From assembly GCF_011764445.1 (NCBI RefSeq), contig NZ_BLPG01000001.1, positions 5,146,001-5,210,000 on the forward strand: a stretch of DNA of 64,000 bases, given 5' to 3'. The notes below the pieces were generated by a model. That model was not told the origin of the DNA. It made no database searches and worked only from the letters and a program-made list of their open reading frames with translations. The translations under genes and the position numbers were made by a program. This DNA comes from Phytohabitans rumicis. Lineage in GTDB: Bacteria > Actinomycetota > Actinomycetes > Mycobacteriales > Micromonosporaceae. Position 1 is the first letter of the stretch. Each line of letters opens with the position of its first letter. Positions 1 through 64,000 of this stretch are shown piece after piece.

Positions 1-3039
<3,039 letters not shown>

Positions 3040-3115
3040 GCCGGGAGTGTATAGCGGCCCTGTCGCCGCGATGTTACTTGTCGGTTAGTCAAATTTGTCT
3101 ATTACGCTTGATGGC

Positions 3116-3721
3116 GTGTCGACGAACCGCATGATGATTCTCGGGCTGGTCAGCTGGATGCAGCCCGTGCACGGCTACGACGTCCGGCGTGAGCTGCTGA
3201 GCTGGAGCGCCGATAAATGGGCGAACATCCAGCCCGGATCCATCTACCATGCCCTGCGCAAGCTGACCGACGACGGGCTGCTCCGCGAGGTCACGACCGA
3301 GCAGGTGGGCAGCCGGCCGGCGCGGACGACGTACGAGATCACGCCGGCCGGGCAGGAGGAGTTCAACGACCTGCTGCGGGGCTACTGGTGGGAGATCAAG
3401 CCGGGAAACGACCCGTTCTTCGCGGCGCTGGCCTTTCTGCCGGCGCTGCCGCGCGAGGAGGCGGCGGCCGCGCTGCGCAACCGCGCGGCCCAGTTGCGGG
3501 TCGCGAACGACGGGGTGGAGGTGGCCGCGGAGAAGGGCTGGCTGCGGGAGAAGCCGCCGCACGTGACCTGGATGTTCGAGCTGATGGTGGCCCGGAACGA
3601 GGGCGAGATCGCCTGGTGCGACTGGGTGGCCGGGCTGATCGAGTCAGGAGTGTCATACGTGTCCGAGACGATGCCGAAGCACCCCGGCTGGCAGCGGTGG
3701 CGCAAGCAGGTCGAGCAATAA
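3116..3721 (+). CDS. PadR-family transcriptional regulator
   Basis: A 201-residue winged-helix regulator. The N-terminal PadR domain (about residues 1-85) shows MILGLVSWMQPVHGYDVRRE and the recognition segment IQPGSIYHALRKLTDDGLL, followed by an alpha-helical Vir-type C-terminal domain of about 110 residues. I chose GTG at 3116 because the family starts close to MILGLV; a TTG at 3095 would add seven unrelated residues. It ends 72 bases before a DrrAB-type ABC exporter on the same strand, and PadR proteins often repress such exporters and respond to their substrates, so local control of 3794-5485 is the natural inference. The ligand is unknown. Confidence 0.9.
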   Translation: MSTNRMMILGLVSWMQPVHGYDVRRELLSWSADKWANIQPGSIYHALRKLTDDGLLREVTTEQVGSRPARTTYEITPAGQEEFNDLLRGYWWEIKPGNDPFFAALAFLPALPREEAAAALRNRAAQLRVANDGVEVAAEKGWLREKPPHVTWMFELMVARNEGEIAWCDWVAGLIESGVSYVSETMPKHPGWQRWRKQVEQ

Positions 3722-3727
3722 TCAACC

Positions 3728-3789
3728 TTGACTAGAGACGTTATATCGCGTTAGCGTGACGTGGCATTGAACCATGTCCGACGGGGAGC
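3728..3789 (+). promoter_or_regulatory. candidate promoter and RBS of the ABC exporter operon
   Basis: TTGACT at 3728-3733 is followed after 17 bases by TTAGCG at 3751-3756, a plausible -35/-10 pair. A CGTTA direct repeat flanks TATCG at 3739-3754 and could be an operator for the adjacent PadR protein. GGGGAG at 3782-3787 precedes the ATG at 3794 with a usual spacer. This is pattern reading only. Confidence 0.4.
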
Positions 3790-3793
3790 GAAC

Positions 3794-4735
3794 ATGATCG
3801 AGACAAAGGACCTGCGGAAATCGTTCCGGTCCCGACAGGGGACCGTTGACGCGGTGCGCGGCGTTGACCTGTTCGTGGCCGAGGGCGAGATCTTCGGGTT
3901 CCTTGGGCCCAACGGCGCGGGCAAGACGACCACGCTGCGCATGCTGGCCACCCTCATCGAGCCGGACGGCGGCGAGGCCACGATCGCCGGAGCCGATCTG
4001 CGCAAGGACCCGGGCGAGGTGCGCCGGCGCATCGGCTACGTCGCCCAGGGCGGCACCACGTGGGACGAGGTCAGCGCCCGCGAGGAGCTCGTGCTCCACG
4101 CGCGGATGTATGGCATCGGCAAGGCGGAGGCCAACCGCCGCGCGACGCGCGCGCTTGAGGCGTTCCAGCTGATCGAGTACGCCGATCGCAAGTGCAAGAC
4201 GTACTCGGGTGGCCAGCGGCGCCGGGTCGACATCGCGCTGGGCATCATCCACGACCCGAAGGTCCTCTTCCTCGACGAGCCGACGACCGGGCTCGACCCG
4301 CAGAGCCGCGCCCACATGTGGGACGAGATCCGGCGGCTGCGCGCCGAGGGCGTGACGGTCTTCGTCACCACGCACTACCTCGAAGAGGCCGACGCCCTGT
4401 GTGACCGGCTGGCCATCATGGACAACGGCGAGATCGTGGCCGAGGGCACGCCGGCCGAGCTCAAGCGGGAGATCTCCGGTGACGTGGTCACCGTGGGCCT
4501 CAACGGCTCGACCCCGGAAGCGGCGCAGGTGCTCGACGCCGAGCCGTACGTGAACAAGCTCGAGACGGTCGACGGCGGCCTGCGGCTCTACGTCGACGAG
4601 GGCGCCATCGCCATCCCGCACATCCTGCGCCGGCTCGACGCGGCCGGTCTCGCGCTCGGCACGATCGAGCTGCACCGCCCCAGCCTTGACGACGTCTTCC
4701 TGGAGAAGACCGGCCGATCTCTTCGGGAGAGCTGA
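3794..4735 (+). CDS. DrrA-like ABC transporter ATP-binding protein
   Basis: ATPase subunit (313 residues) of a drug/lipid-type ABC-2 exporter. Seen: Walker A GPNGAGKTTTLRM, signature YSGGQRRRVDIALG, Walker B VLFLDEPTTGLD, the H-loop THYLEEAD, and the extra C-terminal domain of about 80 residues ending in LDDVFLEKTGRSL that is typical of the daunorubicin-resistance DrrA group. The start ATG at 3794 has a GGGGAG ribosome site. The permease gene begins 3 bases after the stop, so the pair is translationally coupled. The substrate cannot be told from sequence. Confidence 0.94.
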   Translation: MIETKDLRKSFRSRQGTVDAVRGVDLFVAEGEIFGFLGPNGAGKTTTLRMLATLIEPDGGEATIAGADLRKDPGEVRRRIGYVAQGGTTWDEVSAREELVLHARMYGIGKAEANRRATRALEAFQLIEYADRKCKTYSGGQRRRVDIALGIIHDPKVLFLDEPTTGLDPQSRAHMWDEIRRLRAEGVTVFVTTHYLEEADALCDRLAIMDNGEIVAEGTPAELKREISGDVVTVGLNGSTPEAAQVLDAEPYVNKLETVDGGLRLYVDEGAIAIPHILRRLDAAGLALGTIELHRPSLDDVFLEKTGRSLRES

Positions 4736-4738
4736 CCG

Positions 4739-5485
4739 ATGAAGTTCCTTCGTGACACCTGGCTGATCTTCCAGCGCCAGATGCTGCTCGTGCTGCGCAA
4801 CCCGGTGTGGTTGATCATCGGGGTCCTGCAACCGCTGTACTTCCTGCTGCTCTTCGGCCCGCTGCTCAAGGACGCGCTGCAGGTCGACAGCGCCGCCGAC
4901 GCGTACCGCATCTTCGTGCCGGGCCTGCTGGTGATGCTGGCGATGTTCGGGGCGATGTTCACCGGGTTCGGCCTCATCGCCGAGCTGCGCGCCGGCGTGA
5001 TCGAGCGGAGCCGGGTCACGCCGATCAGCCGGCTCGCGCTGATGCTCGGCCGGGCCCTGCGCGACGTGGCGACGCTGCTCTTCCAGGCGGTGCTCATCAC
5101 CGTGCTGGCGATCCCGTTCGGGTTGACGGTGCGGCTGGGCGACGTGCTGCTGGCGTACCTGCTGCTCGGGCTGATCGGCGTGATGATGTCCGCGGTGTCC
5201 AACGCGCTCGCGCTCAAGCTGAAGACCGAGGACGCGCTGGCACCGCTGATGAACGGCGTGGCGCAGCCGCTCCTGCTGCTGTCCGGCATCCTGCTGCCGC
5301 TGTCCGGCTGGGTCGCGACGGTGGCGAACTTCAACCCGTTCGCGTGGGCGGTCGACGCCAGCCGGGCGCTCTTCGCCGGCGACCCGGGCAACAGCAGCGT
5401 CTGGCAGGCGCTCCTGATCATCGGCGGGCTCACCGTCGCCGCGCTCATGTGGTCGGCCCGCTCGTTCGCGCGGGGTGTGCGCTAG
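4739..5485 (+). CDS. DrrB-like ABC-2 transporter permease
   Basis: A 248-residue membrane permease of the ABC-2 family with about six hydrophobic segments, partner of the ATPase encoded 3 bases upstream. Typical DrrB features are a cytoplasmic N-terminus (DTWLIFQRQMLLVLRNP), the RSRVTPISR loop after the second helix, and a C-terminal PFAWAVDASRALFAGD segment. The start ATG directly follows the preceding stop. Together the two genes would form a half-size exporter acting at the cytoplasmic membrane. Confidence 0.93.
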   Translation: MKFLRDTWLIFQRQMLLVLRNPVWLIIGVLQPLYFLLLFGPLLKDALQVDSAADAYRIFVPGLLVMLAMFGAMFTGFGLIAELRAGVIERSRVTPISRLALMLGRALRDVATLLFQAVLITVLAIPFGLTVRLGDVLLAYLLLGLIGVMMSAVSNALALKLKTEDALAPLMNGVAQPLLLLSGILLPLSGWVATVANFNPFAWAVDASRALFAGDPGNSSVWQALLIIGGLTVAALMWSARSFARGVR

Positions 5486-5529
5486 TTCACAGAGACGGGG
5501 TACGGTCCGGACGCCTTAGCGTAAGGAGC

Positions 5530-6696
5530 GTGCCCCGTCTGTCCCATGACCGTACAACGCTACTCATCTATGCGCAGCTCAGTGTGTGGGGCTTCTTCCT
5601 GTACGGGTTCGGGCCAGTCGTGCCCCTGCTGCGCGACGAGCAGGGCACCAGCGCCGCGGTCGCCAGCCTGCACAGCACGAGTCTCGCGGTGGGCGCGCTC
5701 ATCGGCGCTCCCGCGTTTCCGTGGCTGGTCCGGCGGTACGGCCGCGCCCGCGTCCTGTGGGGCGCGCTGGCCGGGGTCGCCGTCACGGTGGTGGCGCTGT
5801 GCGCGTTCCGTCCGCTGCCGGCGACGCTCGCGGCCGTGGTGGGCGCGTCCATCTTCGGCACGATGCTGGTGTCCGGCGTCAACGCGGCCCTCGCCGACCA
5901 CCACGGCCCCGCGGCGACCGCCGCCATCAGCGAGGCCAACGCGGTGGCCGCCGGGACGGGCGTGGTTGCCCCCATCGTGATCGGCGCCGCGGTGGGTGCC
6001 GGCTTGGGATGGCGCCCAGGGATCGCCGCGGTGATCGTCCTGATTGGACTCGTGATGGTGGTTGGCTTCCGCGTGCGGCCGCCTTTGGTTCGCTCCGCCG
6101 GCGCCGTCGCGTCGCAGCGGCTGCCATTGCCGAGGCCCTACTGGATCGCGTGGACCATGCTCGCGGCGACCGGCTCGATCGAGGTGTGCCTGTCGCTGTG
6201 GGCCGCCGACGTGCTGCGCAGCAACGTGGGCATGTCCCCGGCCGCCGCGTCGGCGACGGTCGCGGCGGTCGTCGGCGGGATGTTCGCCGGACGCCTGGTC
6301 GGCTCGCAGGTCGCCCGCCGGGTAGCGCCCGTGACGCTCCTGCTCGTCGCGCTCGGCGTCAGCCTCGCCGGGTTCGCGATCTTCTGGTCGTCCTCGGTGC
6401 CCTGGATCGCCGCGGCCGGCCTTGTTGTGCTCGGCGTCGGCAACGCCATGCACTACCCGCTCGTGGTGTCGATGGCGATCCTCGCCGCGGGCGGCCAAGC
6501 GGACCGCGCGTCGGCGTACACCGCGTACTCCATCGCGATCGCCTTCGGCATCTCGCCGGTGCTGCTCGGCTGGGTCGCCGACGGCGTCGGTCCGCACCTG
6601 GCCTTCCTGCTGCTGCCAGGCTTCATCGTGGCAGCAGCGGTGCTGGCTCTTATATTTTCCTCGCAAGAGTCAGGCCGTCCGCTATCGGCAGCATGA
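5530..6696 (+). CDS. MFS transporter
   Basis: A 388-residue major facilitator protein with about twelve hydrophobic segments and a central cytoplasmic loop near RVRPPLVRSAGAV. The first helix begins LLIYAQLSVWGFFLYGFGP, and the loop between helices 2 and 3 carries WLVRRYGRARVLWG, the MFS motif A position. The GTG at 5530 is the only sensible start, but AGGAG at 5524-5528 sits only one base before it, so initiation may be unusual or the true start slightly different. It follows the ABC exporter by 44 bases and its 3' end overlaps the opposite-strand methyltransferase gene by 47 bases. Confidence 0.88.
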   Translation: MPRLSHDRTTLLIYAQLSVWGFFLYGFGPVVPLLRDEQGTSAAVASLHSTSLAVGALIGAPAFPWLVRRYGRARVLWGALAGVAVTVVALCAFRPLPATLAAVVGASIFGTMLVSGVNAALADHHGPAATAAISEANAVAAGTGVVAPIVIGAAVGAGLGWRPGIAAVIVLIGLVMVVGFRVRPPLVRSAGAVASQRLPLPRPYWIAWTMLAATGSIEVCLSLWAADVLRSNVGMSPAAASATVAAVVGGMFAGRLVGSQVARRVAPVTLLLVALGVSLAGFAIFWSSSVPWIAAAGLVVLGVGNAMHYPLVVSMAILAAGGQADRASAYTAYSIAIAFGISPVLLGWVADGVGPHLAFLLLPGFIVAAAVLALIFSSQESGRPLSAA

Positions 6697-7303
6697 CGAC
6701 GTCGACCCGGTCGTCGTTCACCACGAAGTCGTTGAACTCGGCGATCGCCACGTCGCCCGCCTCCTGCGGTGCCAGCACCCGCCCGTCCCGCAGCACGTTG
6801 TCGACCACGATCAGCCCACCGGGCCGCATCCGCGGCACGATCTCCGCCCAGTACGTCAGGTAGCCGGTCTTGTCCGCGTCGATGAACGCCAGGTCGAGGT
6901 GCGGCTCGTCGGGCAGCTCGCGGAGGCGCTCCGCGGCCGGGCCGATGCGCAGCTCGATGCGGTCGTCCACGCCGGCCCGAGCCCAGTAGCGCCGGGCCAC
7001 GCTCGTCCACTCGTCGGAGATGTCGAAGCAGACGAGCTTGCCGTCGCTGGGCATCCCCCTCGCGATGGACAGCGAGGACAGCCCGGTGAACGTGCCGACC
7101 TCGACGGCGTTTCGTGTTTCGACGAGCTTGGCCAACAGCGTGAGGAAGGCACCCTGCTCGGGAGCCACCTGCATCTGGGCGTTGCCGGGCAGGGAACGCT
7201 GGGTCTCCTCGATCAGATCCTCGACGATCGGGTCGGGCGGCGTCCCGTGCGCGACCACGTACGAGTGCAGCTCGGCGGTCAGCGGCAGCGTCTTGATCGT
7301 CAT
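6650..7303 (-). CDS. class I SAM-dependent O-methyltransferase
   Basis: A 217-residue cytoplasmic methyltransferase of the catechol/caffeoyl-CoA O-methyltransferase type. Seen: SAM motif I EVGTFTGLSSLSIARGMP, the acidic residue segment LVCFDISDEW, the metal/substrate segment LAFIDADKTGYLTYWAEI and the GGLIVVDNVLRDGRV strand. It is translationally coupled to maf (its ATG lies within the last 4 bases of maf). This OMT follows maf in the same operon here; the substrate is unknown. It converges on and overlaps the MFS gene. Confidence 0.93.
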   Translation of the reverse strand: MTIKTLPLTAELHSYVVAHGTPPDPIVEDLIEETQRSLPGNAQMQVAPEQGAFLTLLAKLVETRNAVEVGTFTGLSSLSIARGMPSDGKLVCFDISDEWTSVARRYWARAGVDDRIELRIGPAAERLRELPDEPHLDLAFIDADKTGYLTYWAEIVPRMRPGGLIVVDNVLRDGRVLAPQEAGDVAIAEFNDFVVNDDRVDVVMLPIADGLTLARKI

Positions 7304-7893
7304 GATGCGCTCCAGAACTCGGTGATGGGGTGGCCCAACTCGGCCAGCAGCTTACGTAGCAACGGCAGCGAAAGCCCGATCACCGTGCCGTGGTCGCCCT
7401 CGATCCGCTCCACGAACACTCCGCCGATCCCGTCGATCGTGAACGCCCCGGCGACGTTGAGCGGCTCACCCGTCGCGACGTACGCGGCGATCTCCTCGTC
7501 GCTGACGTCGGCGAAGTGGACGGTGGTTTCGGCCGTACGCCCGGTGGCTCCCGCGCCGGTTTTGATCAGGTAGTGGCCGGTGTGCAGTACGCCCCGCTGC
7601 CCCCGCATCCTGCTCCACCGCTTGACGGCCTCGTCCGCGTCGGCCGGCTTGCCGAAGATCTCGCCCTCGAAGGCCAGCACCGAATCGCAGCCGAGCACGA
7701 GCGTGCCGGGTGGAAATCTATGGGCGACAGCCTCCGCCTTGAGCCGGGCGAGCGTCAGAGACAGCTCCTCGGCGCTGTCCGCCTCGACGGCGGTCTCGTC
7801 AACGCCGCTGACCAGTACGTCCGGCTCGATGCCGGCGGCCTGGAGGAGTTTGCGCCGGGCCGGACTGGCCGAGGCAAGGACGAACCTAGTCAC
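7300..7893 (-). CDS. maf: Maf-family nucleotide pyrophosphatase
   Basis: A 197-residue house-cleaning enzyme that hydrolyses non-canonical nucleoside triphosphates to monophosphates. The N-terminus FVLASASPARRKLLQAAGI carries the conserved SxSPRR-like triphosphate-binding motif; VSGVDETAV and LVLGCDSVLAFEGEIFGKP hold the conserved acidic residues. In many actinobacteria maf lies beside accD and accE; here accE is 3.7 kb upstream on the same strand, with a type VII secretion cluster and a repeat field between. The stop overlaps the O-methyltransferase start. Confidence 0.95.
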   Translation of the reverse strand: MTRFVLASASPARRKLLQAAGIEPDVLVSGVDETAVEADSAEELSLTLARLKAEAVAHRFPPGTLVLGCDSVLAFEGEIFGKPADADEAVKRWSRMRGQRGVLHTGHYLIKTGAGATGRTAETTVHFADVSDEEIAAYVATGEPLNVAGAFTIDGIGGVFVERIEGDHGTVIGLSLPLLRKLLAELGHPITEFWSAS

Positions 7894-8078
7894 GCGTCGA
7901 CGTTACTTCCCCTTGCCCTCCCTCCTGTTCGTCCCCCTCTTCCCCGTCCACGTGCGTCCCGCCCTCCGCGTCCCGCCCTCCGCGTCGCGCTCTTCGCGTC
8001 GCGCGTCTTGCTGTCCGCGTCGTGCTCTCTTCGCGGCGCTCTTTTTCTCGCGTCGCGCTGGCCGCGGCGCGCTCTTCT

Positions 8079-8162
8079 CGTCGATCAAGGGCGAACGGTC
8101 GTGCTTTGATCTCCGATCCACGGCCGTTTGCCCTTGATCGACGGGCTTTCCCTTGATCGACG
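8079..8162 (+). repeat. nested GATCAAGG palindrome, copy A1
   Basis: Inner arms CGTCGATCAAGGGCGAACGG (8079-8098) and CCGTTTGCCCTTGATCGACG face each other across the asymmetric core GTGCTTTGATCTCCGATCCA. A second right-hand arm ending CCCTTGATCGACG is present but its left-hand partner is missing. The core reads on the plus strand, as in the other three copies of the window. Confidence 0.9.
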
Positions 8163-8371
8163 CGACTGGGCGCAGGGCCTGCGCGGGCGGCCCGGGGCGC
8201 TCGGTGGACGACAGCAGGGTGCAGGCCACGGCCGGCGCGTTCGTTGGGTGGGGTGCCCGCCGTGAGTTCCCCTCCTGACGGCTACGGGGCGACCGACTCA
8301 CGACCGCGCTCCGCTCCTCATCACCGCACCGCCGTGTGTGCCCCTCTCCGCCGCTCTTCTCCGCGCTCCTC

Positions 8372-8472
8372 CGTCGATCAAGGGCTTCCGCGTCGATCAA
8401 GGGCATACGGTCGTGCTTTGATCTCCCATCCACGACCGTTTGCCCCTGATCGACGGACTTTCCATGATCGAT
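8372..8472 (+). repeat. nested GATCAAGG palindrome, copy A2
   Basis: Two left arms (CGTCGATCAAGG followed by CGTCGATCAAGGGC) and two right arms (TGCCCCTGATCGACG and a decayed CATGATCGATG) surround the core GTGCTTTGATCTCCCATCCA. It is the second copy within 300 bases, in the same orientation as A1. Confidence 0.9.
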
Positions 8473-8526
8473 GTGGTGTGGGGTGGTTAAGGCCGCAGAC
8501 ATGCCGAGCGGACGCGGCCGTCGTGT

Positions 8527-8790
8527 GCCATATGCTTGTCGAGCAGGGCGATATGCCCTCTTTACTCCTTCTGGGAGGGCGCCAATCGACCAACGCGTAG
8601 ATCTTGGTGAATGGGTGTTGCTCCAGCGACGGCTCGACTATCGCAAATATGCCGGAGGGGGCATGGCGATGCGGTGTCGCGTACCACGAGTTTGTCAACG
8701 AGGACGATATATGCCGCTTTTGCCCTCTTGTAGAGGGCTCACCAATAGGCATACGCATAGATCTTGGTAGTTTAGCGTTGCCCCAACGAC
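8527..8790 (+). repeat. two diverged tandem copies of a ~105-base unit
   Basis: Unit 1 (8527-8630) and unit 2 (8682-8790) share order and words: TTGTC, GAxGA/GGGCGATAT, ATGCC, CTCTT, GAGGGC, ACCAA, ACGCxTAGATCTTGGT, GTTGC, CAACGACG-like. They lie in a stretch visibly less GC-rich than the genes around. Unit 2 has a small hairpin GCCCTCT-TGT-AGAGGGC and runs into the long hairpin at 8760-8807; unit 1 has lost the matching arm. Confidence 0.7.
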
Positions 8791-8807
8791 GCTAAACTAC
8801 CAAGATC
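8760..8807. repeat. long hairpin (19-bp stem)
   Basis: GATCTTGGTAGTTTAGCGT pairs with its reverse complement ending at 8807, with only about 10 bases of loop. There is no U-tract after it, so a Rho-independent terminator in the strict sense is not shown; it may be a mobile or recombination-type palindrome. It ends about 100 bases from the stop of the mycosin gene. Confidence 0.85.
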
Positions 8808-8910
8808 CACCAAGATGGTCGCGCAAGTGCGCATATCTTCTATGCGAAGATCATCTACGCGGTGCCGTGCATGGTTCCGGTCGCCGAGATGCTGTTCTGG
8901 TGAAAGGGAT

Positions 8911-10011
8911 CTACTGTTCCACGGTCCCGGGCGCGTTGTGGGAACGGCGTCGGGAGCGAACGAGCAGGATGGTGACGACGATGGCGGCGACCACGAATGC
9001 GGACAGCGCGACGAGGGCGGCGACACCGTTGCCCCGATCGGGCTCGGGTTCCGGTGGCGTAGTGACTGGGGTTGCTGGCGCGCCGAGTGGCGGTACGTCC
9101 GCGGTCAGCGCGGCGACCAAGTTGAGTACGCCGTAGCCGTACTGCTCGTCCCGGCCGGGCGGACCCTTGTCGGTCGCGGTGGCGGTGAGACGATGTATGA
9201 CTTCTTGTGCCGAAAGATCGGGATACTTGCTCCTTACGAGTGCCACAGCGCCGGCCACAATAGCGGTCGCGTTGGAGGTGCCGGTGCCCTTGCTGTACTG
9301 ACCCTTGTAGCTTGTGCTGTAGATGTCCACGCCGGGTGCGGAGATCGCGATCTGCCTGCTGGTCACCGAGACGTCGGCGTGATTACCGTTCCCGTCGGTA
9401 GCCCCAACAGCAAGCGTCCCGTCAAGTGCCGCCGGGAATGTCACCACGAGATCAGTTGGCCGATTGCCGGCGGCCGCCACGATCACCACATCTGCCGCTA
9501 CGGCGGCTGCTACCGCACTCCGCAACCGTGGCGAAGGGCTACCACCAGAAGACACATTGATGATGGTTGCTCCATGGTTCACGGCCCATTCGATGCCTGC
9601 CGCTAGGGTGTCGCTATTATCTTGCCCGGACGATCCTTGGTTGCGCACCGGAAGGATTTTTGCTTCTGGGGCGATCCCGAGCGCACCGGCCTCTGGTCCG
9701 CTCCCATGAGCTGCGATGAGGCCGGCCATTCCGGTGCCGTGAGAATCCATGTCCAGGCGGCCGTCGCCGGAACCCGACACCGCGTCGGTGCCAGGTAGCA
9801 GATTGTCCTTTAGATCAGGGTGCGGATCGACGCCAGTGTCGATGACCGCGACGACCACCCCGTTTCCCCGGCTGTACCTATGTGCTTCTGCAGCGTTGAG
9901 AAAGCGTAGATGCCATTGGTCGTCACGGATCTGATCCGCATGCAAGAAACCGGGTGCCGCGATCGCGCTGATGCAGGCGGCAGCCGCGACGCGCAGATGC
10001 GTTGAACTCAT
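8911..10011 (-). CDS. mycP: mycosin-like S8 subtilase, type VII secretion-associated
   Basis: A 366-residue exported serine protease. An N-terminal signal sequence (about residues 1-25) precedes the subtilase domain with catalytic Asp in VIDTGVDPHPD, His in DSHGTGMAGLIA and Ser in GTGTSNATAIVAG; SNA replaces the more usual SMA after the catalytic Ser. A Pro-rich linker leads to one C-terminal membrane helix (about 328-348) and a basic tail, the mycosin layout. Its ATG overlaps the stop of the PPE-like gene by 4 bases (ATGA). Mycosins process or stabilise ESX systems; no Ecc core genes are in this window, so it may serve a locus elsewhere. Confidence 0.92.
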   Translation of the reverse strand: MSSTHLRVAAAACISAIAAPGFLHADQIRDDQWHLRFLNAAEAHRYSRGNGVVVAVIDTGVDPHPDLKDNLLPGTDAVSGSGDGRLDMDSHGTGMAGLIAAHGSGPEAGALGIAPEAKILPVRNQGSSGQDNSDTLAAGIEWAVNHGATIINVSSGGSPSPRLRSAVAAAVAADVVIVAAAGNRPTDLVVTFPAALDGTLAVGATDGNGNHADVSVTSRQIAISAPGVDIYSTSYKGQYSKGTGTSNATAIVAGAVALVRSKYPDLSAQEVIHRLTATATDKGPPGRDEQYGYGVLNLVAALTADVPPLGAPATPVTTPPEPEPDRGNGVAALVALSAFVVAAIVVTILLVRSRRRSHNAPGTVEQ

Positions 10012-11179
10012 CGGTCTAGCCCCATGGCCGGTCCGGGATCAAAGTGATGGACCTGAGGCGGCGGCACGATGACCGGCGGACCACCCTCGGCCACTTTCCA
10101 CGGGTCTGGGTCCTGGTAGTGGGCGCGGCGGGCCTCCGCTTGACGTTGCTCCGGTGGCCGGCCGCCGAGCATCCCATAGAGAGGCTGCGTACCGGCTTGG
10201 TGACTGCCCGGCGAGCCGAGGCGTTGGGCAGAGGGCGAAATCGTGCCGGCGATCACGCCGCCGATCGGGTTGGCACGAGCGGGTTTCCGCGGATTAGGGG
10301 TCGGACCCAGACTTGGTGGGCCGCCAATGACCCCGCCAGTCGGTAGCGGGCGTGGGCGCCCGCTACCGGCCGTGCCAGGCAAAGGCACGTCAGGCTCGAG
10401 GGGTCGGAGGCTAGGTCCGGTCGGACGCGGTTGGAGGCTGGCGGCAGGCACGATAACGAGAGAAGGGCGGGCTGGCGAGCGCCTGCCCACGGTGCTGCTC
10501 CCGCCAGCCAGAGGAGGAGTCTCAACCGCTCCGGAGGAGTCGGAAGTCGATCGAGGGCCTGTGCCGTATACATCGGGGTCGGCCGGAGCTAGGCCGGTTC
10601 TCGACTGGTACGTCGGGGGTGTTTGATGGCGGCTTCGGCTTCGACCAGGGTGTGGCTGAGCGAGTACATGATGGCGCGCGCCCTCTGGTTCAGCCTCTCC
10701 AACTCCTGCCGCGTCACTGGTGCCGGGCCCACCACTGCAGCTCCCTCGGATCCACTGCTGAACGCCACCAACTCCTCGTACTCGCGTGCCGCCTGGGCCT
10801 TTCCCACGTACTCGTCGTAGAGCGGTTTGAGCTCCAGTCGCGCCGAGGCCAACGCTCCCACCGTCGCCGACAGTGTCGTGTAGTTGGCGGCTGCCACCTC
10901 GTACGTCTGCCGCACGTTCTCGATCAGGAAGTCGAGCCGTCGTACGTACGCGGCCGCGGCGGCGTTGCGGTCGGGTGGCCAGACGTCGACGAGCGACGCC
11001 CGGTATGTCTCCAGGCGGCGCAAATGTGCCCAGGTCAGTTCGTACGTCTTGCGCCAGCCGGACACGAGGCGCCAGTGGTCGTCGCTTTGCTGGTTTTCGA
11101 TGGCCTGCCACATGCCGGGCACGTCGCGCGTGGCCCAACTCGTTCCGGCGCCCGGTACGCCACTGCGTTCCCACGTCAT
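10008..11179 (-). CDS. PPE/WXG-like type VII secretion-associated protein, apparent -1 frameshift
   Basis: About 390 residues if one base is restored. The N-terminal 190 residues (11179 down to about 10620) are helical and Ala/Glu-rich, containing WRKTYELTWAHLRRLETY, as expected of a WXG100/PPE-like helical hairpin. The C-terminal half is Pro/Gly-rich and ends FDPGPAMGLDR, and its stop overlaps the mycP start by 4 bases, so that frame is real. The two halves are in different frames and join at the G5 run 10615-10619: HP.. versus PPTYQSRTG. One missing base explains it. It lies 2 bases after the small helical gene and is probably a secreted or surface substrate. Confidence 0.7.
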
Positions 11180-11181
11180 GG

Positions 11182-11586
11182 TTAGACCTCGGTGGGCGGG
11201 GCGGCCGCGGCGGTGCGGTTGAGTGCCGCCTCCACTTCGGTGGCGCGGGCGGCGGTGAACGCGTCGACGGCGCCGTACTGGGCGCTTACCTCGGCGGCCG
11301 CGACGGCGAGGCCCCAGGTCGCCTCTTGGTAGAAGTAGACCAGGTCCGATGTGTTCAATTGTGACGCCCGGTGTACCCGCAGAAAGTTTGTCAGCTCCTC
11401 GAACGCCGCTGCCGGTCCGGGCAGGTCGACGGCCATGTCATCCGTGACATGGGACAAATGCGGCACATAGTTGTCTAGGACTTCGGTGCGCAGCTTGGCC
11501 GCGAACTCTTCCATGCGGGAGATGTCGGCCTCGATCTGCGCGTATCCGCCCAGCCAGGCAGGTCCTCTGTCGTCCGCCGGTCCCAT
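11182..11586 (-). CDS. small helical protein of the type VII secretion cluster (ESX/WXG-like)
   Basis: A 134-residue, mostly helical, Ala/Glu-rich protein with no signal peptide or membrane helix; a segment EEFAAKLRTEVLDNYVPHL and a later FYQEATWGLAVAAAEV suggest a helical hairpin. The ATG at 11586 has a GGGAGG ribosome site. It ends 2 bases before the PPE-like gene, which in turn overlaps mycP, so the three form one operon. I do not see a clean WXG motif; assignment to the ESX-like group rests on size, helical content and neighbours. Confidence 0.7.
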   Translation of the reverse strand: MGPADDRGPAWLGGYAQIEADISRMEEFAAKLRTEVLDNYVPHLSHVTDDMAVDLPGPAAAFEELTNFLRVHRASQLNTSDLVYFYQEATWGLAVAAAEVSAQYGAVDAFTAARATEVEAALNRTAAAAPPTEV

Positions 11587-11621
11587 GGGACCTCCCGAAC
11601 AAGAGAAGGCACGATGAAGAA

Positions 11622-11797
11622 CTAAAGACTAATCGATGCCCGCCAACCCCGGGGACCCCGGGACGCGCCGACCTGGCCCACCGCGAGGGGGCGCCAACCG
11701 GTGGAGGGTCGGCGCGACGGCGGGACATCACGACGCCTACCAGGGCGGCGAGCTCCTCAGCCGTCGGTGTGCCTCGTACCACCCGAAAGTCCGGCAT
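11622..11797 (-). CDS. accE: acyl-CoA carboxylase epsilon subunit (AccE), apparent -1 frameshift
   Basis: A small gene that is easily missed. From ATG at 11797 it reads MPDFRVVRGTPTAEELAALV, the hallmark of the epsilon subunit that binds and activates AccD5-type carboxyltransferases, and continues to SRWARSARPGVP. If one base is restored in the G/C runs at about 11647-11660 it ends GWRASISL with a TAG at 11622-11624, which matches the family's usual GWRAS-type tail and gives about 58 residues. Read without correction it would run on into the next gene. The kinase gene starts 70 bases away on the other strand; accD is 3.9 kb upstream. Confidence 0.75.
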
Positions 11798-11867
11798 GTG
11801 AGCACAGTACGTCACAGCCGCTGCGCCCGGTCGATTCCCTCTCATGTTCGCCGGGTAAGGTCCTCGG

Positions 11868-12974
11868 GTGTCTGACACACCCCCCGAACTCGTCGCCGAC
11901 CGCTACCGGCTCCTTGAGCCGCTCGGTCAGGGCGGCATGGGACGCGTGTGGAAGGCCCGCGACGAGGTCCTGCACCGCGACGTCGCCATCAAGGAGCTGG
12001 TGCCGCCGCCCGGCCTGACGCCCGAAGAACGCCAGGAAATGCGCGAGCGTTCGCTGCGGGAGGCGCGCGCGATCGCCCGGCTCAACCACTCCAACGTGGT
12101 GCGCATCTTCGACGTGCTGCGCACGGACGGTGACCCGTGGATCGTCATGGAGTATGTCCCGTCCCGTTCGCTGCAGGATGTGCTCGCCTCCGACGGGCCG
12201 GTGACGACGGCGCGCGCCGTGGATATCGGGCTCGGCGTGCTCGGTGCGTTGCGTGCCGCGCACCGGTCGGGGGTTGTGCACCGCGATGTCAAGCCCGGCA
12301 ACGTCCTGCTCGCCGACGACGGCCGCGTCGTGCTCACCGACTTCGGGCTGGCGACCGTGCCCGGCGATCCCAACGTGACGCGCACCGGCCTGGTGCTCGG
12401 CTCGCCGGCGTACATCGCGCCGGAGCGCGCCCGCGAGGGCACCGCCGGGCCGGCAGCCGACATGTGGTCGCTCGGGGCCACGCTCTACGCCGCGACGGAG
12501 GGCCAGTCGCCATACGCGCGGCCCACCGCCATCGGCACGCTGACCGCGCTCGCCAGCGAGCCGGTGCCGGTCCCGCGCCGCGCGGGCCCGCTGAAGGCGG
12601 TGCTCAGCGGCCTGTTGCGCAAGGATCCCGAATCCAGGATCAAGGCGGACGAGGCCGAGCGCCTCTTGCGCCGCGCGGCCGGCCGCCGGCCGCGCGGCAA
12701 TCTTTCTCTCCTGGAAGGGGTACGCCGTCCCACTGCCGCCGGAAGGCGAGAGGGGACGCCCGAGGCCGCTAAGCCGACGACGGTGCTCGCCGAGCCGGAG
12801 CCGGCCACCAAGCTGGTGCCCGCACCGCGCGAACCGGTCGACGAGGCCGTCCCCGTGGTCCCGGGCAAGACCGAGGTAGTCCCCCGGAAGAAGAACCACC
12901 CCCGCCCCCGCACCCACCCCTCCACCCCCACCGCAGGTGTTAGGAGGGGACCCCTCCTATGCAAAAAGCGTTAA
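11868..12974 (+). CDS. serine/threonine protein kinase (kinase half of a sensor kinase)
   Basis: Hanks-type kinase with the complete catalytic set in residues about 12-270: GQGGMGRVW loop, VAIKE lysine, HRDVKPGNVL catalytic loop, DFGLA, and SPAYIAPERARE. A Pro/Glu-rich juxtamembrane linker follows, then the frame runs into a 54-base palindromic repeat and stops at 12972-12974 inside it. The membrane helix and an extracellular domain related to PknB-type sensor modules follow downstream out of frame (see next entry). As written it would make a soluble kinase of 368 residues. Confidence 0.88.
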   Translation: MSDTPPELVADRYRLLEPLGQGGMGRVWKARDEVLHRDVAIKELVPPPGLTPEERQEMRERSLREARAIARLNHSNVVRIFDVLRTDGDPWIVMEYVPSRSLQDVLASDGPVTTARAVDIGLGVLGALRAAHRSGVVHRDVKPGNVLLADDGRVVLTDFGLATVPGDPNVTRTGLVLGSPAYIAPERAREGTAGPAADMWSLGATLYAATEGQSPYARPTAIGTLTALASEPVPVPRRAGPLKAVLSGLLRKDPESRIKADEAERLLRRAAGRRPRGNLSLLEGVRRPTAAGRREGTPEAAKPTTVLAEPEPATKLVPAPREPVDEAVPVVPGKTEVVPRKKNHPRPRTHPSTPTAGVRRGPLLCKKR

Positions 12975-12993
12975 CAAGGTGCCCTTCCTTGCA
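12940..12993. repeat. TTAGGAGGGG palindromic repeat, copy B1, inside the kinase gene
   Basis: 54 bases beginning TTAGGAGGGG and ending CCTTCCTTGCA, with the same centre (ATGCAAAAAGCG) as copy B2 at 58333-58386. In B2 the arms pair well; in B1 the left arm has drifted. It sits exactly between the kinase linker and the membrane helix. Confidence 0.85.
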
Positions 12994-13634
12994 GCCGGGG
13001 CGGTGGTTGTTGTGGTGCTTGCGATGGTTTTGGCTTCCGTGCTGGGGGCGGGGGTGAGGATGACGACGGGGCGCAGCCGGCGTCGACGCCGTCGCAGGCG
13101 AGTAGCGCGCCGGGCGCGACGAGCGCCCCGCCGACCAGCGCGGCGCCGGCGCCGACCCAGTCGCCATCCGCCGGCTCGACGGGCGTGACGTTGCCGGCGG
13201 GCTGGCGGATGTACCAGGACTCCACCGGCTTCTCGGTCGCCGTGCCCAACGGCTGGCGGACGAGTTACGACGGCCGGATGCTCTTCTTCCGCGAGCAGGG
13301 TGGCGAGGGGCGCGTGCTGGGCATCGACCAGACCGACGAGCCCAAGCCGGATCCGGTGGCGGACTGGCGGGAGCAGGAGCGGAATCGCCGCGGCGACTAC
13401 AACAACTACCAGCAGGTGAAGATCGCCGCAGTTGACTACTTCATCAAGGCCGCCGACTGGGAGTGGACGTACACGAGCCGCAACAACAACCGGCTGCACG
13501 TGGTCAACCGCGGCTTCATCACCGCGACCGACAAGGCGTACGCGATCTACTGGTCCACGCTGGACTCCACCTGGAACGACAACCTCGACGAGTTTGCCCT
13601 GATCACGCAGAGTTTCCGCCCGGCCCGCGGCTAG
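12994..13634 (+). CDS. membrane helix and extracellular domain of the kinase gene, out of frame
   Basis: Continuation of the kinase gene. First comes a membrane helix GAVVVVVLAMVLASVLGAG (12997 to about 13053), then, after a shift of frame at the G5 run near 13052-13056, an Ala/Ser/Pro/Thr-rich linker and a domain of about 145 residues from LPAGWRMYQDSTGFSVAVP to FALITQSFRPAR. That last part is in the same frame as the kinase. The distance from kinase start to this stop (1767 bases) is divisible by three, so two compensating shifts separate the parts. An internal start at 13185 could make the domain alone, but without a membrane anchor that would make little sense. Confidence 0.6.
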
Positions 13635-13672
13635 GGGCATGAACGCGGGTCGCGTCGGGTATGTGATTGCTC

Positions 13673-13891
13673 GTGAGTTACCGACAGCATGCGACGAAGC
13701 CGGCCGCCGCGCTCTGGGCCATCACCGGGGTGCTCCTGCTCTATAGCCTGGGCATCACGGTTGTGCTGTTGACCCTCGCGGCGGTCGTAGTGGGGTTCGG
13801 GGCCTGGCAGCTCGTGCGGCGCCACCATCCAAGGCCGGTACGGCGGACGCAGATCAACGTCCGTCGGCAACCGAACGTCGCCAATCGATAA
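13673..13891 (+). CDS. small membrane protein, unknown
   Basis: 72 residues, not recognised. About residues 9-45 form two closely spaced hydrophobic segments (AAALWAITGVLLLYSLGITV and VLLTLAAVVVGFGAWQLV), followed by a strongly basic tail (RRHHPRPVRRTQINVRRQ). GTG at 13673 is the likely start; TTG at 13667 is an alternative. It sits 38 bases after the kinase sensor domain on the same strand. The reading frame and composition look real but no function can be given. Confidence 0.55.
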   Translation: MSYRQHATKPAAALWAITGVLLLYSLGITVVLLTLAAVVVGFGAWQLVRRHHPRPVRRTQINVRRQPNVANR

Positions 13892-13936
13892 CCATGGGTT
13901 GCTGTCATGGCTGCGTTCCGCAACCATGGCGGGATG

Positions 13937-14833
13937 ATGCCTCAAGAGGACGAGATCTCCCAGCTCATGGGGGAGGCGTTGGAGCTGTTCCGCAGCGGGC
14001 ATCTGGACCGGGCCCGGCGCAGCAGCGAGCGGGCGATCGAGATGTGCCGCGAGCTCACCGCCGCCGAGCCCGGTGACCCGCAGCACGGTCGGGTGCTGGC
14101 CTCGCTCCTCTACAACCACGCCACGGTGCTCAACCGGATGGATCGCCGGCCGGCCGCGCTCGTCGCGATCCTGGAGTCGTGCCGGCTGTACGAGCAGCTC
14201 GTGCCCCTCGACCGGCTCGCCTTCAAGCCGTTGCACGCCGACGCGCTGACCCGGGCGGGCACCACGCTCGCCGCGCTGGGCCGGGCGGAGGAGGCGGTCG
14301 CGTACCAGCGGTCAGCGGTGGCCGCGTACGAGTCGCTGCCGGTGAACGGCGTCGTGGAGCGCGGCCTCCCGCGGGCGCTGGCGCTGCTCGCCGCGTCGCA
14401 CGACGCCAACGACCAGCCGGAGCAGGCCATCTCCGCGGCCACCGAGGCGGTCGGCCGGTACGAGGAGCTGCACGCGCGGGACGGGCTGCCGGTGGACGGA
14501 GCCAGCTACTACGCGCTGGCGGCCCGTACGCTCTCCCGCCTGCACGCCCGGCGGGGCGACTGGGGCGCCGCGACCAGCGCCGACGCGGTCGCCGTCGGGA
14601 TCTACCGGCTGCTGGTGGAGCAGGACGCGCCGGAGTACGCCGAGCAACTGGCCGCCGCGCTCGCCGACTCGGCCACGAACCTGTCCGCGGCGGGCCGTCC
14701 GGACGAGGGCGTCGAGCAGGTGCGGGACGCGGCCCGCCTGGTGCACGAGCTCAACCTGCGCTTCCCGGGCCGGTACGCCGCGGCGGTCAGCCGCATCGAC
14801 GCCGTACTCGCGGCGGTGCGGACCAGTTGGTGA
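13937..14833 (+). CDS. tetratricopeptide-repeat protein
   Basis: About 298 residues of helical repeats with regular Ala/Leu/Tyr spacing typical of TPR units (for example ALELFRSGHLDRARRSSERA, LAALGRAEEAVAYQRSAVAA, SHDANDQPEQAISAATEAVG). No signal peptide or catalytic domain, so a cytoplasmic scaffold or binding role is likely. The start is uncertain: ATG at 13934 or 13937 opens just before the first helix, and an ATG at 13907 would add ten residues. It lies between the sensor kinase and the M50 protease, all on one strand. Confidence 0.8.
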   Translation: MPQEDEISQLMGEALELFRSGHLDRARRSSERAIEMCRELTAAEPGDPQHGRVLASLLYNHATVLNRMDRRPAALVAILESCRLYEQLVPLDRLAFKPLHADALTRAGTTLAALGRAEEAVAYQRSAVAAYESLPVNGVVERGLPRALALLAASHDANDQPEQAISAATEAVGRYEELHARDGLPVDGASYYALAARTLSRLHARRGDWGAATSADAVAVGIYRLLVEQDAPEYAEQLAAALADSATNLSAAGRPDEGVEQVRDAARLVHELNLRFPGRYAAAVSRIDAVLAAVRTSW

Positions 14834-14959
14834 AGAATTTCCCCTGTACGTGTTGCGATCTCGGTTGTTTCCTCCAAGGATGGTGGAGTGGCCGTGATCC
14901 TGGGGAGGCGCTACGACCACACCAGAGATTCATAGGCGGGTGGGCTAGGCTCGCCGGCT

Positions 14960-15676
14960 GTGATGTCGCTTGACGGTGTAACGGACATCTGGGACAAGCT
15001 CGTCGGGGCCCAGCCCGACCCGCCGGTGTTGCTGGTGCTGCTCACCGGCCTGGCGGCGCTGGCCGTGGTGCTCACCCGGCTGCCTTGGCGGATCGCGCGG
15101 AACGCCATCACCATCGCGCACGAGGGCGGGCATGCCCTGCTGGCTCTGCTGACCGGCCGCAAGCTGCGCGGCATCCGGCTGCACTCGGACACGTCCGGGC
15201 TGACCCTGTCGGCGGGCCGGCCGACCGGGCTGGGGATGGCGTTGACGCTGCTCGGCGGCTATGTCGCCCCGTCGCTGATCGGGCTGGCCGGCGCGTGGCT
15301 GCTCGCCGGCAACCGCATCACACTGCTGCTCTGGATCGCCATCCTGCTCCTGCTGGCGATGCTCGTGCTGATCCGCAACGCGTTCGGCATCCTGTCCATT
15401 GTGGTCACCACGGGCGCGGTGTTCGCGGTCTCGTGGTTCGCATCGGCGCAGGTACAGGCGGTCTTTGCGTACGCCGGGGTGTGGTTCCTGTTGCTCGGCG
15501 GGGTGCGGCCGGTGGGCGAGCTGCAGACGCTGCGCGCCCGCGGCCAGCTGCGCGACTCGGACGCCGACCAGCTCGCCGGCCTCACGGCCGTGCCCGGCCT
15601 GGTGTGGGTCGGCTTCTTCGGCGTGGTCAACCTGGGCGCCCTGGCCCTCGGCGGGTACCTGCTGGGGAGCGCCTTC

Positions 15677-15682
<6 letters not shown>
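14960..15682 (+). CDS. M50 family membrane metallopeptidase
   Basis: A 240-residue multi-pass protein with about six hydrophobic segments. The zinc motif HEGGH ([17 protein letters not shown]) lies at the start of a helix, as in the M50B group of intramembrane or membrane-associated proteases; a [14 protein letters not shown] segment follows and may be the second motif region. Start is GTG at 14960, immediately followed by ATG at 14963. Its last 6 bases overlap the stop of the convergent accD gene. Substrate unknown. Confidence 0.88.
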
Positions 15683-17290
<1,608 letters not shown>

Positions 17291-17324
17291 TACTGGATAG
17301 TAACGATCGCTGAGATGCCGACTT

Positions 17325-17531
17325 GTGGGAGTCGTCGTTATACGCAGCGTGATGGTGTTTGGTATCGCCCTGGTGCTGAGCGGGGCGGCGGTGCTCTTCG
17401 GTCTGCGGCGCGCGCTCTGGCCCCGGATCCCCGACGAGCCACCGGTGGAGCTCGACCATGACTACGACGCGCAGCCGATCTACGTACCGGCCGACCGCGG
17501 CACCATCTACGTCTCCGAGATCCGCGATTAG
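17325..17531 (+). CDS. small membrane protein between accD and birA
   Basis: 68 residues: one N-terminal hydrophobic helix ([20 protein letters not shown]) and an acidic, tyrosine-containing tail ([19 protein letters not shown]). I do not recognise a family. GTG at 17325 lies 34 bases from the divergent accD start, and the stop is 9 bases before birA, so it is likely the first gene of the birA operon. Confidence 0.65.
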
Positions 17532-17540
17532 GCTCGACGG

Positions 17541-18395
17541 GTGAGTTCGCCCTACACCGACCTGGACCGGCCGCCGCTCAACGCCCGCCTGCTGTCCCGG
17601 GCGCTGGTCACCGAGGCCGGCCCGTGGACGCGGCTCGACCTGCGGGCGGAGACCGGCTCGACCAACGCCGACGCCGCTGGCGCGGCCCGTGCGGGCGAGC
17701 CGGAGGGCCTGGTGGTCGTCGCCGAGCGGCAGACCGCCGGGCGAGGGCGCCGGGACCGGGCGTGGACCTCGCCCGCCCGCGCCGGGATCACGCTCAGCGT
17801 GCTGCTGCGCCCTGGCGTACCCGTGGCGGAGCGGGACTGGCCGGCGGTGCCGCCAGCGGCGTACGGGTGGCTGCCGCTGCTGGCCGGCGTGGCCCTGGTC
17901 GAGACCGTCACCCGGCTGGCCGAGGTGCCGGCGGTCCTCAAGTGGCCGAACGACCTGATGGTGGGCGACCTCAAGTGCGCCGGCATCCTCGCCGAGGGCG
18001 TGCCGAACGGGGTCGGCGCGGTCGTGGTCGGCATCGGTCTGAACGTGACGCTCCGCGAGGACGAACTGCCCACCGACCGCCCGGCCACCTCGCTCCGGCT
18101 GGCCGGTGCCGCGCTGACCGACCGGGATCCGCTGCTGCGGGCGCTGCTGCGCGGGCTCGGCGACTGGTACGGCCGCTGGCGCGGGGCCGGTGGCGACGCC
18201 GAGGATTCCGGCCTGCGCGAGGCGTACCTGCACCACTGCGGCACGGTGGGGCGCGCGGTGCGGGTCCAGCTACCGTCCGGCGCCGAGTTGGTCGGCGAGG
18301 CGGCCACGGTGGACGCCGGCGGACAGCTCGTCGTGCGGGACGCCGGCGGAGTTCAACATTCTGTCGCCGCCGGAGACGTGCTCCACGTGCGATAA
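17541..18395 (+). CDS. birA: biotin--[acetyl-CoA-carboxylase] ligase
   Basis: 284-residue ligase that forms biotinyl-5'-AMP and attaches biotin to the Lys of EAMKM in AccA. Seen: the TGSTNADA substrate loop, the AMP/biotin loop GRGRRDRAWTSP, KWPNDLMVGDLKCAGIL, and the C-terminal SH3-like domain ending VAAGDVLHVR. It lacks the N-terminal DNA-binding domain of E. coli BirA, so it is a pure ligase. It is divergent from accD, its functional partner. Confidence 0.95.
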   Translation: MSSPYTDLDRPPLNARLLSRALVTEAGPWTRLDLRAETGSTNADAAGAARAGEPEGLVVVAERQTAGRGRRDRAWTSPARAGITLSVLLRPGVPVAERDWPAVPPAAYGWLPLLAGVALVETVTRLAEVPAVLKWPNDLMVGDLKCAGILAEGVPNGVGAVVVGIGLNVTLREDELPTDRPATSLRLAGAALTDRDPLLRALLRGLGDWYGRWRGAGGDAEDSGLREAYLHHCGTVGRAVRVQLPSGAELVGEAATVDAGGQLVVRDAGGVQHSVAAGDVLHVR

Positions 18396-18439
18396 GGCGC
18401 TACCGTCAGCCCGTCACAAATGTGAATGAGGAGGTTGGC

Positions 18440-18997
18440 GTGGCCTTTCCAGAAGACGTGCTCACCAAGGACGAGCACGTCGTGCTGCACATGCACCCGC
18501 ATTGGAAGGAGGCGATCCGGCCCGTCTTCGTGCTGGTGCTGGCCCTCGCCGGCGTGGTGGCGGCCGCGATCCTGCTGCCGTCCGGCGGTGCTGGCACGAT
18601 CACGGCGTACGTGGTCGCCGCCGTCGCGCTCGTAATCGTGCTCTGGCTGACCCTCTGGCCGATCCTGCAATGGCGTACGACGCACCACGTGTTCACCAAC
18701 GAGCGGGTGATCCTCCAGCACGGCGTCTTCTCCCGCGACCGGCGGGACATCCCGCTCGGCCGGGTCAACGACCACACGATGAGCCAGACGTTCGTCGAGC
18801 GGCTGCTCGGCTGCGGCACGCTCACCATCGAGTCGGCCGGCGAGCGTGGCCAGTCGGTCCTGCGCGACATGCCCCAGGTCGAGAAGGTCCAGACGACCCT
18901 CTACGAGCTGATCGAGACCAATCACGACAAGCACAGCCTCGGCGACGAGGAGATGCGCGAGATCATGAAGGAGACCCGGGAGCAGCCCCAGCAGTGA
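18440..18997 (+). CDS. PH-domain (bPH2) membrane protein
   Basis: 185 residues with two N-terminal membrane helices (about residues 28-75) followed by the bPH2 domain signature WRTTHHVFTNERVILQHGVFSRDRRDIPLGRVND and an acidic C-terminal tail. GTG at 18440 is preferred over 18422 because GGAGG at 18430-18434 precedes it at a suitable distance. It follows birA by 44 bases. Proteins of this family sit at the membrane and their function is mostly unknown. Confidence 0.88.
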   Translation: MAFPEDVLTKDEHVVLHMHPHWKEAIRPVFVLVLALAGVVAAAILLPSGGAGTITAYVVAAVALVIVLWLTLWPILQWRTTHHVFTNERVILQHGVFSRDRRDIPLGRVNDHTMSQTFVERLLGCGTLTIESAGERGQSVLRDMPQVEKVQTTLYELIETNHDKHSLGDEEMREIMKETREQPQQ

Positions 18998-19000
18998 CCT

Positions 19001-19498
19001 CTACGTGGCCGCCGGCCCGCGCAGGAAGAACCAGCCGCGGAAGCGGATGCGGAGTACTTCCTGTGCGGGTACAGCCTGGTTGGGCTCCCGGCGGGCCATC
19101 GTGCCCTGCAGGGTGACCGTGCCGATGCCGGGCTTCGCCACGGACGGGCGGCGGTCCAGCACCTCCAGCTCGGTGGCGAGCTTGTCGCCGGCGCGTACGG
19201 CGGCGAGCCAGCGCAGCTCCTCCAGCCCGGGTGACATGTCCGCGGCGGCCCGGTCGAGCACGTGGTCGACGTACGCCCGCATGAAGAGGCTCACCGTGTA
19301 GAAGCCGCTGGCGATCGGCTCGCCGTACTCGCTCTGCGCCGCCATCGCCGGGTCGACGTGGTACCACTGCGGGTCGTACCGCTGGGCGAACGCCAGCATT
19401 TCGTCGCCGTCCACCGTGGTCACACCGAGGTCGAAGCGGCGTCCAGGCACCAGGTCTTCGAAGAAGAGCTCGGCTGCCGCGCCGGTGCCCGACCGCAC
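19001..19498 (-). CDS. MaoC-like (hotdog) dehydratase-family protein
   Basis: 165 residues with the hotdog-fold layout of (R)-specific enoyl-CoA hydratases: LVPGRRFDLGVTTVDGDEM, then AFAQRYDPQWYHVDPAMA holding the conserved Asp and His, and ASGFYTVSLFMRAYVDHVL. Start is GTG at 19498, 8 bases after the stop of the upstream GtrA gene. The substrate is unknown and the GtrA/sigma-factor neighbours give no clear clue. Confidence 0.88.
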   Translation of the reverse strand: MRSGTGAAAELFFEDLVPGRRFDLGVTTVDGDEMLAFAQRYDPQWYHVDPAMAAQSEYGEPIASGFYTVSLFMRAYVDHVLDRAAADMSPGLEELRWLAAVRAGDKLATELEVLDRRPSVAKPGIGTVTLQGTMARREPNQAVPAQEVLRIRFRGWFFLRGPAAT

Positions 19499-19506
19499 GG
19501 CCGGAC

Positions 19507-20157
19507 TCAGCGCGTGGTCGAGCGGCGGGCCGCGTCCAGCTCCGCGGCGAACTCGGTGTCCAGCTCGACGTCGATGGGTGAGATCAGCTCGGCCTCAAGC
19601 GGCTCGGTCAGCTGGTCGAAGTCGCGTCCCTGCGCGGGCACCGTCGCCGACGTGGGCTCTTCCTCCATCGCCTCGACGATCTCGGCCACCGGGTCGAAGT
19701 GGTGCGGGTGCTCGGCGCCCGCCGGCACCGGCCGGAAGACGAACGTGCGGTAGGACCAGAACCGGAACGTCATGCCCAGCACCAGGCCGACGGTCTTGAC
19801 CAGGTTGAGTGCCAGCAGTCCGTTGATGTCCATGCCGTACTTGGCCACCGCGAGCACGCCCAGCTCGATGAGCAGGCCGGCGAGGTTGAAGAGGAAGAAC
19901 AGCGTGTATTCGCGCCGCACCGCCGACTTCGTCCGGTCGCGGAACGTCCAGTGCCGGTTCATGAAGTACGACGAGGTCGTCGCCACCACGGTGGCGATGA
20001 CGGTCGCCTTCAGTTGCCCATCCGCGAGGACGGTCAGCACCAGAACGTTGAACAGAGCGTAGTTAAGGACGGTGTTGGCGCCGCCTACCGCTCCGAATTT
20101 GAGCGCCTCTCGAAGGAATTTCTGCCAACGCTCGGGAAGCAGGCGGACAAGACGCAT
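19507..20157 (-). CDS. GtrA family membrane protein, second copy
   Basis: 216 residues. The GtrA domain (about residues 15-135) has four hydrophobic helices, with the family's opening FGAVGGANTVLNYALFNVLV, ATTSSYFMNRHWTFRDR and the closing TFRFWSYRTFVFRP. A charged C-terminal tail of about 75 residues, rich in Glu/Asp, is unusual compared with the short tails of the family. GtrA proteins flip or support transfer of polyprenyl-linked sugars. It lies 71 bases downstream of the first GtrA gene and 8 before the MaoC gene. Confidence 0.9.
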   Translation of the reverse strand: MRLVRLLPERWQKFLREALKFGAVGGANTVLNYALFNVLVLTVLADGQLKATVIATVVATTSSYFMNRHWTFRDRTKSAVRREYTLFFLFNLAGLLIELGVLAVAKYGMDINGLLALNLVKTVGLVLGMTFRFWSYRTFVFRPVPAGAEHPHHFDPVAEIVEAMEEEPTSATVPAQGRDFDQLTEPLEAELISPIDVELDTEFAAELDAARRSTTR

Positions 20158-20228
20158 TCGGCCACCTTACGACAGTTCGGCGACCGCGTGCCGGCGGCCG
20201 GCTGGAGGTTTGCTGAAGGTCACGCCCG

Positions 20229-20792
20229 CTACTTGCTCTCCGTGACTACAGCGGGCACGCCCTGTGCATCGGGATTGAGAAATACCCAGCGCCGGTACGA
20301 CCAAAACCGGAACGTGGTGCCCATAGCGGTGCCCACGAAGTTTGCGGAAATGTTATCGATCACGGGGCTCTGGAATACCGGCCAGATGTTGCCCAGGACG
20401 TAGTGGGAAATGGCCAGAGTGGCGAGGCTGAAGCCGAGGCCGATGGTGTTGAGCACGAAGTAGAGCACGTACTCGCGGCCGAGGTTGGAACGGGCCCGGT
20501 GGCGCCAGGTCCAGAAGCGGTTGCCGACAAACGCGACGGTCGCGGCGATCGCGGTGGAGAAGACCTTGGCGGTCAGCGACTCCATGTCGAGCACGGTGAG
20601 CGCGATGTTGAAGAGCACCAGGTCGACACCGAAGGCGATGGCCCCCACCGTGCCGAACTTGCCCAATTCATGGACCAGGTGACCGAAACGCTCCCAAAGC
20701 CGACGCAACAGTCCCGGTCGCGAGGCCGGAGATGCGGGAGGCTCCCCAGTGACGGTCGCTGACACGTCCTTGAGGGTACCGGCTGGGGTCAT
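20229..20792 (-). CDS. GtrA family membrane protein, first copy
   Basis: 187 residues with a roughly 40-residue cytoplasmic N-terminus and four membrane helices: LGKFGTVGAIAFGVDLVLFN, TVAFVGNRFWTWRHR, and the C-terminal TFRFWSYRRWVFLNP. It is a paralogue of the next gene. Its ATG overlaps the stop of the ECF sigma factor gene by 4 bases (ATGA), so the two are translationally coupled, which is unusual for both families. Confidence 0.91.
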   Translation of the reverse strand: MTPAGTLKDVSATVTGEPPASPASRPGLLRRLWERFGHLVHELGKFGTVGAIAFGVDLVLFNIALTVLDMESLTAKVFSTAIAATVAFVGNRFWTWRHRARSNLGREYVLYFVLNTIGLGFSLATLAISHYVLGNIWPVFQSPVIDNISANFVGTAMGTTFRFWSYRRWVFLNPDAQGVPAVVTESK

Positions 20793-21349
20793 CCTTCACT
20801 GGCCGCCTCCCGTTCGTAGATCTGGCGAAGCCGTTCCCGCGCGCGGAAAGCGAGCGCGGCCACGCCGCCCGGAGTGAGGCCCAGCCGCGGCGCGACCGAG
20901 GCCAGCGGCTCACCCTCCACCTCGGTGTGCCAGAGCACCCTGCGCCACCGCTCGGGGAGTTGGGCGAACGCGCGGGCCGCCTGGAGTCGTTCCAACTGCC
21001 CCACGATCGGGTCCGGCGGCGGCTCGCCCCGGTCGTACCGGGTGAGGTCGTCGGTGAACTCGAGCCGCTGGTCCCGGCGTGCCCGGTCGTAGCGGACGTG
21101 GCGCAGCGTGGTGTGCAGGTAGGCGCGGAACGCCACGTCCGGCCCGCGCCCCGCGCGTAACACCGCGAGCACCTTCGCGAACGTCTCGGACACGAGGTCG
21201 TCCGCGTCCGCCGGGCACCGGACCAGCGTGTACGCCAGCCGTCGGGCCGCGCCCGCGTGCCGGACGTAGAGCGCGCCGTACGCCGTGACGTCGCCACCGC
21301 GTACGGCGGCCAGGAGATGCGCATCACTCAACTCGACCTGGGTCGTCAC
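20789..21349 (-). CDS. ECF-subfamily RNA polymerase sigma factor
   Basis: About 186 residues with sigma region 2 (YGALYVRHAGAARRLAYTLV, ADADDLVSETFAKVL) and region 4 (LPERWRRVLWHTEVEGEPLA, LGLTPGGVAALAFRARERLR). GTG at 21349 is chosen because GGAGG sits 5 bases before it; ATG at 21361 is an alternative. No anti-sigma factor gene follows, which is where one is normally found; instead a GtrA membrane protein gene overlaps its stop. Target promoters unknown. Confidence 0.9.
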   Translation of the reverse strand: MTTQVELSDAHLLAAVRGGDVTAYGALYVRHAGAARRLAYTLVRCPADADDLVSETFAKVLAVLRAGRGPDVAFRAYLHTTLRHVRYDRARRDQRLEFTDDLTRYDRGEPPPDPIVGQLERLQAARAFAQLPERWRRVLWHTEVEGEPLASVAPRLGLTPGGVAALAFRARERLRQIYEREAASEG

Positions 21350-21673
21350 TGCCGCCTCCATTGGGGGATGAATCGGGCGGTACCAGGAACTAACCAGCAC
21401 CTTAGGGCAATACGGGCGCGGTGGGTAGGGTCCAAAGTGCCCACAGGAAGGTTTGCGCGAAACTGCGCGTGGGAGCGCGAAAAACGTCGGCAGAGTGCAG
21501 ATCTGCCGTACCTTGTGCAGATTTTCACAACCGTCCGCGATGCCCCGCACAGCGGTTCGGCTTACGCTGAGCTGAAATCCCGGTGACAGCTTTTCGGGCG
21601 CGACGGACCTTCGCCGCGCCTGGTCCCGCGCATCCCAGATTTCCAGGTCAGCGTCGACCAAAGGAGACATGTC
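21350..21673. promoter_or_regulatory. intergenic control region of sigma factor and PEP carboxykinase genes
   Basis: 324 bases between divergent genes, no gene seen. GGCAGA (21489-21494) and TCTGCC (21502-21507) form an inverted repeat, with the perfect palindrome GCAGATCTGC inside at 21497-21506. GTGCAGAT occurs twice, at 21495-21502 and 21515-21522, exactly 20 bases apart, i.e. on the same helix face. This is a candidate operator for pckG. AAGGAGA just before 21674 is its ribosome site. Confidence 0.55.
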
Positions 21674-23506
21674 ATGACAGCTCCTCCGGCTACCGTCCGG
21701 GGGCTCGACAGTGCCCCGACCCATCATCAGAAGCTGCTCTCCTGGGTGCGCGAGGTCGCCGAGCTGACCACGCCCGATCGCGTCGTGTGGTGCGACGGCT
21801 CGAACGCCGAGTGGCGGCGGCTCACCGACGAGCTGGTCGAGGCCGGGACGCTGGTCCGGCTCAACGCCGACCGCAAGCCGAACTCCTTCTGGGCCCGTAC
21901 CGACCCCTCCGACGTGGCCCGGGTCGAGGAGCGCACGTTCATCTGTTCGGTCGACGAGGCCGACGCCGGACCCACCAACAACTGGATGGCCCCGGCCGAG
22001 ATGAAGCGCACGATGACCGAGCTCTACCGGGAGTGCATGCGCGGCCGGACCATGTACGTCGTCCCGTTCTGCATGGGATCGCTGGACGCGCCCGAGCCCA
22101 TGTTCGGCGTGGAGCTGACCGACAGCCCGTACGTCGTGGCGTCGATGCGGATCATGACGCGGATGGGCACCGCGGTGCTGGAGGCGATGGGCGACGACGC
22201 CCCGTACGTGCCGGCACTGCACTCGATCGGCGCCCCGCTCCAACCTGGCCAGGCCGACGTGGCCTGGCCGTGCAGCCAGACGAAGTACATCTCACACTTC
22301 CCGGAGACCCGCGAGATCTGGTCGTACGGCTCGGGCTACGGCGGCAACTCGCTGCTGGGCAAGAAGTGCTACTCGCTGCGGATCGCCAGCGTCATGGCGC
22401 GCGACGAGGGCTGGCTCGCCGAGCACATGCTGATCCTGAAGCTCACCTCGCCCGAGGGCACCGTCCGCTACGTCGCCGGCGCGTTCCCGTCCGCGTGCGG
22501 CAAGACCAACCTCGCCATGCTCCAGCCCACCATCCCCGGCTGGAAGGTGGAGACGGTCGGCGACGACATCGCCTGGATGCGGTTCGGCGACGACGGCCGG
22601 CTCTACGCCACCAACCCGGAGTACGGCCTGTTCGGCGTCGCCCCCGGCACGGACTGGAAGACCAACCCGAACGCCATGCGCACGCTGGACCGGGGCAACT
22701 CGGTCTTCACGAACGTGGCGCTCACCGACGACGGCGACATCTGGTGGGAGGGCATGGGCGAGCCGCCGGCCCACCTCACCGACTGGCACGACCGGGACTG
22801 GACGCCGGACTCGGGCGAGCTGTCCTCGCACGCCAACTCGCGCTTCTGCACGCCGATCACGCAGTGCCCGATCCTCGCCGACGAGTACCACGACCCGCGC
22901 GGCGTGCCGATCGACGCGATCCTCTTCGGCGGCCGCCGCAAGACCACGATCCCGCTGGTCACCGAGGCCCGCGACTGGGTGCACGGCGTCTACATGGGCG
23001 CCACGCTCTCCTCGGAGACCACGGCCGCCGCGGTCGGCCAGGTCGGCGTGGTGCGCCGCGACCCGATGGCGATGCTGCCGTTCATCGGGTACCACGGCGG
23101 CGACTACTTCCGGCACTGGATCGAGATGGGCAAGGGCGCCGATGGTGATGCGGCCAAGCTGCCCAAGATTTTCTACGTCAACTGGTTCCGGCGCGGCGAG
23201 GACGGCCGCTTCCTGTGGCCCGGCTTCGGCGAGAACTCCCGCGTACTCAAGTGGATCGTCGAACGCCTGGAGGGGCGCGGCGGCGCGATGGAGACGCCGA
23301 TCGGCCAGGTGCCGACACCGGACGCGCTCGACCTGACCGGCCTGGACCTGGCCCCGGAGGACGTCGAGGCGGTGCTGCGCGTCGACGTCGAGGAGTGGAA
23401 GGCCGAGATCCCTGCGGTCACCGAGTGGTTCCAGCAGTTCGGCGACAAGCTCCCCGGCGTCCTCTGGGCCGAACTCGACGCATTGCGCGCCCGCCTCGGT
23501 TCTTAA
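21674..23506 (+). CDS. pckG: phosphoenolpyruvate carboxykinase (GTP)
   Basis: 610-residue enzyme that converts oxaloacetate and GTP to PEP, CO2 and GDP, the entry to gluconeogenesis. Seen: the P-loop with its reactive Cys, [25 protein letters not shown]; and [17 protein letters not shown]. The length is typical of the GTP-dependent family. The ATG at 21674 has an AAGGAG ribosome site. The TAA is directly followed by a palindromic repeat that may end transcription. Confidence 0.97.
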
Positions 23507-23558
23507 TGATCAGGGCGTCCTTCAAGTTGCTATGACGACTTGAGGGACGCCTTGATCA
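23507..23558. repeat. TGATCAGGGCGTCC palindrome, copy C1, possible terminator
   Basis: A 52-base inverted repeat starting right after the pckG stop: TGATCAGGGCGTCCTTCAAGT faces ACTTGAGGGACGCCTTGATCA around a ten-base loop (two G-T mismatches). A second copy, C2, is at 53828-53879. It could fold as a terminator-like hairpin although no T-run follows. Confidence 0.85.
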
Positions 23559-23574
23559 CGGGGAGGGTTGACGG

Positions 23575-24681
23575 GTGAGCGTCTACGACGTAGCCATCGT
23601 GGGGGCGGGGCCGGCGGGGGCTAGCGCGGCCCTCGCCGCCCGGCGGGCCGGGGCGAGCGTGCTCCTGCTGGACCGGGCCGACTTTCCACGCGACAAGGCG
23701 TGCGGCGACGGGATCGCCCCGCACGCCTTGGACGTACTGGCCGATCTGGGTGTGCCCGACGCGGCGGAGGGGTTCGCGCCCGTGCCGGCGTTACGACTCG
23801 TGGGGCCGGGCGGCCGGGCGGTGGCCCGGCCGCTGCCCCGCCCGGCGTACACGGTGCCGCGCAAGGTCTTCGACGCTCGGCTGGTGTCCGCGGCGGTCAC
23901 CGCGGGCGCGGAGTTGCGCCGGCACGTCGTACGCCGGCTTGAAGAACGCGACGAGCTGGTGGTGATCGACGACGCTTTCGCCGCGCGGGCCGTGGTCGGC
24001 GCCGATGGCGCCGGATCCGTCGTCCGCCGCGGCTTGGGCTTCGCGCCCAACCCCGACGGCCATCTCGCGATCGCCATCCGGGGGTACGCGCCGGCGCGTG
24101 CACCGGTCGAGCAACTGATCCTGACGTCCGCCGCGCGCTGGCCGGCCTACGCGTGGTCGTTCCCCATCGGGGACGGGTCGGCGAACATCGGGTACGGCGA
24201 GGTGCTGCGCGGCCAACCGGTGACTCGTGCCCACCTGTTGGACCGTCTTTCGGCCCTCCTGGGTGTGGATCCGCTCACGGTGGGCGGCCTGCGTGCCCAC
24301 CACCTGCCGCTGTCCACCCGGCGACCGCCGCCCGGACGCGGCCGGATCGTCCTGTCCGGGGACGCATTGTCGCTGATCAACCCGTTCACCGGAGAGGGCA
24401 TCTTCTATGCCGTGTTGTCCGGTGCGCTCGCCGGCGCGGCGGCGGTGTCCGGCGCCGGGGCGGCCGCGCGGTACGCCGACGCGCTCCGCCGCCGCCTGGG
24501 CCGGCACCTGCGGCACAGCCGGGCGGCGGCCTGGCTGGGCGGGCGGCGGCGGATCGTGGACAGCGCGGTCCGGGCCGCCGACCGGGACCCGCGGGTGTTC
24601 GCGGCGCTGGTGGAGCTGGGTCTCGGTGACGGGCTTCTCAACGCGCGCACATTGGCCATGATCGGGCTCGAAGCACGGTAG
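23575..24681 (+). CDS. geranylgeranyl reductase-like FAD-dependent oxidoreductase
   Basis: 368-residue flavoprotein. Seen: the FAD-binding VAIVGAGPAGASAALAARR, DFPRDKACGDGIAPHAL typical of the GGR family, VVGADGAGSVVRRGLG, and the second FAD segment GRIVLSGDALSLINPFTGEG. Members reduce prenyl double bonds of geranylgeranyl groups or menaquinone side chains. The next gene is a cis-prenyl transferase 33 bases downstream, so a shared isoprenoid role is a fair inference; the exact substrate is open. Confidence 0.9.
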   Translation: MSVYDVAIVGAGPAGASAALAARRAGASVLLLDRADFPRDKACGDGIAPHALDVLADLGVPDAAEGFAPVPALRLVGPGGRAVARPLPRPAYTVPRKVFDARLVSAAVTAGAELRRHVVRRLEERDELVVIDDAFAARAVVGADGAGSVVRRGLGFAPNPDGHLAIAIRGYAPARAPVEQLILTSAARWPAYAWSFPIGDGSANIGYGEVLRGQPVTRAHLLDRLSALLGVDPLTVGGLRAHHLPLSTRRPPPGRGRIVLSGDALSLINPFTGEGIFYAVLSGALAGAAAVSGAGAAARYADALRRRLGRHLRHSRAAAWLGGRRRIVDSAVRAADRDPRVFAALVELGLGDGLLNARTLAMIGLEAR

Positions 24682-24714
24682 TGGTTCCGTCCGGTAAGCC
24701 CTACTCTGCATAGG

Positions 24715-25485
24715 GTGAATCTGCGGAGCCTTGTCTACTCGGTGTACGAGCGGCGGCTGACCGGAAAGCTGGCCGGCAAGCCGGTGCCCAGCCACGTGGG
24801 TGTGATGTGCGACGGCAACCGGCGATGGGCCAAGGAAATGGGGTACGTCGACCCCAACGACGGCCACCGCGTCGGAGCCGCCAAGATCAAGCATGTGCTG
24901 GGCTGGTGTGACCAGGCCGGCATCGGGCACGTGACGCTCTACCTGCTCGCGACGGACAACCTGAGCCGGCCCGCCAGCGAGTTGGACCCCCTCCTGCAGA
25001 TCATCGAAGACCTGGTCACGGAGTTGGCCGAAGAGGGCAACCCGTGGCAGCTCCGGGTCGTCGGCGCGCTCGACATCCTGCCGACCGGGACGGCCACCGC
25101 GCTCAAGGCGGCCCAGGAACGCACGATCGGGCGCACCGGTGGGGCACAGGTCAACCTGGCGGTCGGCTACGGCGGCCGGCGCGAGATCGCCGACGCGGTG
25201 CGCTCGCTGCTGAGCGAGCACGCCGAGGCCGGCGGCACGATCGAGGAACTGGTCGAGGTGCTGGACGTGGAGCACATCGCCGAGCACCTCTACACGCGCG
25301 GCCAGCCCGACCCGGATCTGATCATCCGGACGAGCGGGGAGCAGCGGCTGTCCGGCTTCCTGCTGTGGCAGTCGGCACAGTCCGAGTTCTACTTCTGCGA
25401 CATGAACTGGCCCGACTTCCGCCACATCGACTTCCTCCGCGCGCTGCGCGCCTACGGCCAACGCCAACGCCGCTACGGCGCCTAA
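24715..25485 (+). CDS. cis-prenyl transferase (isoprenyl/undecaprenyl diphosphate synthase family)
   Basis: 256 residues with the family's catalytic DGNRRWAKEMG near residue 30, NLSRPASELDPLL, and the C-terminal DLIIRTSGEQRLSGFLLWQS and AQSEFYFCDMNWPDF blocks. Together with its short size and N-terminal RSLVYSVYERRL it resembles the mycobacterial short-chain enzyme that makes Z,E-farnesyl diphosphate; a decaprenyl or undecaprenyl product is the alternative. GTG at 24715 is the start. The stop TAA is the first base set of a large inverted repeat reaching to the next gene. Confidence 0.92.
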   Translation: MNLRSLVYSVYERRLTGKLAGKPVPSHVGVMCDGNRRWAKEMGYVDPNDGHRVGAAKIKHVLGWCDQAGIGHVTLYLLATDNLSRPASELDPLLQIIEDLVTELAEEGNPWQLRVVGALDILPTGTATALKAAQERTIGRTGGAQVNLAVGYGGRREIADAVRSLLSEHAEAGGTIEELVEVLDVEHIAEHLYTRGQPDPDLIIRTSGEQRLSGFLLWQSAQSEFYFCDMNWPDFRHIDFLRALRAYGQRQRRYGA

Positions 25486-25531
25486 CCCGCCGCGCCCCCT
25501 CTCCGCGCCCCTCTCTGCCCGCCTCTCCACG

Positions 25532-25634
25532 CGTCGATCAAGGATTTGCGCGTCGATCAAGGGCAAACGGCCGTGCTTTGATCTCCAATCCACGACCATT
25601 CGCCCTTGATCGGCGTAGAAATCCTTGATCGACG
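25532..25634 (+). repeat. nested GATCAAGG palindrome, copy A3, extended to both flanking stops
   Basis: Full form: outer arm CGTCGATCAAGGATTTGCG, inner arm CGTCGATCAAGGGC, core GTGCTTTGATCTCCAATCCA, inner right GCCCTTGATCGGCG and outer right TAGAAATCCTTGATCGACG. Outside it, CTAACCCGCCGCGCCCC (from 25483) pairs with GGGGCGCGGCGGGGTTAGG (to about 25672), so the whole palindrome spans the gap and includes the TAA stops of the genes on both sides. Acts likely as a two-way terminator. Confidence 0.9.
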
Positions 25635-25668
25635 CGCGGAGAGACGCGCAGAGAGGGGCGCGGCGGGG

Positions 25669-26505
25669 TTAGGAGCGGAGGGTTTGGAGGGCCTCGGCGA
25701 GGAACTTGCCGAGCGCCTGGGGCGAGTCGAGTGTGAGATCCGCCGCACGGGCGACCTCCTGACCCGTCTCCGGGTTGGCCACCGCGACGCAGATGCCGAA
25801 GAAGTGCGGGTCGGACGCCTCCAGGGCGCGCAGCGCGTCGAACGCCTTGATGTCCGAGACGTCGTCGCCGAAGTACCAGGCGCATCCGGCGGTGCGGGCG
25901 ACCTCGCCGATCACGATGCCCTTGTCGCGGTCGACGGGCGGCTTGAGCTCGATCACCATGCGGCCGGTCTGCACCTTCAGCCCGAGGCGCTCGGCCTCGG
26001 CCCGGCCCCACGCCTCGACCTCGCCGGCGACCTGCGGGTTCGTACGGTAGTGCAGGGCGACGGAGAGCCGCTTGTACTCCACGAGGGCGCCCTCGGGCAG
26101 CTCTTCGCGGGCGCGTTCGGCCAGCTCGGCCATGGCGGGCACCCAGGGCAGGGCGGCCGGCTCGGTGACCGTCTCGCCGGCGCCCCGGCTGTGCTCGAGG
26201 CCGTAGAGGCCGTACAGGTCGACCTCGGGGAGGTGGCCGAACCGTTCGCGCAGGAAGTCGACCGGGCGCGCGGAAACGACCGCGACGCGGCGTACCACCT
26301 CGGTGAGGCCGGCGATGGCCGACATGACCTCGGGTACCGGCTGCACCGCGTTGGGGTCATCACCGACGGGCGCCACGACGCCGTCGAAGTCGAAAAAGAG
26401 CACGCACTCCGCGGCTCGGGCGGTGGTGATCTGCCACGCCTGGTCGGGAGTCAAGGGACGGGACGGGCGTTGGTTAGCCGCGTTTCCCGCATCGTTCGGC
26501 CGCAC
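25669..26505 (-). CDS. otsB: trehalose-6-phosphate phosphatase
   Basis: About 278 residues of the HAD-type trehalose phosphatase. Seen: nucleophile motif FFDFDGVVAPVGDDP, motif II VAVVSARPVDFL, the conserved GLYGLEHSRG, and motif IV GDDVSDIKAFDAL. In most family members the first motif reads DFDGTL; here Val follows the Gly, but the two catalytic Asp residues are intact. I use GTG at 26505; a TTG at 26556 would add 17 unconserved residues. No trehalose-phosphate synthase gene is in the window. Confidence 0.92.
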   Translation of the reverse strand: MRPNDAGNAANQRPSRPLTPDQAWQITTARAAECVLFFDFDGVVAPVGDDPNAVQPVPEVMSAIAGLTEVVRRVAVVSARPVDFLRERFGHLPEVDLYGLYGLEHSRGAGETVTEPAALPWVPAMAELAERAREELPEGALVEYKRLSVALHYRTNPQVAGEVEAWGRAEAERLGLKVQTGRMVIELKPPVDRDKGIVIGEVARTAGCAWYFGDDVSDIKAFDALRALEASDPHFFGICVAVANPETGQEVARAADLTLDSPQALGKFLAEALQTLRS

Positions 26506-26569
26506 GCGCGTCAGCGTACCCGGTGATTGACCTGGCGGCGCCGTGCTCGCGCACAAGTGGGTGTAAGGG

Positions 26570-26938
26570 TCAGTCGTCGCGTCCGGTCATGGCGCGGCGG
26601 CCGACCGCCCGTGATCCCAGCGGGACCACTGTGGCGTCCTGGCTGTGGCTGAGCAGGTAGCCCTCGACGAACCCGGAGTTCCGGTCACCGGTGTGGTTGT
26701 CGAGTTCCGCAAGCCGCATAGCCAGGAATTCGGTGAGCGCGCTGAGCCGGTCGTCGAGGCGCTGGTAGTACTCCGCGATCACCGCGGTCACGCTGGCCAC
26801 CGACGCGCACGCTAGCGCGAAGAGGTTGACGACGACCGGCACCGGGTGACCGGACAACGTCGCCACAAGGATGTTCGCGGTTACGCATAGCGTGACCGCG
26901 ACGGTCGCGACAACGACCGCAGTCCATTTCAGGGGCAT
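26570..26938 (-). CDS. two-helix membrane protein, unknown
   Basis: 122 residues, not recognised. Two hydrophobic helices (about 5-30 and 37-58), then EYYQRLDDRLSALTEFLAMRLAELD, which looks like an amphipathic helix, and a basic C-terminus. ATG at 26938 is chosen because GGGAGG lies 8-13 bases before it; a longer reading to 27070 would add an unconserved-looking tail without such a site. It follows the HTH regulator gene on the same strand by 168 bases. Confidence 0.7.
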   Translation of the reverse strand: MPLKWTAVVVATVAVTLCVTANILVATLSGHPVPVVVNLFALACASVASVTAVIAEYYQRLDDRLSALTEFLAMRLAELDNHTGDRNSGFVEGYLLSHSQDATVVPLGSRAVGRRAMTGRDD

Positions 26939-27106
26939 GGCAAACCCCTCCCTTTGTCCCGCAGGGCTGTTTCCGGCCTTGTCCCGTCCCCCGCCGACGA
27001 CGAGCCCAAGCAGTACGAAAGGGGACGGTAGCTTGCCGTGACCGTTCGCGGGCGAAGTTAGGTCATGCAAACCGGGGATCTTTCACCATTTGGAGACTTA
27101 GCGTGC

Positions 27107-27646
27107 CTAGCTGGCCCGTTTACGCCCTTTGCGGGTTTCTGTCGGCACGGATGGCCGGTACGCGAGGTAGCGGACCGTCTCTCTGATATGGAACTTCTCT
27201 GCGTCGGAGACGTTGGGGTCGACGAGGCGGCGCAACAGCGCTTCGACGTCCGGGTCCATGGGTGGCGCGGCGGGAGTGGGGCGGGCCGGCGAGGTGTCGG
27301 CCCAGCCAAGTACGCCGAACGCGACGGTCGGGTTGATGCCAAGCCCTTCGCAGAAGGCGACGACCCGTTCGGCTTCCGGGTCGCTGGCCCACTCGCCGCG
27401 TACCCAACGGTTGATGGTTTGGCGGGAGACGCCGGTGCGGCGGGAGACCTCGGAACCGGTCCACGCGCGCGTCGTGCGCGCGTCCTCAAGCGCCTTGCGT
27501 ACGAACGCGGCGAAAGCGATCTTTCGCCCAGGGGGGCTGTCCGGCACCGGGTGACGGTACGGCCCGTTCGGCAGCCCTCCGGCCCGTAGAACGTGGTTGT
27601 ACTGCGGGCGTGACAGGGGTGTTTGCTTCTTATCGAGGGGTGACAC
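27107..27646 (-). CDS. XRE-type helix-turn-helix regulator
   Basis: Up to 179 residues. The HTH is clear: AFVRKALEDARTTRAWTGSE, VSRRTGVSRQTINRWVRGEW, DPEAERVVAFCEGLGINPTVAFGVLGW, the Cro/C1-like arrangement. A C-terminal part of about 55 residues is charged. GTG at 27646 is the longest start, but an internal GTG near 27550 (VPDSPPGRKIAF) would begin closer to the domain. The gene is divergent from two small genes across a region with repeated TGTCAC/GTGACA palindromes, which it probably binds. Confidence 0.85.
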   Translation of the reverse strand: MSPLDKKQTPLSRPQYNHVLRAGGLPNGPYRHPVPDSPPGRKIAFAAFVRKALEDARTTRAWTGSEVSRRTGVSRQTINRWVRGEWASDPEAERVVAFCEGLGINPTVAFGVLGWADTSPARPTPAAPPMDPDVEALLRRLVDPNVSDAEKFHIRETVRYLAYRPSVPTETRKGRKRAS

Positions 27647-27680
27647 ATGGCTAGACTAGGTGGACTTTGGTCTGTTACTA

Positions 27681-27779
27681 ATCATCCGAAAAGATGATGC
27701 TGTCACGCGTATGTGACGTCGTACTCTCTGTCACGTGTCTGGGACGAATAGTACGCAAACGTGTCACGTAGACGTGACA
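27681..27779. promoter_or_regulatory. operator cluster: three TGTCAC-N6-GTGACA sites plus one ATCATC-N6-GATGAT
   Basis: Sites at 27701-27718 (TGTCAC/GTGACG), 27729-27746 (TGTCAC/GGGACG) and 27762-27779 (TGTCAC/GTGACA, perfect) share the same N6 spacer; ATCATC and GATGAT at 27681-27698 form another palindrome. Two more GTGACA half sites occur in the start region of the HTH gene (27611-27616, 27641-27646). The last site ends 11 bases before the ATG at 27791. This is the likely shared control region of the divergent genes. Confidence 0.75.
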
Positions 27780-27790
27780 GAGGTGGACGC

Positions 27791-28117
27791 ATGACCGACG
27801 TTGGGACGCGGGCGGAGGCTTTTGGGTTGATCGCTAACGGGGTGGCGGCCGGACTAAGCGCCCCATGGCGGCTCTACCTGGCCCGCGGGTCGCGGTACAT
27901 CTCGCTCAATGTGGGCAATCGACACGAGTGGGACTCCTGGCGGACCCACCTGGGCTGTCCGGAGCTGAGCGTGCGGGTGTACGAGGCCGGCGGCGACATC
28001 CGACGGTCCTCGGTCGCCGAGGTGATGCTCGGCGGCTGCCGGATCAGCGTCGAACTCGTCGAGGAGGTGAGCATGACGGACATCAGCCGGCTGCTGGACT
28101 CCGAGGTGGATCCATGA
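27791..28117 (+). CDS. hypothetical protein, divergent from HTH regulator
   Basis: 108 residues, not recognised; soluble, mixed alpha/beta in look, with RLYLARGSRYISLNVGNRHEWDSW and an ELVEEVSMTDISRLLD tail. GAGG in AGAGGTGGACGC precedes ATG 27791. Its TGA overlaps the start of the next gene (ATGA), so the two are coupled, and both lie just behind the operator cluster. Confidence 0.75.
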   Translation: MTDVGTRAEAFGLIANGVAAGLSAPWRLYLARGSRYISLNVGNRHEWDSWRTHLGCPELSVRVYEAGGDIRRSSVAEVMLGGCRISVELVEEVSMTDISRLLDSEVDP

Positions 28118-28416
28118 GCCCCTTTTTCGCGCTGTTTTTCGTACTTCTGCTGGGATCGTCGAGCTATGCGGCCGGACGGCTACACGGCCAGCTCAGCTAT
28201 CGCGTCGGGTACCGGTTCGGGTACCGCCAAGGCTATTTCGACGGCGACCGCGGGGCGTGGAACCGGCGGCGCCGGGAGGCGCAGGAGGCGACCGCCTCGG
28301 TAATCGAGGCCCCACCCCCGTTGCCCGTGGTGGTACGGCAGGGAACCACGTACACCAGCGCCTCAGTCGTGGGAGCCGTTTCCAGCGGCGGAAGGCACTC
28401 CACCCGAGTGGGGTGA
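28114..28416 (+). CDS. small membrane protein with YRxGY repeats
   Basis: 100 residues. An N-terminal hydrophobic helix (SPFFALFFVLLLGSSSYAAG) is followed by LSYRVGYRFGYRQGYFDGD, three tyrosine/glycine repeats, a basic stretch, and a Val/Pro-rich tail. I know no family for it. It overlaps the preceding gene by 4 bases. Membrane anchoring with a cytoplasmic Tyr/Gly/Arg segment suggests a binding or scaffolding role. Confidence 0.7.
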   Translation: MSPFFALFFVLLLGSSSYAAGRLHGQLSYRVGYRFGYRQGYFDGDRGAWNRRRREAQEATASVIEAPPPLPVVVRQGTTYTSASVVGAVSSGGRHSTRVG

Positions 28417-28783
28417 CGGCTCCCCGGGGGATCGCCCACCAGACCGGTGGTGGGCGGTCTTGCCGGTCGGGGTGCGCGCAGGGGGCACGCATCCTGACCG
28501 GCCCCTCCCAGCCGGTCCGTCCGACCCTGGGTCCCAACCGCCCGGCGGTCGGACGGGCCGGCGCCGCCATATGTGAGACACGGCGTGCCGAACGTCCTGT
28601 ACTAGCCCAAGCAGGCATCTGCCAGTTAGCTTCTAGGCATGGCGCGGGGTCATCCCAAGCCATCCGGCCCGCCCGGACCATGCGTTTACCGCCACGGGAC
28701 CACGCATCCGATCCCGTGTCTCCGGGCGCCGGACGTGGGCGGATCGCGGGCGGTCCGGGTGCACGCTCGCCGGGAGATGGCCT
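28417..28783. other. intergenic, hairpin-rich region before phoH
   Basis: 367 bases without a convincing gene. GCCCACC (28434-28440) and GGTGGGC (28449-28455) form a short hairpin after the small membrane gene, a possible terminator; GACCGG (28496-28501) and CCGGTC (28512-28517) form another. Nothing else stands out. GGGAG at 28772-28776 is the ribosome site for phoH. Confidence 0.5.
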
Positions 28784-30120
28784 GTGACAACACGCCGTAC
28801 CAAGTCCCCCGCCAAGCGGCACCGGAGCCGGCCAACAAGACGTACGTGCTGGACACGTCGGTGTTGCTGTCCGATCCGGCGGCGTTCTACCGCTTCGTCG
28901 AGCACGAAGTGGTCCTGCCCTTGGTGGTCATCTCCGAGTTGGAGGGCAAGCGACACCATCCCGAGCTGGGCTGGTTCGCCCGCCAGTGCCTGCGCATGCT
29001 CGACGAACTGCGGATCAAGCACGGCCGGCTGGACGCCCCGCTCCCGGTGAACGAACTGGGCGGCACCCTGCGGGTCGAGCTCAACCACGCCGACCCGTCC
29101 GTCCTGCCGCAGGGCTTCCGGAACGAGTCGAACGACGCCCGGATCCTGTCCGTCGCCCTCGGCCTCGCGGCCGAGGGGCGCGACGTCACGCTGGTCAGCA
29201 AGGACATGCCGCTGCGGGTCAAGGCCGCCTCGGTCGGCCTGCACGCCGACGAGTACCGGCACGGCCAGGCCAGCGACCCGACGTGGACCGGCATGGCCGA
29301 CCTCGAGCTGGGCGAAGGCCAGGTCAACCAGCTGTACGCCGGTGAAGCCCTGGACGTCGACGAGGCGGCCGGGCTGCCCTGCCACACCGGCCTGGTGCTG
29401 CACTCGCCGCGCGGCTCCGGGCTCGGCCGGGTGCTGCCCGACAAGACGGTACGGCTGGTGCGCGGCGACCGGGAGGCGTTCGGGTTGCGCGGGCGCTCGG
29501 CGGAGCAGCGAATCGCGCTCGACCTGCTGCTGGACGAGTCGATCGGGATCGTCTCGCTGGGCGGTCGCGCCGGCACGGGCAAGTCCGCGCTCGCCCTCTG
29601 CGCCGGCCTGGAGGCCGTGATGGAGCGGCGCCGGCACAAGAAGGTCATCGTCTTCCGCCCGCTATACGCCGTCGGCGGCCAGGAGTTGGGCTACCTGCCC
29701 GGCTCCGAGGCGGAGAAGATGTCGCCGTGGGCCCAAGCTGTCTTCGACACCCTTGGCGCGGTCGTCCACGAAAACGTCATGGAAGAGGTCATGGGCCGCG
29801 GCCTGCTCGAGGTCCTGCCGCTGACCCACATCCGTGGACGGAGTTTGCACGACGCCTACGTGATCGTCGACGAGGCGCAGTCGCTGGAGCGCGGCGTACT
29901 CCTGACGGTGTTGTCCCGGATCGGCCAGGGGTCGCGGGTGGTGCTGACACACGACGTGGCTCAGCGCGATAACCTGCGCGTCGGCCGGCACGATGGCGTG
30001 ACTGCCGTGATCGAGGCGCTCAAGGGGCACCCGATCTTCGCGCACGTGACGTTGACCCGTTCCGAGCGGTCACCGATCGCGGAGGTCGTCACCGACTTGC
30101 TGGAGGACATCCCGCGGTAG
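28784..30120 (+). CDS. phoH: PhoH family protein (PIN domain + PhoH ATPase), apparent -1 frameshift near the start
   Basis: About 445 residues. After [16 protein letters not shown] comes [17 protein letters not shown] of a PIN nuclease domain, then the PhoH ATPase with Walker [16 protein letters not shown] and Walker [18 protein letters not shown]-PhoH proteins are RNA helicase/nucleases. GTG at 28784 has GGGAG seven bases upstream and gives the family-like basic N-terminus, but the frame then shifts at 28832-28836, where one base seems missing. Without that correction an ATG at 28777 reads into the PIN domain, but its ribosome site would abut it. Confidence 0.92.
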
Positions 30121-30335
30121 CGGCGGTAAAAGTCCGTATTCGCCCCGATAAACGGCGTGGCGCAGGTCACAAAGATGGCCTGCGCCTCCCCATCCGCCTC
30201 ACCGTGCGCAATGGTGTCCTGCGGGCACCCGTGCACCACTGGTAACCCTGTGGAGCTGGATGCCTACGGCGTGGAGCAATCGAACCCCCGATGGTTCTCC
30301 GCGCCGTGTCCTTGCCCCGACGAAGGGACCTCTTC
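30121..30335. other. leader region of transglycosylase-like gene
   Basis: 215 bases. GCAGGTCACAAAGATGGCCTGC forms a hairpin-like block with GCAGG and CCTGC arms; the sequence resembles leaders of cell-wall hydrolase genes in length, but I do not see the conserved blocks of the c-di-AMP (ydaO) riboswitch. AAGGGA at about 30323-30328 precedes the GTG at 30336. Confidence 0.35.
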
Positions 30336-31018
30336 GTGAGTCGGCTGTGGAGCCGGTTCGGACTCCGAGCGCTCGCCGTCATGTTGCTCCTTGTGGGCGT
30401 TACCGGCGGGGCATACCTCGGTCAGGACCGGAAGATCCAGCAGCAAGGCGTGAGCGCCCAGCTCGCCCTCGACGCGGACCAGGAGGAATTGCAGTACCTC
30501 AAGGATCGGCACCGCGAGTTCATGGCCGACAGCGCTCAGCAGCGCGAGGCCGAGCGGATCGCCGCCGAGAAGGCGGCCGCGGCAGCCAAGGCGGAGGCCG
30601 AGCGGGCCCGCAAGGCGCAGGAGGCGGCCAGCCGCAAGAAGCGCGAGGCGGCCGAGGCGAAGGACGACACCCCGGCGAAGCCGTACACGGGTCCGATTCC
30701 GGCGTCTTGCAACGAGTTCAGCGGCAACCGCAAGACCGGCTGCGCGCTGATGATCGCCGCGGGCTTCAAGATCGACCAGTTCCCGTGCCTGGACAAGCTG
30801 TGGACGAAGGAAAGCGGCTGGAACCACAAGGCCCGCAACTCGTCGTCCGGTGCGTACGGCATCGCGCAGGCGCTGCCCCGAGCAAGATGAGCTCGGTCGC
30901 GGACGACTGGGAGACCAACCCGGCGACGCAGATCAAGTGGGGTCTGAGCTACATCAAGGGCCGGTACGGCGACCCCTGCGGGGCGTGGGCGCACTCCCAG
31001 GACGTGGGCTGGTACTAG
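30336..31018 (+). CDS. secreted coiled-coil protein with lytic-transglycosylase-like domain, apparent -1 frameshift
   Basis: About 227 residues. One N-terminal membrane/signal helix (ALAVMLLLVGVTGGAYLG), a coiled-coil rich in Ala/Glu/Lys (AAEKAAAAAKAEAERARKAQ), then a domain with CNEFSGNRKTGCALM, LWTKESGWNHKARNSSSGAY, and, after a shift, KMSSVADDWETNPATQIKWG and GDPCGAWAHSQDVGWY. The Glu of KESGW is the expected catalytic residue. The frame breaks at 30876-30882: GIAQALP should continue GSKM, needing one base. Exported cell-wall hydrolase/resuscitation-type proteins look like this. Confidence 0.85.
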
Positions 31019-31093
31019 CTGGCGTTTCGTTCGCCGCGCGGCGGCATGGATGACCCCATAATGGGCAAACTGGTCCATTTCGGGGGAACGCAC

Positions 31094-31891
31094 ATGCGAG
31101 CTTGGCGGTGGATCGCCGCGCTGGTCGCGGCCGCGACGGTGACATCGGCCTGGGCGGGACCCGCCCAGGCCGATCCGGCGCCGGCGCCGCCGATCGAGAT
31201 CGTCGGAGGGGTACGCGCCGAGCCGGGCCAGTTCCCGTGGGCGGTACGCCTCTCGGTGGGCTGTGCCGGTGCGCTCACCGCCCCGCGGGTCGTCCTGACG
31301 GCGGCCCACTGCGTCAAGGGCACCGGCCTCGACAGCAGCATCACGGTGACCGCTGGCTCGGTCGACCAGCACTCGCCGGACGCGATCCGGGTGAAGTCGA
31401 CGTACGTCAAGCGGGCCCCCGGCTTTCGCGACGCCACCCGAGGTGACGACTGGGCGCTGATCCAGCTCGCCGAGGAGCTCGACCTGCCCCTCCTCCCGCG
31501 CGCCGCCGACAGCGCGTACGACCGCGGCACGTTCACCGTCGTGGGTTGGGGTGCGACCCGTGAGGGCGCGACCAGCCAGCAGCGCTACCTGCGCGCGGTG
31601 GACGTGCCGTACGTGTCGGACCGGGCCTGTGGCCGGGCGTACCGCGAGGCCGGCTACGAGTTCGTGTCCCGCGACATGCTGTGCGCGGGTGACACCCGGC
31701 GTGGCGGCATCGACGCCTGCCAGGGCGACTCCGGCGGGCCGATGGTCCACCGCGACGACGCCGGCGAGTGGGTGCAGGTCGGCATCGTGAGCTGGGGGAT
31801 CGGCTGCGCCCGCCGCGACTACCCGGGCGTTTACACGCAGGTTTCCGCGTTCGTTGAGGCGATCGAGCGGGAGACCCGGGCCTTGAGCTAG
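31094..31891 (+). CDS. secreted trypsin-like serine protease (S1 family)
   Basis: 265 residues. Signal peptide (about 1-26, ending GPAQA), short propeptide, then IVGGVRAEPGQFPWAV, whose IVGG would be the new N-terminus after activation. Catalytic triad: His in VVLTAAHCVKG, Asp in DDWALIQLAEE and Ser in CQGDSGGPMVHRD; the Asp six before Ser predicts trypsin-like specificity. Several Cys suggest disulfides. ATG at 31094 has a GGGGGA ribosome site. The rhomboid gene begins 16 bases downstream. Confidence 0.96.
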   Translation: MRAWRWIAALVAAATVTSAWAGPAQADPAPAPPIEIVGGVRAEPGQFPWAVRLSVGCAGALTAPRVVLTAAHCVKGTGLDSSITVTAGSVDQHSPDAIRVKSTYVKRAPGFRDATRGDDWALIQLAEELDLPLLPRAADSAYDRGTFTVVGWGATREGATSQQRYLRAVDVPYVSDRACGRAYREAGYEFVSRDMLCAGDTRRGGIDACQGDSGGPMVHRDDAGEWVQVGIVSWGIGCARRDYPGVYTQVSAFVEAIERETRALS

Positions 31892-31907
31892 CGGGCAATA
31901 CTGGGGC

Positions 31908-32567
31908 GTGGCTTTCGACGGCACCACTCCCAGCGGTGACCCGAACCGCTTCGGCACCGAGGCGTTCTATGCCGCGCTCGGCCGGGCGTTCGTCGCGATG
32001 TGCGCGATCGTGCCGGTGCTCTTCGTCATCGAGGCGTGCGACGGCTGGCTCAACAACTCGTTCGACGCGGCCGGTGGCATCGTGCCGCGCCGCATCAACG
32101 GCCTGGACGGCGTGTTCTTCGCGCCGTTCCTGCACCACGGCTTCGACCACCTCTACAGCAACAGCGTGCCGCTGATCCTGCTGGGCACGTTCGTGCTGGC
32201 CGCGGGCGGGCGCCGGTTCCTCTACGCCACGATCTTCATCGTCCTGGCGAGCGGCCTCGGGGTGTGGTTCACCGGCAGCCCCAACACGGTGGTCGTGGGC
32301 GCCAGCGGGGTCATCTTCGGGTACCTCGGCCTGCTGCTCATGCGCGGCCTGGTGGAGCGGAGCTGGTGGAACCTGGGGGTCGTCGTCCTCGTCGGCCTGC
32401 TCTACGGCTGGCAGCTGCTCGCCGGCATCCTGCCGGGCGATCCGCAGGTGTCCTGGCAGGGCCATCTCTTCGGCTTTCTGGGCGGGCTGGTGGCCGCGAT
32501 CCTCTTCCGCCGGCGGCACCCGCGCTACGACGATTACTCGGCGGGTACGACGTTCACCTTGCCATGA
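31908..32567 (+). CDS. rhomboid family intramembrane serine protease
   Basis: 219 residues with six hydrophobic helices. The catalytic Ser is in VVGASGVIFGYLG (GASG motif) and the catalytic His in WQGHLFGFLGG. The second conserved element FLHHGFDHLYSNSVPL lies before the third helix. Start is GTG at 31908, 16 bases after the secreted protease gene, so they may be co-transcribed. Cleaves membrane proteins within the bilayer; substrate unknown. Confidence 0.94.
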   Translation: MAFDGTTPSGDPNRFGTEAFYAALGRAFVAMCAIVPVLFVIEACDGWLNNSFDAAGGIVPRRINGLDGVFFAPFLHHGFDHLYSNSVPLILLGTFVLAAGGRRFLYATIFIVLASGLGVWFTGSPNTVVVGASGVIFGYLGLLLMRGLVERSWWNLGVVVLVGLLYGWQLLAGILPGDPQVSWQGHLFGFLGGLVAAILFRRRHPRYDDYSAGTTFTLP

Positions 32568-32651
32568 TCGGTGAGACGGTCCTTGCCGCGTACGAGGGAG
32601 TGTGCCTACCGTCGGGTCCTGCACGTCAGACGAAACGATGGCGGTGAGTGA

Positions 32652-33620
32652 ATGCGCGAGATCGATGTCGCGATAGTGGGTGCCGGACCGACCGGTCTCT
32701 TCGCGGCGTACTACGCCGGGTTCCGCGGGCTCTCGGTGGCGCTGATCGACGCGCTTCCGGAGCCGGGTGGGCAGGTCACCGCCATGTACCCGGAGAAGGC
32801 GATCTTCGATGTCGCGGGCTTTCCGGTGATCAAGGGGCGCGACCTGGTGGCCAACCTGGTCGAGCAGGCCGCGCCGTTCAACCCGGAGTACATCCTCGGT
32901 GCTCGCGCCGAAGAGCTGTCCTACGTGGATGACCGGCCGGTGCTGTCGCTCGGCGGTGGCGACAAGCTCCTGTGCGGGGCCGTCATCATCACCGGTGGGC
33001 TGGGCAGTTTCAGCCCCCGCCCGCTGCCCGCCGCGGACGTGTTCGAGGGCGGCGGGCTGGTCTACTTCGTGCCCCGGCTCGCCGAGCTTGAGGGCCACGA
33101 CGTGCTGATCGTCGGCGGCGGCGACTCGGCGTTCGACTGGGCGCTGGCGCTGGAGCCGCTGGCCAAGTCCGTGACGCTCGTGCACCGCCGGGAAAAGTTC
33201 CGCGCGCACGCCTCGACCGTCGCCCGGGTGCAGCAGTTGCCGGTACGCATCGTGGTCAACGCCGAGGTCACGAAGGTCCACGGCGGCGACCGGATCACCG
33301 CCGCCGACATCACCGTCAAGGCCGGCGGCACCGAGACCGTGCCCGTCGACACGGTGGTCGCCGCACTCGGTTTCACGGCGGATCTCGGCCCGCTCGCCGA
33401 GTGGGGCCTGGACCTGGACAAGCGCCACATCCTGGTGGACAGCACCATGGCGACGAACCGCCCGCGAGTGTACGCGGCCGGCGACATCGCGGAGTACCCG
33501 GGCAAGGTCCGGCTGATCGCGACCGGCTTCGGCGAGGCGGCCACCGCCGTCAACAACGCCGCGGTGGCGATCGACCCGTCGGCCCACCTCTTCCCGGGCC
33601 ACTCCTCCGACGCCGGCTGA
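32652..33620 (+). CDS. ferredoxin--NADP(+) reductase-like (TrxR-type) flavoprotein
   Basis: 322 residues with FAD motif VAIVGAGPTGLFAAYYAGF, and NADPH motif VLIVGGGDSAFDWALAL. There is no CxxC between domains, so it is not a thioredoxin reductase but the TrxR-like ferredoxin-NADP reductase type; RVYAAGDIAEYPGKVRLIATG is the second FAD segment. Role: passing electrons between NADPH and ferredoxin or flavodoxin, in the cytoplasm. It ends 5 bases before the histidine kinase gene. Confidence 0.92.
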   Translation: MREIDVAIVGAGPTGLFAAYYAGFRGLSVALIDALPEPGGQVTAMYPEKAIFDVAGFPVIKGRDLVANLVEQAAPFNPEYILGARAEELSYVDDRPVLSLGGGDKLLCGAVIITGGLGSFSPRPLPAADVFEGGGLVYFVPRLAELEGHDVLIVGGGDSAFDWALALEPLAKSVTLVHRREKFRAHASTVARVQQLPVRIVVNAEVTKVHGGDRITAADITVKAGGTETVPVDTVVAALGFTADLGPLAEWGLDLDKRHILVDSTMATNRPRVYAAGDIAEYPGKVRLIATGFGEAATAVNNAAVAIDPSAHLFPGHSSDAG

Positions 33621-33625
33621 CATGC

Positions 33626-34681
33626 ATGCTTCCCCCGCGGCTGCGCCTCTATCTCCTGTGGACGCTGGTGGCGACCGCGTGGTGGACGGCGTTCACGTGG
33701 GTCAGTGCGCTGCGCACCCAGCAGACGCTGCGGGTCAGCGGTGACTTTGCGTCCACATGGGACCTGCTGTACGGCGAACTTGTCGTCGCGCTGCCCTGGG
33801 TGCCGATCACGGTGTTCGCGCTGTGGCTGGCCGACCGGTTTCCTCTCGGCGGCCCGCGCTGGTGGGCGATCCCCGTCCAGCTCGGCGGCCTCGTCGTGGC
33901 GATCGCGGCCCGCGCCGCCGCGCTCGCCGCGCTCAAACCCAAGATGGGCTGGTGGCTGGACTTTGCGACCACGCGCGAGATGCTCGCGTACCACCTGCAG
34001 ACCGACGTGTTCACCTACGTGCTCATCCTTGCGGCGGCCCACGCGGTCTACTACGCCCGCGCGCACCGGCTGCGGGAGCGGCAACTGGCCCGCGCCGAGC
34101 TGGCCGCGCTGCGCGCGCAACTCCAGCCGCACTTCCTCTTCAACGCGCTGAACACGATCGCCGCCCTGGTGCCGGAAGACCCGGACAAGGCCGACCGGAT
34201 GATCATCGGGCTGGCCGGCATGTTGCGGCGCTCGCTGGAGAGCGACGGCCGCCTGGAAGTCCCGCTGCGCACCGAGCTGGAGGTACTCGCGTCCTATCTG
34301 GACATCGAGCAGGCCCGGTTCGAGGATCGGCTCAAGGTGGCCTGGCAGGTGGAGCCGGAGGCGCGGAGCGCGCTCGTACCGCCGCTCGTCCTGCAACCGT
34401 TGGTGGAAAACGCGATCCGGCACGGCCTGTCGCCGCGGGCCGCGGCCGGCACACTGTGGCTCACCGCCGGCCGCCAGGGCGACTGGCTCAAGCTGAGCGT
34501 CGCGGACGACGGGCTCGGCCTGACCCACGGGGCGCTCCGCGATGGGATCGGGCTGGCCAACACGAGGGCCCGCCTGCGCCAGCTCTACGGCGACCGCCAC
34601 GAATTCACCATCGCACCGCGGGACGGCGGGGGAGTCGACGCCACCATTTCGGTGCCGTACCGGACAGGGGACCGGCGATGA
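33626..34681 (+). CDS. LytS-type membrane sensor histidine kinase
   Basis: 351 residues. Four hydrophobic helices span about residues 10-140. Then comes the histidine box LQPHFLFNALNTIAALVPE, N box LVENAIRHGLSPRA, and G box DGIGLANTRARLRQLYG, the His_kinase/HATPase layout of the LytS/YehU type. Its stop overlaps the start of the response regulator gene (ATGA), so the two are made together. ATG at 33626 begins right at the first helix. Confidence 0.92.
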   Translation: MLPPRLRLYLLWTLVATAWWTAFTWVSALRTQQTLRVSGDFASTWDLLYGELVVALPWVPITVFALWLADRFPLGGPRWWAIPVQLGGLVVAIAARAAALAALKPKMGWWLDFATTREMLAYHLQTDVFTYVLILAAAHAVYYARAHRLRERQLARAELAALRAQLQPHFLFNALNTIAALVPEDPDKADRMIIGLAGMLRRSLESDGRLEVPLRTELEVLASYLDIEQARFEDRLKVAWQVEPEARSALVPPLVLQPLVENAIRHGLSPRAAAGTLWLTAGRQGDWLKLSVADDGLGLTHGALRDGIGLANTRARLRQLYGDRHEFTIAPRDGGGVDATISVPYRTGDRR

Positions 34682-35397
34682 TCCGTACCCTCATCGTGGA
34701 CGACGAACCGCCGGCCCGCCGGCGCCTGCGGTCCCTGCTCGCCGAACGGTCCGATGTGGAGGTTGTCGGCGAGTACGGCACGGCCCGCGCGGCCGTGGCG
34801 GCCATCGAGAAGACCAGGCCCGATCTGGTGTTCCTCGACGTGCAGATGCCGGAGGGCGACGGCTTCGGCGTCGTGGAGGCCCTCGGCGGTGAGCACGCGC
34901 CGGCGATCGTGTTCGTGACGGCGTTCAGCGAGCACGCGGTGCGGGCCTTCGACGTGCGCGCGGTCGACTACCTGATGAAGCCCTTCGCCCGGGAACGACT
35001 GTGGGCGGCCCTGGACCGGGTGCGCGACCAGCTCCCGGACGCCACGCCTTCGGCGGTCGGGCCGCTGCGGCGGCTGCCCGTCGATGTCGGACGGCGCATC
35101 CGGCTCGTCGACACGGACCACATCGACTACCTGCGCGCCGAGGGAAACTACGTTCGGGTGTACGTCGGCAGCCAGTCCTACCTGGTCCGGGAGACCCTGA
35201 CCGGGCTGGCCGGGCGGCTCGACCCGGACCAGTTCCTGCGCGTGCACCGATCGCTGGTCGTACGGCTGGACCGGGTCCGCGAGATCGAGACGCTCGACCA
35301 TGGTGAATTCGTGCTGCGGCTGGACGGCGGCACCGCGCTCATCACCGGTCGCAGCTTCCGCGAGCCGGTGCGGCTGGCGCTCGGCCTGTCCCGCTGA
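34678..35397 (+). CDS. LytR/AlgR-type response regulator (REC + LytTR)
   Basis: 239 residues: REC domain with phosphorylated Asp in LVFLDVQMPEGDGF, conserved Thr in VFVTAFSEHAV and Lys in DYLMKPFARE, then a LytTR DNA-binding domain from IRLVDTDHIDYLRAEGNYVRV to SLVVRLDRVREIE. Partner of the histidine kinase encoded just upstream and overlapping. Targets unknown; LytTR proteins bind paired direct repeats. Confidence 0.95.
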   Translation: MIRTLIVDDEPPARRRLRSLLAERSDVEVVGEYGTARAAVAAIEKTRPDLVFLDVQMPEGDGFGVVEALGGEHAPAIVFVTAFSEHAVRAFDVRAVDYLMKPFARERLWAALDRVRDQLPDATPSAVGPLRRLPVDVGRRIRLVDTDHIDYLRAEGNYVRVYVGSQSYLVRETLTGLAGRLDPDQFLRVHRSLVVRLDRVREIETLDHGEFVLRLDGGTALITGRSFREPVRLALGLSR

Positions 35398-35493
35398 CGC
35401 TCCGGTTCGTCCGCGCCGTCCGCCGGCTCGTCCCATCGCGCCCCGATGCGACCCGGCCCGCCCGTAGCGTTGCTGGTGCACGCACTTGGGAGA

Positions 35494-35531
35494 GATCGGG
35501 CCGGCGGCCGAGGGCAGCCGCCGGCCCGATC
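35494..35531. terminator. GC hairpin between convergent genes
   Basis: GATCGGGCCGGCGGC at 35494-35508 pairs perfectly with its reverse complement at 35517-35531 around an eight-base loop. It sits between the convergent response regulator and glpX genes and would work for both. Confidence 0.85.
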
Positions 35532-35545
35532 GGTGTGTGCTTCTC

Positions 35546-36571
35546 CTATGCCAGCTCGGCGAGCGGGCGGCCATCGAAGTCGACCGCCGAGTAGCGGGCG
35601 AGCTTCTCCAACCGGTGGTACGAGTCGATGACCCGGATCGTGCCGCTCTTGGACCGCATGACGATCGACTGCGTGAACGCCCCGCCGGCCCGGTACCGCA
35701 CGCCCTTGAGCAGGTCACCGGTGGTGATGCCGGTGGCGACGAAGAAGCAGTTGTCGCCGGTCACCAGGTCGTCGGTGGTGAGCACCCGGTCGAGGTCGTG
35801 CCCCGCGGCGAGCGCCTTTTCCCGTTCGGCGGCGTCGCGTGGCCACAGCTTCGCCTGCATCGCGCCGCCCATGCACTTGAGCGCGCAGGCGGCCGTGATG
35901 CCTTCCGGCGTACCGCCGACGCCGACCAGCACGTCCACATCGGACTGTTCGCTCGCGGCGGAGATGGCGCCGGCGATGTCGCCGTCGGAGATGAAGCGGA
36001 TCCGGGCGCCGGCCTGGCGTACCTCCCGGACCAGTTGCTCGTGCCGCGGGCGGTCCAGGATGCAGACCGTCACGTCGGAGACGCCGGAGTTCTTGACCTT
36101 CGCGACGCGGCGCAGATTTTCCGTCACGCCGGCGTTGATGTCGATGACGTCCGCGCAGTCGGGGCCGACCGCGAGCTTTTCCATGTAGAAGACCGCGCTC
36201 GGGTCGAACATCGCGCCGCGCTCGGCCACGGCCAGTACGGCGAGCGCGTTCGGCATACCCTTGCTCATCAGCGTGGTGCCGTCGATGGGGTCGACGGCGA
36301 CGTCCACCTCGGGTCCGGTCCCGTCGCCGACCTCTTCGCCGTTGAAGAGCATCGGGGCGTTGTCCTTCTCACCCTCGCCGATGACCACCACGCCGCGCAT
36401 CTGGATCGAGTTGATCAGCTTGCGCATGGCGTCGACTGCGGCCCCGTCGCCGCCCTCCTTGTCGCCGCGGCCGACCCAGCGACCGGCGGCCATCGCGGCG
36501 GCCTCGGTGACCCGGACCAGGTCCAGGGCGAGGTTGCGGTCGAGGTCCTGCGGGATACGAGCCTCGGTCAT
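35546..36571 (-). CDS. glpX: class II fructose-1,6-bisphosphatase
   Basis: 341 residues that hydrolyse fructose-1,6-bisphosphate to fructose-6-phosphate in gluconeogenesis. Seen: metal-binding [30 protein letters not shown], and [20 protein letters not shown]. The length fits the class II family. Divergent from the DUF4245 gene across about 100 bases; glpX beside DUF4245, xse genes and ispH is a common actinobacterial order. Confidence 0.97.
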
Positions 36572-36673
36572 GACGGGTCCTCCTCGCGACGCTGCGGGGC
36601 GCTGGCTTGCCTAAATCCTGTCATGATCGAGGGGTGAACGCCCGTTCGGGGCGAGTACTGGGATGATGGTTAC

Positions 36674-37213
36674 GTGGATCAGCAGACCGTCGCACCGCCG
36701 CCGTCGACCAACACGCGCCGCCCGCGCGACATGGTGCTGTCGATGGCCGTGCTTCTCGTACCGGTCCTGATCATCGTGCTGATCTACCGCGTCGTGCAGG
36801 GCGGCGACCAACCGGTCAAGGTCGACACCGCGCCCGCCCTCGACCAGGCGCGCTCCGTGGGCGCGTTCCCAGTGAGCGAGCCCTCCGGGCTCGACGACGG
36901 CTGGCGGCCCATCAGCGCGACATTCCAGACCGCCGACGGGGGCAAGGTCCTGCGCATCGGGTACGTCACGCCGTCGGGCGCCGGGGTGCAACTCGTGCAG
37001 AGCGACGTACCGGCCGAGCGGCTGCTGCCGGCGGAGCTGACCGGGAGCGGCCAGCCGCGCGGGGCGACCGACATCGCGGGGCAGAGCTGGCAGCGCTACA
37101 CCGCCCGCCCAGGTGAGCAGGCGCTGGTGCTCCTGCAACCCGACCGCACCGTGATCGTCGTAGGCAGCGCCGAGGAAACCGAACTCCGCATCTTGGCCAC
37201 CGCCGTCACCTAA
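36674..37213 (+). CDS. DUF4245 membrane-anchored protein
   Basis: 179 residues: one N-terminal helix (DMVLSMAVLLVPVLIIVLIY) and an extracytoplasmic domain with GWRPISATFQTADGGKVLRI and the C-terminal LLQPDRTVIVVGSAEETELR, the DUF4245 pattern. Function unknown; usually beside glpX and exonuclease VII genes in actinobacteria, as here. GTG at 36674 is the start. The stop is followed by the fourth copy of the nested palindrome. Confidence 0.88.
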   Translation: MDQQTVAPPPSTNTRRPRDMVLSMAVLLVPVLIIVLIYRVVQGGDQPVKVDTAPALDQARSVGAFPVSEPSGLDDGWRPISATFQTADGGKVLRIGYVTPSGAGVQLVQSDVPAERLLPAELTGSGQPRGATDIAGQSWQRYTARPGEQALVLLQPDRTVIVVGSAEETELRILATAVT

Positions 37214-37257
37214 CCCGCCGCCCCGATCAGTGCCCGCCGCGCCGACCAAGCCCCGTC

Positions 37258-37362
37258 GCGCCGATCAAGGCTTTCTGCGTCGATCAAGGGCGAATGGCTG
37301 TGCTTTGATCTCCGATCCACGACCGTTTGCCCTTGATCGACGTAGAAAGCCTTGATCGACGC
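37258..37362 (+). repeat. nested GATCAAGG palindrome, copy A4
   Basis: Complete form with outer arm GCCGATCAAGGCTTTCTGCG, inner arm CGTCGATCAAGGGC, core GTGCTTTGATCTCCGATCCA, right inner GCCCTTGATCGACG and right outer TAGAAAGCCTTGATCGACG. The spacer CTTTCT on one side matches AGAAAG on the other, while in copy A3 ATTT matches AAAT: the arms changed together. It lies between convergent DUF4245 and xseB stops. Confidence 0.92.
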
Positions 37363-37421
37363 GGCCAGGGAGACGCGGGCGAGGGAGGGAGAGGCGGACG
37401 GAGGGCTAGCAGGGAGGCGGG

Positions 37422-37634
37422 CTAGGACGCGGGTTCGGCGTCGCGGGCCGCGCGGGCGGCGTCCAGGCGGGCGCGGGCGCCGTCGAGCCACCGCTGGCAG
37501 ACGTCGGCGAGCTGCTCACCGCGCTCCCACAGCGCCAGCGACTCCTCCAACGAGCCGCCCCCGGCCTCCAGCCGCTCGACCACGGAAGCCAGCTCGGCGC
37601 GGGCCTGCTCGTAGCTCATCTGCGGCTCACCCAT
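37422..37634 (-). CDS. xseB: exodeoxyribonuclease VII small subunit
   Basis: 70 residues with SYEQARAELASVVERLEAGG and SLEESLALWERGEQLADVCQ, the conserved XseB coiled region. It binds the large subunit XseA, encoded 132 bases upstream on the same strand. Exonuclease VII degrades single-stranded DNA to oligonucleotides from both ends. Confidence 0.96.
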   Translation of the reverse strand: MGEPQMSYEQARAELASVVERLEAGGGSLEESLALWERGEQLADVCQRWLDGARARLDAARAARDAEPAS

Positions 37635-37766
37635 GGACGATCACCCTACCCGCGCCCCTTGCGTGAGTACGGCGCCCCGTTGGGTGTTTCGCCGCGAGTA
37701 GGGGCGTGGAAGCCTTCACGTAGATCCCGCAGTCACTGATCGCGGCGGGCGGCCGCGTAGGGGACC

Positions 37767-38999
37767 CTACTCAGGCGTCGCCGGCGCCACGCGAGCGGAG
37801 AGTGCGCCCTCGGCCAGGCGTACGTGTACGAGGTCGCCTTCCGATACCTCTGCTGCCCGCCGGACCACGTGGCCGTCCTCGCGCTGGACGATGGCGTACC
37901 CGCGTTGCAGGGTCGCGGCCGGGGACAGGGCGCGCAGGCGGGCGAGGGTGTGGTGCAGCTCACCCGTGGCCGTGCTGAGCCGGTGGGCCAGGCAGCGCGC
38001 CGCCCGGTCGCGTAGCGCGCTCACCTCCGTGGCGCGTTGCTCGATCATGACGTGCGGCCGGGCCAGGACGGGGCGGGTGCGGATCGCGTCGAGCCGGTGC
38101 TGCTCGCGGTCGAGCAGGCCGGTGACGGCGCGGTTCAGGCGCTGCCTGGCCAGCCCGATCAGGCGCAGCTCCTCGGCCAGGTCGGGCACGATCCGCTTGG
38201 CGGCGTCGGTGGGGGTCGAGGCGCGTACGTCGGCCACGTAGTCGACCAGCGGCGTGTCGGTCTCGTGGCCGATCGCGCTGACCACCGGCGTACGGCAGGC
38301 GAAGACCGCCCGGCACAGCGCCTCGTCGGAGAACGGCAGCAGGTCTTCCACGCTCCCGCCGCCGCGGGCCAAGATGATCACGTCGATCGTGTCGTCGCCG
38401 TCGAGCACCTTCAGCGCGTCGATCATCTGCGGTACGGCCGTCGGCCCCTGCACCGCCACGTTGATCACCCGGAACTCCACCGCAGGCCAGCGCCGCCGCG
38501 CGTTCGTGAGCACGTCCCGCTCGGCGGCCGAGGACCGGCCGGTGATCAGCCCGATCCGGGACGGCAGGAATGGGGGCCGGCGCTTGCGCTCGCGGGCGAA
38601 GAGGCCCTCGGCGGCGAGCAGTTTCTTCAGCTTCTCCAGCCGGGCCAGCAGCTCGCCGAGGCCGACCTGGCGGATCTCGTCGGCGCGCAGGCTGAGGGTG
38701 CCGCGGGCGGCGTAGAACTCCGGTTTGGCGTGCAGGACGACGCGGGCACCCTCTTCCAGGGAGGGTGCGCCAAGGTCGAGTACGTCACGGTTGGTGGTGA
38801 CGGTCAGGCTCAGGTCGGCCGAGGGGTCACGCAGCGTGAGGAAGACGGTGGACGCGCCGGGGCGCCGGCTGATCTGGGCGACCTGCCCGTCCACCCACAC
38901 CCAGCCGAGCTTGGCAACCCAGGCGCCGATCTTCTGGCTGACCACCCGGACCGGCCACGGCTCCTCGGGCGTACTGCGGGGGCTCTCCGGCTGTGTCAC
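37767..38999 (-). CDS. xseA: exodeoxyribonuclease VII large subunit
   Basis: 410 residues. N-terminal OB fold ([35 protein letters not shown]), then the catalytic region with [39 protein letters not shown] and [20 protein letters not shown], and a C-terminal helical part ending in the short [15 protein letters not shown] domain. Works with XseB. Divergent from ispH across 56 bases. Confidence 0.96.
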
Positions 39000-39055
39000 G
39001 GGGCCAGCCTATGTGTGTGCCGGGCCACCTCTGCGGAGCCACGTACGATGGCTAG

Positions 39056-40021
39056 GTGACCGAGACCCGCAAGCGCGTACTGCTGGCCAAGCCCCGGGGC
39101 TACTGTGCCGGCGTCGACCGGGCGGTGCAGACCGTGGAGGAGGCGCTCAAGCTCTACGGGCCGCCGATCTACGTCCGCAAGCAGATCGTGCACAACAAGC
39201 ACGTGGTCTCGACGCTGGAGGCGCAGGGCGCGATCTTCGTGGAGGAAAACGAAGAGGTGCCCGAGGGCTCCACCGTGATCTTCTCGGCGCACGGCGTGGC
39301 GCCCGAGGTATATGAGCAGGCCAAGGCCCGTTCGCTCAAGGCGATCGACGCGACCTGCCCGCTGGTGACCAAGGTTCACCAGGAGGCCAAGCGCTTCGCC
39401 GCCGACGACTACGACATCCTGCTCATCGGCCACGAGGGTCACGAGGAGGTCGTGGGTACGGCGGGCGAGGCGCCGGCGCACATCCAGCTGGTCGACGGTC
39501 CGGACGGGGTCGACAGGGTGACCGTGCGTGACCCGTCCAAGGTCGTCTGGCTGTCCCAGACCACGCTCTCGGTCGACGAGACGATGGAGACGGTCGCCCG
39601 CCTCAGGCAGCGGCTGCCGCTGCTCCAGTCGCCGCCGAGCGACGACATCTGCTACGCCACGCAAAACCGGCAGCACGTCGTCAAGGAGATCGCGCCGGAC
39701 TGCGACGTGGTGATCGTCGTGGGCTCCCGCAACTCGTCCAACTCCGTACGGCTGGTCGAGGTGGCCGTCGACGCCGGGGCGCGCGCCGGCTACCTGGTCG
39801 ACTACGCCAGCGAGATCGCCGACGAGTGGCTGGCGGGCGCCACCACCGTGGGCGTTACCTCGGGCGCGAGCGTGCCGGACGAGCTGGTCATGCAGGTGAT
39901 CGACTACCTGGCGGCGCGCGGGTTCGCCGACGTCGAAGAGGTGACCACCGCCAACGAGCGGCTGACGTTCTCGCTGCCGCAGGAGCTCAAGCGCGACATG
40001 AAGGCCGCCGCAAAGACCTAA
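39056..40021 (+). CDS. ispH: 4-hydroxy-3-methylbut-2-enyl diphosphate reductase
   Basis: 321-residue iron-sulfur enzyme, last step of the MEP pathway, making IPP and DMAPP. The three cluster Cys are seen in [27 protein letters not shown] and [29 protein letters not shown] and [10 protein letters not shown] are further conserved blocks. GTG at 39056 is the start. Its last bases overlap the stop of the convergent rmuC gene. Confidence 0.97.
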
Positions 40022-41156
40022 TCGCTCACCAGCTCGGGCGCCTGCGGCTGGCGCGGTGCCAGCTCGACCTGCGCGGGCGCGGGCAGCTCCTCGTCGGACA
40101 CCCCCAGCTCGGCGAGCTTGCGGGCGCTGACCAGCACGCGCGCCTCCAGCGAACCGACCGCCTTGTTGTACGCCGTCACCGCGCCACCCAGCGCCCCACC
40201 CAGCTTGCTCACATGGTCGCCCAATGTGGACAGTCGGCCGTACAGCTCGCGGGCGAGGGTATGCACGGCCGCCGCGTTGCGGGCCAACGCCTCCTGGCGC
40301 CAGACGTACGCCACCGTGCGCAGCAGCGCCATCAACGTGGCCGGCGTGGCGAGCACGACGTTGCGGGCGAAGGCGTGCTCCAGCAGGGTCGGGTCGCGCT
40401 GCAGGGCCGCGTCGAGGAACGGGTCGGCCGGCACGAAAAGCACCACGAAATCGGGGGTTTGCTCGAACGCGGCCCAGTAGGTCTTTGCCGCCAACGCGTC
40501 CACGTGACCGCGCAGGTGCCGGGCGTGCGCGTCGAGGTGGGTGTCGCGGCCCCGCTCCTCGCGCGCCTCCATGGCCGCCAGGTAAGCCTCGAACGGCGCC
40601 TTCGCATCGACCACAACAGACCGTCCACCATGGAGCTTGACGACCATGTCGGGGCGTACCCCCTGATGGTCCGTCGCGGCCGTGACCTGCTCCGCGAAGT
40701 CGCAGTGCTCGAGCATCCCGGCCGCCTCGACGATGCGCCGGAGCTGATGCTCGCCCCACCGGCCGCGGACCTGCGGCGCGCGCAGCGCCGCCACCAGCTG
40801 CTTGGTCTCGGTGCGCAGCTCGCCCGACACGGTCGACATCGACCGCACCTGCTCGCGCAGCTCCGCGTACGCGTCGACGCGCTCCCGCTCCAGCTCGGCG
40901 ACCCGCTGCTCGTAGCGGCGCAGCGTCTCGTGCAGCGGCGCGACGGCGCGCGCGACCGCCTCCTGCGACTGCGCGGTGGCCTCATAGGACAGCGCCCGCA
41001 TCGACTGCTCCAACCGCTCCTCGCCGTCGCGGGTCGCGCGCAGTGTCGCGTCGAGCCGAGCCAGCTCCGCGCCGGCCCGGGCCCGCGCGGCAAGCCAGCC
41101 CACCGCGCCCCGGCGAGAAGGCAGACAACCACCACGGCCAGCGTCGAAAACTCCAC
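40018..41156 (-). CDS. rmuC: DNA recombination protein RmuC, apparent -1 frameshift near start
   Basis: About 379 residues when corrected. A short N-terminal membrane helix ([15 protein letters not shown]) starts at GTG 41156; then a coiled-coil ([20 protein letters not shown]) and the RmuC nuclease-like domain with [49 protein letters not shown] and [21 protein letters not shown]. The helix is in a different frame from the rest; a missing G at about 41105-41112 joins them as [16 protein letters not shown]. Ends overlapping ispH tail-to-tail. Confidence 0.88.
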
Positions 41157-41210
41157 GCCCGCGAGCTTGCCAAACGTGTACGACGAAACGGCGCGAGTAC
41201 CGTCTGAGTC

Positions 41211-41990
41211 ATGGAACTGTTTTTGCTGGTCCTGCTCGTGGCGCTGCTCGTTGGCGGCGCGCTGTGGTGGCGGCGGACGAGTGCGGCGCGGCAGGCGCAG
41301 GACCTGGCCGATGCCCGCGCCGACGCGCAGCGGTGGTACGAGCGGCTGGGCGGCCAGGTCATGAACCTGCACGGCGACGCACCCGCCGTGAAGCAGTCGC
41401 TGGTGGACGCCGGCGAGCGGTACACCGCCGCGGGCAGCCAGCTGGAACAGGCCCGGACGGTGCGGCAGTTCGCGCTGGCTCGGGAGACCGCGCTGGAGGG
41501 GCTCGCGTACGCCCGCGCGGCCCGCGTGGCGCTCGGCCTCGACCCCGGTCCCGACCTCCCGCCGCTGGCCGCCGCGCAGGGCGCCGGGCAGCTCACCAAG
41601 GAGCGCGAGGTCGACGTGCAGGGCCAGCACTTCAAGGCGGGGCCCAATCCCGGCACCGATACGCCGTACTACTACCCGGGCGGGCGGGTGAAGGGGCGCA
41701 GGGTGCCCGCCGGCTGGTACTCGCAGCCCTGGTGGAAGCCGGCCCTGGCCGGCGCCGCGGGCGCGATCGGCGGTCTGCTGATCTTCGACGCGCTCTTCTC
41801 GCCGGCCTTCGCCGACCCGGGGTACGGCTTCGACTCCGGCTACGCCGAGGGCTTCGAGGACGGCGCCGACTTCGGTGGTGGCGACGGCGGTGGTGACTCC
41901 GGCGGCGACGGCGGCGGTGACTACAGCGGTGGTGACTTCGGGGGCGACGCCGGCTTTGGCGGTGGCGACTTCGGCGGCGGAGACTTCTAG
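41211..41990 (+). CDS. membrane protein with Gly/Asp-rich tail
   Basis: 259 residues. An N-terminal helix (ELFLLVLLVALLVGGALWW), a helical region with DARADAQRWYERLGGQVMNLH, a short tyrosine/proline stretch TPYYYPGGRVKGRR, a second helix (PALAGAAGAIGGLLIFDALF) and a last 45 residues made of Gly, Asp and Phe (GGDFGGDAGFGGGDFGGGDF). I do not recognise a characterised function. It lies divergent from rmuC by about 55 bases; ATG at 41211. Confidence 0.8.
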   Translation: MELFLLVLLVALLVGGALWWRRTSAARQAQDLADARADAQRWYERLGGQVMNLHGDAPAVKQSLVDAGERYTAAGSQLEQARTVRQFALARETALEGLAYARAARVALGLDPGPDLPPLAAAQGAGQLTKEREVDVQGQHFKAGPNPGTDTPYYYPGGRVKGRRVPAGWYSQPWWKPALAGAAGAIGGLLIFDALFSPAFADPGYGFDSGYAEGFEDGADFGGGDGGGDSGGDGGGDYSGGDFGGDAGFGGGDFGGGDF

Positions 41991-42052
41991 CCTTCCCCAG
42001 GGGAAGAGTAGGGCTAACCGGATGGTGACTCGCCGCACTGGGCGGCAGAGTC

Positions 42053-42703
42053 GTGAGCGTGAGCGCAGAGACACAGACGACAGTGGGGGTACGGCCGGCA
42101 CGCGTCTGGTGGACGGCGGCTGCCGCGGTCGCCGCGGGAGCCGCCACGGTGACGACGGTCGCGCAGGCGACCGGGCGCTTTCACTGGTGGGCCGGCTTCG
42201 TGCTCATCCCCGGCGCGGTCATCGCGGCGGCCGGCGCGCCACTGCTCGCCCGCGGTGGTGGGCGGGCGTTCACCGGCTACCTGATCGCGTGGGTGGGGGC
42301 GATCGTCTTCACGGTCGGTGCCCTGCTGATGTTCGGTGCGATGGACAAGGGCTGGCCGCTGATGATCATCCTGCCGACGGTGGCCGTGGCCGGCACGTAC
42401 GCCTGGCGCGCAGGTCACCCGCTGGCCCGCGCGTTTCACCGGACGATCGCGACCCTGGCCCTGGCCGGTACGGCGCTCGGCGTGACCTTCCTCCTCATGC
42501 AGGCGGACGCCGTCGACTTCGGCGAGACCAACTGGTGGGGCGGCTTCATGATGGCCGGCGCGGTGATCATCGTCCTGAACGGCCTGGAGCTGCTCCGGCA
42601 CCGGATCGAGTACCGGGTCCAGGCGATCGCGCTCGCGGTCTTCCCGGCCGCGCTCGTCTTCCTCATCGGCCTGCGCATCTTCCGCGGCGACTGGCCGTAC
42701 TGA
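42053..42703 (+). CDS. multi-pass membrane protein, unknown
   Basis: 216 residues with about six hydrophobic helices (for example VWWTAAAAVAAGAATVTTVA, FVLIPGAVIAAAGAPLLARG, MAGAVIIVLNGLELL). No motif seen that points to a function. GTG at 42053 starts it 63 bases after the preceding gene. Ends 32 bases before the stop of valS on the other strand. Confidence 0.75.
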   Translation: MSVSAETQTTVGVRPARVWWTAAAAVAAGAATVTTVAQATGRFHWWAGFVLIPGAVIAAAGAPLLARGGGRAFTGYLIAWVGAIVFTVGALLMFGAMDKGWPLMIILPTVAVAGTYAWRAGHPLARAFHRTIATLALAGTALGVTFLLMQADAVDFGETNWWGGFMMAGAVIIVLNGLELLRHRIEYRVQAIALAVFPAALVFLIGLRIFRGDWPY

Positions 42704-42734
42704 GATGGCGCCCCGCACACGACGGGGCGCCCAC

Positions 42735-45320
42735 TCAGAACGCGCAGGCGATGACCAGCTCGGGGGTGCGGTCGGGGAGCATGTCCAGCCGCCCGATGCG
42801 CCCGGCGGCGCGGAAGTCGGACGCCACCTGGGCCAGCTGGTCGAGCTGTGCCGCCGGGCCGAGCGCCTCGGCCAGCGGCACGTCGGCCCGCATCGAGAGC
42901 CGGCGTTCGGACTTGGCCCGGCGCACCTGGGTCAGCGCCGCGCTCGCCACCCGGAGCAGGGCTGGGTCGCCGTCCGGGTTCAGCTCGTACCGGGACGGCC
43001 ACGGCGCGCGGTGCACCGAGCCGTACCGCCACCAGGCCCAGATCTCCTCGGTGACGTACGGCAGGAACGGCGCGAACAGCCGCAACTGCACCGACAGCGC
43101 GGTCGCCAAGGCCGCTCGGGCCGAGTCCGCTTTGCCGGATGGCTCGCTGCGCTCGCTTCGGCCCCGGTGGCCGGCAGACTCCGAGCTTGTCGCTGCGCGC
43201 CAAGCTCCGGACTCCGCCGGCCCCGAGGCCAGGCTGCCCGACCCGTATGCCCGCTCCTTGACCAGCTCGATGTAGTCGTCGCAGAACGTCCAGAAGAACG
43301 CCTCCGTCGCCTGCAGCGCACCCGTGTGGTCGTACCCCTCGAAGGCGGTGGTGGCGGTGCGTAGGACGCTGGACAGTTCGGCGAGCATCGCGCGGTCGAG
43401 CGGCTCGGTGACCGGCGCGCGCAGCGCGTCCGCGGCGCCCAGCCCGAGCGCGAACTTGGACGCGTTGAGCAGCTTCGTGGCCAGCCGCCGGCCCACCTTG
43501 ATCTGCTTCGGCTCGAACGCCAGGTCGGTGCCCGGCCGGCCGTTCGCGGCCCAGTAGCGGACCGCGTCCGAGCCGTGCTCCTCCAGGAGCCCCATGGGGG
43601 TCACCACGTTTCCGCGGGACTTGGACATCTTCTTGCGGTCCGGGTCGAGGATCCAGCCGGACTGCACGGTCACCCGCCAGGGCAGCACGCCCTGCTCCAG
43701 ATGGGCGCGGACCACGGAGGAGAAGAGCCAGGTACGGATGATCTCCTGCCCCTGCGGACGCAGATCCATCGGAAACACCCGGGCAAACAGGTCGGAATCG
43801 GTCTCCCAGCCGCCGATGATCTGCGGGGAGAGCGACGAAGTCGCCCAGGTGTCCATGACGTCCGGGTCGCCGGTGAAACCGCCCGGCCGATCCCGGTCCT
43901 CGGTCGCATATCCGTCTGGTATGTCCGAAGAAGGGTCAATCGGTAGTAGGGACTCGGCGGGTGTGAGAGGGTGGTCGTGGTCCGGCTCGCCAGCGTCGTC
44001 GAGCCGGTACCAAACAGGGATCGGCACCCCGAAAAAGCGCTGCCGGCTGATCAGCCAGTCGCCGGTGAGCCCGGCCACCCAGTGCTCGTACCGGTGGCGC
44101 ATGTGGTCCGGCACCCAGCGCAGCTCGTGCCCGCGGGCCAGCAGGGCGTCGCGCAGTGCGGCGTCCCGGCCACCGTTGCGGATATACCACTGCCGGGTGC
44201 CGACGATCTCCAGCGGCTGGTCGCCGTTCTCGTAGAACTTCACCGGATGGGTGATCGGCCGCGGCTCGCCCACCAGGGCGTCCCCGAGCAGCTCGATGAC
44301 AGCGCGCCGGGCGGCCTTGACGGTTAGCCCGGCCAGCGGCGCGTACACCGTGGCCGGCACGCCCGCCGGCGGGTCCGGCAGCAGCCGCCCGTCCCGCCCG
44401 ATCACCACGCGGGTGTCCAGTTGCAGCTCCCGCCACCAGGTCACGTCGGCCAGATCGCCGAACGTACACACCATCGCGATGCCGGTGCCCTTGTCCGGGT
44501 CGGCGAGCGGGTGCGCGTGCACGGGCACGTCCACGCCGAACACCGGCGTCCGGACCGTGCCGCCCACCAGCCCGGCGTACCGGGAGTCGGCGGGGTGGCA
44601 GACCAGCGCCACACAGGCCGGCAGCAGCTCGGGCCGGGTGGTCTCGATCTCGACCGGGCCTTCCGGGCTGCCGAAGCGCAGCCGGTGGTAGGCCCCGGGC
44701 CGCTCCCGGTCTTCCAACTCGGCCTGGGCCACCGCGGTCTGGAACCCCACGTCCCACAGCGTCGGCGCATCGGCGGTATATGCCTCGCCCCGCGCCAGGT
44801 TGCGCAGGAAGGCCCGCTGCGACGCCGCCTGCGCGCGGCGTCCAATCGTCGTGTACGTCAGGGACCAGTCCACCGAGAGGCCCAGCCGCCGCCAGAGCGC
44901 CTCGAACGCCCGCTCGTCCTCGACGGTCAGGCGCTCGCACAGCTCGACGAAGTTGCGCCGGGAGATGACCTCGGGCTCGCCGGACGGCGTCCAGTCCGGG
45001 TCGTACGGCACGGACGGGTCGCAGCGCACCTTGTACACGTTCTGCACGCGGCGCTCGGTGGGCAGCCCGTTGTCGTCCCAGCCCATCGGATAGAAGACCA
45101 TCTTGCCGCGCATCCGCTGGAAGCGGGCCACGATATCGGTGTGCGTGTACGAGAACACGTGCCCCATGTGCAGCTCGCCCGATACCGTCGGCGGGGGAGT
45201 GTCGATCGAAAATACGTCCTTCGCAGACCTATCGAACGCGTACGTGCCCTCCTCCTGCCAACGTGCGGCCCATCTCTCCTCGATCCCGTCGAGGGAAGGG
45301 CGCTCGGGAAGCTCCATCAT
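42735..45320 (-). CDS. valS: valine--tRNA ligase with a short inserted segment
   Basis: 861 residues. HIGH-type motif in GELHMGHVFSYTHTDIVARF, KMSKS in KKMSKSRGNVVTPM, editing domain and anticodon-binding domain (FWTFCDDYIELVKERAYG ... LFAPFLPYVTEEIWAWW). Between KERAYG and SARAALATALS about 36 residues (roughly 690-730) rich in Ser/Ala/Gly/Arg are extra; at DNA level they come from an inverted repeat (43171-43220). The frame is kept, so the enzyme may tolerate it. Confidence 0.95.
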   Translation of the reverse strand: MMELPERPSLDGIEERWAARWQEEGTYAFDRSAKDVFSIDTPPPTVSGELHMGHVFSYTHTDIVARFQRMRGKMVFYPMGWDDNGLPTERRVQNVYKVRCDPSVPYDPDWTPSGEPEVISRRNFVELCERLTVEDERAFEALWRRLGLSVDWSLTYTTIGRRAQAASQRAFLRNLARGEAYTADAPTLWDVGFQTAVAQAELEDRERPGAYHRLRFGSPEGPVEIETTRPELLPACVALVCHPADSRYAGLVGGTVRTPVFGVDVPVHAHPLADPDKGTGIAMVCTFGDLADVTWWRELQLDTRVVIGRDGRLLPDPPAGVPATVYAPLAGLTVKAARRAVIELLGDALVGEPRPITHPVKFYENGDQPLEIVGTRQWYIRNGGRDAALRDALLARGHELRWVPDHMRHRYEHWVAGLTGDWLISRQRFFGVPIPVWYRLDDAGEPDHDHPLTPAESLLPIDPSSDIPDGYATEDRDRPGGFTGDPDVMDTWATSSLSPQIIGGWETDSDLFARVFPMDLRPQGQEIIRTWLFSSVVRAHLEQGVLPWRVTVQSGWILDPDRKKMSKSRGNVVTPMGLLEEHGSDAVRYWAANGRPGTDLAFEPKQIKVGRRLATKLLNASKFALGLGAADALRAPVTEPLDRAMLAELSSVLRTATTAFEGYDHTGALQATEAFFWTFCDDYIELVKERAYGSGSLASGPAESGAWRAATSSESAGHRGRSERSEPSGKADSARAALATALSVQLRLFAPFLPYVTEEIWAWWRYGSVHRAPWPSRYELNPDGDPALLRVASAALTQVRRAKSERRLSMRADVPLAEALGPAAQLDQLAQVASDFRAAGRIGRLDMLPDRTPELVIACAF
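43125..43245. repeat. palindromic insertion inside valS
   Basis: CCGGCAGACTCCGAGCTTG (43171-43189) faces CAAGCTCCGGACTCCGCCGG (43201-43220) around an eleven-base loop, with GCTCGCTGCGCTCGC just to one side. It lies in the coding sequence where related synthetases have a short loop, and has three-base-compatible length. Confidence 0.7.
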
Positions 45321-45359
45321 GCCGACGATGCTACGTACGGATCATGTGGCCGGCATCCG

Positions 45360-47192
45360 CTATACCAGGGAGTCGCGCCATTGGCGGTGCAGGTCGGCGT
45401 AGCGGCCGCCGCCGGCTACCAGGTCTTCGGGTGAGCCGTCCTCGACGATCTGGCCGGCCTCCAGCACGAGCACCCGGTCGGCGATCTCCACTGTGGACAG
45501 TCGATGGGCGATGACCAGGGCGGTGCGCTCGCGCAGGATGGTGCGCAGCGCCCGCTGTACCAGCCGCTCGCTGGGCACATCCAGCGACGACGTGGCCTCG
45601 TCGAGGATGAGCACGGTGGGGTCGGCCAGGAACGCGCGGGCGAACGCGACGAGTTGGCGCTGCCCGGCGGAGAGGCGCCCGCCGCGGCGGTGTACGTCGG
45701 TGTCGTACCCCTGGGGCAGGGCCTCGATGAAGGCGTGCGCGCCGATCGCGCGCGCGGCCTCGGCCACCTCGTCGTCGGAGGCGCCGGGGTGGCCGAAGCG
45801 GATGTTGTCGGCGACGGTGCCGGAGAATAGGTGGTTTTCCTGGGTGACCATCACGACGGCGCGGCGCAGGTCGGGGTCGGCGACCTCGCGCAGGTCGACG
45901 CCGTCGAGCGTGACGGTGCCGTCGACGGGGTCGTAGAAGCGGGCGAGCAGCTTGGCGATGGTCGACTTGCCGGCGCCGGTCGGGCCGACCAGCGCGACCG
46001 TCTGTCCGGCCGGGATCTGCAGGTCGAGCGGCGGCAGGATCGGCTTGTCGGCCCGGTAGTGAAACGCGACGCACTCGAACGACACGGCACCACCGCCCGC
46101 CGGCAGCGGCACCGGCGAGGAGGGCTCGGGCACGGCGGGCCGCTCATCGAGTACGCCGGACAGCTTCTCCAGGGCGGCGGTGGCGGACTGCAGGGCGTTG
46201 TAGAACTGGCTCAGCTCCTGCATCGGCTCGAAGAACCGGCGCAGGTAGAGCAGGAACGCGGCGAGCACGCCGATTTCGGTGTGCCCGTTCAGCACCTGCC
46301 AGCCGCCGTACGTCAGGACGAGCGCGATGGAGAGGTTGCCGATCACCTTGATGCCGGGGGAGTACGTGGCGATGAGCCGGAACGCGCGCACGTTGGCCCG
46401 GCGGTAGTCGTCGTTGAGGTGCTCGAAGATGTGCTGGTTGCGCGGCTCCCGGCGGAACGCCTGCACGGCCCGGATGCCGCCCAGGGACTCGACGAAGTGG
46501 ACGATCACCAGCGCGACGGCCTCGCGGGTGCGGCGGTAGGCGCGGGCCGAGGCGCGCGCGAACCAGCGGGACAGCAGCAGCAGGAACGGGAACGCGAGCA
46601 GCGTGACGGCGGCCAGCGGCGCGTCGAGCCAGAGCAGGATGCCGGCCACCGACAGCACGGACAGCCCGGCCAGCACCAGGTCGTCGATGCCGCCGTCGAC
46701 GAGCTCGGCGATGGAGTCCATGTCGCTGGTCAGCCGGGCCACCACCCGGCCGGAGGTGTATCGCTCGTGGAAGCCGATCGAGAGGCGCTGGAAGTGGTCG
46801 TACACCCGCTGGCGCAGGTCGAGCAGGACGGCCTGGCCGATCCGCGCGGACAGGATGAGAAAACCGCGCTTGCCGAGGTATTCGGCGATCGCGGCGGCCA
46901 GGAACGCGGCGGCGATCGCGACCAGCGGGCCGGCGTTGTCGTCGTCGTGCAGCGGCGGGATGCCCTTGTCGATGCCGAGCATGACCAGGTACGGCCCGGC
47001 CATGCCGGCGACGTTCTGCAACAGCAGCAGCCCGATGGCGAACGCGAGCGGCTTGCGGTGCGGCCGGATCAGCGAGGCGAGCAGCACCCGGCTGCGGGCG
47101 CGCAGGCGGACGGCGGAACCCGTCTCGGCGATGGTCTGATCGGCTGCCTCGTCGGCCGCCCGGCCCCGCCAGCTATCGGCTGACGACATCAT
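45360..47192 (-). CDS. ABC exporter half (ATPase + permease), canonical Walker B
   Basis: 610 residues: six-helix membrane domain and a nucleotide-binding domain with Walker A GPTGAGKSTIAKLL, signature LSAGQRQLVAFARAF (Ala where Gly is usual) and Walker B VLILDEATSSLD with catalytic Glu. It overlaps the previous ABC gene by 20 bases. The two halves look like a heterodimeric exporter (BmrCD/TM287-288 style). Substrate unknown. Confidence 0.93.
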   Translation of the reverse strand: MMSSADSWRGRAADEAADQTIAETGSAVRLRARSRVLLASLIRPHRKPLAFAIGLLLLQNVAGMAGPYLVMLGIDKGIPPLHDDDNAGPLVAIAAAFLAAAIAEYLGKRGFLILSARIGQAVLLDLRQRVYDHFQRLSIGFHERYTSGRVVARLTSDMDSIAELVDGGIDDLVLAGLSVLSVAGILLWLDAPLAAVTLLAFPFLLLLSRWFARASARAYRRTREAVALVIVHFVESLGGIRAVQAFRREPRNQHIFEHLNDDYRRANVRAFRLIATYSPGIKVIGNLSIALVLTYGGWQVLNGHTEIGVLAAFLLYLRRFFEPMQELSQFYNALQSATAALEKLSGVLDERPAVPEPSSPVPLPAGGGAVSFECVAFHYRADKPILPPLDLQIPAGQTVALVGPTGAGKSTIAKLLARFYDPVDGTVTLDGVDLREVADPDLRRAVVMVTQENHLFSGTVADNIRFGHPGASDDEVAEAARAIGAHAFIEALPQGYDTDVHRRGGRLSAGQRQLVAFARAFLADPTVLILDEATSSLDVPSERLVQRALRTILRERTALVIAHRLSTVEIADRVLVLEAGQIVEDGSPEDLVAGGGRYADLHRQWRDSLV

Positions 47193-48936
47193 CCGCCTCG
47201 GCGGACAGCGCCGCTCGGTATGCCGGCACGCTGCTCATCAGCTCGGAGTGGGTGCCCACGGCCGCGATCTCGCCGTCGGCCAGCAGCGCGACCCGGTCGG
47301 CAAGAGCCACTGTGGACGGTCGGTGCACGACGAGCAGCGCGGTGGTGCCGCGCAGCACCCGGGCCAGCGCCTCCTCGACGAGCGCCTCGGTGTGCACGTC
47401 GAGCGCGGACAGCGGATCGTCCAGGACGAGCACCCGCGGCTGCCCGATGACCGCGCGGGCCAGGGCCAGCCGCTGCCGCTGCCCGCCGCTCAGCGACAGT
47501 CCCTGCTCGCCGATCCGGGTTTCCAGCCGCCACGGCAGCTCGTCGACGAAGTCGGCCTGCGCCACCCGGAGCGCCTCGTTGATCTCGTCGTCGGTGGTTT
47601 CCTGCCGGCCGAGGGTGAGGTTTTCCCGTACCGACATGGAAAAGAGCGTCGGCTCCTCGAACGCCATGCCCACGAGCCGGCGCAGCGAACTGAGCCTGAT
47701 GTCGCGGATGTCGTGCCCGTCGATCGTGATCCGTCCGGTGGTCACGTCGTAGAGGCGGGGCATCAGCGAGACCAGGCTCGTCTTGCCGGAGCCGGTGGTG
47801 CCGACGATGGCGAGGGTCTCGCCCGGTCGCACGTCCAGGTCGACGCGGCGCAGCACCGGCGTCGTCGTACCCGGGTAGGTGAAGGACACGCCCTCGAACC
47901 GCACGTGGCCGCGGGCCTCGGCCACGGCGGCCGCTCCCGGTCTGTCCACGATGGACGGCGGGGTGTCGAGCACCTCGTAGATGCGGTCGGCGGCGGTCAT
48001 CGCCTCCTGGGCGTTCGCGATGATCCAGCCCAGCGACTCGATCGGCCAGATCAGCATGAGCTGCAGCGACACGAACGCGACCAGCTCGCCGAGCGTCATG
48101 TGGCCCTGGGCGACCGCGACCGAGCCGGCGACCAGCACGACCGCGAGCGTCAGGTTGGGCACCAGGTCGAAGCGGGCCGAGCTGAGCGCGAGCAGGCGGC
48201 CCTTGCCGATCGCGGTGTCATGCAGCTGCCGCGCCTCCCGGCCGAACCGGGACGCCATGTACGGCCGGCGCCCGAACGCCTTGATGGTGCGCAGCCCTTG
48301 CGCCGACTCCTCCACGAGGGTGGCGACGTCGCCCAGCTCGTCCTGCATGCGCCGGGAGGCGGCGATGTAGGCCCGGGAGAAGCGCCGGCTCATCACGAAG
48401 AGCGGGAGCGCGCTGGCCGCCACGAGCAGCCCGAGCGGCCAGCGCAGGTGGATCAGGAGTGCGACGACGGTGAGGTATGTGGCGGTGTTGACGATCAGGA
48501 ACACCAGCCCGAACGACAGGAACCGCCGGATCACCGACAGGTCGGCCGTCACCCGGGACAGCAACTGGCCGGACTGCCACTGGTCGTGGAAGCCGATCTG
48601 CAGCCGCTGGAGGTGGGCGTAGACCTCGTTGCGGATCGTGGTCTCCATGCCGACCGCGGACGCCGCCTGGGTCCACCGCCGGATGAAGATGAGGCCGGCC
48701 TCGATGAGCCCGAACACCGCCGCGAGCGCGCCGAGGCCGAAGAGCCCGGCCGGGTCGCGGTCGGCGATCGGGCCGTCGACGACCCGCGCGACGACCAGCG
48801 GGACCGCTATGCTCGCGCCGGTCGCCGCGAACGCCGCCAGCACCAGCCACACCATCTGGGCGAGATAAGGCCGGACATAACGGCGGATGCGCCACAAATT
48901 GTGCACTGGATGGCGTCGGTAACCGTCATAGTGCAC
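47173..48936 (-). CDS. ABC exporter half (ATPase + permease), degenerate Walker B
   Basis: 587 residues: six helices, then Walker A GTTGSGKTSLVSLM, signature LSGGQRQRLALARAV and Walker B VLVLDDPLSALD, where Asp replaces the catalytic Glu. With the LSAGQ signature in the partner, one ATP site of the dimer would be inactive, as known for heterodimeric exporters. GTG at 48936 is the start listed; it lies inside a large palindrome, so GTG at 48906 (HNLWRIRRYVRPYL) is a good alternative. Confidence 0.92.
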   Translation of the reverse strand: MHYDGYRRHPVHNLWRIRRYVRPYLAQMVWLVLAAFAATGASIAVPLVVARVVDGPIADRDPAGLFGLGALAAVFGLIEAGLIFIRRWTQAASAVGMETTIRNEVYAHLQRLQIGFHDQWQSGQLLSRVTADLSVIRRFLSFGLVFLIVNTATYLTVVALLIHLRWPLGLLVAASALPLFVMSRRFSRAYIAASRRMQDELGDVATLVEESAQGLRTIKAFGRRPYMASRFGREARQLHDTAIGKGRLLALSSARFDLVPNLTLAVVLVAGSVAVAQGHMTLGELVAFVSLQLMLIWPIESLGWIIANAQEAMTAADRIYEVLDTPPSIVDRPGAAAVAEARGHVRFEGVSFTYPGTTTPVLRRVDLDVRPGETLAIVGTTGSGKTSLVSLMPRLYDVTTGRITIDGHDIRDIRLSSLRRLVGMAFEEPTLFSMSVRENLTLGRQETTDDEINEALRVAQADFVDELPWRLETRIGEQGLSLSGGQRQRLALARAVIGQPRVLVLDDPLSALDVHTEALVEEALARVLRGTTALLVVHRPSTVALADRVALLADGEIAAVGTHSELMSSVPAYRAALSAEADDVVSR

Positions 48937-48952
48937 ACAGTGACGGTAACCG
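48917..48952. promoter_or_regulatory. large interrupted palindrome at the ABC exporter start
   Basis: CGGTAACCGTCA (48917-48928) faces TGACGGTAACCG (48941-48952) across 12 bases, one mismatch. Each half holds the near-symmetrical word CGGTAACCG. It covers the start of the exporter operon and is a probable operator for a repressor not encoded beside it. Confidence 0.7.
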
Positions 48953-48965
48953 TTACGTCCGACGT

Positions 48966-49466
48966 TTACGAGCTAGTTGTCCCCTCGTGTGCCAGAAGCC
49001 ACTTCTTGGTGCTCAGGCCCCACCGGTAACCGCGCAGCGTCCCGTCCGTGCCCACCACGCGGTGGCACGGCACGAACAGCGCCACCGCGTTGCGCGCGCA
49101 GGCGCTGGCGGCCGCCCGGGTGGCGGTGGGCCGGCCGGCCAGCTCGGCGAAGCCCGTGTAGGTCACCGGATGGCCGGGCTTGACCTGCCGGAGCGTCTCC
49201 CAGGCGTGCGCGAGGAAGGGCCCGCCGGTGCGCTGCTCGACCGCCACGTCATCGATCGCCGCCAGGTCACCGTCCAGATAGGACAGCAACGCGGCGGTGA
49301 CGGGCCCGAGGTCCGGTCGCGGTCGCGGTTCCGCCCGCAGCTCCGGGTGTACGAGGGCCAGCAGCCGCCCCACATCGGTGGTGAAGCCGGCGGCGCGCAC
49401 GGCGTTCTCGTCGCTCGCGATGACCGTGAAGGGGCCGATGGGTGTCTCGATGGTCGCGCTGTTCAC
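48966..49466 (-). CDS. ogt: methylated-DNA--protein-cysteine methyltransferase
   Basis: 166 residues. The acceptor Cys is in NAVALFVPCHRVVGTDG; the HTH-like segment VTYTGFAELAGRPTATRAAA precedes it. It removes alkyl groups from O6 of guanine in a suicide reaction. GTG at 49466 is supported by GGAGAG just before it and overlaps the alkA stop by 4 bases (GTGA), so the two repair genes are coupled. Confidence 0.94.
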   Translation of the reverse strand: MNSATIETPIGPFTVIASDENAVRAAGFTTDVGRLLALVHPELRAEPRPRPDLGPVTAALLSYLDGDLAAIDDVAVEQRTGGPFLAHAWETLRQVKPGHPVTYTGFAELAGRPTATRAAASACARNAVALFVPCHRVVGTDGTLRGYRWGLSTKKWLLAHEGTTSS

Positions 49467-50917
49467 GCTGCTCTCCAGAGTCTGATCAGGGCGTACGACC
49501 GCCACGGCGCCCACTGGGCCGCGTGCGCGTCGAGCGCCTTCGGTTGGTCGGGCAGGCCGAGCGCCTTCGCGCCCCGGCGTACGCCCAGGTCGGTGGGGAG
49601 GAAGGCGTCCGGGTCGCCGATCGCCCGCATGGCCACATAGCTGGCCGTCCAGGCCCCGATCCCGGGGACGGCCATGAGCTTCGCGACCGCGTCGTCCCGA
49701 TCCACGCCAGGGTCGAGGCCCAACTCGCCGGAGGCCACCGCGGTGGCCAGCGCCCGGATGGTGCCTCGCCGCGCGCCGGGCATCCGGAACGCGCCATCCG
49801 CCATCCCCGCCACCTCGGCCGCGCTCGGGAACGCCCGCAGCTGTTGATCATGAACCTGTCGCTCCGTGGAGGCGCTCTCCGGGGGGATAACTTCATGATC
49901 AACCAGGTGGTGGAGGACCTTGCGCGCCGCGGGGACGGAGATCTGCTGGCCGACGATCGCGCGGACGGCCATTTCCCAGCCGTCCACCGACCTCGGGACG
50001 CGGACGCCCGGTTCCTTCGCCACCACGGCCGCCAGGGCATCGTCCTCGGACAGGGCGGCGTCCACCGCGACCGGGTCGGCGTCGAGGTCCAGCAGGCGGC
50101 GGCAGCGGGCGACGGCGGGGGCCAGGTCGCGTACGTCGGACAGGCGCAGGCTCGCGGCGACGTACTCCGGCATGGGCGTCAGCACGACGGTTGCCGCGCC
50201 GTGCGGCAACCGCAGCGCCCGCCGGTACGTCCCGCCGTCCGCCTCCTCGACGCCCGGGATCGCCCGCAGCGCCAGGAACTCCAGCAGCGACTCGGCGTGC
50301 AGCGGCGGCCGGTACGCCAGGCGCAGATTGATCGCCCCCGGCTCGGCGTGCCGCTTCCGGCTCGGCTTACGCAGCTCGGACGGCGCCGACCCGAAGATCT
50401 CGCGGATCGTGTCGTTGAACTGCCGCACGCTGCCGAACCCGGCCGCGAACGCGATCTCCGCGAGGCCCAGCTCGGTCGTCTCGATCAGGATGCGCGCGGT
50501 CTGGGCCCGCTGCGCCCGGGCGAGCGCGAGCGGGCCCGCGCCCAGCTCGGCGGTGAGCATGCGGTGCAGGTGGCGCTCGGTGTAGCCGAGCCGACTGGCG
50601 AGCCCGGGGACTCCGTCGCGGTCGACGACGCCGTCGCCGATGAGCCGCATCGCGCGGCCCACGACGTCGGCGCGTACGTCCCACTCCGGTGAGCCGGGGG
50701 CCGCGTCGGGGCGGCACCGCCGGCAGGCCCGGAACCCGGCCCGCTGCGCCGCCGCGGCGGACGGGTAGAACCGCACGTTCTCCGCCTTCGGCGTGACGGC
50801 GGGGCACGACGGCCGGCAGTAGATGCCGGTCGACGTGACAGCGGTGAAGAACCACCCGTCGAACCGCGAGTCTCGGCTGTCGACGGCCCGGTAACACCGT
50901 TCGAAATCCAGTTCCAC
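49463..50917 (-). CDS. alkA: Ada-type regulator/AlkA DNA-3-methyladenine glycosylase fusion
   Basis: About 484 residues. Ada N-domain with Cys ligands TGIYCRPSCPA and RACRRCRPDAA; an AraC-type HTH (GLASRLGYTERHLHRMLTAE, IAFAAGFGSVRQFNDTIREI); the AlkA N-domain; and the HhH-GPD glycosylase core with VPGIGAWTASYVAMRAIG and catalytic Asp in DAFLPTDLG. Both gene regulation and base excision are expected. GTG at 50917 starts at ELDFERCYRAV as the family does; an ATG at 50968 is possible. A palindromic repeat is built into the coding sequence (residues about 339-358). Coupled to ogt. Confidence 0.93.
   Translation of the reverse strand: MELDFERCYRAVDSRDSRFDGWFFTAVTSTGIYCRPSCPAVTPKAENVRFYPSAAAAQRAGFRACRRCRPDAAPGSPEWDVRADVVGRAMRLIGDGVVDRDGVPGLASRLGYTERHLHRMLTAELGAGPLALARAQRAQTARILIETTELGLAEIAFAAGFGSVRQFNDTIREIFGSAPSELRKPSRKRHAEPGAINLRLAYRPPLHAESLLEFLALRAIPGVEEADGGTYRRALRLPHGAATVVLTPMPEYVAASLRLSDVRDLAPAVARCRRLLDLDADPVAVDAALSEDDALAAVVAKEPGVRVPRSVDGWEMAVRAIVGQQISVPAARKVLHHLVDHEVIPPESASTERQVHDQQLRAFPSAAEVAGMADGAFRMPGARRGTIRALATAVASGELGLDPGVDRDDAVAKLMAVPGIGAWTASYVAMRAIGDPDAFLPTDLGVRRGAKALGLPDQPKALDAHAAQWAPWRSYALIRLWRAA
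49844..49902. repeat. TGATCATGAA palindrome, copy D2, inside alkA
   Basis: TTGATCATGAA at one end and TTCATGATCAA at the other, with GC-rich middle, as in copy D1 at 61211-61266. It keeps the alkA reading frame, encoding HEVIPPESASTERQVHDQ between two conserved parts of the glycosylase. Confidence 0.85.
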
Positions 50918-51015
50918 GCCATCGATCGTGCCCCGCGCCCACCTCGATTGCTCGCGGTTTTCGGACATGACCGTGCCATCGTCCGGTCCAGAACGCCCGC
51001 GTAGACTGGCGGCTC

Positions 51016-52101
<1,086 letters not shown>

Positions 52102-52112
52102 CTTGCGGCCGG

Positions 52113-52475
52113 TTACCCGGCGCTGGTGACCGTGCGGTACGCGTCCTCGATGCGCGCGGCGAGCGTCACTTCGCCCTCGGTGATCGTGTCGCCATCGCGG
52201 GGGCTGAGCCGGATCTGGGTGCGCCCGTCGAGGCGGCGGATCTCCGGTTGCAGGTGTAACGCATCGGCAACCACCTTGATACGCTCGGTGAGTGCAGCGT
52301 GTTGTGAATCATCGATTACCAGCGTGCGCTTGATCTGCCGACCCTCCCGGGTCCAGCCAGCCAGCAGGGTCAGGGCATCGCTGAGGTAGTCACGACCGGC
52401 CCTGCTTCCCCACAGAGCACGCATATGCCACACCTCCAAGGCGTCGTTGCCGGCTTGTGGCCAAATCGTCGCCAT
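52113..52475 (-). CDS. hypothetical protein, weakly pterin-dehydratase-like
   Basis: 120 residues. Not clearly recognised. It starts MATIWPQAGNDALEVWHMRA, and its last third (IRLSPRDGDTITEGEVTLAARIEDAYR) is reminiscent of the C-terminal strand-helix of pterin-4a-carbinolamine dehydratases, but the expected His-His-Pro motif is absent. Convergent with ychF, divergent from the MutT-type gene. Confidence 0.6.
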   Translation of the reverse strand: MATIWPQAGNDALEVWHMRALWGSRAGRDYLSDALTLLAGWTREGRQIKRTLVIDDSQHAALTERIKVVADALHLQPEIRRLDGRTQIRLSPRDGDTITEGEVTLAARIEDAYRTVTSAG

Positions 52476-52608
52476 CTCGTCACCGTACGGTGCCCCCAGT
52501 CTTGCCGCTAACCGGCTGGTGTGTCCACGCCCACATTTCCGTCTTCTGGTGCCCTACAGGACGGCTCCGGCACCCGAATTCTTTCTTGATCTGGAAGGCT
52601 GGTCGGCC

Positions 52609-53046
52609 GTGCAGTCCGAACGGATTAACCAAAGGATCATCGTCGGTGCCGCGATCATCGTAGAGGGACGGGTTTTGGCATGTGCGCGAGCTGATCCACC
52701 CGAGATGGCTGGAATGTGGGAGTTTCCCGGCGGGAAGGTCGAGCCGGGCGAGACCGACGTCGAGGCCCTGATCCGGGAGTGCGAGGAGGAGTTGGGCGTA
52801 CGGGTCGCGGTCGGCGACCGGGTCGGCGGGGACGTCCTGCTCGGGCACGGGCGCGCGGTGCTGCGGGTGTTTGCCGCGCGGCTCCTCGACGGCGAGCAGC
52901 CCCAGGCACTCGAACACGCCGAGCTGCGCTGGCTCGCCGCGGACCAGCTCGACAGCGTCCAGTGGCTGCCCGCCGACGCCCCGATCGTCACGGCCCTCGG
53001 CCCGCTCCTGCTGACTCCACCGTCACCGAGAACTCCTCCGACCTGA
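52609..53046 (+). CDS. NUDIX hydrolase, MutT-like
   Basis: 145 residues with the full Nudix box GGKVEPGETDVEALIRECEEEL, and a preceding MAGMWEFPGG. Length and box suit a (d)NTP pyrophosphohydrolase that cleans oxidised nucleotides; CTP-type activity is an alternative. GTG at 52609 has GGAAGG upstream; an ATG at 52447 would add 54 unlike residues. Its end overlaps the GH12 gene on the other strand by 59 bases. Confidence 0.9.
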   Translation: MQSERINQRIIVGAAIIVEGRVLACARADPPEMAGMWEFPGGKVEPGETDVEALIRECEEELGVRVAVGDRVGGDVLLGHGRAVLRVFAARLLDGEQPQALEHAELRWLAADQLDSVQWLPADAPIVTALGPLLLTPPSPRTPPT

Positions 53047-53782
53047 GCCCCACCCCACCCCGGCGCAGCTCGAAGCCGGCCTCGACGCCGGACAGGTGCC
53101 ACCGGTCGTCGACGTAGCCCCGCCCGACGGCCTCCCGGATGAACGCGTGCAGGTCGAGGCCGCGCACGGACGAGGTCGGGCTGGTCCGGACGTACGCGAC
53201 GTGGTGCCAGGCCCAGCGGGCGTACCAGACGTCCCAGGTCGCACCCGCGATCGCGACGTCCCTGGCGACCACCGTGCCGCCCGGGTCCGCGGCGCCGGTG
53301 TGGTCCAGCCAGATCATCAGCTCGGCGCCGTCGGGGCTGCGGTCGACGTCGGCGGTGGTGTGGAACCACAGGTCGTACGTCGCGTCCCAGGCGCCGCTGA
53401 CGCCCTCGCGCCCGAACGTCCAGTCGCTGGTGGCCCGGCGGATCCGGTCGACGCGTACGGGCATGCCGCTGTCCGCCGTACAGCGGCCCCAGTGGCAGCC
53501 GGCGTAGATCATCGGGTACGCCGCGACGTTGGCCTCGTTGCCGTGGTCGGCGCTGGACACCTCGAACGCGCCGGTCTCGTCGTCGACGGTGAGGCACTGG
53601 GCGGTCGTCGCGCCCCAGACGTTGTTCATCACGGCGTACCGCCCGGCGGTCGCACTGCCCGTGCCGCCGCAGATCTCGGTGCGGTCGGGCGGCGCCAGGG
53701 AGGTGACCTGCGTGGCCGCGGCGACCGCGCCAGCAGCGCTCAGCGCGCTGAGGGCGGTGATGATGACGCGGATTCGACGCAC
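52988..53782 (-). CDS. secreted GH12 family glycoside hydrolase (endoglucanase-like)
   Basis: 264 residues: signal-like N-terminus (IRVIITALSALSAAGAVAAA), then ICGGTGSATAGRYAVMNNVW, DLWFHTTADVDRSPDG, the nucleophile strand AELMIWLDHTG, and the C-terminal GVEAGFELRRGGVGLRSEEF with the likely acid/base Glu. The layout is that of GH12 endoglucanases/xyloglucanases. GTG at 53782 is chosen so that the signal peptide is at the N-terminus; a TTG 42 bases earlier is unlikely. Followed by repeat C2. Confidence 0.85.
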   Translation of the reverse strand: MRRIRVIITALSALSAAGAVAAATQVTSLAPPDRTEICGGTGSATAGRYAVMNNVWGATTAQCLTVDDETGAFEVSSADHGNEANVAAYPMIYAGCHWGRCTADSGMPVRVDRIRRATSDWTFGREGVSGAWDATYDLWFHTTADVDRSPDGAELMIWLDHTGAADPGGTVVARDVAIAGATWDVWYARWAWHHVAYVRTSPTSSVRGLDLHAFIREAVGRGYVDDRWHLSGVEAGFELRRGGVGLRSEEFSVTVESAGAGRGP

Positions 53783-53827
53783 CCGGCGACGATACCCGTC
53801 GATCTCCGGGCGCGTGGCCCCCAACCG

Positions 53828-53879
53828 TGATCAGGGCGTCCCTCAAGTCGCTGGAACGACGTGAGGGACGCCCTGATCA
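53828..53879. repeat. TGATCAGGGCGTCC palindrome, copy C2
   Basis: 52 bases, near-perfect inverted repeat (TGATCAGGGCGTCCCTCA ... TGAGGGACGCCCTGATCA). The same element as C1 at 23507-23558. It lies between the start of the GH12 gene and the stop of sdhB, so here it can end sdh transcription. Confidence 0.88.
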
Positions 53880-53917
53880 CGAAGAGGTGGTTTAGTCGCG
53901 CTCGGGGTGGGCGTAGT

Positions 53918-54880
53918 TCAGGCCCTCGGGGGCAGCGGGAACGTCAGGTCGTCGCCGAACGGCGACGGCCCACCGGCCTTGTCGAACGTGATTTCGCTGA
54001 TCGGCAACCTGCCGTCGTCGCCGACCGCCGCGGTCTGCGGCTGCGGCACTTCCCGGTGCCAGTTGACGCCCTGCCCCACTTCGTGCTCCTTGCTGACTGC
54101 GTCGACCCCGGGGGTGCCCGCCTCGATCTGGTCCCGGCGGAAGATCTTCCGGCCGAGCCAGACGAGCGGGTCGTACCGGCGGTCGACGACGCGTTCCTTC
54201 ATGGGAATGATCGCATTGTCAGTGATCTTGATGTGCTCGGGGCACACCTCGGTGCAGCACTTGGTGATGTTGCAGTACCCCATGCCCATGGACGCCTGGG
54301 CGTACTCCTTGCGGTCCTCCCGCGCGTCGAGCGGGTGCATGTCCAGCTCGGCCGCCCGGATGAAGAAGCGCGGCCCGGCGAACGCCTTCTTGTTCTCCTC
54401 GTGGTCGCGGACCACGTGGCAGGTGTTCTGGCAGAGGAAGCACTCGATGCACTTGCGGAACTCCTGCGAGCGCTCGACGTCGACCTGCTGCATCCGGTAC
54501 TCGCCCGGCGCCACCCCGGCGGGCGGGGCGAACGACGGCGTCTGGCGCGCCTTCTCGTAGTTGAAGGACACGTCCGTGACCAGGTCACGGATCACCGGGA
54601 ACGCCCGCAGCGGCGTGACGGTGACCGTCTCGTTCTCCTCGAAGGAGGACATCCGGGTCATGCAGCCCAGGCGGGGCATGCCGTTGATCTCCATCGAGCA
54701 GGAGCCGCACTTGCCGGCCTTGCAGTTCCAGCGGCAGGCCAGATCGGGCGCCTCGGTGGCCTGGAGCCGGTGGATGACGTCGAGGACCACCTCGCCCTCG
54801 TTGACCTCGACCTGGTAGTCCTGCAGGTCGCCGCCGGTCTCGTCACCCCGCCAGACCTTGAATTGACGCTTGGCGCCCAT
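53918..54880 (-). CDS. sdhB: succinate dehydrogenase/fumarate reductase iron-sulfur subunit
   Basis: 320 residues. [2Fe-2S] Cys in CRWNCKAGKCGSC, [4Fe-4S] in CIECFLCQNTC and [3Fe-4S]-type in TKCCTEVCPEHIK. After the core ends (VVDRRYDPLVWLGRKIFRRD) there are about 75 further residues, Pro/Asp-rich, which is long for this family. Electrons pass from the flavoprotein to the quinone through it. It is coupled to sdhA by a TGATG overlap. Confidence 0.95.
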   Translation of the reverse strand: MGAKRQFKVWRGDETGGDLQDYQVEVNEGEVVLDVIHRLQATEAPDLACRWNCKAGKCGSCSMEINGMPRLGCMTRMSSFEENETVTVTPLRAFPVIRDLVTDVSFNYEKARQTPSFAPPAGVAPGEYRMQQVDVERSQEFRKCIECFLCQNTCHVVRDHEENKKAFAGPRFFIRAAELDMHPLDAREDRKEYAQASMGMGYCNITKCCTEVCPEHIKITDNAIIPMKERVVDRRYDPLVWLGRKIFRRDQIEAGTPGVDAVSKEHEVGQGVNWHREVPQPQTAAVGDDGRLPISEITFDKAGGPSPFGDDLTFPLPPRA

Positions 54881-56766
54881 CAGTCGATCTCCCCGAGCTC
54901 TTCTTCGGTCAGGTACTTGCCCAGTTCGGTCCGGTCGAAGAGCGCGAGCAGCTCCGGCCGCATCTTCGGCAGCGGCTTGTGCTCAAGCCGTACCTTGTCG
55001 CCGTCGAGCGAGCAGACCAGGTTGACCTGGCGCCAGTCTGGCCGCATGGCCGGGAAGTCCTCGCGGGTGTGGCCACCGCGCGACTCCTCCCGCTCCAGCG
55101 CCGCGCGGGCGGTGCACTCCGAGACGACGAGCATGTTGCGCAGGTCGATGGCCAGGTGCCAGCCGGGGTTGTAGCGCCGACCGCCGGCCGAGCTGACCTT
55201 GCCCACGCGCTCGCGCAGCTCGGCGAGGCGGATGAGGGACTCTTCCAGCTCGCCCTTGCGCCGGATGATGCCGACCAGGTCGCCCATCACCGCCTGCAGG
55301 TCCTGCTGCAGCGTGTAGGGGTTCTCGCCGCCGTCGCGCTCCAGCGGCGCCAGCGCCGCCTCCACTGCGGCCTCCACGTCGCCCGTCGCGATCTTCGGGC
55401 GGGCGGACAGCGCATCCGTGTACGCCGCCGCGTGCTCGCCGGCCCGCTTGCCGAACACCAGCAGGTCGCTCAACGAGTTGCCGCCCAGCCGGTTGGACCC
55501 GTGCATGCCGCCGGACACCTCGCCGGCCGCGAAGAGGCCCTGCACGGTGCCCGCCGCGGCGGCGGTGTCCGGGTCGACCTCGACGCCGCCCATCACGTAG
55601 TGGCAGGTGGGCCCGACCTCCATCGGCTCCTTGGTGATGTCGACGCCGGCCAGCTCCTTGAACTGGTGGTACATCGACGGCAGCCGCTTGGTGATCTCGG
55701 CGGCCGGCAGCCGGGTCGACACGTCCAGGAAGACGCCGCCGGCGGGGGAGCCCCGGCCGGCCTTGACCTCGCTGTTGATGGCGCGGGCCACCTCGTCACG
55801 GGGCAGCAGCTCGGGCGGGCGCCGGTTGTTGTCCGGGTCGGTGTACCAGCGGTCCGCCTCCTCCTCGGTCTCCGCGTACTGCTTGCGGAAGACGTCGGGG
55901 ACGTAGTTGAACATGAACCGCTTGCCCTCGGAGTTCTTCAGGACTCCGCCGTCGCCGCGGACCGACTCGGTGACCAGGATGCCCTTCACCGAGGGCGGCC
56001 AGACCATGCCGGTCGGGTGGAACTGGAGGAACTCCATGTTGATCAGCGTGGCGCCGGCCCGGAGGGCGAGCGCGTGGCCGTCGCCGGTGTACTCCCAGGA
56101 GTTCGACGTGACCTTGTAGGACCGGCCGACCCCGCCCGTGGCGAGGACGATCGCGGGCGCGTCGAAGAGCACGAACTCGCCGGACTCGCGGTAGTAGCCG
56201 AACGCCCCGGCGACCCGGTCGCCGTCCAGCAGCAGCTCGGTGATCGTGGTCTCGGCGAACACCCGGATCCGGGAGTCGTAGCTGCCGGTCTCCGCGAAGT
56301 CCTCCTGCTGCAGCGACACGATCTTCTGCTGCAGCGTGCGGATCAGCTCCAGGCCGGTGCGGTCGCCGACGTGCGCCAGCCGCGGGTACTCGTGGCCGCC
56401 GAAGTTCCGCTGGGAGATCTTGCCGTCCTTCGTACGGTCGAACAGCGCGCCGTACGTCTCCAGCTCCCAGATCCGGCTCGGCGACTCCTTCGCGTGCAGC
56501 TCGGCCATGCGGTAGTTGTTCAGGAACTTCCCGCCGCGCATGGTGTCCCGGAAGTGCACCATCCAGTTGTCGCGGCTGTTGGCGTTGCCCATGGCTGCCG
56601 CCGCGCCGCCCTCGGCCATGACCGTGTGGGCCTTGCCGAAGAGGGACTTGGAGATGATCGCCGTCTTCTTGCCGGCCAGCCGGGCCTCGATCGCCGCGCG
56701 CAGCCCGGCCCCGCCGGCGCCGATGACGACGACGTCGTAGTGGTGTCGTTCGATTCTCGTTGTCAT
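54880..56766 (-). CDS. sdhA: succinate dehydrogenase/fumarate reductase flavoprotein subunit
   Basis: 628 residues with VVVIGAGGAGLRAAIEARLA for FAD, the HTVMAEGGAAAAMGN segment, HPTGMVWPPSVKG and the capping-domain Arg region, GGVEVDPDTAA, GSNRLGGNSLSDLLVFGKRA. Oxidises succinate in the TCA cycle. The next gene starts in its stop (TGATG). With the membrane gene upstream it forms a three-gene sdh set similar to the second actinobacterial type. Confidence 0.96.
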   Translation of the reverse strand: MTTRIERHHYDVVVIGAGGAGLRAAIEARLAGKKTAIISKSLFGKAHTVMAEGGAAAAMGNANSRDNWMVHFRDTMRGGKFLNNYRMAELHAKESPSRIWELETYGALFDRTKDGKISQRNFGGHEYPRLAHVGDRTGLELIRTLQQKIVSLQQEDFAETGSYDSRIRVFAETTITELLLDGDRVAGAFGYYRESGEFVLFDAPAIVLATGGVGRSYKVTSNSWEYTGDGHALALRAGATLINMEFLQFHPTGMVWPPSVKGILVTESVRGDGGVLKNSEGKRFMFNYVPDVFRKQYAETEEEADRWYTDPDNNRRPPELLPRDEVARAINSEVKAGRGSPAGGVFLDVSTRLPAAEITKRLPSMYHQFKELAGVDITKEPMEVGPTCHYVMGGVEVDPDTAAAAGTVQGLFAAGEVSGGMHGSNRLGGNSLSDLLVFGKRAGEHAAAYTDALSARPKIATGDVEAAVEAALAPLERDGGENPYTLQQDLQAVMGDLVGIIRRKGELEESLIRLAELRERVGKVSSAGGRRYNPGWHLAIDLRNMLVVSECTARAALEREESRGGHTREDFPAMRPDWRQVNLVCSLDGDKVRLEHKPLPKMRPELLALFDRTELGKYLTEEELGEID

Positions 56767-56776
56767 GTCGGGCGCC

Positions 56777-57583
56777 TCAGTTGATGAACCGCAGGTCGGC
56801 GAACCAGCCAGCCGACAGGGCCATGATGTAGAAGTCGGTCAGGGCCAGGGTGCCGAGCGTGATCCACGCGAGCGCCATGTGCCGGACGTTCAGCTTGGAC
56901 ACGAACGTCCAGAAGCGGTAGCGCAGCGGGTGCTTGGAGAAGTGCTTGAGCCGGCCACCGGCGATGTGCCGGCAGGAGTGGCAGGACAGCGTGTACGCCC
57001 AGAGCATCACCACGTTGCCGACCAGGATCACGTTGCCCAGCCCGAAGCCGAAGCCGTCGGGGCTGTGGAACGCGAGGACCGCGTCGTACGTGTTGATGAG
57101 CGAGATGACGCCGGCCGCGTAGAAGGCGTACCGGTGGGCGTTCTGGAAGATGAGGGGAAACCGCGTCTCGCCGCTGTAGGTCTTGTGCCCGTCCGGCACC
57201 GCGCACGCCGGCGGCGACATCCAGAAGGACCGGTAGTACGCCTTGCGGTAGTAGTAGCAGGTCAACCGGAACAGCAGCAGGAATGGGAGGCTGAGCGCCG
57301 CCTCCGGGACGATCCACCAGCCCGGCAGGAAGGTGCCGAAGTGGGAAGCCTCCGGGATGCACCGGTCGGTGATGCACGGCGAATAGAACGGGGTCAGGTA
57401 GTGATACTTGTCGACCCAGTAGAAGTCGTGCATGAACACCCGGACCGTCGCGTAGCTGACCCACGCACCCAGCCCGACGAAGGTGACGAGTGGAGCCAGC
57501 CACCATCGGTCGGTGCGTAGCGTCTTCGCCGCGATCGCGGCGCGCGGGCGCGATCGCCCCGGCCTCGTTGCCGTAGTCGTCAT
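56777..57583 (-). CDS. succinate dehydrogenase membrane subunit-like protein
   Basis: 268 residues with about five hydrophobic helices; His residues in WAYTLSCHSCRHIAGG and RYAFYAAGVISL region are plausible haem ligands. The FLLLFRLTCYYYRKAYYRSF segment is typical of the Rv0248c-type membrane subunit. First gene of the sdh operon, 10 bases before sdhA. Anchors the complex in the membrane and hands electrons to menaquinone. Confidence 0.9.
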   Translation of the reverse strand: MTTTATRPGRSRPRAAIAAKTLRTDRWWLAPLVTFVGLGAWVSYATVRVFMHDFYWVDKYHYLTPFYSPCITDRCIPEASHFGTFLPGWWIVPEAALSLPFLLLFRLTCYYYRKAYYRSFWMSPPACAVPDGHKTYSGETRFPLIFQNAHRYAFYAAGVISLINTYDAVLAFHSPDGFGFGLGNVILVGNVVMLWAYTLSCHSCRHIAGGRLKHFSKHPLRYRFWTFVSKLNVRHMALAWITLGTLALTDFYIMALSAGWFADLRFIN

Positions 57584-57723
57584 GTCTTTATGTCTCCCTA
57601 ACGGCGCATCCGCGCGGTTTCGGTGCTACACGTTACGCCGCGAGTGATCGGCGCCGCGCAAGGGAGTCTTTCCTGTGTCAACCCGGTTACGGAACCCGGG
57701 CCGATGTGCAGTACGACACAGGT

Positions 57724-58302
57724 CTACAGGTCCGGGCCGGCCAGCCGGCGTACCGAGCCGTCGCACGAGTCCGGACCCGCGTCCACCAGGCGTTCCACGA
57801 CCGGCTTGCCGCGCTGACCCTGCGGCGCGACGAAGAACGCCGGCTCGCCGCCGCCCGCCTGCCGGTCCAGCGCGTCGGCGTACGCGGTGCGCGCGTCGAC
57901 GAGCTGCCGCCACGCCTCGATCCAGTCCCGGCGGTGCTCGTCCCGGTCGCCGGGGAGCTGGTCCAGTTCGGTGAGGAAGGGCCGGACCGCCGCGTTCTCG
58001 TTGCGTACGGCGGTGGCCCGGGCGCGCGCGTCGGCGGCGGCACCGGGCGGCGTGAGCCGGTTGAGCCGCCGCTCCAGTTCCAGGCAGGCGGAGTCGGTGC
58101 GGGCCACCCCGCGCTCGTTGTCCTCGGCGCGGTCGACCACGCCGTCGACCGCGTTGATCAGCGCGATCCCGCCGACGCAGACCGCGACGACCAGCAGCGC
58201 GGCCGCCCCGCCGAAGATGGCGAAGTACCGCCGCCGCTTGCTGGGAGGGGCGGCCTTGGCCGGGGGCGTCTCCGCGGAGGTGGGCGCGTCGTCGTCCGTC
58301 AC
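57724..58302 (-). CDS. single-helix membrane protein, unknown
   Basis: 192 residues: a Pro/Ala/Thr-rich N-terminus, basic KRRR then one helix (FAIFGGAAALLVVAVCVGGI), and an extracytoplasmic part with two Cys (SACLELERRL, DSCDGSVRRL) that may form a disulfide. Family not recognised. GTG at 58302 is chosen since it begins a typical short acidic start (VTDDDAPTSAE); it then leaves repeat B2 outside the gene. Confidence 0.7.
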   Translation of the reverse strand: MTDDDAPTSAETPPAKAAPPSKRRRYFAIFGGAAALLVVAVCVGGIALINAVDGVVDRAEDNERGVARTDSACLELERRLNRLTPPGAAADARARATAVRNENAAVRPFLTELDQLPGDRDEHRRDWIEAWRQLVDARTAYADALDRQAGGGEPAFFVAPQGQRGKPVVERLVDAGPDSCDGSVRRLAGPDL

Positions 58303-58332
58303 ACCGCTAGTCAAGCACCGCCACGCCACGTG

Positions 58333-58386
58333 TTAGGAGGGGCCCCTTGTTATGCAAAAAGCGATAACAAGGTGCCCTTCCTTGCA
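58333..58386. repeat. TTAGGAGGGG palindromic repeat, copy B2
   Basis: 54 bases: TTAGGAGGGGCCCCTTGTTA and TAACAAGGTGCCCTTCCTT pair with few mismatches around TGCAAAAAGCGA. Between the stop of a TldD-like gene and the start of the membrane-protein gene. It is the same as copy B1, which lies inside the kinase gene. Confidence 0.88.
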
Positions 58387-58388
58387 TC

Positions 58389-59750
58389 TCAGCCGGAGGC
58401 GCCGCCGGTGAAGTTCCAGGACGCCAGGCGCAGCGCGGGCGTGGTGCACCACGACATGCCCCAGCTGTCCGGCAGCGTCGTGGTCCGGGCGCCCACGCCC
58501 AGCACCGCACCGGGCGCCAGCGCCTGCGGGTACGACTGGGTGAACCGGAAGTTCCGCACCGGCGTGGTGATCTCGCCGTCCTCGATCAGCCACACGCCGT
58601 TGCGGGTCAGGCCGGTCACCACCAGGCTCTTGGGGTCGAGCACCCGGGTGTACCAGAGGTCGGTGACGAGCAGCCCGCGTTCGACCCCGGCCACCAGCGC
58701 GGCGGCCGCCGGATCGACCACCGCACCCGCTGCCGCCTCGGCGCCGGCGGCGACGGGCTCCAGCCGTACGGCGGTCGGCAGCGCGCCGAACGCCCCGCCA
58801 CCCGGCACGGCGTGCCCGGTCGACCGGGCACCGGCCTCGGCCGCCGTACGGCGGTCGTGCGCCAGCGCGGCGGTCACGCCCGCGTCCACGAGGGTCACCC
58901 GGCTCTTCGGCGTACCCTCCGCGTCGAACGGCAGCCCGATGCCGGTGACCCCCAGCGTGTCGTCGACGAGCGTCACCGCCGCGTCGAACTGCTCCGCACC
59001 CGGCTCCGCGAACGACTGCCGCTCGTTGTACGCCTTGCCGTTGAAGCCGTACAGCGCGAAGTTGCCGAGCAGGTCGGCCACCGCCGGAGCCTCCAGCACC
59101 ACCTCGTACCGTCCCGGCGGCAGTTCCACCGCGCCGGCGCTGGCCCGGGCCTTCGCCGCCGCCCGGGCACCGAGGACCGCACCGTCCACTTCGGAGAGCC
59201 GGCCGGTCGCCATCCGGGCCACCCCGTCGGCGCCGTCCAGCCGGGCGATGCCGTCCATGGCGACCTCGGCGGTGTGGCCGCTGATCGCCTGCCCGGCCGA
59301 GTTGGCGAACGCCCCGGACCAGTGCAGCGTCCGGCAGTACCCGGCCGTCTCCAGCCCGCCGGCGGCGTCCACGAACGCCCGTACCTGATCCGCCCGCGCG
59401 TCCGGCGCGGCTTGCGCGGTGGCCTCGTCCCAGTTGCCCTCGCCGGCCAGCGGCGCGGGCGGCGCCAGTCCGGACCAGCCCGGGTCGGGCGGCAGCAGCC
59501 GGGCCGCCGCAAGCGTCCGGGCCACCAGCCCGCGCAGGCCCTCGTCGGTGGTCACCGTGGTCGAGCCGGTCGCGGTGCGCCCGTCGGCGTGCAGGCGCAG
59601 CCGTACGGCGGTGGTGGCGTCGGCGACGTTCTGGTGGATGAACGAGTTGGCGAAGCGGGTCAGCGCCAGCGCGGTGTGGCCGACGAAGACCTCCGCCTCG
59701 ACGCCCGGCCCCACGTAGCCCAGCACCCGAGTGGCCAGTTCCAGACTCAT
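58389..59750 (-). CDS. TldD/PmbA-like metallopeptidase subunit (TldE-like)
   Basis: 453 residues with the PmbA/TldE arrangement: RFANSFIHQNVADATTAVRL near the start, GYCRTLHWSGAFANSAGQAI in the middle and VTGLTRNGVWLIEDGEITTP at the end. No HExxxH, as expected for the non-catalytic subunit, which pairs with the TldD-like protein. The ATG overlaps the stop of that gene by 4 bases. TldD/E proteins degrade peptides and mature small peptides. Confidence 0.93.
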   Translation of the reverse strand: MSLELATRVLGYVGPGVEAEVFVGHTALALTRFANSFIHQNVADATTAVRLRLHADGRTATGSTTVTTDEGLRGLVARTLAAARLLPPDPGWSGLAPPAPLAGEGNWDEATAQAAPDARADQVRAFVDAAGGLETAGYCRTLHWSGAFANSAGQAISGHTAEVAMDGIARLDGADGVARMATGRLSEVDGAVLGARAAAKARASAGAVELPPGRYEVVLEAPAVADLLGNFALYGFNGKAYNERQSFAEPGAEQFDAAVTLVDDTLGVTGIGLPFDAEGTPKSRVTLVDAGVTAALAHDRRTAAEAGARSTGHAVPGGGAFGALPTAVRLEPVAAGAEAAAGAVVDPAAAALVAGVERGLLVTDLWYTRVLDPKSLVVTGLTRNGVWLIEDGEITTPVRNFRFTQSYPQALAPGAVLGVGARTTTLPDSWGMSWCTTPALRLASWNFTGGASG

Positions 59751-61183
59751 CCCCGCACCCCTACTCGTACCCCCTGGAACCGGGCCGGCGCTGCCGGATG
59801 CCCGGTGTGGCCGACCTGGCCGGGCTGACCCTTGCCGCAGTTCGGCGTGCCCCACGAGACGATCTCGGAGGACAGCATGTCCATCGAGCGCCAGAAGGTG
59901 GGCCCGATCCCGGTGTACGTCGGGTTGCGCAGCATCCGCCCCTGCCGGCCGTTCTTGATCTCCCAGGCGATCTCGGTGCCGAACTGGAAGTTCAGCCGCT
60001 TGTCGTCGATCGACCAGGACCGGTTGGTGTCCATGAAGATGCCGTCGTCGGTCGCGGCGATCATCTCGTCGAGCGTGTGCGGTCCGGGCTCCAGACCGAC
60101 GTTCGTCATCCGTACCATCGGCAGCCGCGCCCAGCCGTCGGCGCGGACGCTGCCGGCGTAGTCGAGGCCGGCGACGGTGGCGGAGTCGCGCCCCGCGAGC
60201 ACCCCCACCCAGCGGCCCTCGCGCACCGCGTCGCGCCGCGCCGCCGGCGTACCCTCGTCGTCGAAGCCGAAGCTGCCCAGCGCGCCCGGGATCGTCGGGT
60301 CGATGGTGATGTTCATCAGCTTGGATCCATAGTGGAGGCTGCCGAGCTGGTCGAGGTCCAGCCAGGAGGTGCCGGCGAACGCGGCCTCCCAACCGAGGAT
60401 CCGGTCCAGCTCGATCGCGTGCCCGACCGACTCGTGGATCTGCAGCGCCATCTGCTCGCCACCGAGGATCAGCGTGGTCTCCCCGGCCGGGCACAGCGGC
60501 GCGGTGAGCAGCGCGCGCGCCTCCTGCGCAGTACGGGCCGCGTGCGCGCCCAGGTCCAGCGCCTCGACCAGCTCCCAGCCCCGGGTGCCGTACTGCCCGC
60601 GGTGGGCCGGATAGCTGCGCCGCTGCACCTCGCCGTCGCCGATCGCGGTCGAGGAGATGCCGCCACCACACTCCCGGATGTGCTGGTCGATCCGGTGGCC
60701 CTCGCTGGACACGAACCACTTCTCGGTGTCCCAGATCTGGTACATGCCCTCGGCGACGTCGGCGCCGTGCTCGCGCATCGTCTTCGTCAGGTGCACCAGC
60801 AGGTCACCCTTGTCCGACAGCGGCACCGACAGCGGGTCGACCTCGCAGGGCGAGGCCCACGAACCCGCCCCGGCGCCGACCGGCACGAGGTCCGCGGCGG
60901 GCCCCGGCACCCGCGCGCTGGCCGCCGCGGTCTTCGTGGCCCGGCCGCCGGCAGCGCGCGCCGCGGCGTCCGACAGATCGGGTACGGCGTAGAAGCCCCA
61001 ACTTCCGCCGACGAGCGCCCGTACGCCTATGCCGGCGTCCTCGCTCTGCGTCAGCTCCTCGACTTCCCCGTTGCGGGCGGACATCGACTCGTACCGGCGG
61101 TGCATCACGCGGGCGTCGGCGTACCGGGCTCCGGCGTCCAACGCCGCCTGCACCGCGGCGGTCGCCACGTCGAAGTGGGTCAT
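59747..61183 (-). CDS. tldD: TldD-like metallopeptidase, catalytic subunit
   Basis: 478 residues. Zinc motif HESVGH in LQIHESVGHAIELDRILGWE, the GSLHYGSKLMNITIDPTIP block, and the C-terminal GTEIAWEIKNGRQGRMLRNPTYTG. First gene of the tldD/tldE pair. Acts in the cytoplasm on peptides; no peptide precursor gene is seen nearby, so the substrate is unknown. Confidence 0.94.
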   Translation of the reverse strand: MTHFDVATAAVQAALDAGARYADARVMHRRYESMSARNGEVEELTQSEDAGIGVRALVGGSWGFYAVPDLSDAAARAAGGRATKTAAASARVPGPAADLVPVGAGAGSWASPCEVDPLSVPLSDKGDLLVHLTKTMREHGADVAEGMYQIWDTEKWFVSSEGHRIDQHIRECGGGISSTAIGDGEVQRRSYPAHRGQYGTRGWELVEALDLGAHAARTAQEARALLTAPLCPAGETTLILGGEQMALQIHESVGHAIELDRILGWEAAFAGTSWLDLDQLGSLHYGSKLMNITIDPTIPGALGSFGFDDEGTPAARRDAVREGRWVGVLAGRDSATVAGLDYAGSVRADGWARLPMVRMTNVGLEPGPHTLDEMIAATDDGIFMDTNRSWSIDDKRLNFQFGTEIAWEIKNGRQGRMLRNPTYTGIGPTFWRSMDMLSSEIVSWGTPNCGKGQPGQVGHTGHPAAPARFQGVRVGVRG

Positions 61184-61210
61184 GATCCGACCCTATCGGT
61201 CCCCGTCAGG

Positions 61211-61266
61211 TGATCATGAAGTTGTCGCCGGAGGGAGCGCTCCCCTCGGCGACAACTTCATGATCA
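61211..61266. repeat. TGATCATGAAGTTGTCGCC palindrome, copy D1
   Basis: 56-base near-perfect palindrome, TGATCATGAAGTTGTCGCC against its reverse complement, with GAGCGCTC at the centre. Its last three bases are the stop codon of the hydrolase gene (TGA read on the minus strand). It may end transcription of that gene. Confidence 0.88.
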
Positions 61267-62319
61267 GCGGGTGGGGAGGAGGGGGGTGTGGTGGATTTTG
61301 TCGTAGCGCTGGGCGGTGGCGATCGCGGCCGTGCCGGCGCGCAGGTCGTACACGACGGACCATTGGGTGTGGCCCTGGCGCAGGGTGCGCAGCAGGTCCA
61401 TCGCCCCGCCGGGGTCGAGCTTGCCGTGTGCGGCGGTCAGCTCGGCTGAGCCGGTGCGGTAGCGCCAGTCGGCTTGCCGGGTCGCCGGGTCCGACGTGCT
61501 CAGGTTGAAGTTGGTCATGAGCTGCCAGCGCCCGTCGCCGCGGGTCACGGTCATCGTGCCGGTGGCGAACTCGATCACCGCGGACGCGCCGGTCGCGTCG
61601 GCGATCAGGTAGTGCAGGGACGGGGCGCCGCTCCAGTCCAGGGTGTACGTCTGGAAGAGCCGGACCGCCTCGTCGACCGTCTTCGTGGTGTCCAGGGCGA
61701 GCCGGATGATGGCCAGCGAGCCGACGGTCGGGGCGCCGGGGCGTACCTCGGCCTGGCCGTCGACCTGGGCCATGCCGATGGCCAGGCCGTGCTCGTTCAT
61801 CCCGTCGAACGGCAGGGTCGGCGCCAGCAGCAGGTCGCGCCGCCAGGTCGGATCGTCCAGCTTGGCCAGTCGGGCGTGGTCGAACCCCAGGTACGACAGG
61901 TCGACCAGCGATATCGAGTCGTACGCGTCCGGCGGGCGGGAGACGAGCACGAGCGCCGGGTTGTAGTCCCAGTCGAAGTTGCGCCCGAGCACCGGGTGGC
62001 CGGGGTCGCCGCCGGCGAGGAAGACGGTGCAGGCGAACGCGCGGCGGCCCGCCGGCATGGCGATGACCTGCGGGGTGGCGTCCGCCGGGGCGAGGCGGGG
62101 CGCCGGGCCGTCGTATGTGAGCTGGTAGAGCGGGTGGTCGTCGAGCCGCCGCAGGCTGTCGAGCGCCCGATCGGCCTGGTCGGCGTTGGGCCGGTAGGTG
62201 AGCGTGTGGAACGTGAGCGCGTCGGTCCGGGGTGCTGGCGCGGCGCCCTGGCACCCCGCCAGCGCCAGCAGTCCGGCCGCGAGGGCGCCTCCCCACCGGG
62301 TAGAGCGCGGGGTCGCCAT
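61264..62319 (-). CDS. lipoprotein of the C45/linear amide C-N hydrolase family
   Basis: 351 residues. ATG at 62319 gives a lipoprotein signal peptide with lipobox LALAGC. Domain: FACTVFLAGGDPGHPVLGRNFDW with the probable nucleophile Cys, FDGMNEHGLAIGMAQVDG, and SLHYLIADATGASAVIEF and NFNLSTSD. That is the Ntn-hydrolase pattern of acyltransferase/penicillin-amidase-like C45 proteins, although the Cys is not at the very N-terminus here. Substrate unknown, surface location likely. Confidence 0.85.
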   Translation of the reverse strand: MATPRSTRWGGALAAGLLALAGCQGAAPAPRTDALTFHTLTYRPNADQADRALDSLRRLDDHPLYQLTYDGPAPRLAPADATPQVIAMPAGRRAFACTVFLAGGDPGHPVLGRNFDWDYNPALVLVSRPPDAYDSISLVDLSYLGFDHARLAKLDDPTWRRDLLLAPTLPFDGMNEHGLAIGMAQVDGQAEVRPGAPTVGSLAIIRLALDTTKTVDEAVRLFQTYTLDWSGAPSLHYLIADATGASAVIEFATGTMTVTRGDGRWQLMTNFNLSTSDPATRQADWRYRTGSAELTAAHGKLDPGGAMDLLRTLRQGHTQWSVVYDLRAGTAAIATAQRYDKIHHTPLLPTR

Positions 62320-62417
62320 TCCACTACCGTAGCCACGGCAGGTGACAGGACCGTCTCTGTAGCTTATTTTCACCTTCGGCAGCTCGTTGTAAGTTATCTA
62401 CGAGCGAGGGAGGTTTC

Positions 62418-63413
62418 GTGCAGCGACCCGGTGACGACCCGTACCTGCAGGTGCGTGATCTGCGCGTGCGGTTCGCGACCGAGGACGGCGTGGTGCGGGC
62501 GGTGGACGGGGTGTCCTTCGCGGTCGAGCGCGGCCGCACCCTCGGCATCGTCGGCGAGTCGGGCTCCGGCAAGAGCGTCACCAGCCTGGCCGTACTGGGC
62601 CTGCACGATCCGAAGCGCACGACCATCACCGGGCAGATCCTCGTCGGCGGCCGCGACATCGCCGGCCGTCCGGATGAGGAGGTACGCCGGCTGCGCGGCC
62701 GGGACATGGCCATGATCTTTCAGGATCCGCTGTCGGCCCTGCACCCGTACTACTCGGTGGGCCGGCAGATCGCGGAGGCGTACCGGATCCACCACCCGCG
62801 GGCGGGCCGGGGCGAGGCCCGCAAGCGGACGATCGAGATGCTCGACCGGGTCGGCATCCCGCAGCCGGCGAAGCGTGCCGACCAGTACCCGCACGAGTTC
62901 TCCGGCGGCATGCGGCAGCGCGCGATGATCGCGATGGCCCTGGTCAACGACCCCGACCTGCTGATCGCGGACGAGCCGACCACCGCGCTCGACGTCACCG
63001 TGCAGGCGCAGATCCTGGACCTGCTCGGCGATCTGCAGAAGGAGTTCAACTCGGCGATCATCCTGATCACGCACGACCTGGGCGTGGTCAGCCAGGTCGC
63101 CGACGAGGTCCTCGTCATGTACGGCGGGCGGGCGGTCGAGCATGGCGGCGTGGAGCAGGTGCTGCGGGCGCCCCAACACCCGTACACCTGGGGGTTGCTC
63201 GCCAGCGTGCCCACCGTGCACGGCGACGCCGGTGCGGACCTGGTCCCGATCCCTGGCAACCCGCCCAGCCTGATCAACCTCCCGCCGGGGTGCGCGTTCC
63301 ACCCGCGTTGCCGGCACGCGAGCGGGGACTGCTTCACCCAGGTGCCCGAGCTGAGAGATGTCGAACGTCTGATGGTCGCCTGTCACCACCCGGAGGCCAG
63401 CCGTGCCCAGTGA
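62418..63413 (+). CDS. oligopeptide ABC transporter ATP-binding protein (OppD-like)
   Basis: 331 residues. Walker [15 protein letters not shown], signature [15 protein letters not shown], Walker [15 protein letters not shown]-loop [12 protein letters not shown], and the C-terminal oligopeptide-type domain with [23 protein letters not shown] (Cys-containing). GGGAGG precedes GTG 62418. Partner of the following OppF-like ATPase; substrate-binding protein and permeases are not in the window. Confidence 0.95.
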
Positions 63414-64000
63414 ACTGCTGCGGGTGGAGGGGTTGACGAAGCACTTCCCGGTCCGGCGCGGCGCCGTACGGGCGGTCGACGGGCTCGACTTCGCGGTCGA
63501 GGCGGGGGAGACGCTCGGCCTGGTCGGGGAGTCCGGCTGCGGCAAGACCACGACCGGCCGGATGCTGGTACGCCTGCTGGAGCCCAGCGCCGGAAAGATC
63601 GTGTTCGAGGGCCGGGACATCACGCACCTCGGGCGCCGGGCGATGCGGCCGCTGCGGCAGGACCTGCAGATCATCTTCCAGGACCCGTACGCCTCGCTGA
63701 ACCCGCGGCACACCGTCGGGCGGATCGTGGCGATGCCGATCGAGGTCAACGGCGTACGGCCGCCGGGCGGCGTGAAGAAGCGGGTGCAGGAACTGCTGGA
63801 GCTGGTCGGGCTCAACCCCGAGCACTACAACCGGTATCCGCACGAGTTCTCCGGCGGGCAGCGGCAACGGATCGGGATCGCCCGGGCCTTGGCGCTGCGG
63901 CCGAAGCTGATCGTGGCCGACGAGCCGGTGTCCGCGCTGGACGTGTCGATCCAGGCCCAGGTGATCAACCTGCTCCGCGGGCTGCAGCGCGACCTCGGCC
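63403..64000 (+). CDS. oligopeptide ABC transporter ATP-binding protein (OppF-like), cut by window edge
   Basis: From GTG 63403, with GGAGG upstream, overlapping the end of the OppD-like gene by 11 bases. Reads [20 protein letters not shown], Walker [17 protein letters not shown]-loop [13 protein letters not shown], signature [15 protein letters not shown] and Walker [15 protein letters not shown]. About 199 residues seen; the 3' end lies outside the window. It drives import of di- or oligopeptides with the OppD-like protein. Confidence 0.94.

What the first reader, a model, noticed from the sequence alone, without database searches (positions are those of the whole stretch)
8079..37362. Four copies of a nested palindrome with compensating arm changes and one shared orientation
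Copies A1-A4 share arms CGTCGATCAAGG(GC) and an asymmetric core GTGCTTTGATCTCC-N-ATCCA. In A3 the outer spacer ATTT faces AAAT; in A4 CTTTCT faces AGAAAG. Such paired changes point to selection on folding. All four cores read on the plus strand. The core itself is not symmetric, unlike a plain terminator, and could be a recognition site.
Basis: partly seen in the sequence, partly recalled or inferred. Interest (0 to 1): 0.75.

Follow-up and report, generated by a model that had tools for sequence, protein, structure and literature searches.

The report
Gene-end hairpin repeat family, Micromonosporaceae
The four hairpins belong to a family of several hundred very similar DNA hairpins scattered between genes of one actinobacterium, often just behind genes, with diverged cousins in related genera; they resemble known repetitive extragenic palindromes but are larger, have an asymmetric tip, and lack the usual partner enzyme.

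Summary
The four hairpins are real. They belong to a genome-wide family: 286 copies by a strict arm pattern, 480 by a looser one. The host is probably Phytohabitans rumicis (inferred).

Both headline points fail within this genome. Arms show no covariation between copies, and strands are balanced, 236 to 244. Between eight genomes of six genera, however, the arms change in pairs (z 12.1 over 36 copies; 4.3 on one consensus per genome).

Orientation follows local context. Of 49 listed neighbour pairs within 2.5 kb, 35 are '+ then -' and none '- then +'; relative G001 gives 8 to 0. Copies favour convergent gene ends, 5' side towards a gene, behind a C-rich tract. A3 is absent at the orthologous site in five relatives, A4 in one. 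No Y1/RAYT transposase was found in eight genomes.

Best reading: a REP-like, lineage-amplified mobile palindrome accepted at gene 3' ends, probably acting as an RNA 3'-end hairpin. The mobility enzyme is unknown; the termination role is inferred.

The parts
8079..8143 (+). Copy A1: inner palindrome (25-bp arms, 15-nt asymmetric loop with TTTGATCTCC); no 5' outer arm. Between a maf-like gene and a subtilase gene, both on -; the element lies antisense to both.
8151..8162 (+). A1 3' outer box CCTTGATCGACG, read on the + strand
8372..8473 (+). Copy A2: nested palindrome with an imperfect 3' outer arm, same intergenic region as A1
25532..25634 (+). Copy A3: full nested palindrome between convergent genes (undecaprenyl-diphosphate-synthase-like, +; trehalose-phosphatase-like, -). 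Absent at the orthologous site in the five same-genus genomes searched.
25523..25643 (.). A3 with locus-specific flanking arms that lengthen the palindrome (highest flank complementarity of 158 copies)
37259..37361 (+). Copy A4: full nested palindrome between convergent genes (DUF4245, +; exonuclease VII small subunit, -). Absent in G001 at the orthologous site; the other four relatives have several kb of other DNA there.
25486..25531 (+). C-rich, G-poor tract between the stop codon and A3, typical of the family's 5' flank

Best explanation
The elements are copies of a REP-like repetitive extragenic palindrome: about 65-103 bp, nested stems, an asymmetric tip (TTYGATCTC) and a nearly constant second box on the 3' side. 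It has spread in this lineage as non-autonomous mobile DNA and is kept or targeted at gene 3' ends, mainly between convergent genes, with its 5' side towards the gene. Shown: copy number, structure, placement, pair rule, empty sites in relatives, paired arm changes between genomes, no PF01797 (Y1/RAYT) match. Inferred: that an unknown trans-acting enzyme moves it, that the asymmetric tip is what is recognised, and that the C-rich tract followed by a very stable hairpin acts at the RNA level as a 3'-end element (Rho-type termination plus protection of the RNA end), which is why insertions there are tolerated or favoured.
For: Copies: 286 strict, 480 loose, reversed control pattern 0. G001 holds 211 by the loose pattern and six other genomes hold 1-11 (8 of 350 genomes of the family incl. 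own, 6 of 44 genera). Placement: 132 of 146 copies intergenic; an element is present in 54 of 73 convergent, 55 of 196 co-directional and 11 of 81 divergent regions (loci were chosen for having copies). Orientation: in convergent contexts 46 of 57 sit nearer the gene on their 5' side (p 3e-6); single copies in co-directional contexts 30 sense, 11 antisense (p 0.004); in G001 the 5'-side gene is sense in 19 of 22. Pair rule 35:0 (270 positions, the listing of 286 being capped at 269 plus one variant) and 8:0. C-rich 5' flank: left skew below right in 149 of 157 copies and in 19 of 20 copies of six other genomes. Insertion: A3 site empty in 5 of 5 relatives (33-81 bp between the aligned parts against 183), A4 site empty in G001. 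3' outer box in 155 of 158 copies, 5' outer box in 71 of 158. Paired changes between genomes.
Against: No mobility enzyme was identified; target duplications were not tested formally, and flanks at the A3 empty sites do not align. The C-rich flank is equally strong where the 5' gene is antisense (45 copies, skew -0.34, against 108 sense, -0.32), so it is not simply tied to the upstream gene's 3' end; in G001 the 3' flank is not G-rich (26 copies, left -0.27, right -0.03). Pairs obey the + - rule also in co-directional (7) and divergent (2) regions of the 19 read (10 convergent), so transcription alone does not explain it (my count). A1 and A2 lie antisense to both neighbours, and over all copies 23 of 63 co-directional placements are antisense. 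No U-tract terminator was called at A3, the only copy scanned. At least two sites are occupied in both G000 and G001 by species-specific versions (L065/L218, L081/L226), which simple recent insertion does not predict.
Confidence: 0.55

Rival explanations
1. Purely selfish REP-like DNA: dispersed by an unknown enzyme, merely tolerated at gene ends because insertions elsewhere are lost; no function for the host.
For: Copy number differs sharply among six same-genus genomes (480, 211, 0, 0, 0, 0 by the loose pattern); empty sites; C-rich 5' flank and pair rule hold whatever the gene orientation; antisense copies such as A1 and A2 exist.
Against: Sense bias and closeness to stop codons on the 5' side; stem kept through paired changes between genomes; at least two sites shared by two species.
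Confidence: 0.3
2. A genome-specific transcription terminator cassette under selection, like the amplified terminator motif described in Mycobacterium tuberculosis (TRIT, recalled), spread by conversion rather than transposition.
For: Position after stop codons, convergent preference, very stable hairpin, C-rich upstream tract, shared sites with species-specific arms.
Against: Empty orthologous sites in relatives (and L064, L066, L067); no U-tract at the one copy scanned; copies upstream of genes exist.
Confidence: 0.25
3. A binding site for a chromosome-organising or repair protein that reads the repeated GATCWAGG boxes and the TTYGATCTC tip as duplex DNA; the palindrome is only dyad symmetry of the site.
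For: Within the genome the boxes are far more constant than the stem interior, and what is kept is sequence rather than pairing.
Against: Paired changes in the stem interior between genomes; patchy presence (8 of 350 genomes) is odd for a core chromosome function; no replication-strand bias.
Confidence: 0.12
4. Paired arm changes between genomes reflect template-switch correction of one arm by the other during replication, with no selection on structure.
For: Such correction is a known mutational route at quasi-palindromes (recalled); arms within G032 already differ among copies yet pair (11 copies, z 5.4).
Against: In G000 unpaired combinations are frequent and unrelated between arms, so correction is not fast there.
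Confidence: 0.25

Closest known systems
GTAG-tagged REPs and BIMEs mobilised by RAYT (Di Nocera et al. 2013, PMC3733652: parts 1-3 of 8 and passages read; Nunvar et al. 2010, PMC2817692: search listing only)
   Same: High-copy extragenic palindromes with distinct ends, next to 3' ends of genes, between convergent and co-directional genes, often in inverted pairs, different in number between related genomes.
   Different: REPs are 20-40 bp with stems of 5-13 bp and an unpaired GTAG end, and in two species shown most lie under 20 bp from the gene ends in convergent regions; here 65-103 bp, 25-bp inner stem plus outer box, no GTAG, typically 50-120 bp behind the stop, no PF01797 match in eight genomes.
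CGTC-tagged REPs (same paper)
   Same: Many copies here begin with CGTC; CGTC REPs are mostly head-to-head dimers and have no dedicated transposase known.
   Different: In CGTC REPs the tag is unpaired, stems 8-9 bp, loops 4-5 nt with an unpaired, mostly CCA-like tail; here CGTC is part of the paired arm and the loop is 15 nt.
MITEs (as described in the same paper's introduction)
   Same: 70-300 bp, non-coding, inverted repeats at the ends, often next to genes.
   Different: No parent insertion sequence or target duplication identified; the whole element is one hairpin.
TRIT, an amplified terminator motif of M. tuberculosis (recalled; its paper was not among the 8 of 17 listed)
   Same: Many conserved hairpin copies at gene 3' ends in an actinobacterium (recalled).
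   Different: No sequence comparison with TRIT was made; no Rfam family matched the window; termination not tested here.

Membership tests
GTAG REP / RAYT system | Y1 (PF01797) RAYT gene in the genome | tested here: not met
   0 of 8 genomes incl. G000, G001, G014, G015 (control rings in 5 of 14 known genomes); own genome 96% complete
GTAG REP / RAYT system | Unpaired GTAG at one end, 20-40 bp | tested here: not met
   Element 65-103 bp, ends CGTC/CGRCG, no GTAG in the consensus
CGTC REP | Unpaired CGTC tag, 8-9 bp stem, 4-5 nt loop, unpaired mostly CCA-like tail | tested here: not met
   CGTC pairs with GACG/GGCG in a 25-bp stem, 15-nt loop
Repetitive extragenic palindromes in the broad sense | High copy, extragenic, palindromic, preferring gene 3' ends and convergent regions | tested here: met
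MITE | Target-site duplication and an insertion sequence with matching ends | tested here: inconclusive
   Empty sites found, but flanks do not align base by base; no formal duplication test; no transposase family other than PF01797 was searched
Classical intrinsic terminator | GC-rich hairpin followed by a run of U | tested here: not met
   No call at 25450-25700, the only copy scanned; in 125 copies an A-rich spacer and CCTTGATC follow the stem
Rho-dependent terminator | C-rich, G-poor RNA tract upstream of the 3' end; Rho dependence | tested here: inconclusive
   C-rich tract present over about 120 bp, also where no sense gene precedes; Rho dependence not testable
Known Rfam family | Match at gathering score | tested here: not met
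   0 matches in the window

The most novel reading that the evidence does not exclude
A new class of mobile hairpin, spread across several Micromonosporaceae genera, whose unknown mobility enzyme reads the conserved asymmetric tip TTYGATCTC and inserts the element at the tips of existing gene-end hairpins in one polarity. Its stems evolve in concert within each species, so that even shared sites carry species-specific arms, implying a co-evolving recognition protein.
Probability: 0.2. Interest if true: 0.75.

Novelty: new variant of a known kind. Interest (0 to 1): 0.5.

Why it matters
Tagged REPs were described mainly in Proteobacteria and a few other phyla (PMC3733652; the term 'actinobacteri' does not occur in its main text). 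A 2025 survey (PMC12306157, passages only) does tabulate palindrome counts for three Actinomycetota genomes, so extragenic palindromes in this phylum are not new in themselves. A family with about 480 copies in one genome and 211 diverged copies in a relative, a strict head-to-head rule and no RAYT gives a clean system for two open questions: what moves REP-like DNA that lacks a tyrosine transposase, and whether such hairpins shape 3' ends of transcripts in high-GC bacteria. Paired arm changes between genomes together with none inside one genome make it a useful test case for telling selection on folding from arm-to-arm correction.

Tried and rejected
Compensating changes inside the genome: rejected. 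Replication-oriented placement: rejected. RAYT partner: none by PF01797. tRNA cargo between paired copies: ARAGORN on 19 loci found one tRNA, outside the paired interval. Small-gene cargo: of the 19 paired intervals read, L091 and L104 hold a called gene; many of the intervals printed hold other palindromes instead. Insertion into locus-specific hairpins as a general rule: in this genome only 6 of 158 copies exceed the 99% point of swapped flanks, although 22 copies of six other genomes show it on average (permutation p 0.0005; 3 of 22 above the 95% point); left open. 'C-rich left, G-rich right' as a strand signal: by itself it is symmetric under reverse complement; only its unequal strength (left -0.29 to -0.39 over the first 100 bp, right +0.10 to +0.23) and the tandem repeats on the left (20% against 8%) are asymmetric. 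Other palindrome families show a weaker version (30 of 41). Alignment A2 mixed orientations, because loci of minus-strand hits were not turned; it was not used for any count. Papers: searches showed no report of this family in their listings; the library misses most subscription journals.

Limits: genes were called with a home-made codon-usage caller, which missed the subtilase gene at 8911-10011, so gene-context counts are approximate. The loci were chosen for bearing copies with exact strict 5' arms, so 5' arm conservation is partly by selection; the 3' half was not selected. The pattern itself requires TTYGATCTC and most of the outer ten bases, so it cannot prove their conservation. Copies at neighbouring sites are not independent in the binomial tests. 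Shared versus empty sites between G000 and G001 rest on few loci: of five mapped, L064, L066 and L067 are empty, L065 is occupied, and L082 has an element in the opposite orientation (not examined further); with A3 and A4 this makes five empty of seven. L141/L229 and L123/L217 also matched but were not settled.
Full report
Observation. A covariance model finds all four, at 8056-8162, 8372-8473, 25532-25634 and 37259-37361, plus one weak hit at 53825-53882 (E 0.0008), a different palindrome. A1 lacks the 5' outer arm. Folding is far better than in shuffles for every copy, as RNA and as DNA. The window lies in a 10.7-Mb genome of three contigs. Sizes and contig counts of G000, G002, G003 and G004 match those published for Phytohabitans rumicis (10.71 Mb, three scaffolds), P. 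houttuyneae (11.34, five), P. suffuscus (10.15, one) and P. flavus (9.61, one) in PMC7692728 (passages read). The host is therefore probably P. rumicis; this is an inference.

The family. With exact 5' arms the genome holds 88 + 81 + 117 = 286 copies; with a looser pattern 236 + 244 = 480, the reversed control pattern giving 0 (nested second boxes may be counted twice). The element is: an optional 5' outer box CGTCGATCAAGG (71 of 158 copies), a 7-nt spacer, a 25-bp inner arm, a 15-nt loop starting CTTTGATCTC in most copies, the 3' inner arm, an A-rich 7-nt spacer, and a 3' outer box CCTTGATCGRCG (155 of 158). So the element is asymmetric in the tip and in its boxes.

No paired changes inside the genome. 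Over 125 distinct copies the inner arm has 2980 paired cells against 2985.6 expected under shuffling (z -1.0). Over 61 copies with the 5' outer arm, z is +1.0; over 64 without it +0.4. On 56 copies all five measures sit at the shuffle mean, although the true register exceeds slid registers. Pair 48/72 has the full C-G combination in only 4 of 125 copies.

Paired changes between genomes. G015, G075, G032, G101, G076 and G339 carry GATCTAGGGC or GATCAAGGGC arms with different interiors. Pairing the outer 20 positions over 36 copies gives 631 of 720 paired cells against 543 expected (z 12.1); without G000 and G001 z is 9.4 (28 copies); in G032 alone 5.4 (11 copies); with one consensus per genome 4.3 (8 rows). 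Positions 1-4 and 6-10 are fixed by the search pattern, so the signal comes from pairs 5 and 11-20. Relatedness is not modelled, and arm-to-arm correction is an alternative to selection. The tip TTYGATCTC was part of that pattern; found without it, by the covariance model, 4 of 5 distinct G015 copies have TTGATCTCC or its reverse complement, while the six G014 copies shown and the single loci of G002 and G004 do not.

Distribution. 8 of 350 genomes of the family, own included (6 of 44 genera), and 1 of 296 sampled across the phylum (own only) match the loose pattern. Four same-genus genomes (G002-G005) have none by this pattern; the model finds two overlapping hits each in G002 and G004.

Placement and orientation. 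132 of 146 copies in 120 loci are intergenic. Among intergenic regions of at least 60 bp in the loci and window held, an element is present in 54 of 73 convergent, 55 of 196 co-directional and 11 of 81 divergent (loci were chosen for having copies, so only the contrast between types counts). In convergent regions the copy is nearer the gene on its 5' side in 46 of 57 (p 3e-6; singles 31 of 40); single copies in co-directional regions are sense in 30 and antisense in 11 (p 0.004; all copies 40 and 23, p 0.04). A1 and A2 are antisense examples. Neighbour pairs within 2.5 kb, among 270 listed positions: 35 '+ -', 0 '- +', 8 '- -', 6 '+ +'; G001, 43 copies: 8, 0, 0, 2. Of 19 '+ -' pairs whose genes I read, 10 lie between convergent, 7 between co-directional and 2 between divergent genes (my count), so the rule is not only a consequence of gene direction. 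There is no replication-strand bias.

Flanks. The 5' flank is C-rich (skew -0.32 where the 5' gene is sense, -0.34 where it is antisense), the 3' flank G-rich (+0.20, +0.18); controls behind stop codons are at zero (123 and 30 stretches). In 149 of 157 copies left skew is below right; the C tract extends over about 120 bp, the G tract is weaker. Other palindrome families show it weakly (30 of 41), convergent regions without an element in 9 of 14. The same holds in 19 of 20 copies of six other genomes. In G001 the left flank is C-rich (-0.27) but the right is not G-rich (-0.03; 26 copies). Left flanks carry short tandem repeats in 20% of copies, right flanks in 8%, controls in 0%. Locus-specific complementarity of the flanks is significant in six other genomes (22 copies, p 0.0005; one case 26 of 26 bases) and weak here (6 of 158 above the 99% point; A3 is the strongest).

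Gain and sharing. At A3 all five same-genus genomes searched have the two flanking genes with 33-81 bp between the aligned parts, against 183 bp here. At A4 G001 has about 30 bp where this genome has about 254; the other four relatives have several kb of other DNA there. Of five more loci mapped to G001, three are empty, one is occupied at the same place and orientation by the G001 version (L065/L218) and one has an element in the opposite orientation (L082, not examined further). L081/L226 is also occupied in both (that G001 locus was chosen for having a copy). So there is both gain or loss and in-place divergence.

Mechanism. Shown: an amplified, patchy, REP-like palindrome with a strict local polarity, mostly behind genes, with a C-rich lead-in. 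Inferred: mobility in trans by an enzyme not yet known (PF01797 absent from eight genomes), and action at the RNA 3' end. A C-rich, G-poor lead-in of about 100 nt is what Rho-dependent ends look like (recalled), but the same lead-in exists where no sense gene precedes, so it may instead be a target preference or a product of insertion.

Comparison. The genomic behaviour (behind genes, convergent regions, inverted dimers, variation between relatives, some families inside larger palindromes, CGTC REPs without a transposase) is that described for REPs in PMC3733652 (parts 1-3 of 8 and passages read). The defining tags and sizes of GTAG and CGTC REPs are not met. It works like a REP; it is not a member of either tagged super-family by the tests made. 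I therefore rate it a new variant of a known kind.

Noticed in passing
window 8760-8807, 35494-35531, 53826-53881, 61211-61266: Other strong intergenic palindromes. In the 120 loci and window, 169 hairpins (three loci overlap the window, so some count twice) fall into 16 sequence clusters, seven with three or more members; by reading, those at 53826 and 61211 share long words with recurring families.
   Followed up: partly
L037, L040, L058, L061 and other loci, beside or between copies: Non-coding islands (185-1244 bp between paired copies) holding several different palindrome families, some nested in each other.
   Followed up: partly
L120 2478-2931; L004 1453-1749: Tandem multiplication of the element with its flank, at about 175 bp (three copies) and 194 bp (two copies).
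   Followed up: no
L160, L165, L171, L175, L179, L183 (G014): Another genus carries nearly perfect palindromes with arms of about 25 bases or more that contain TTGATCAAGGG but lack the TTYGATCTC tip.
   Followed up: no
L219, L225-L228, L233 (G001): Several contigs of the draft genome end within a few hundred bases of a copy, as if the repeat had broken the assembly.
   Followed up: no
G000 C1 about 0.85-1.75 Mb and 6.95-7.65 Mb: Long stretches without strict copies in the list, while copies are frequent over most of the rest.
   Followed up: no
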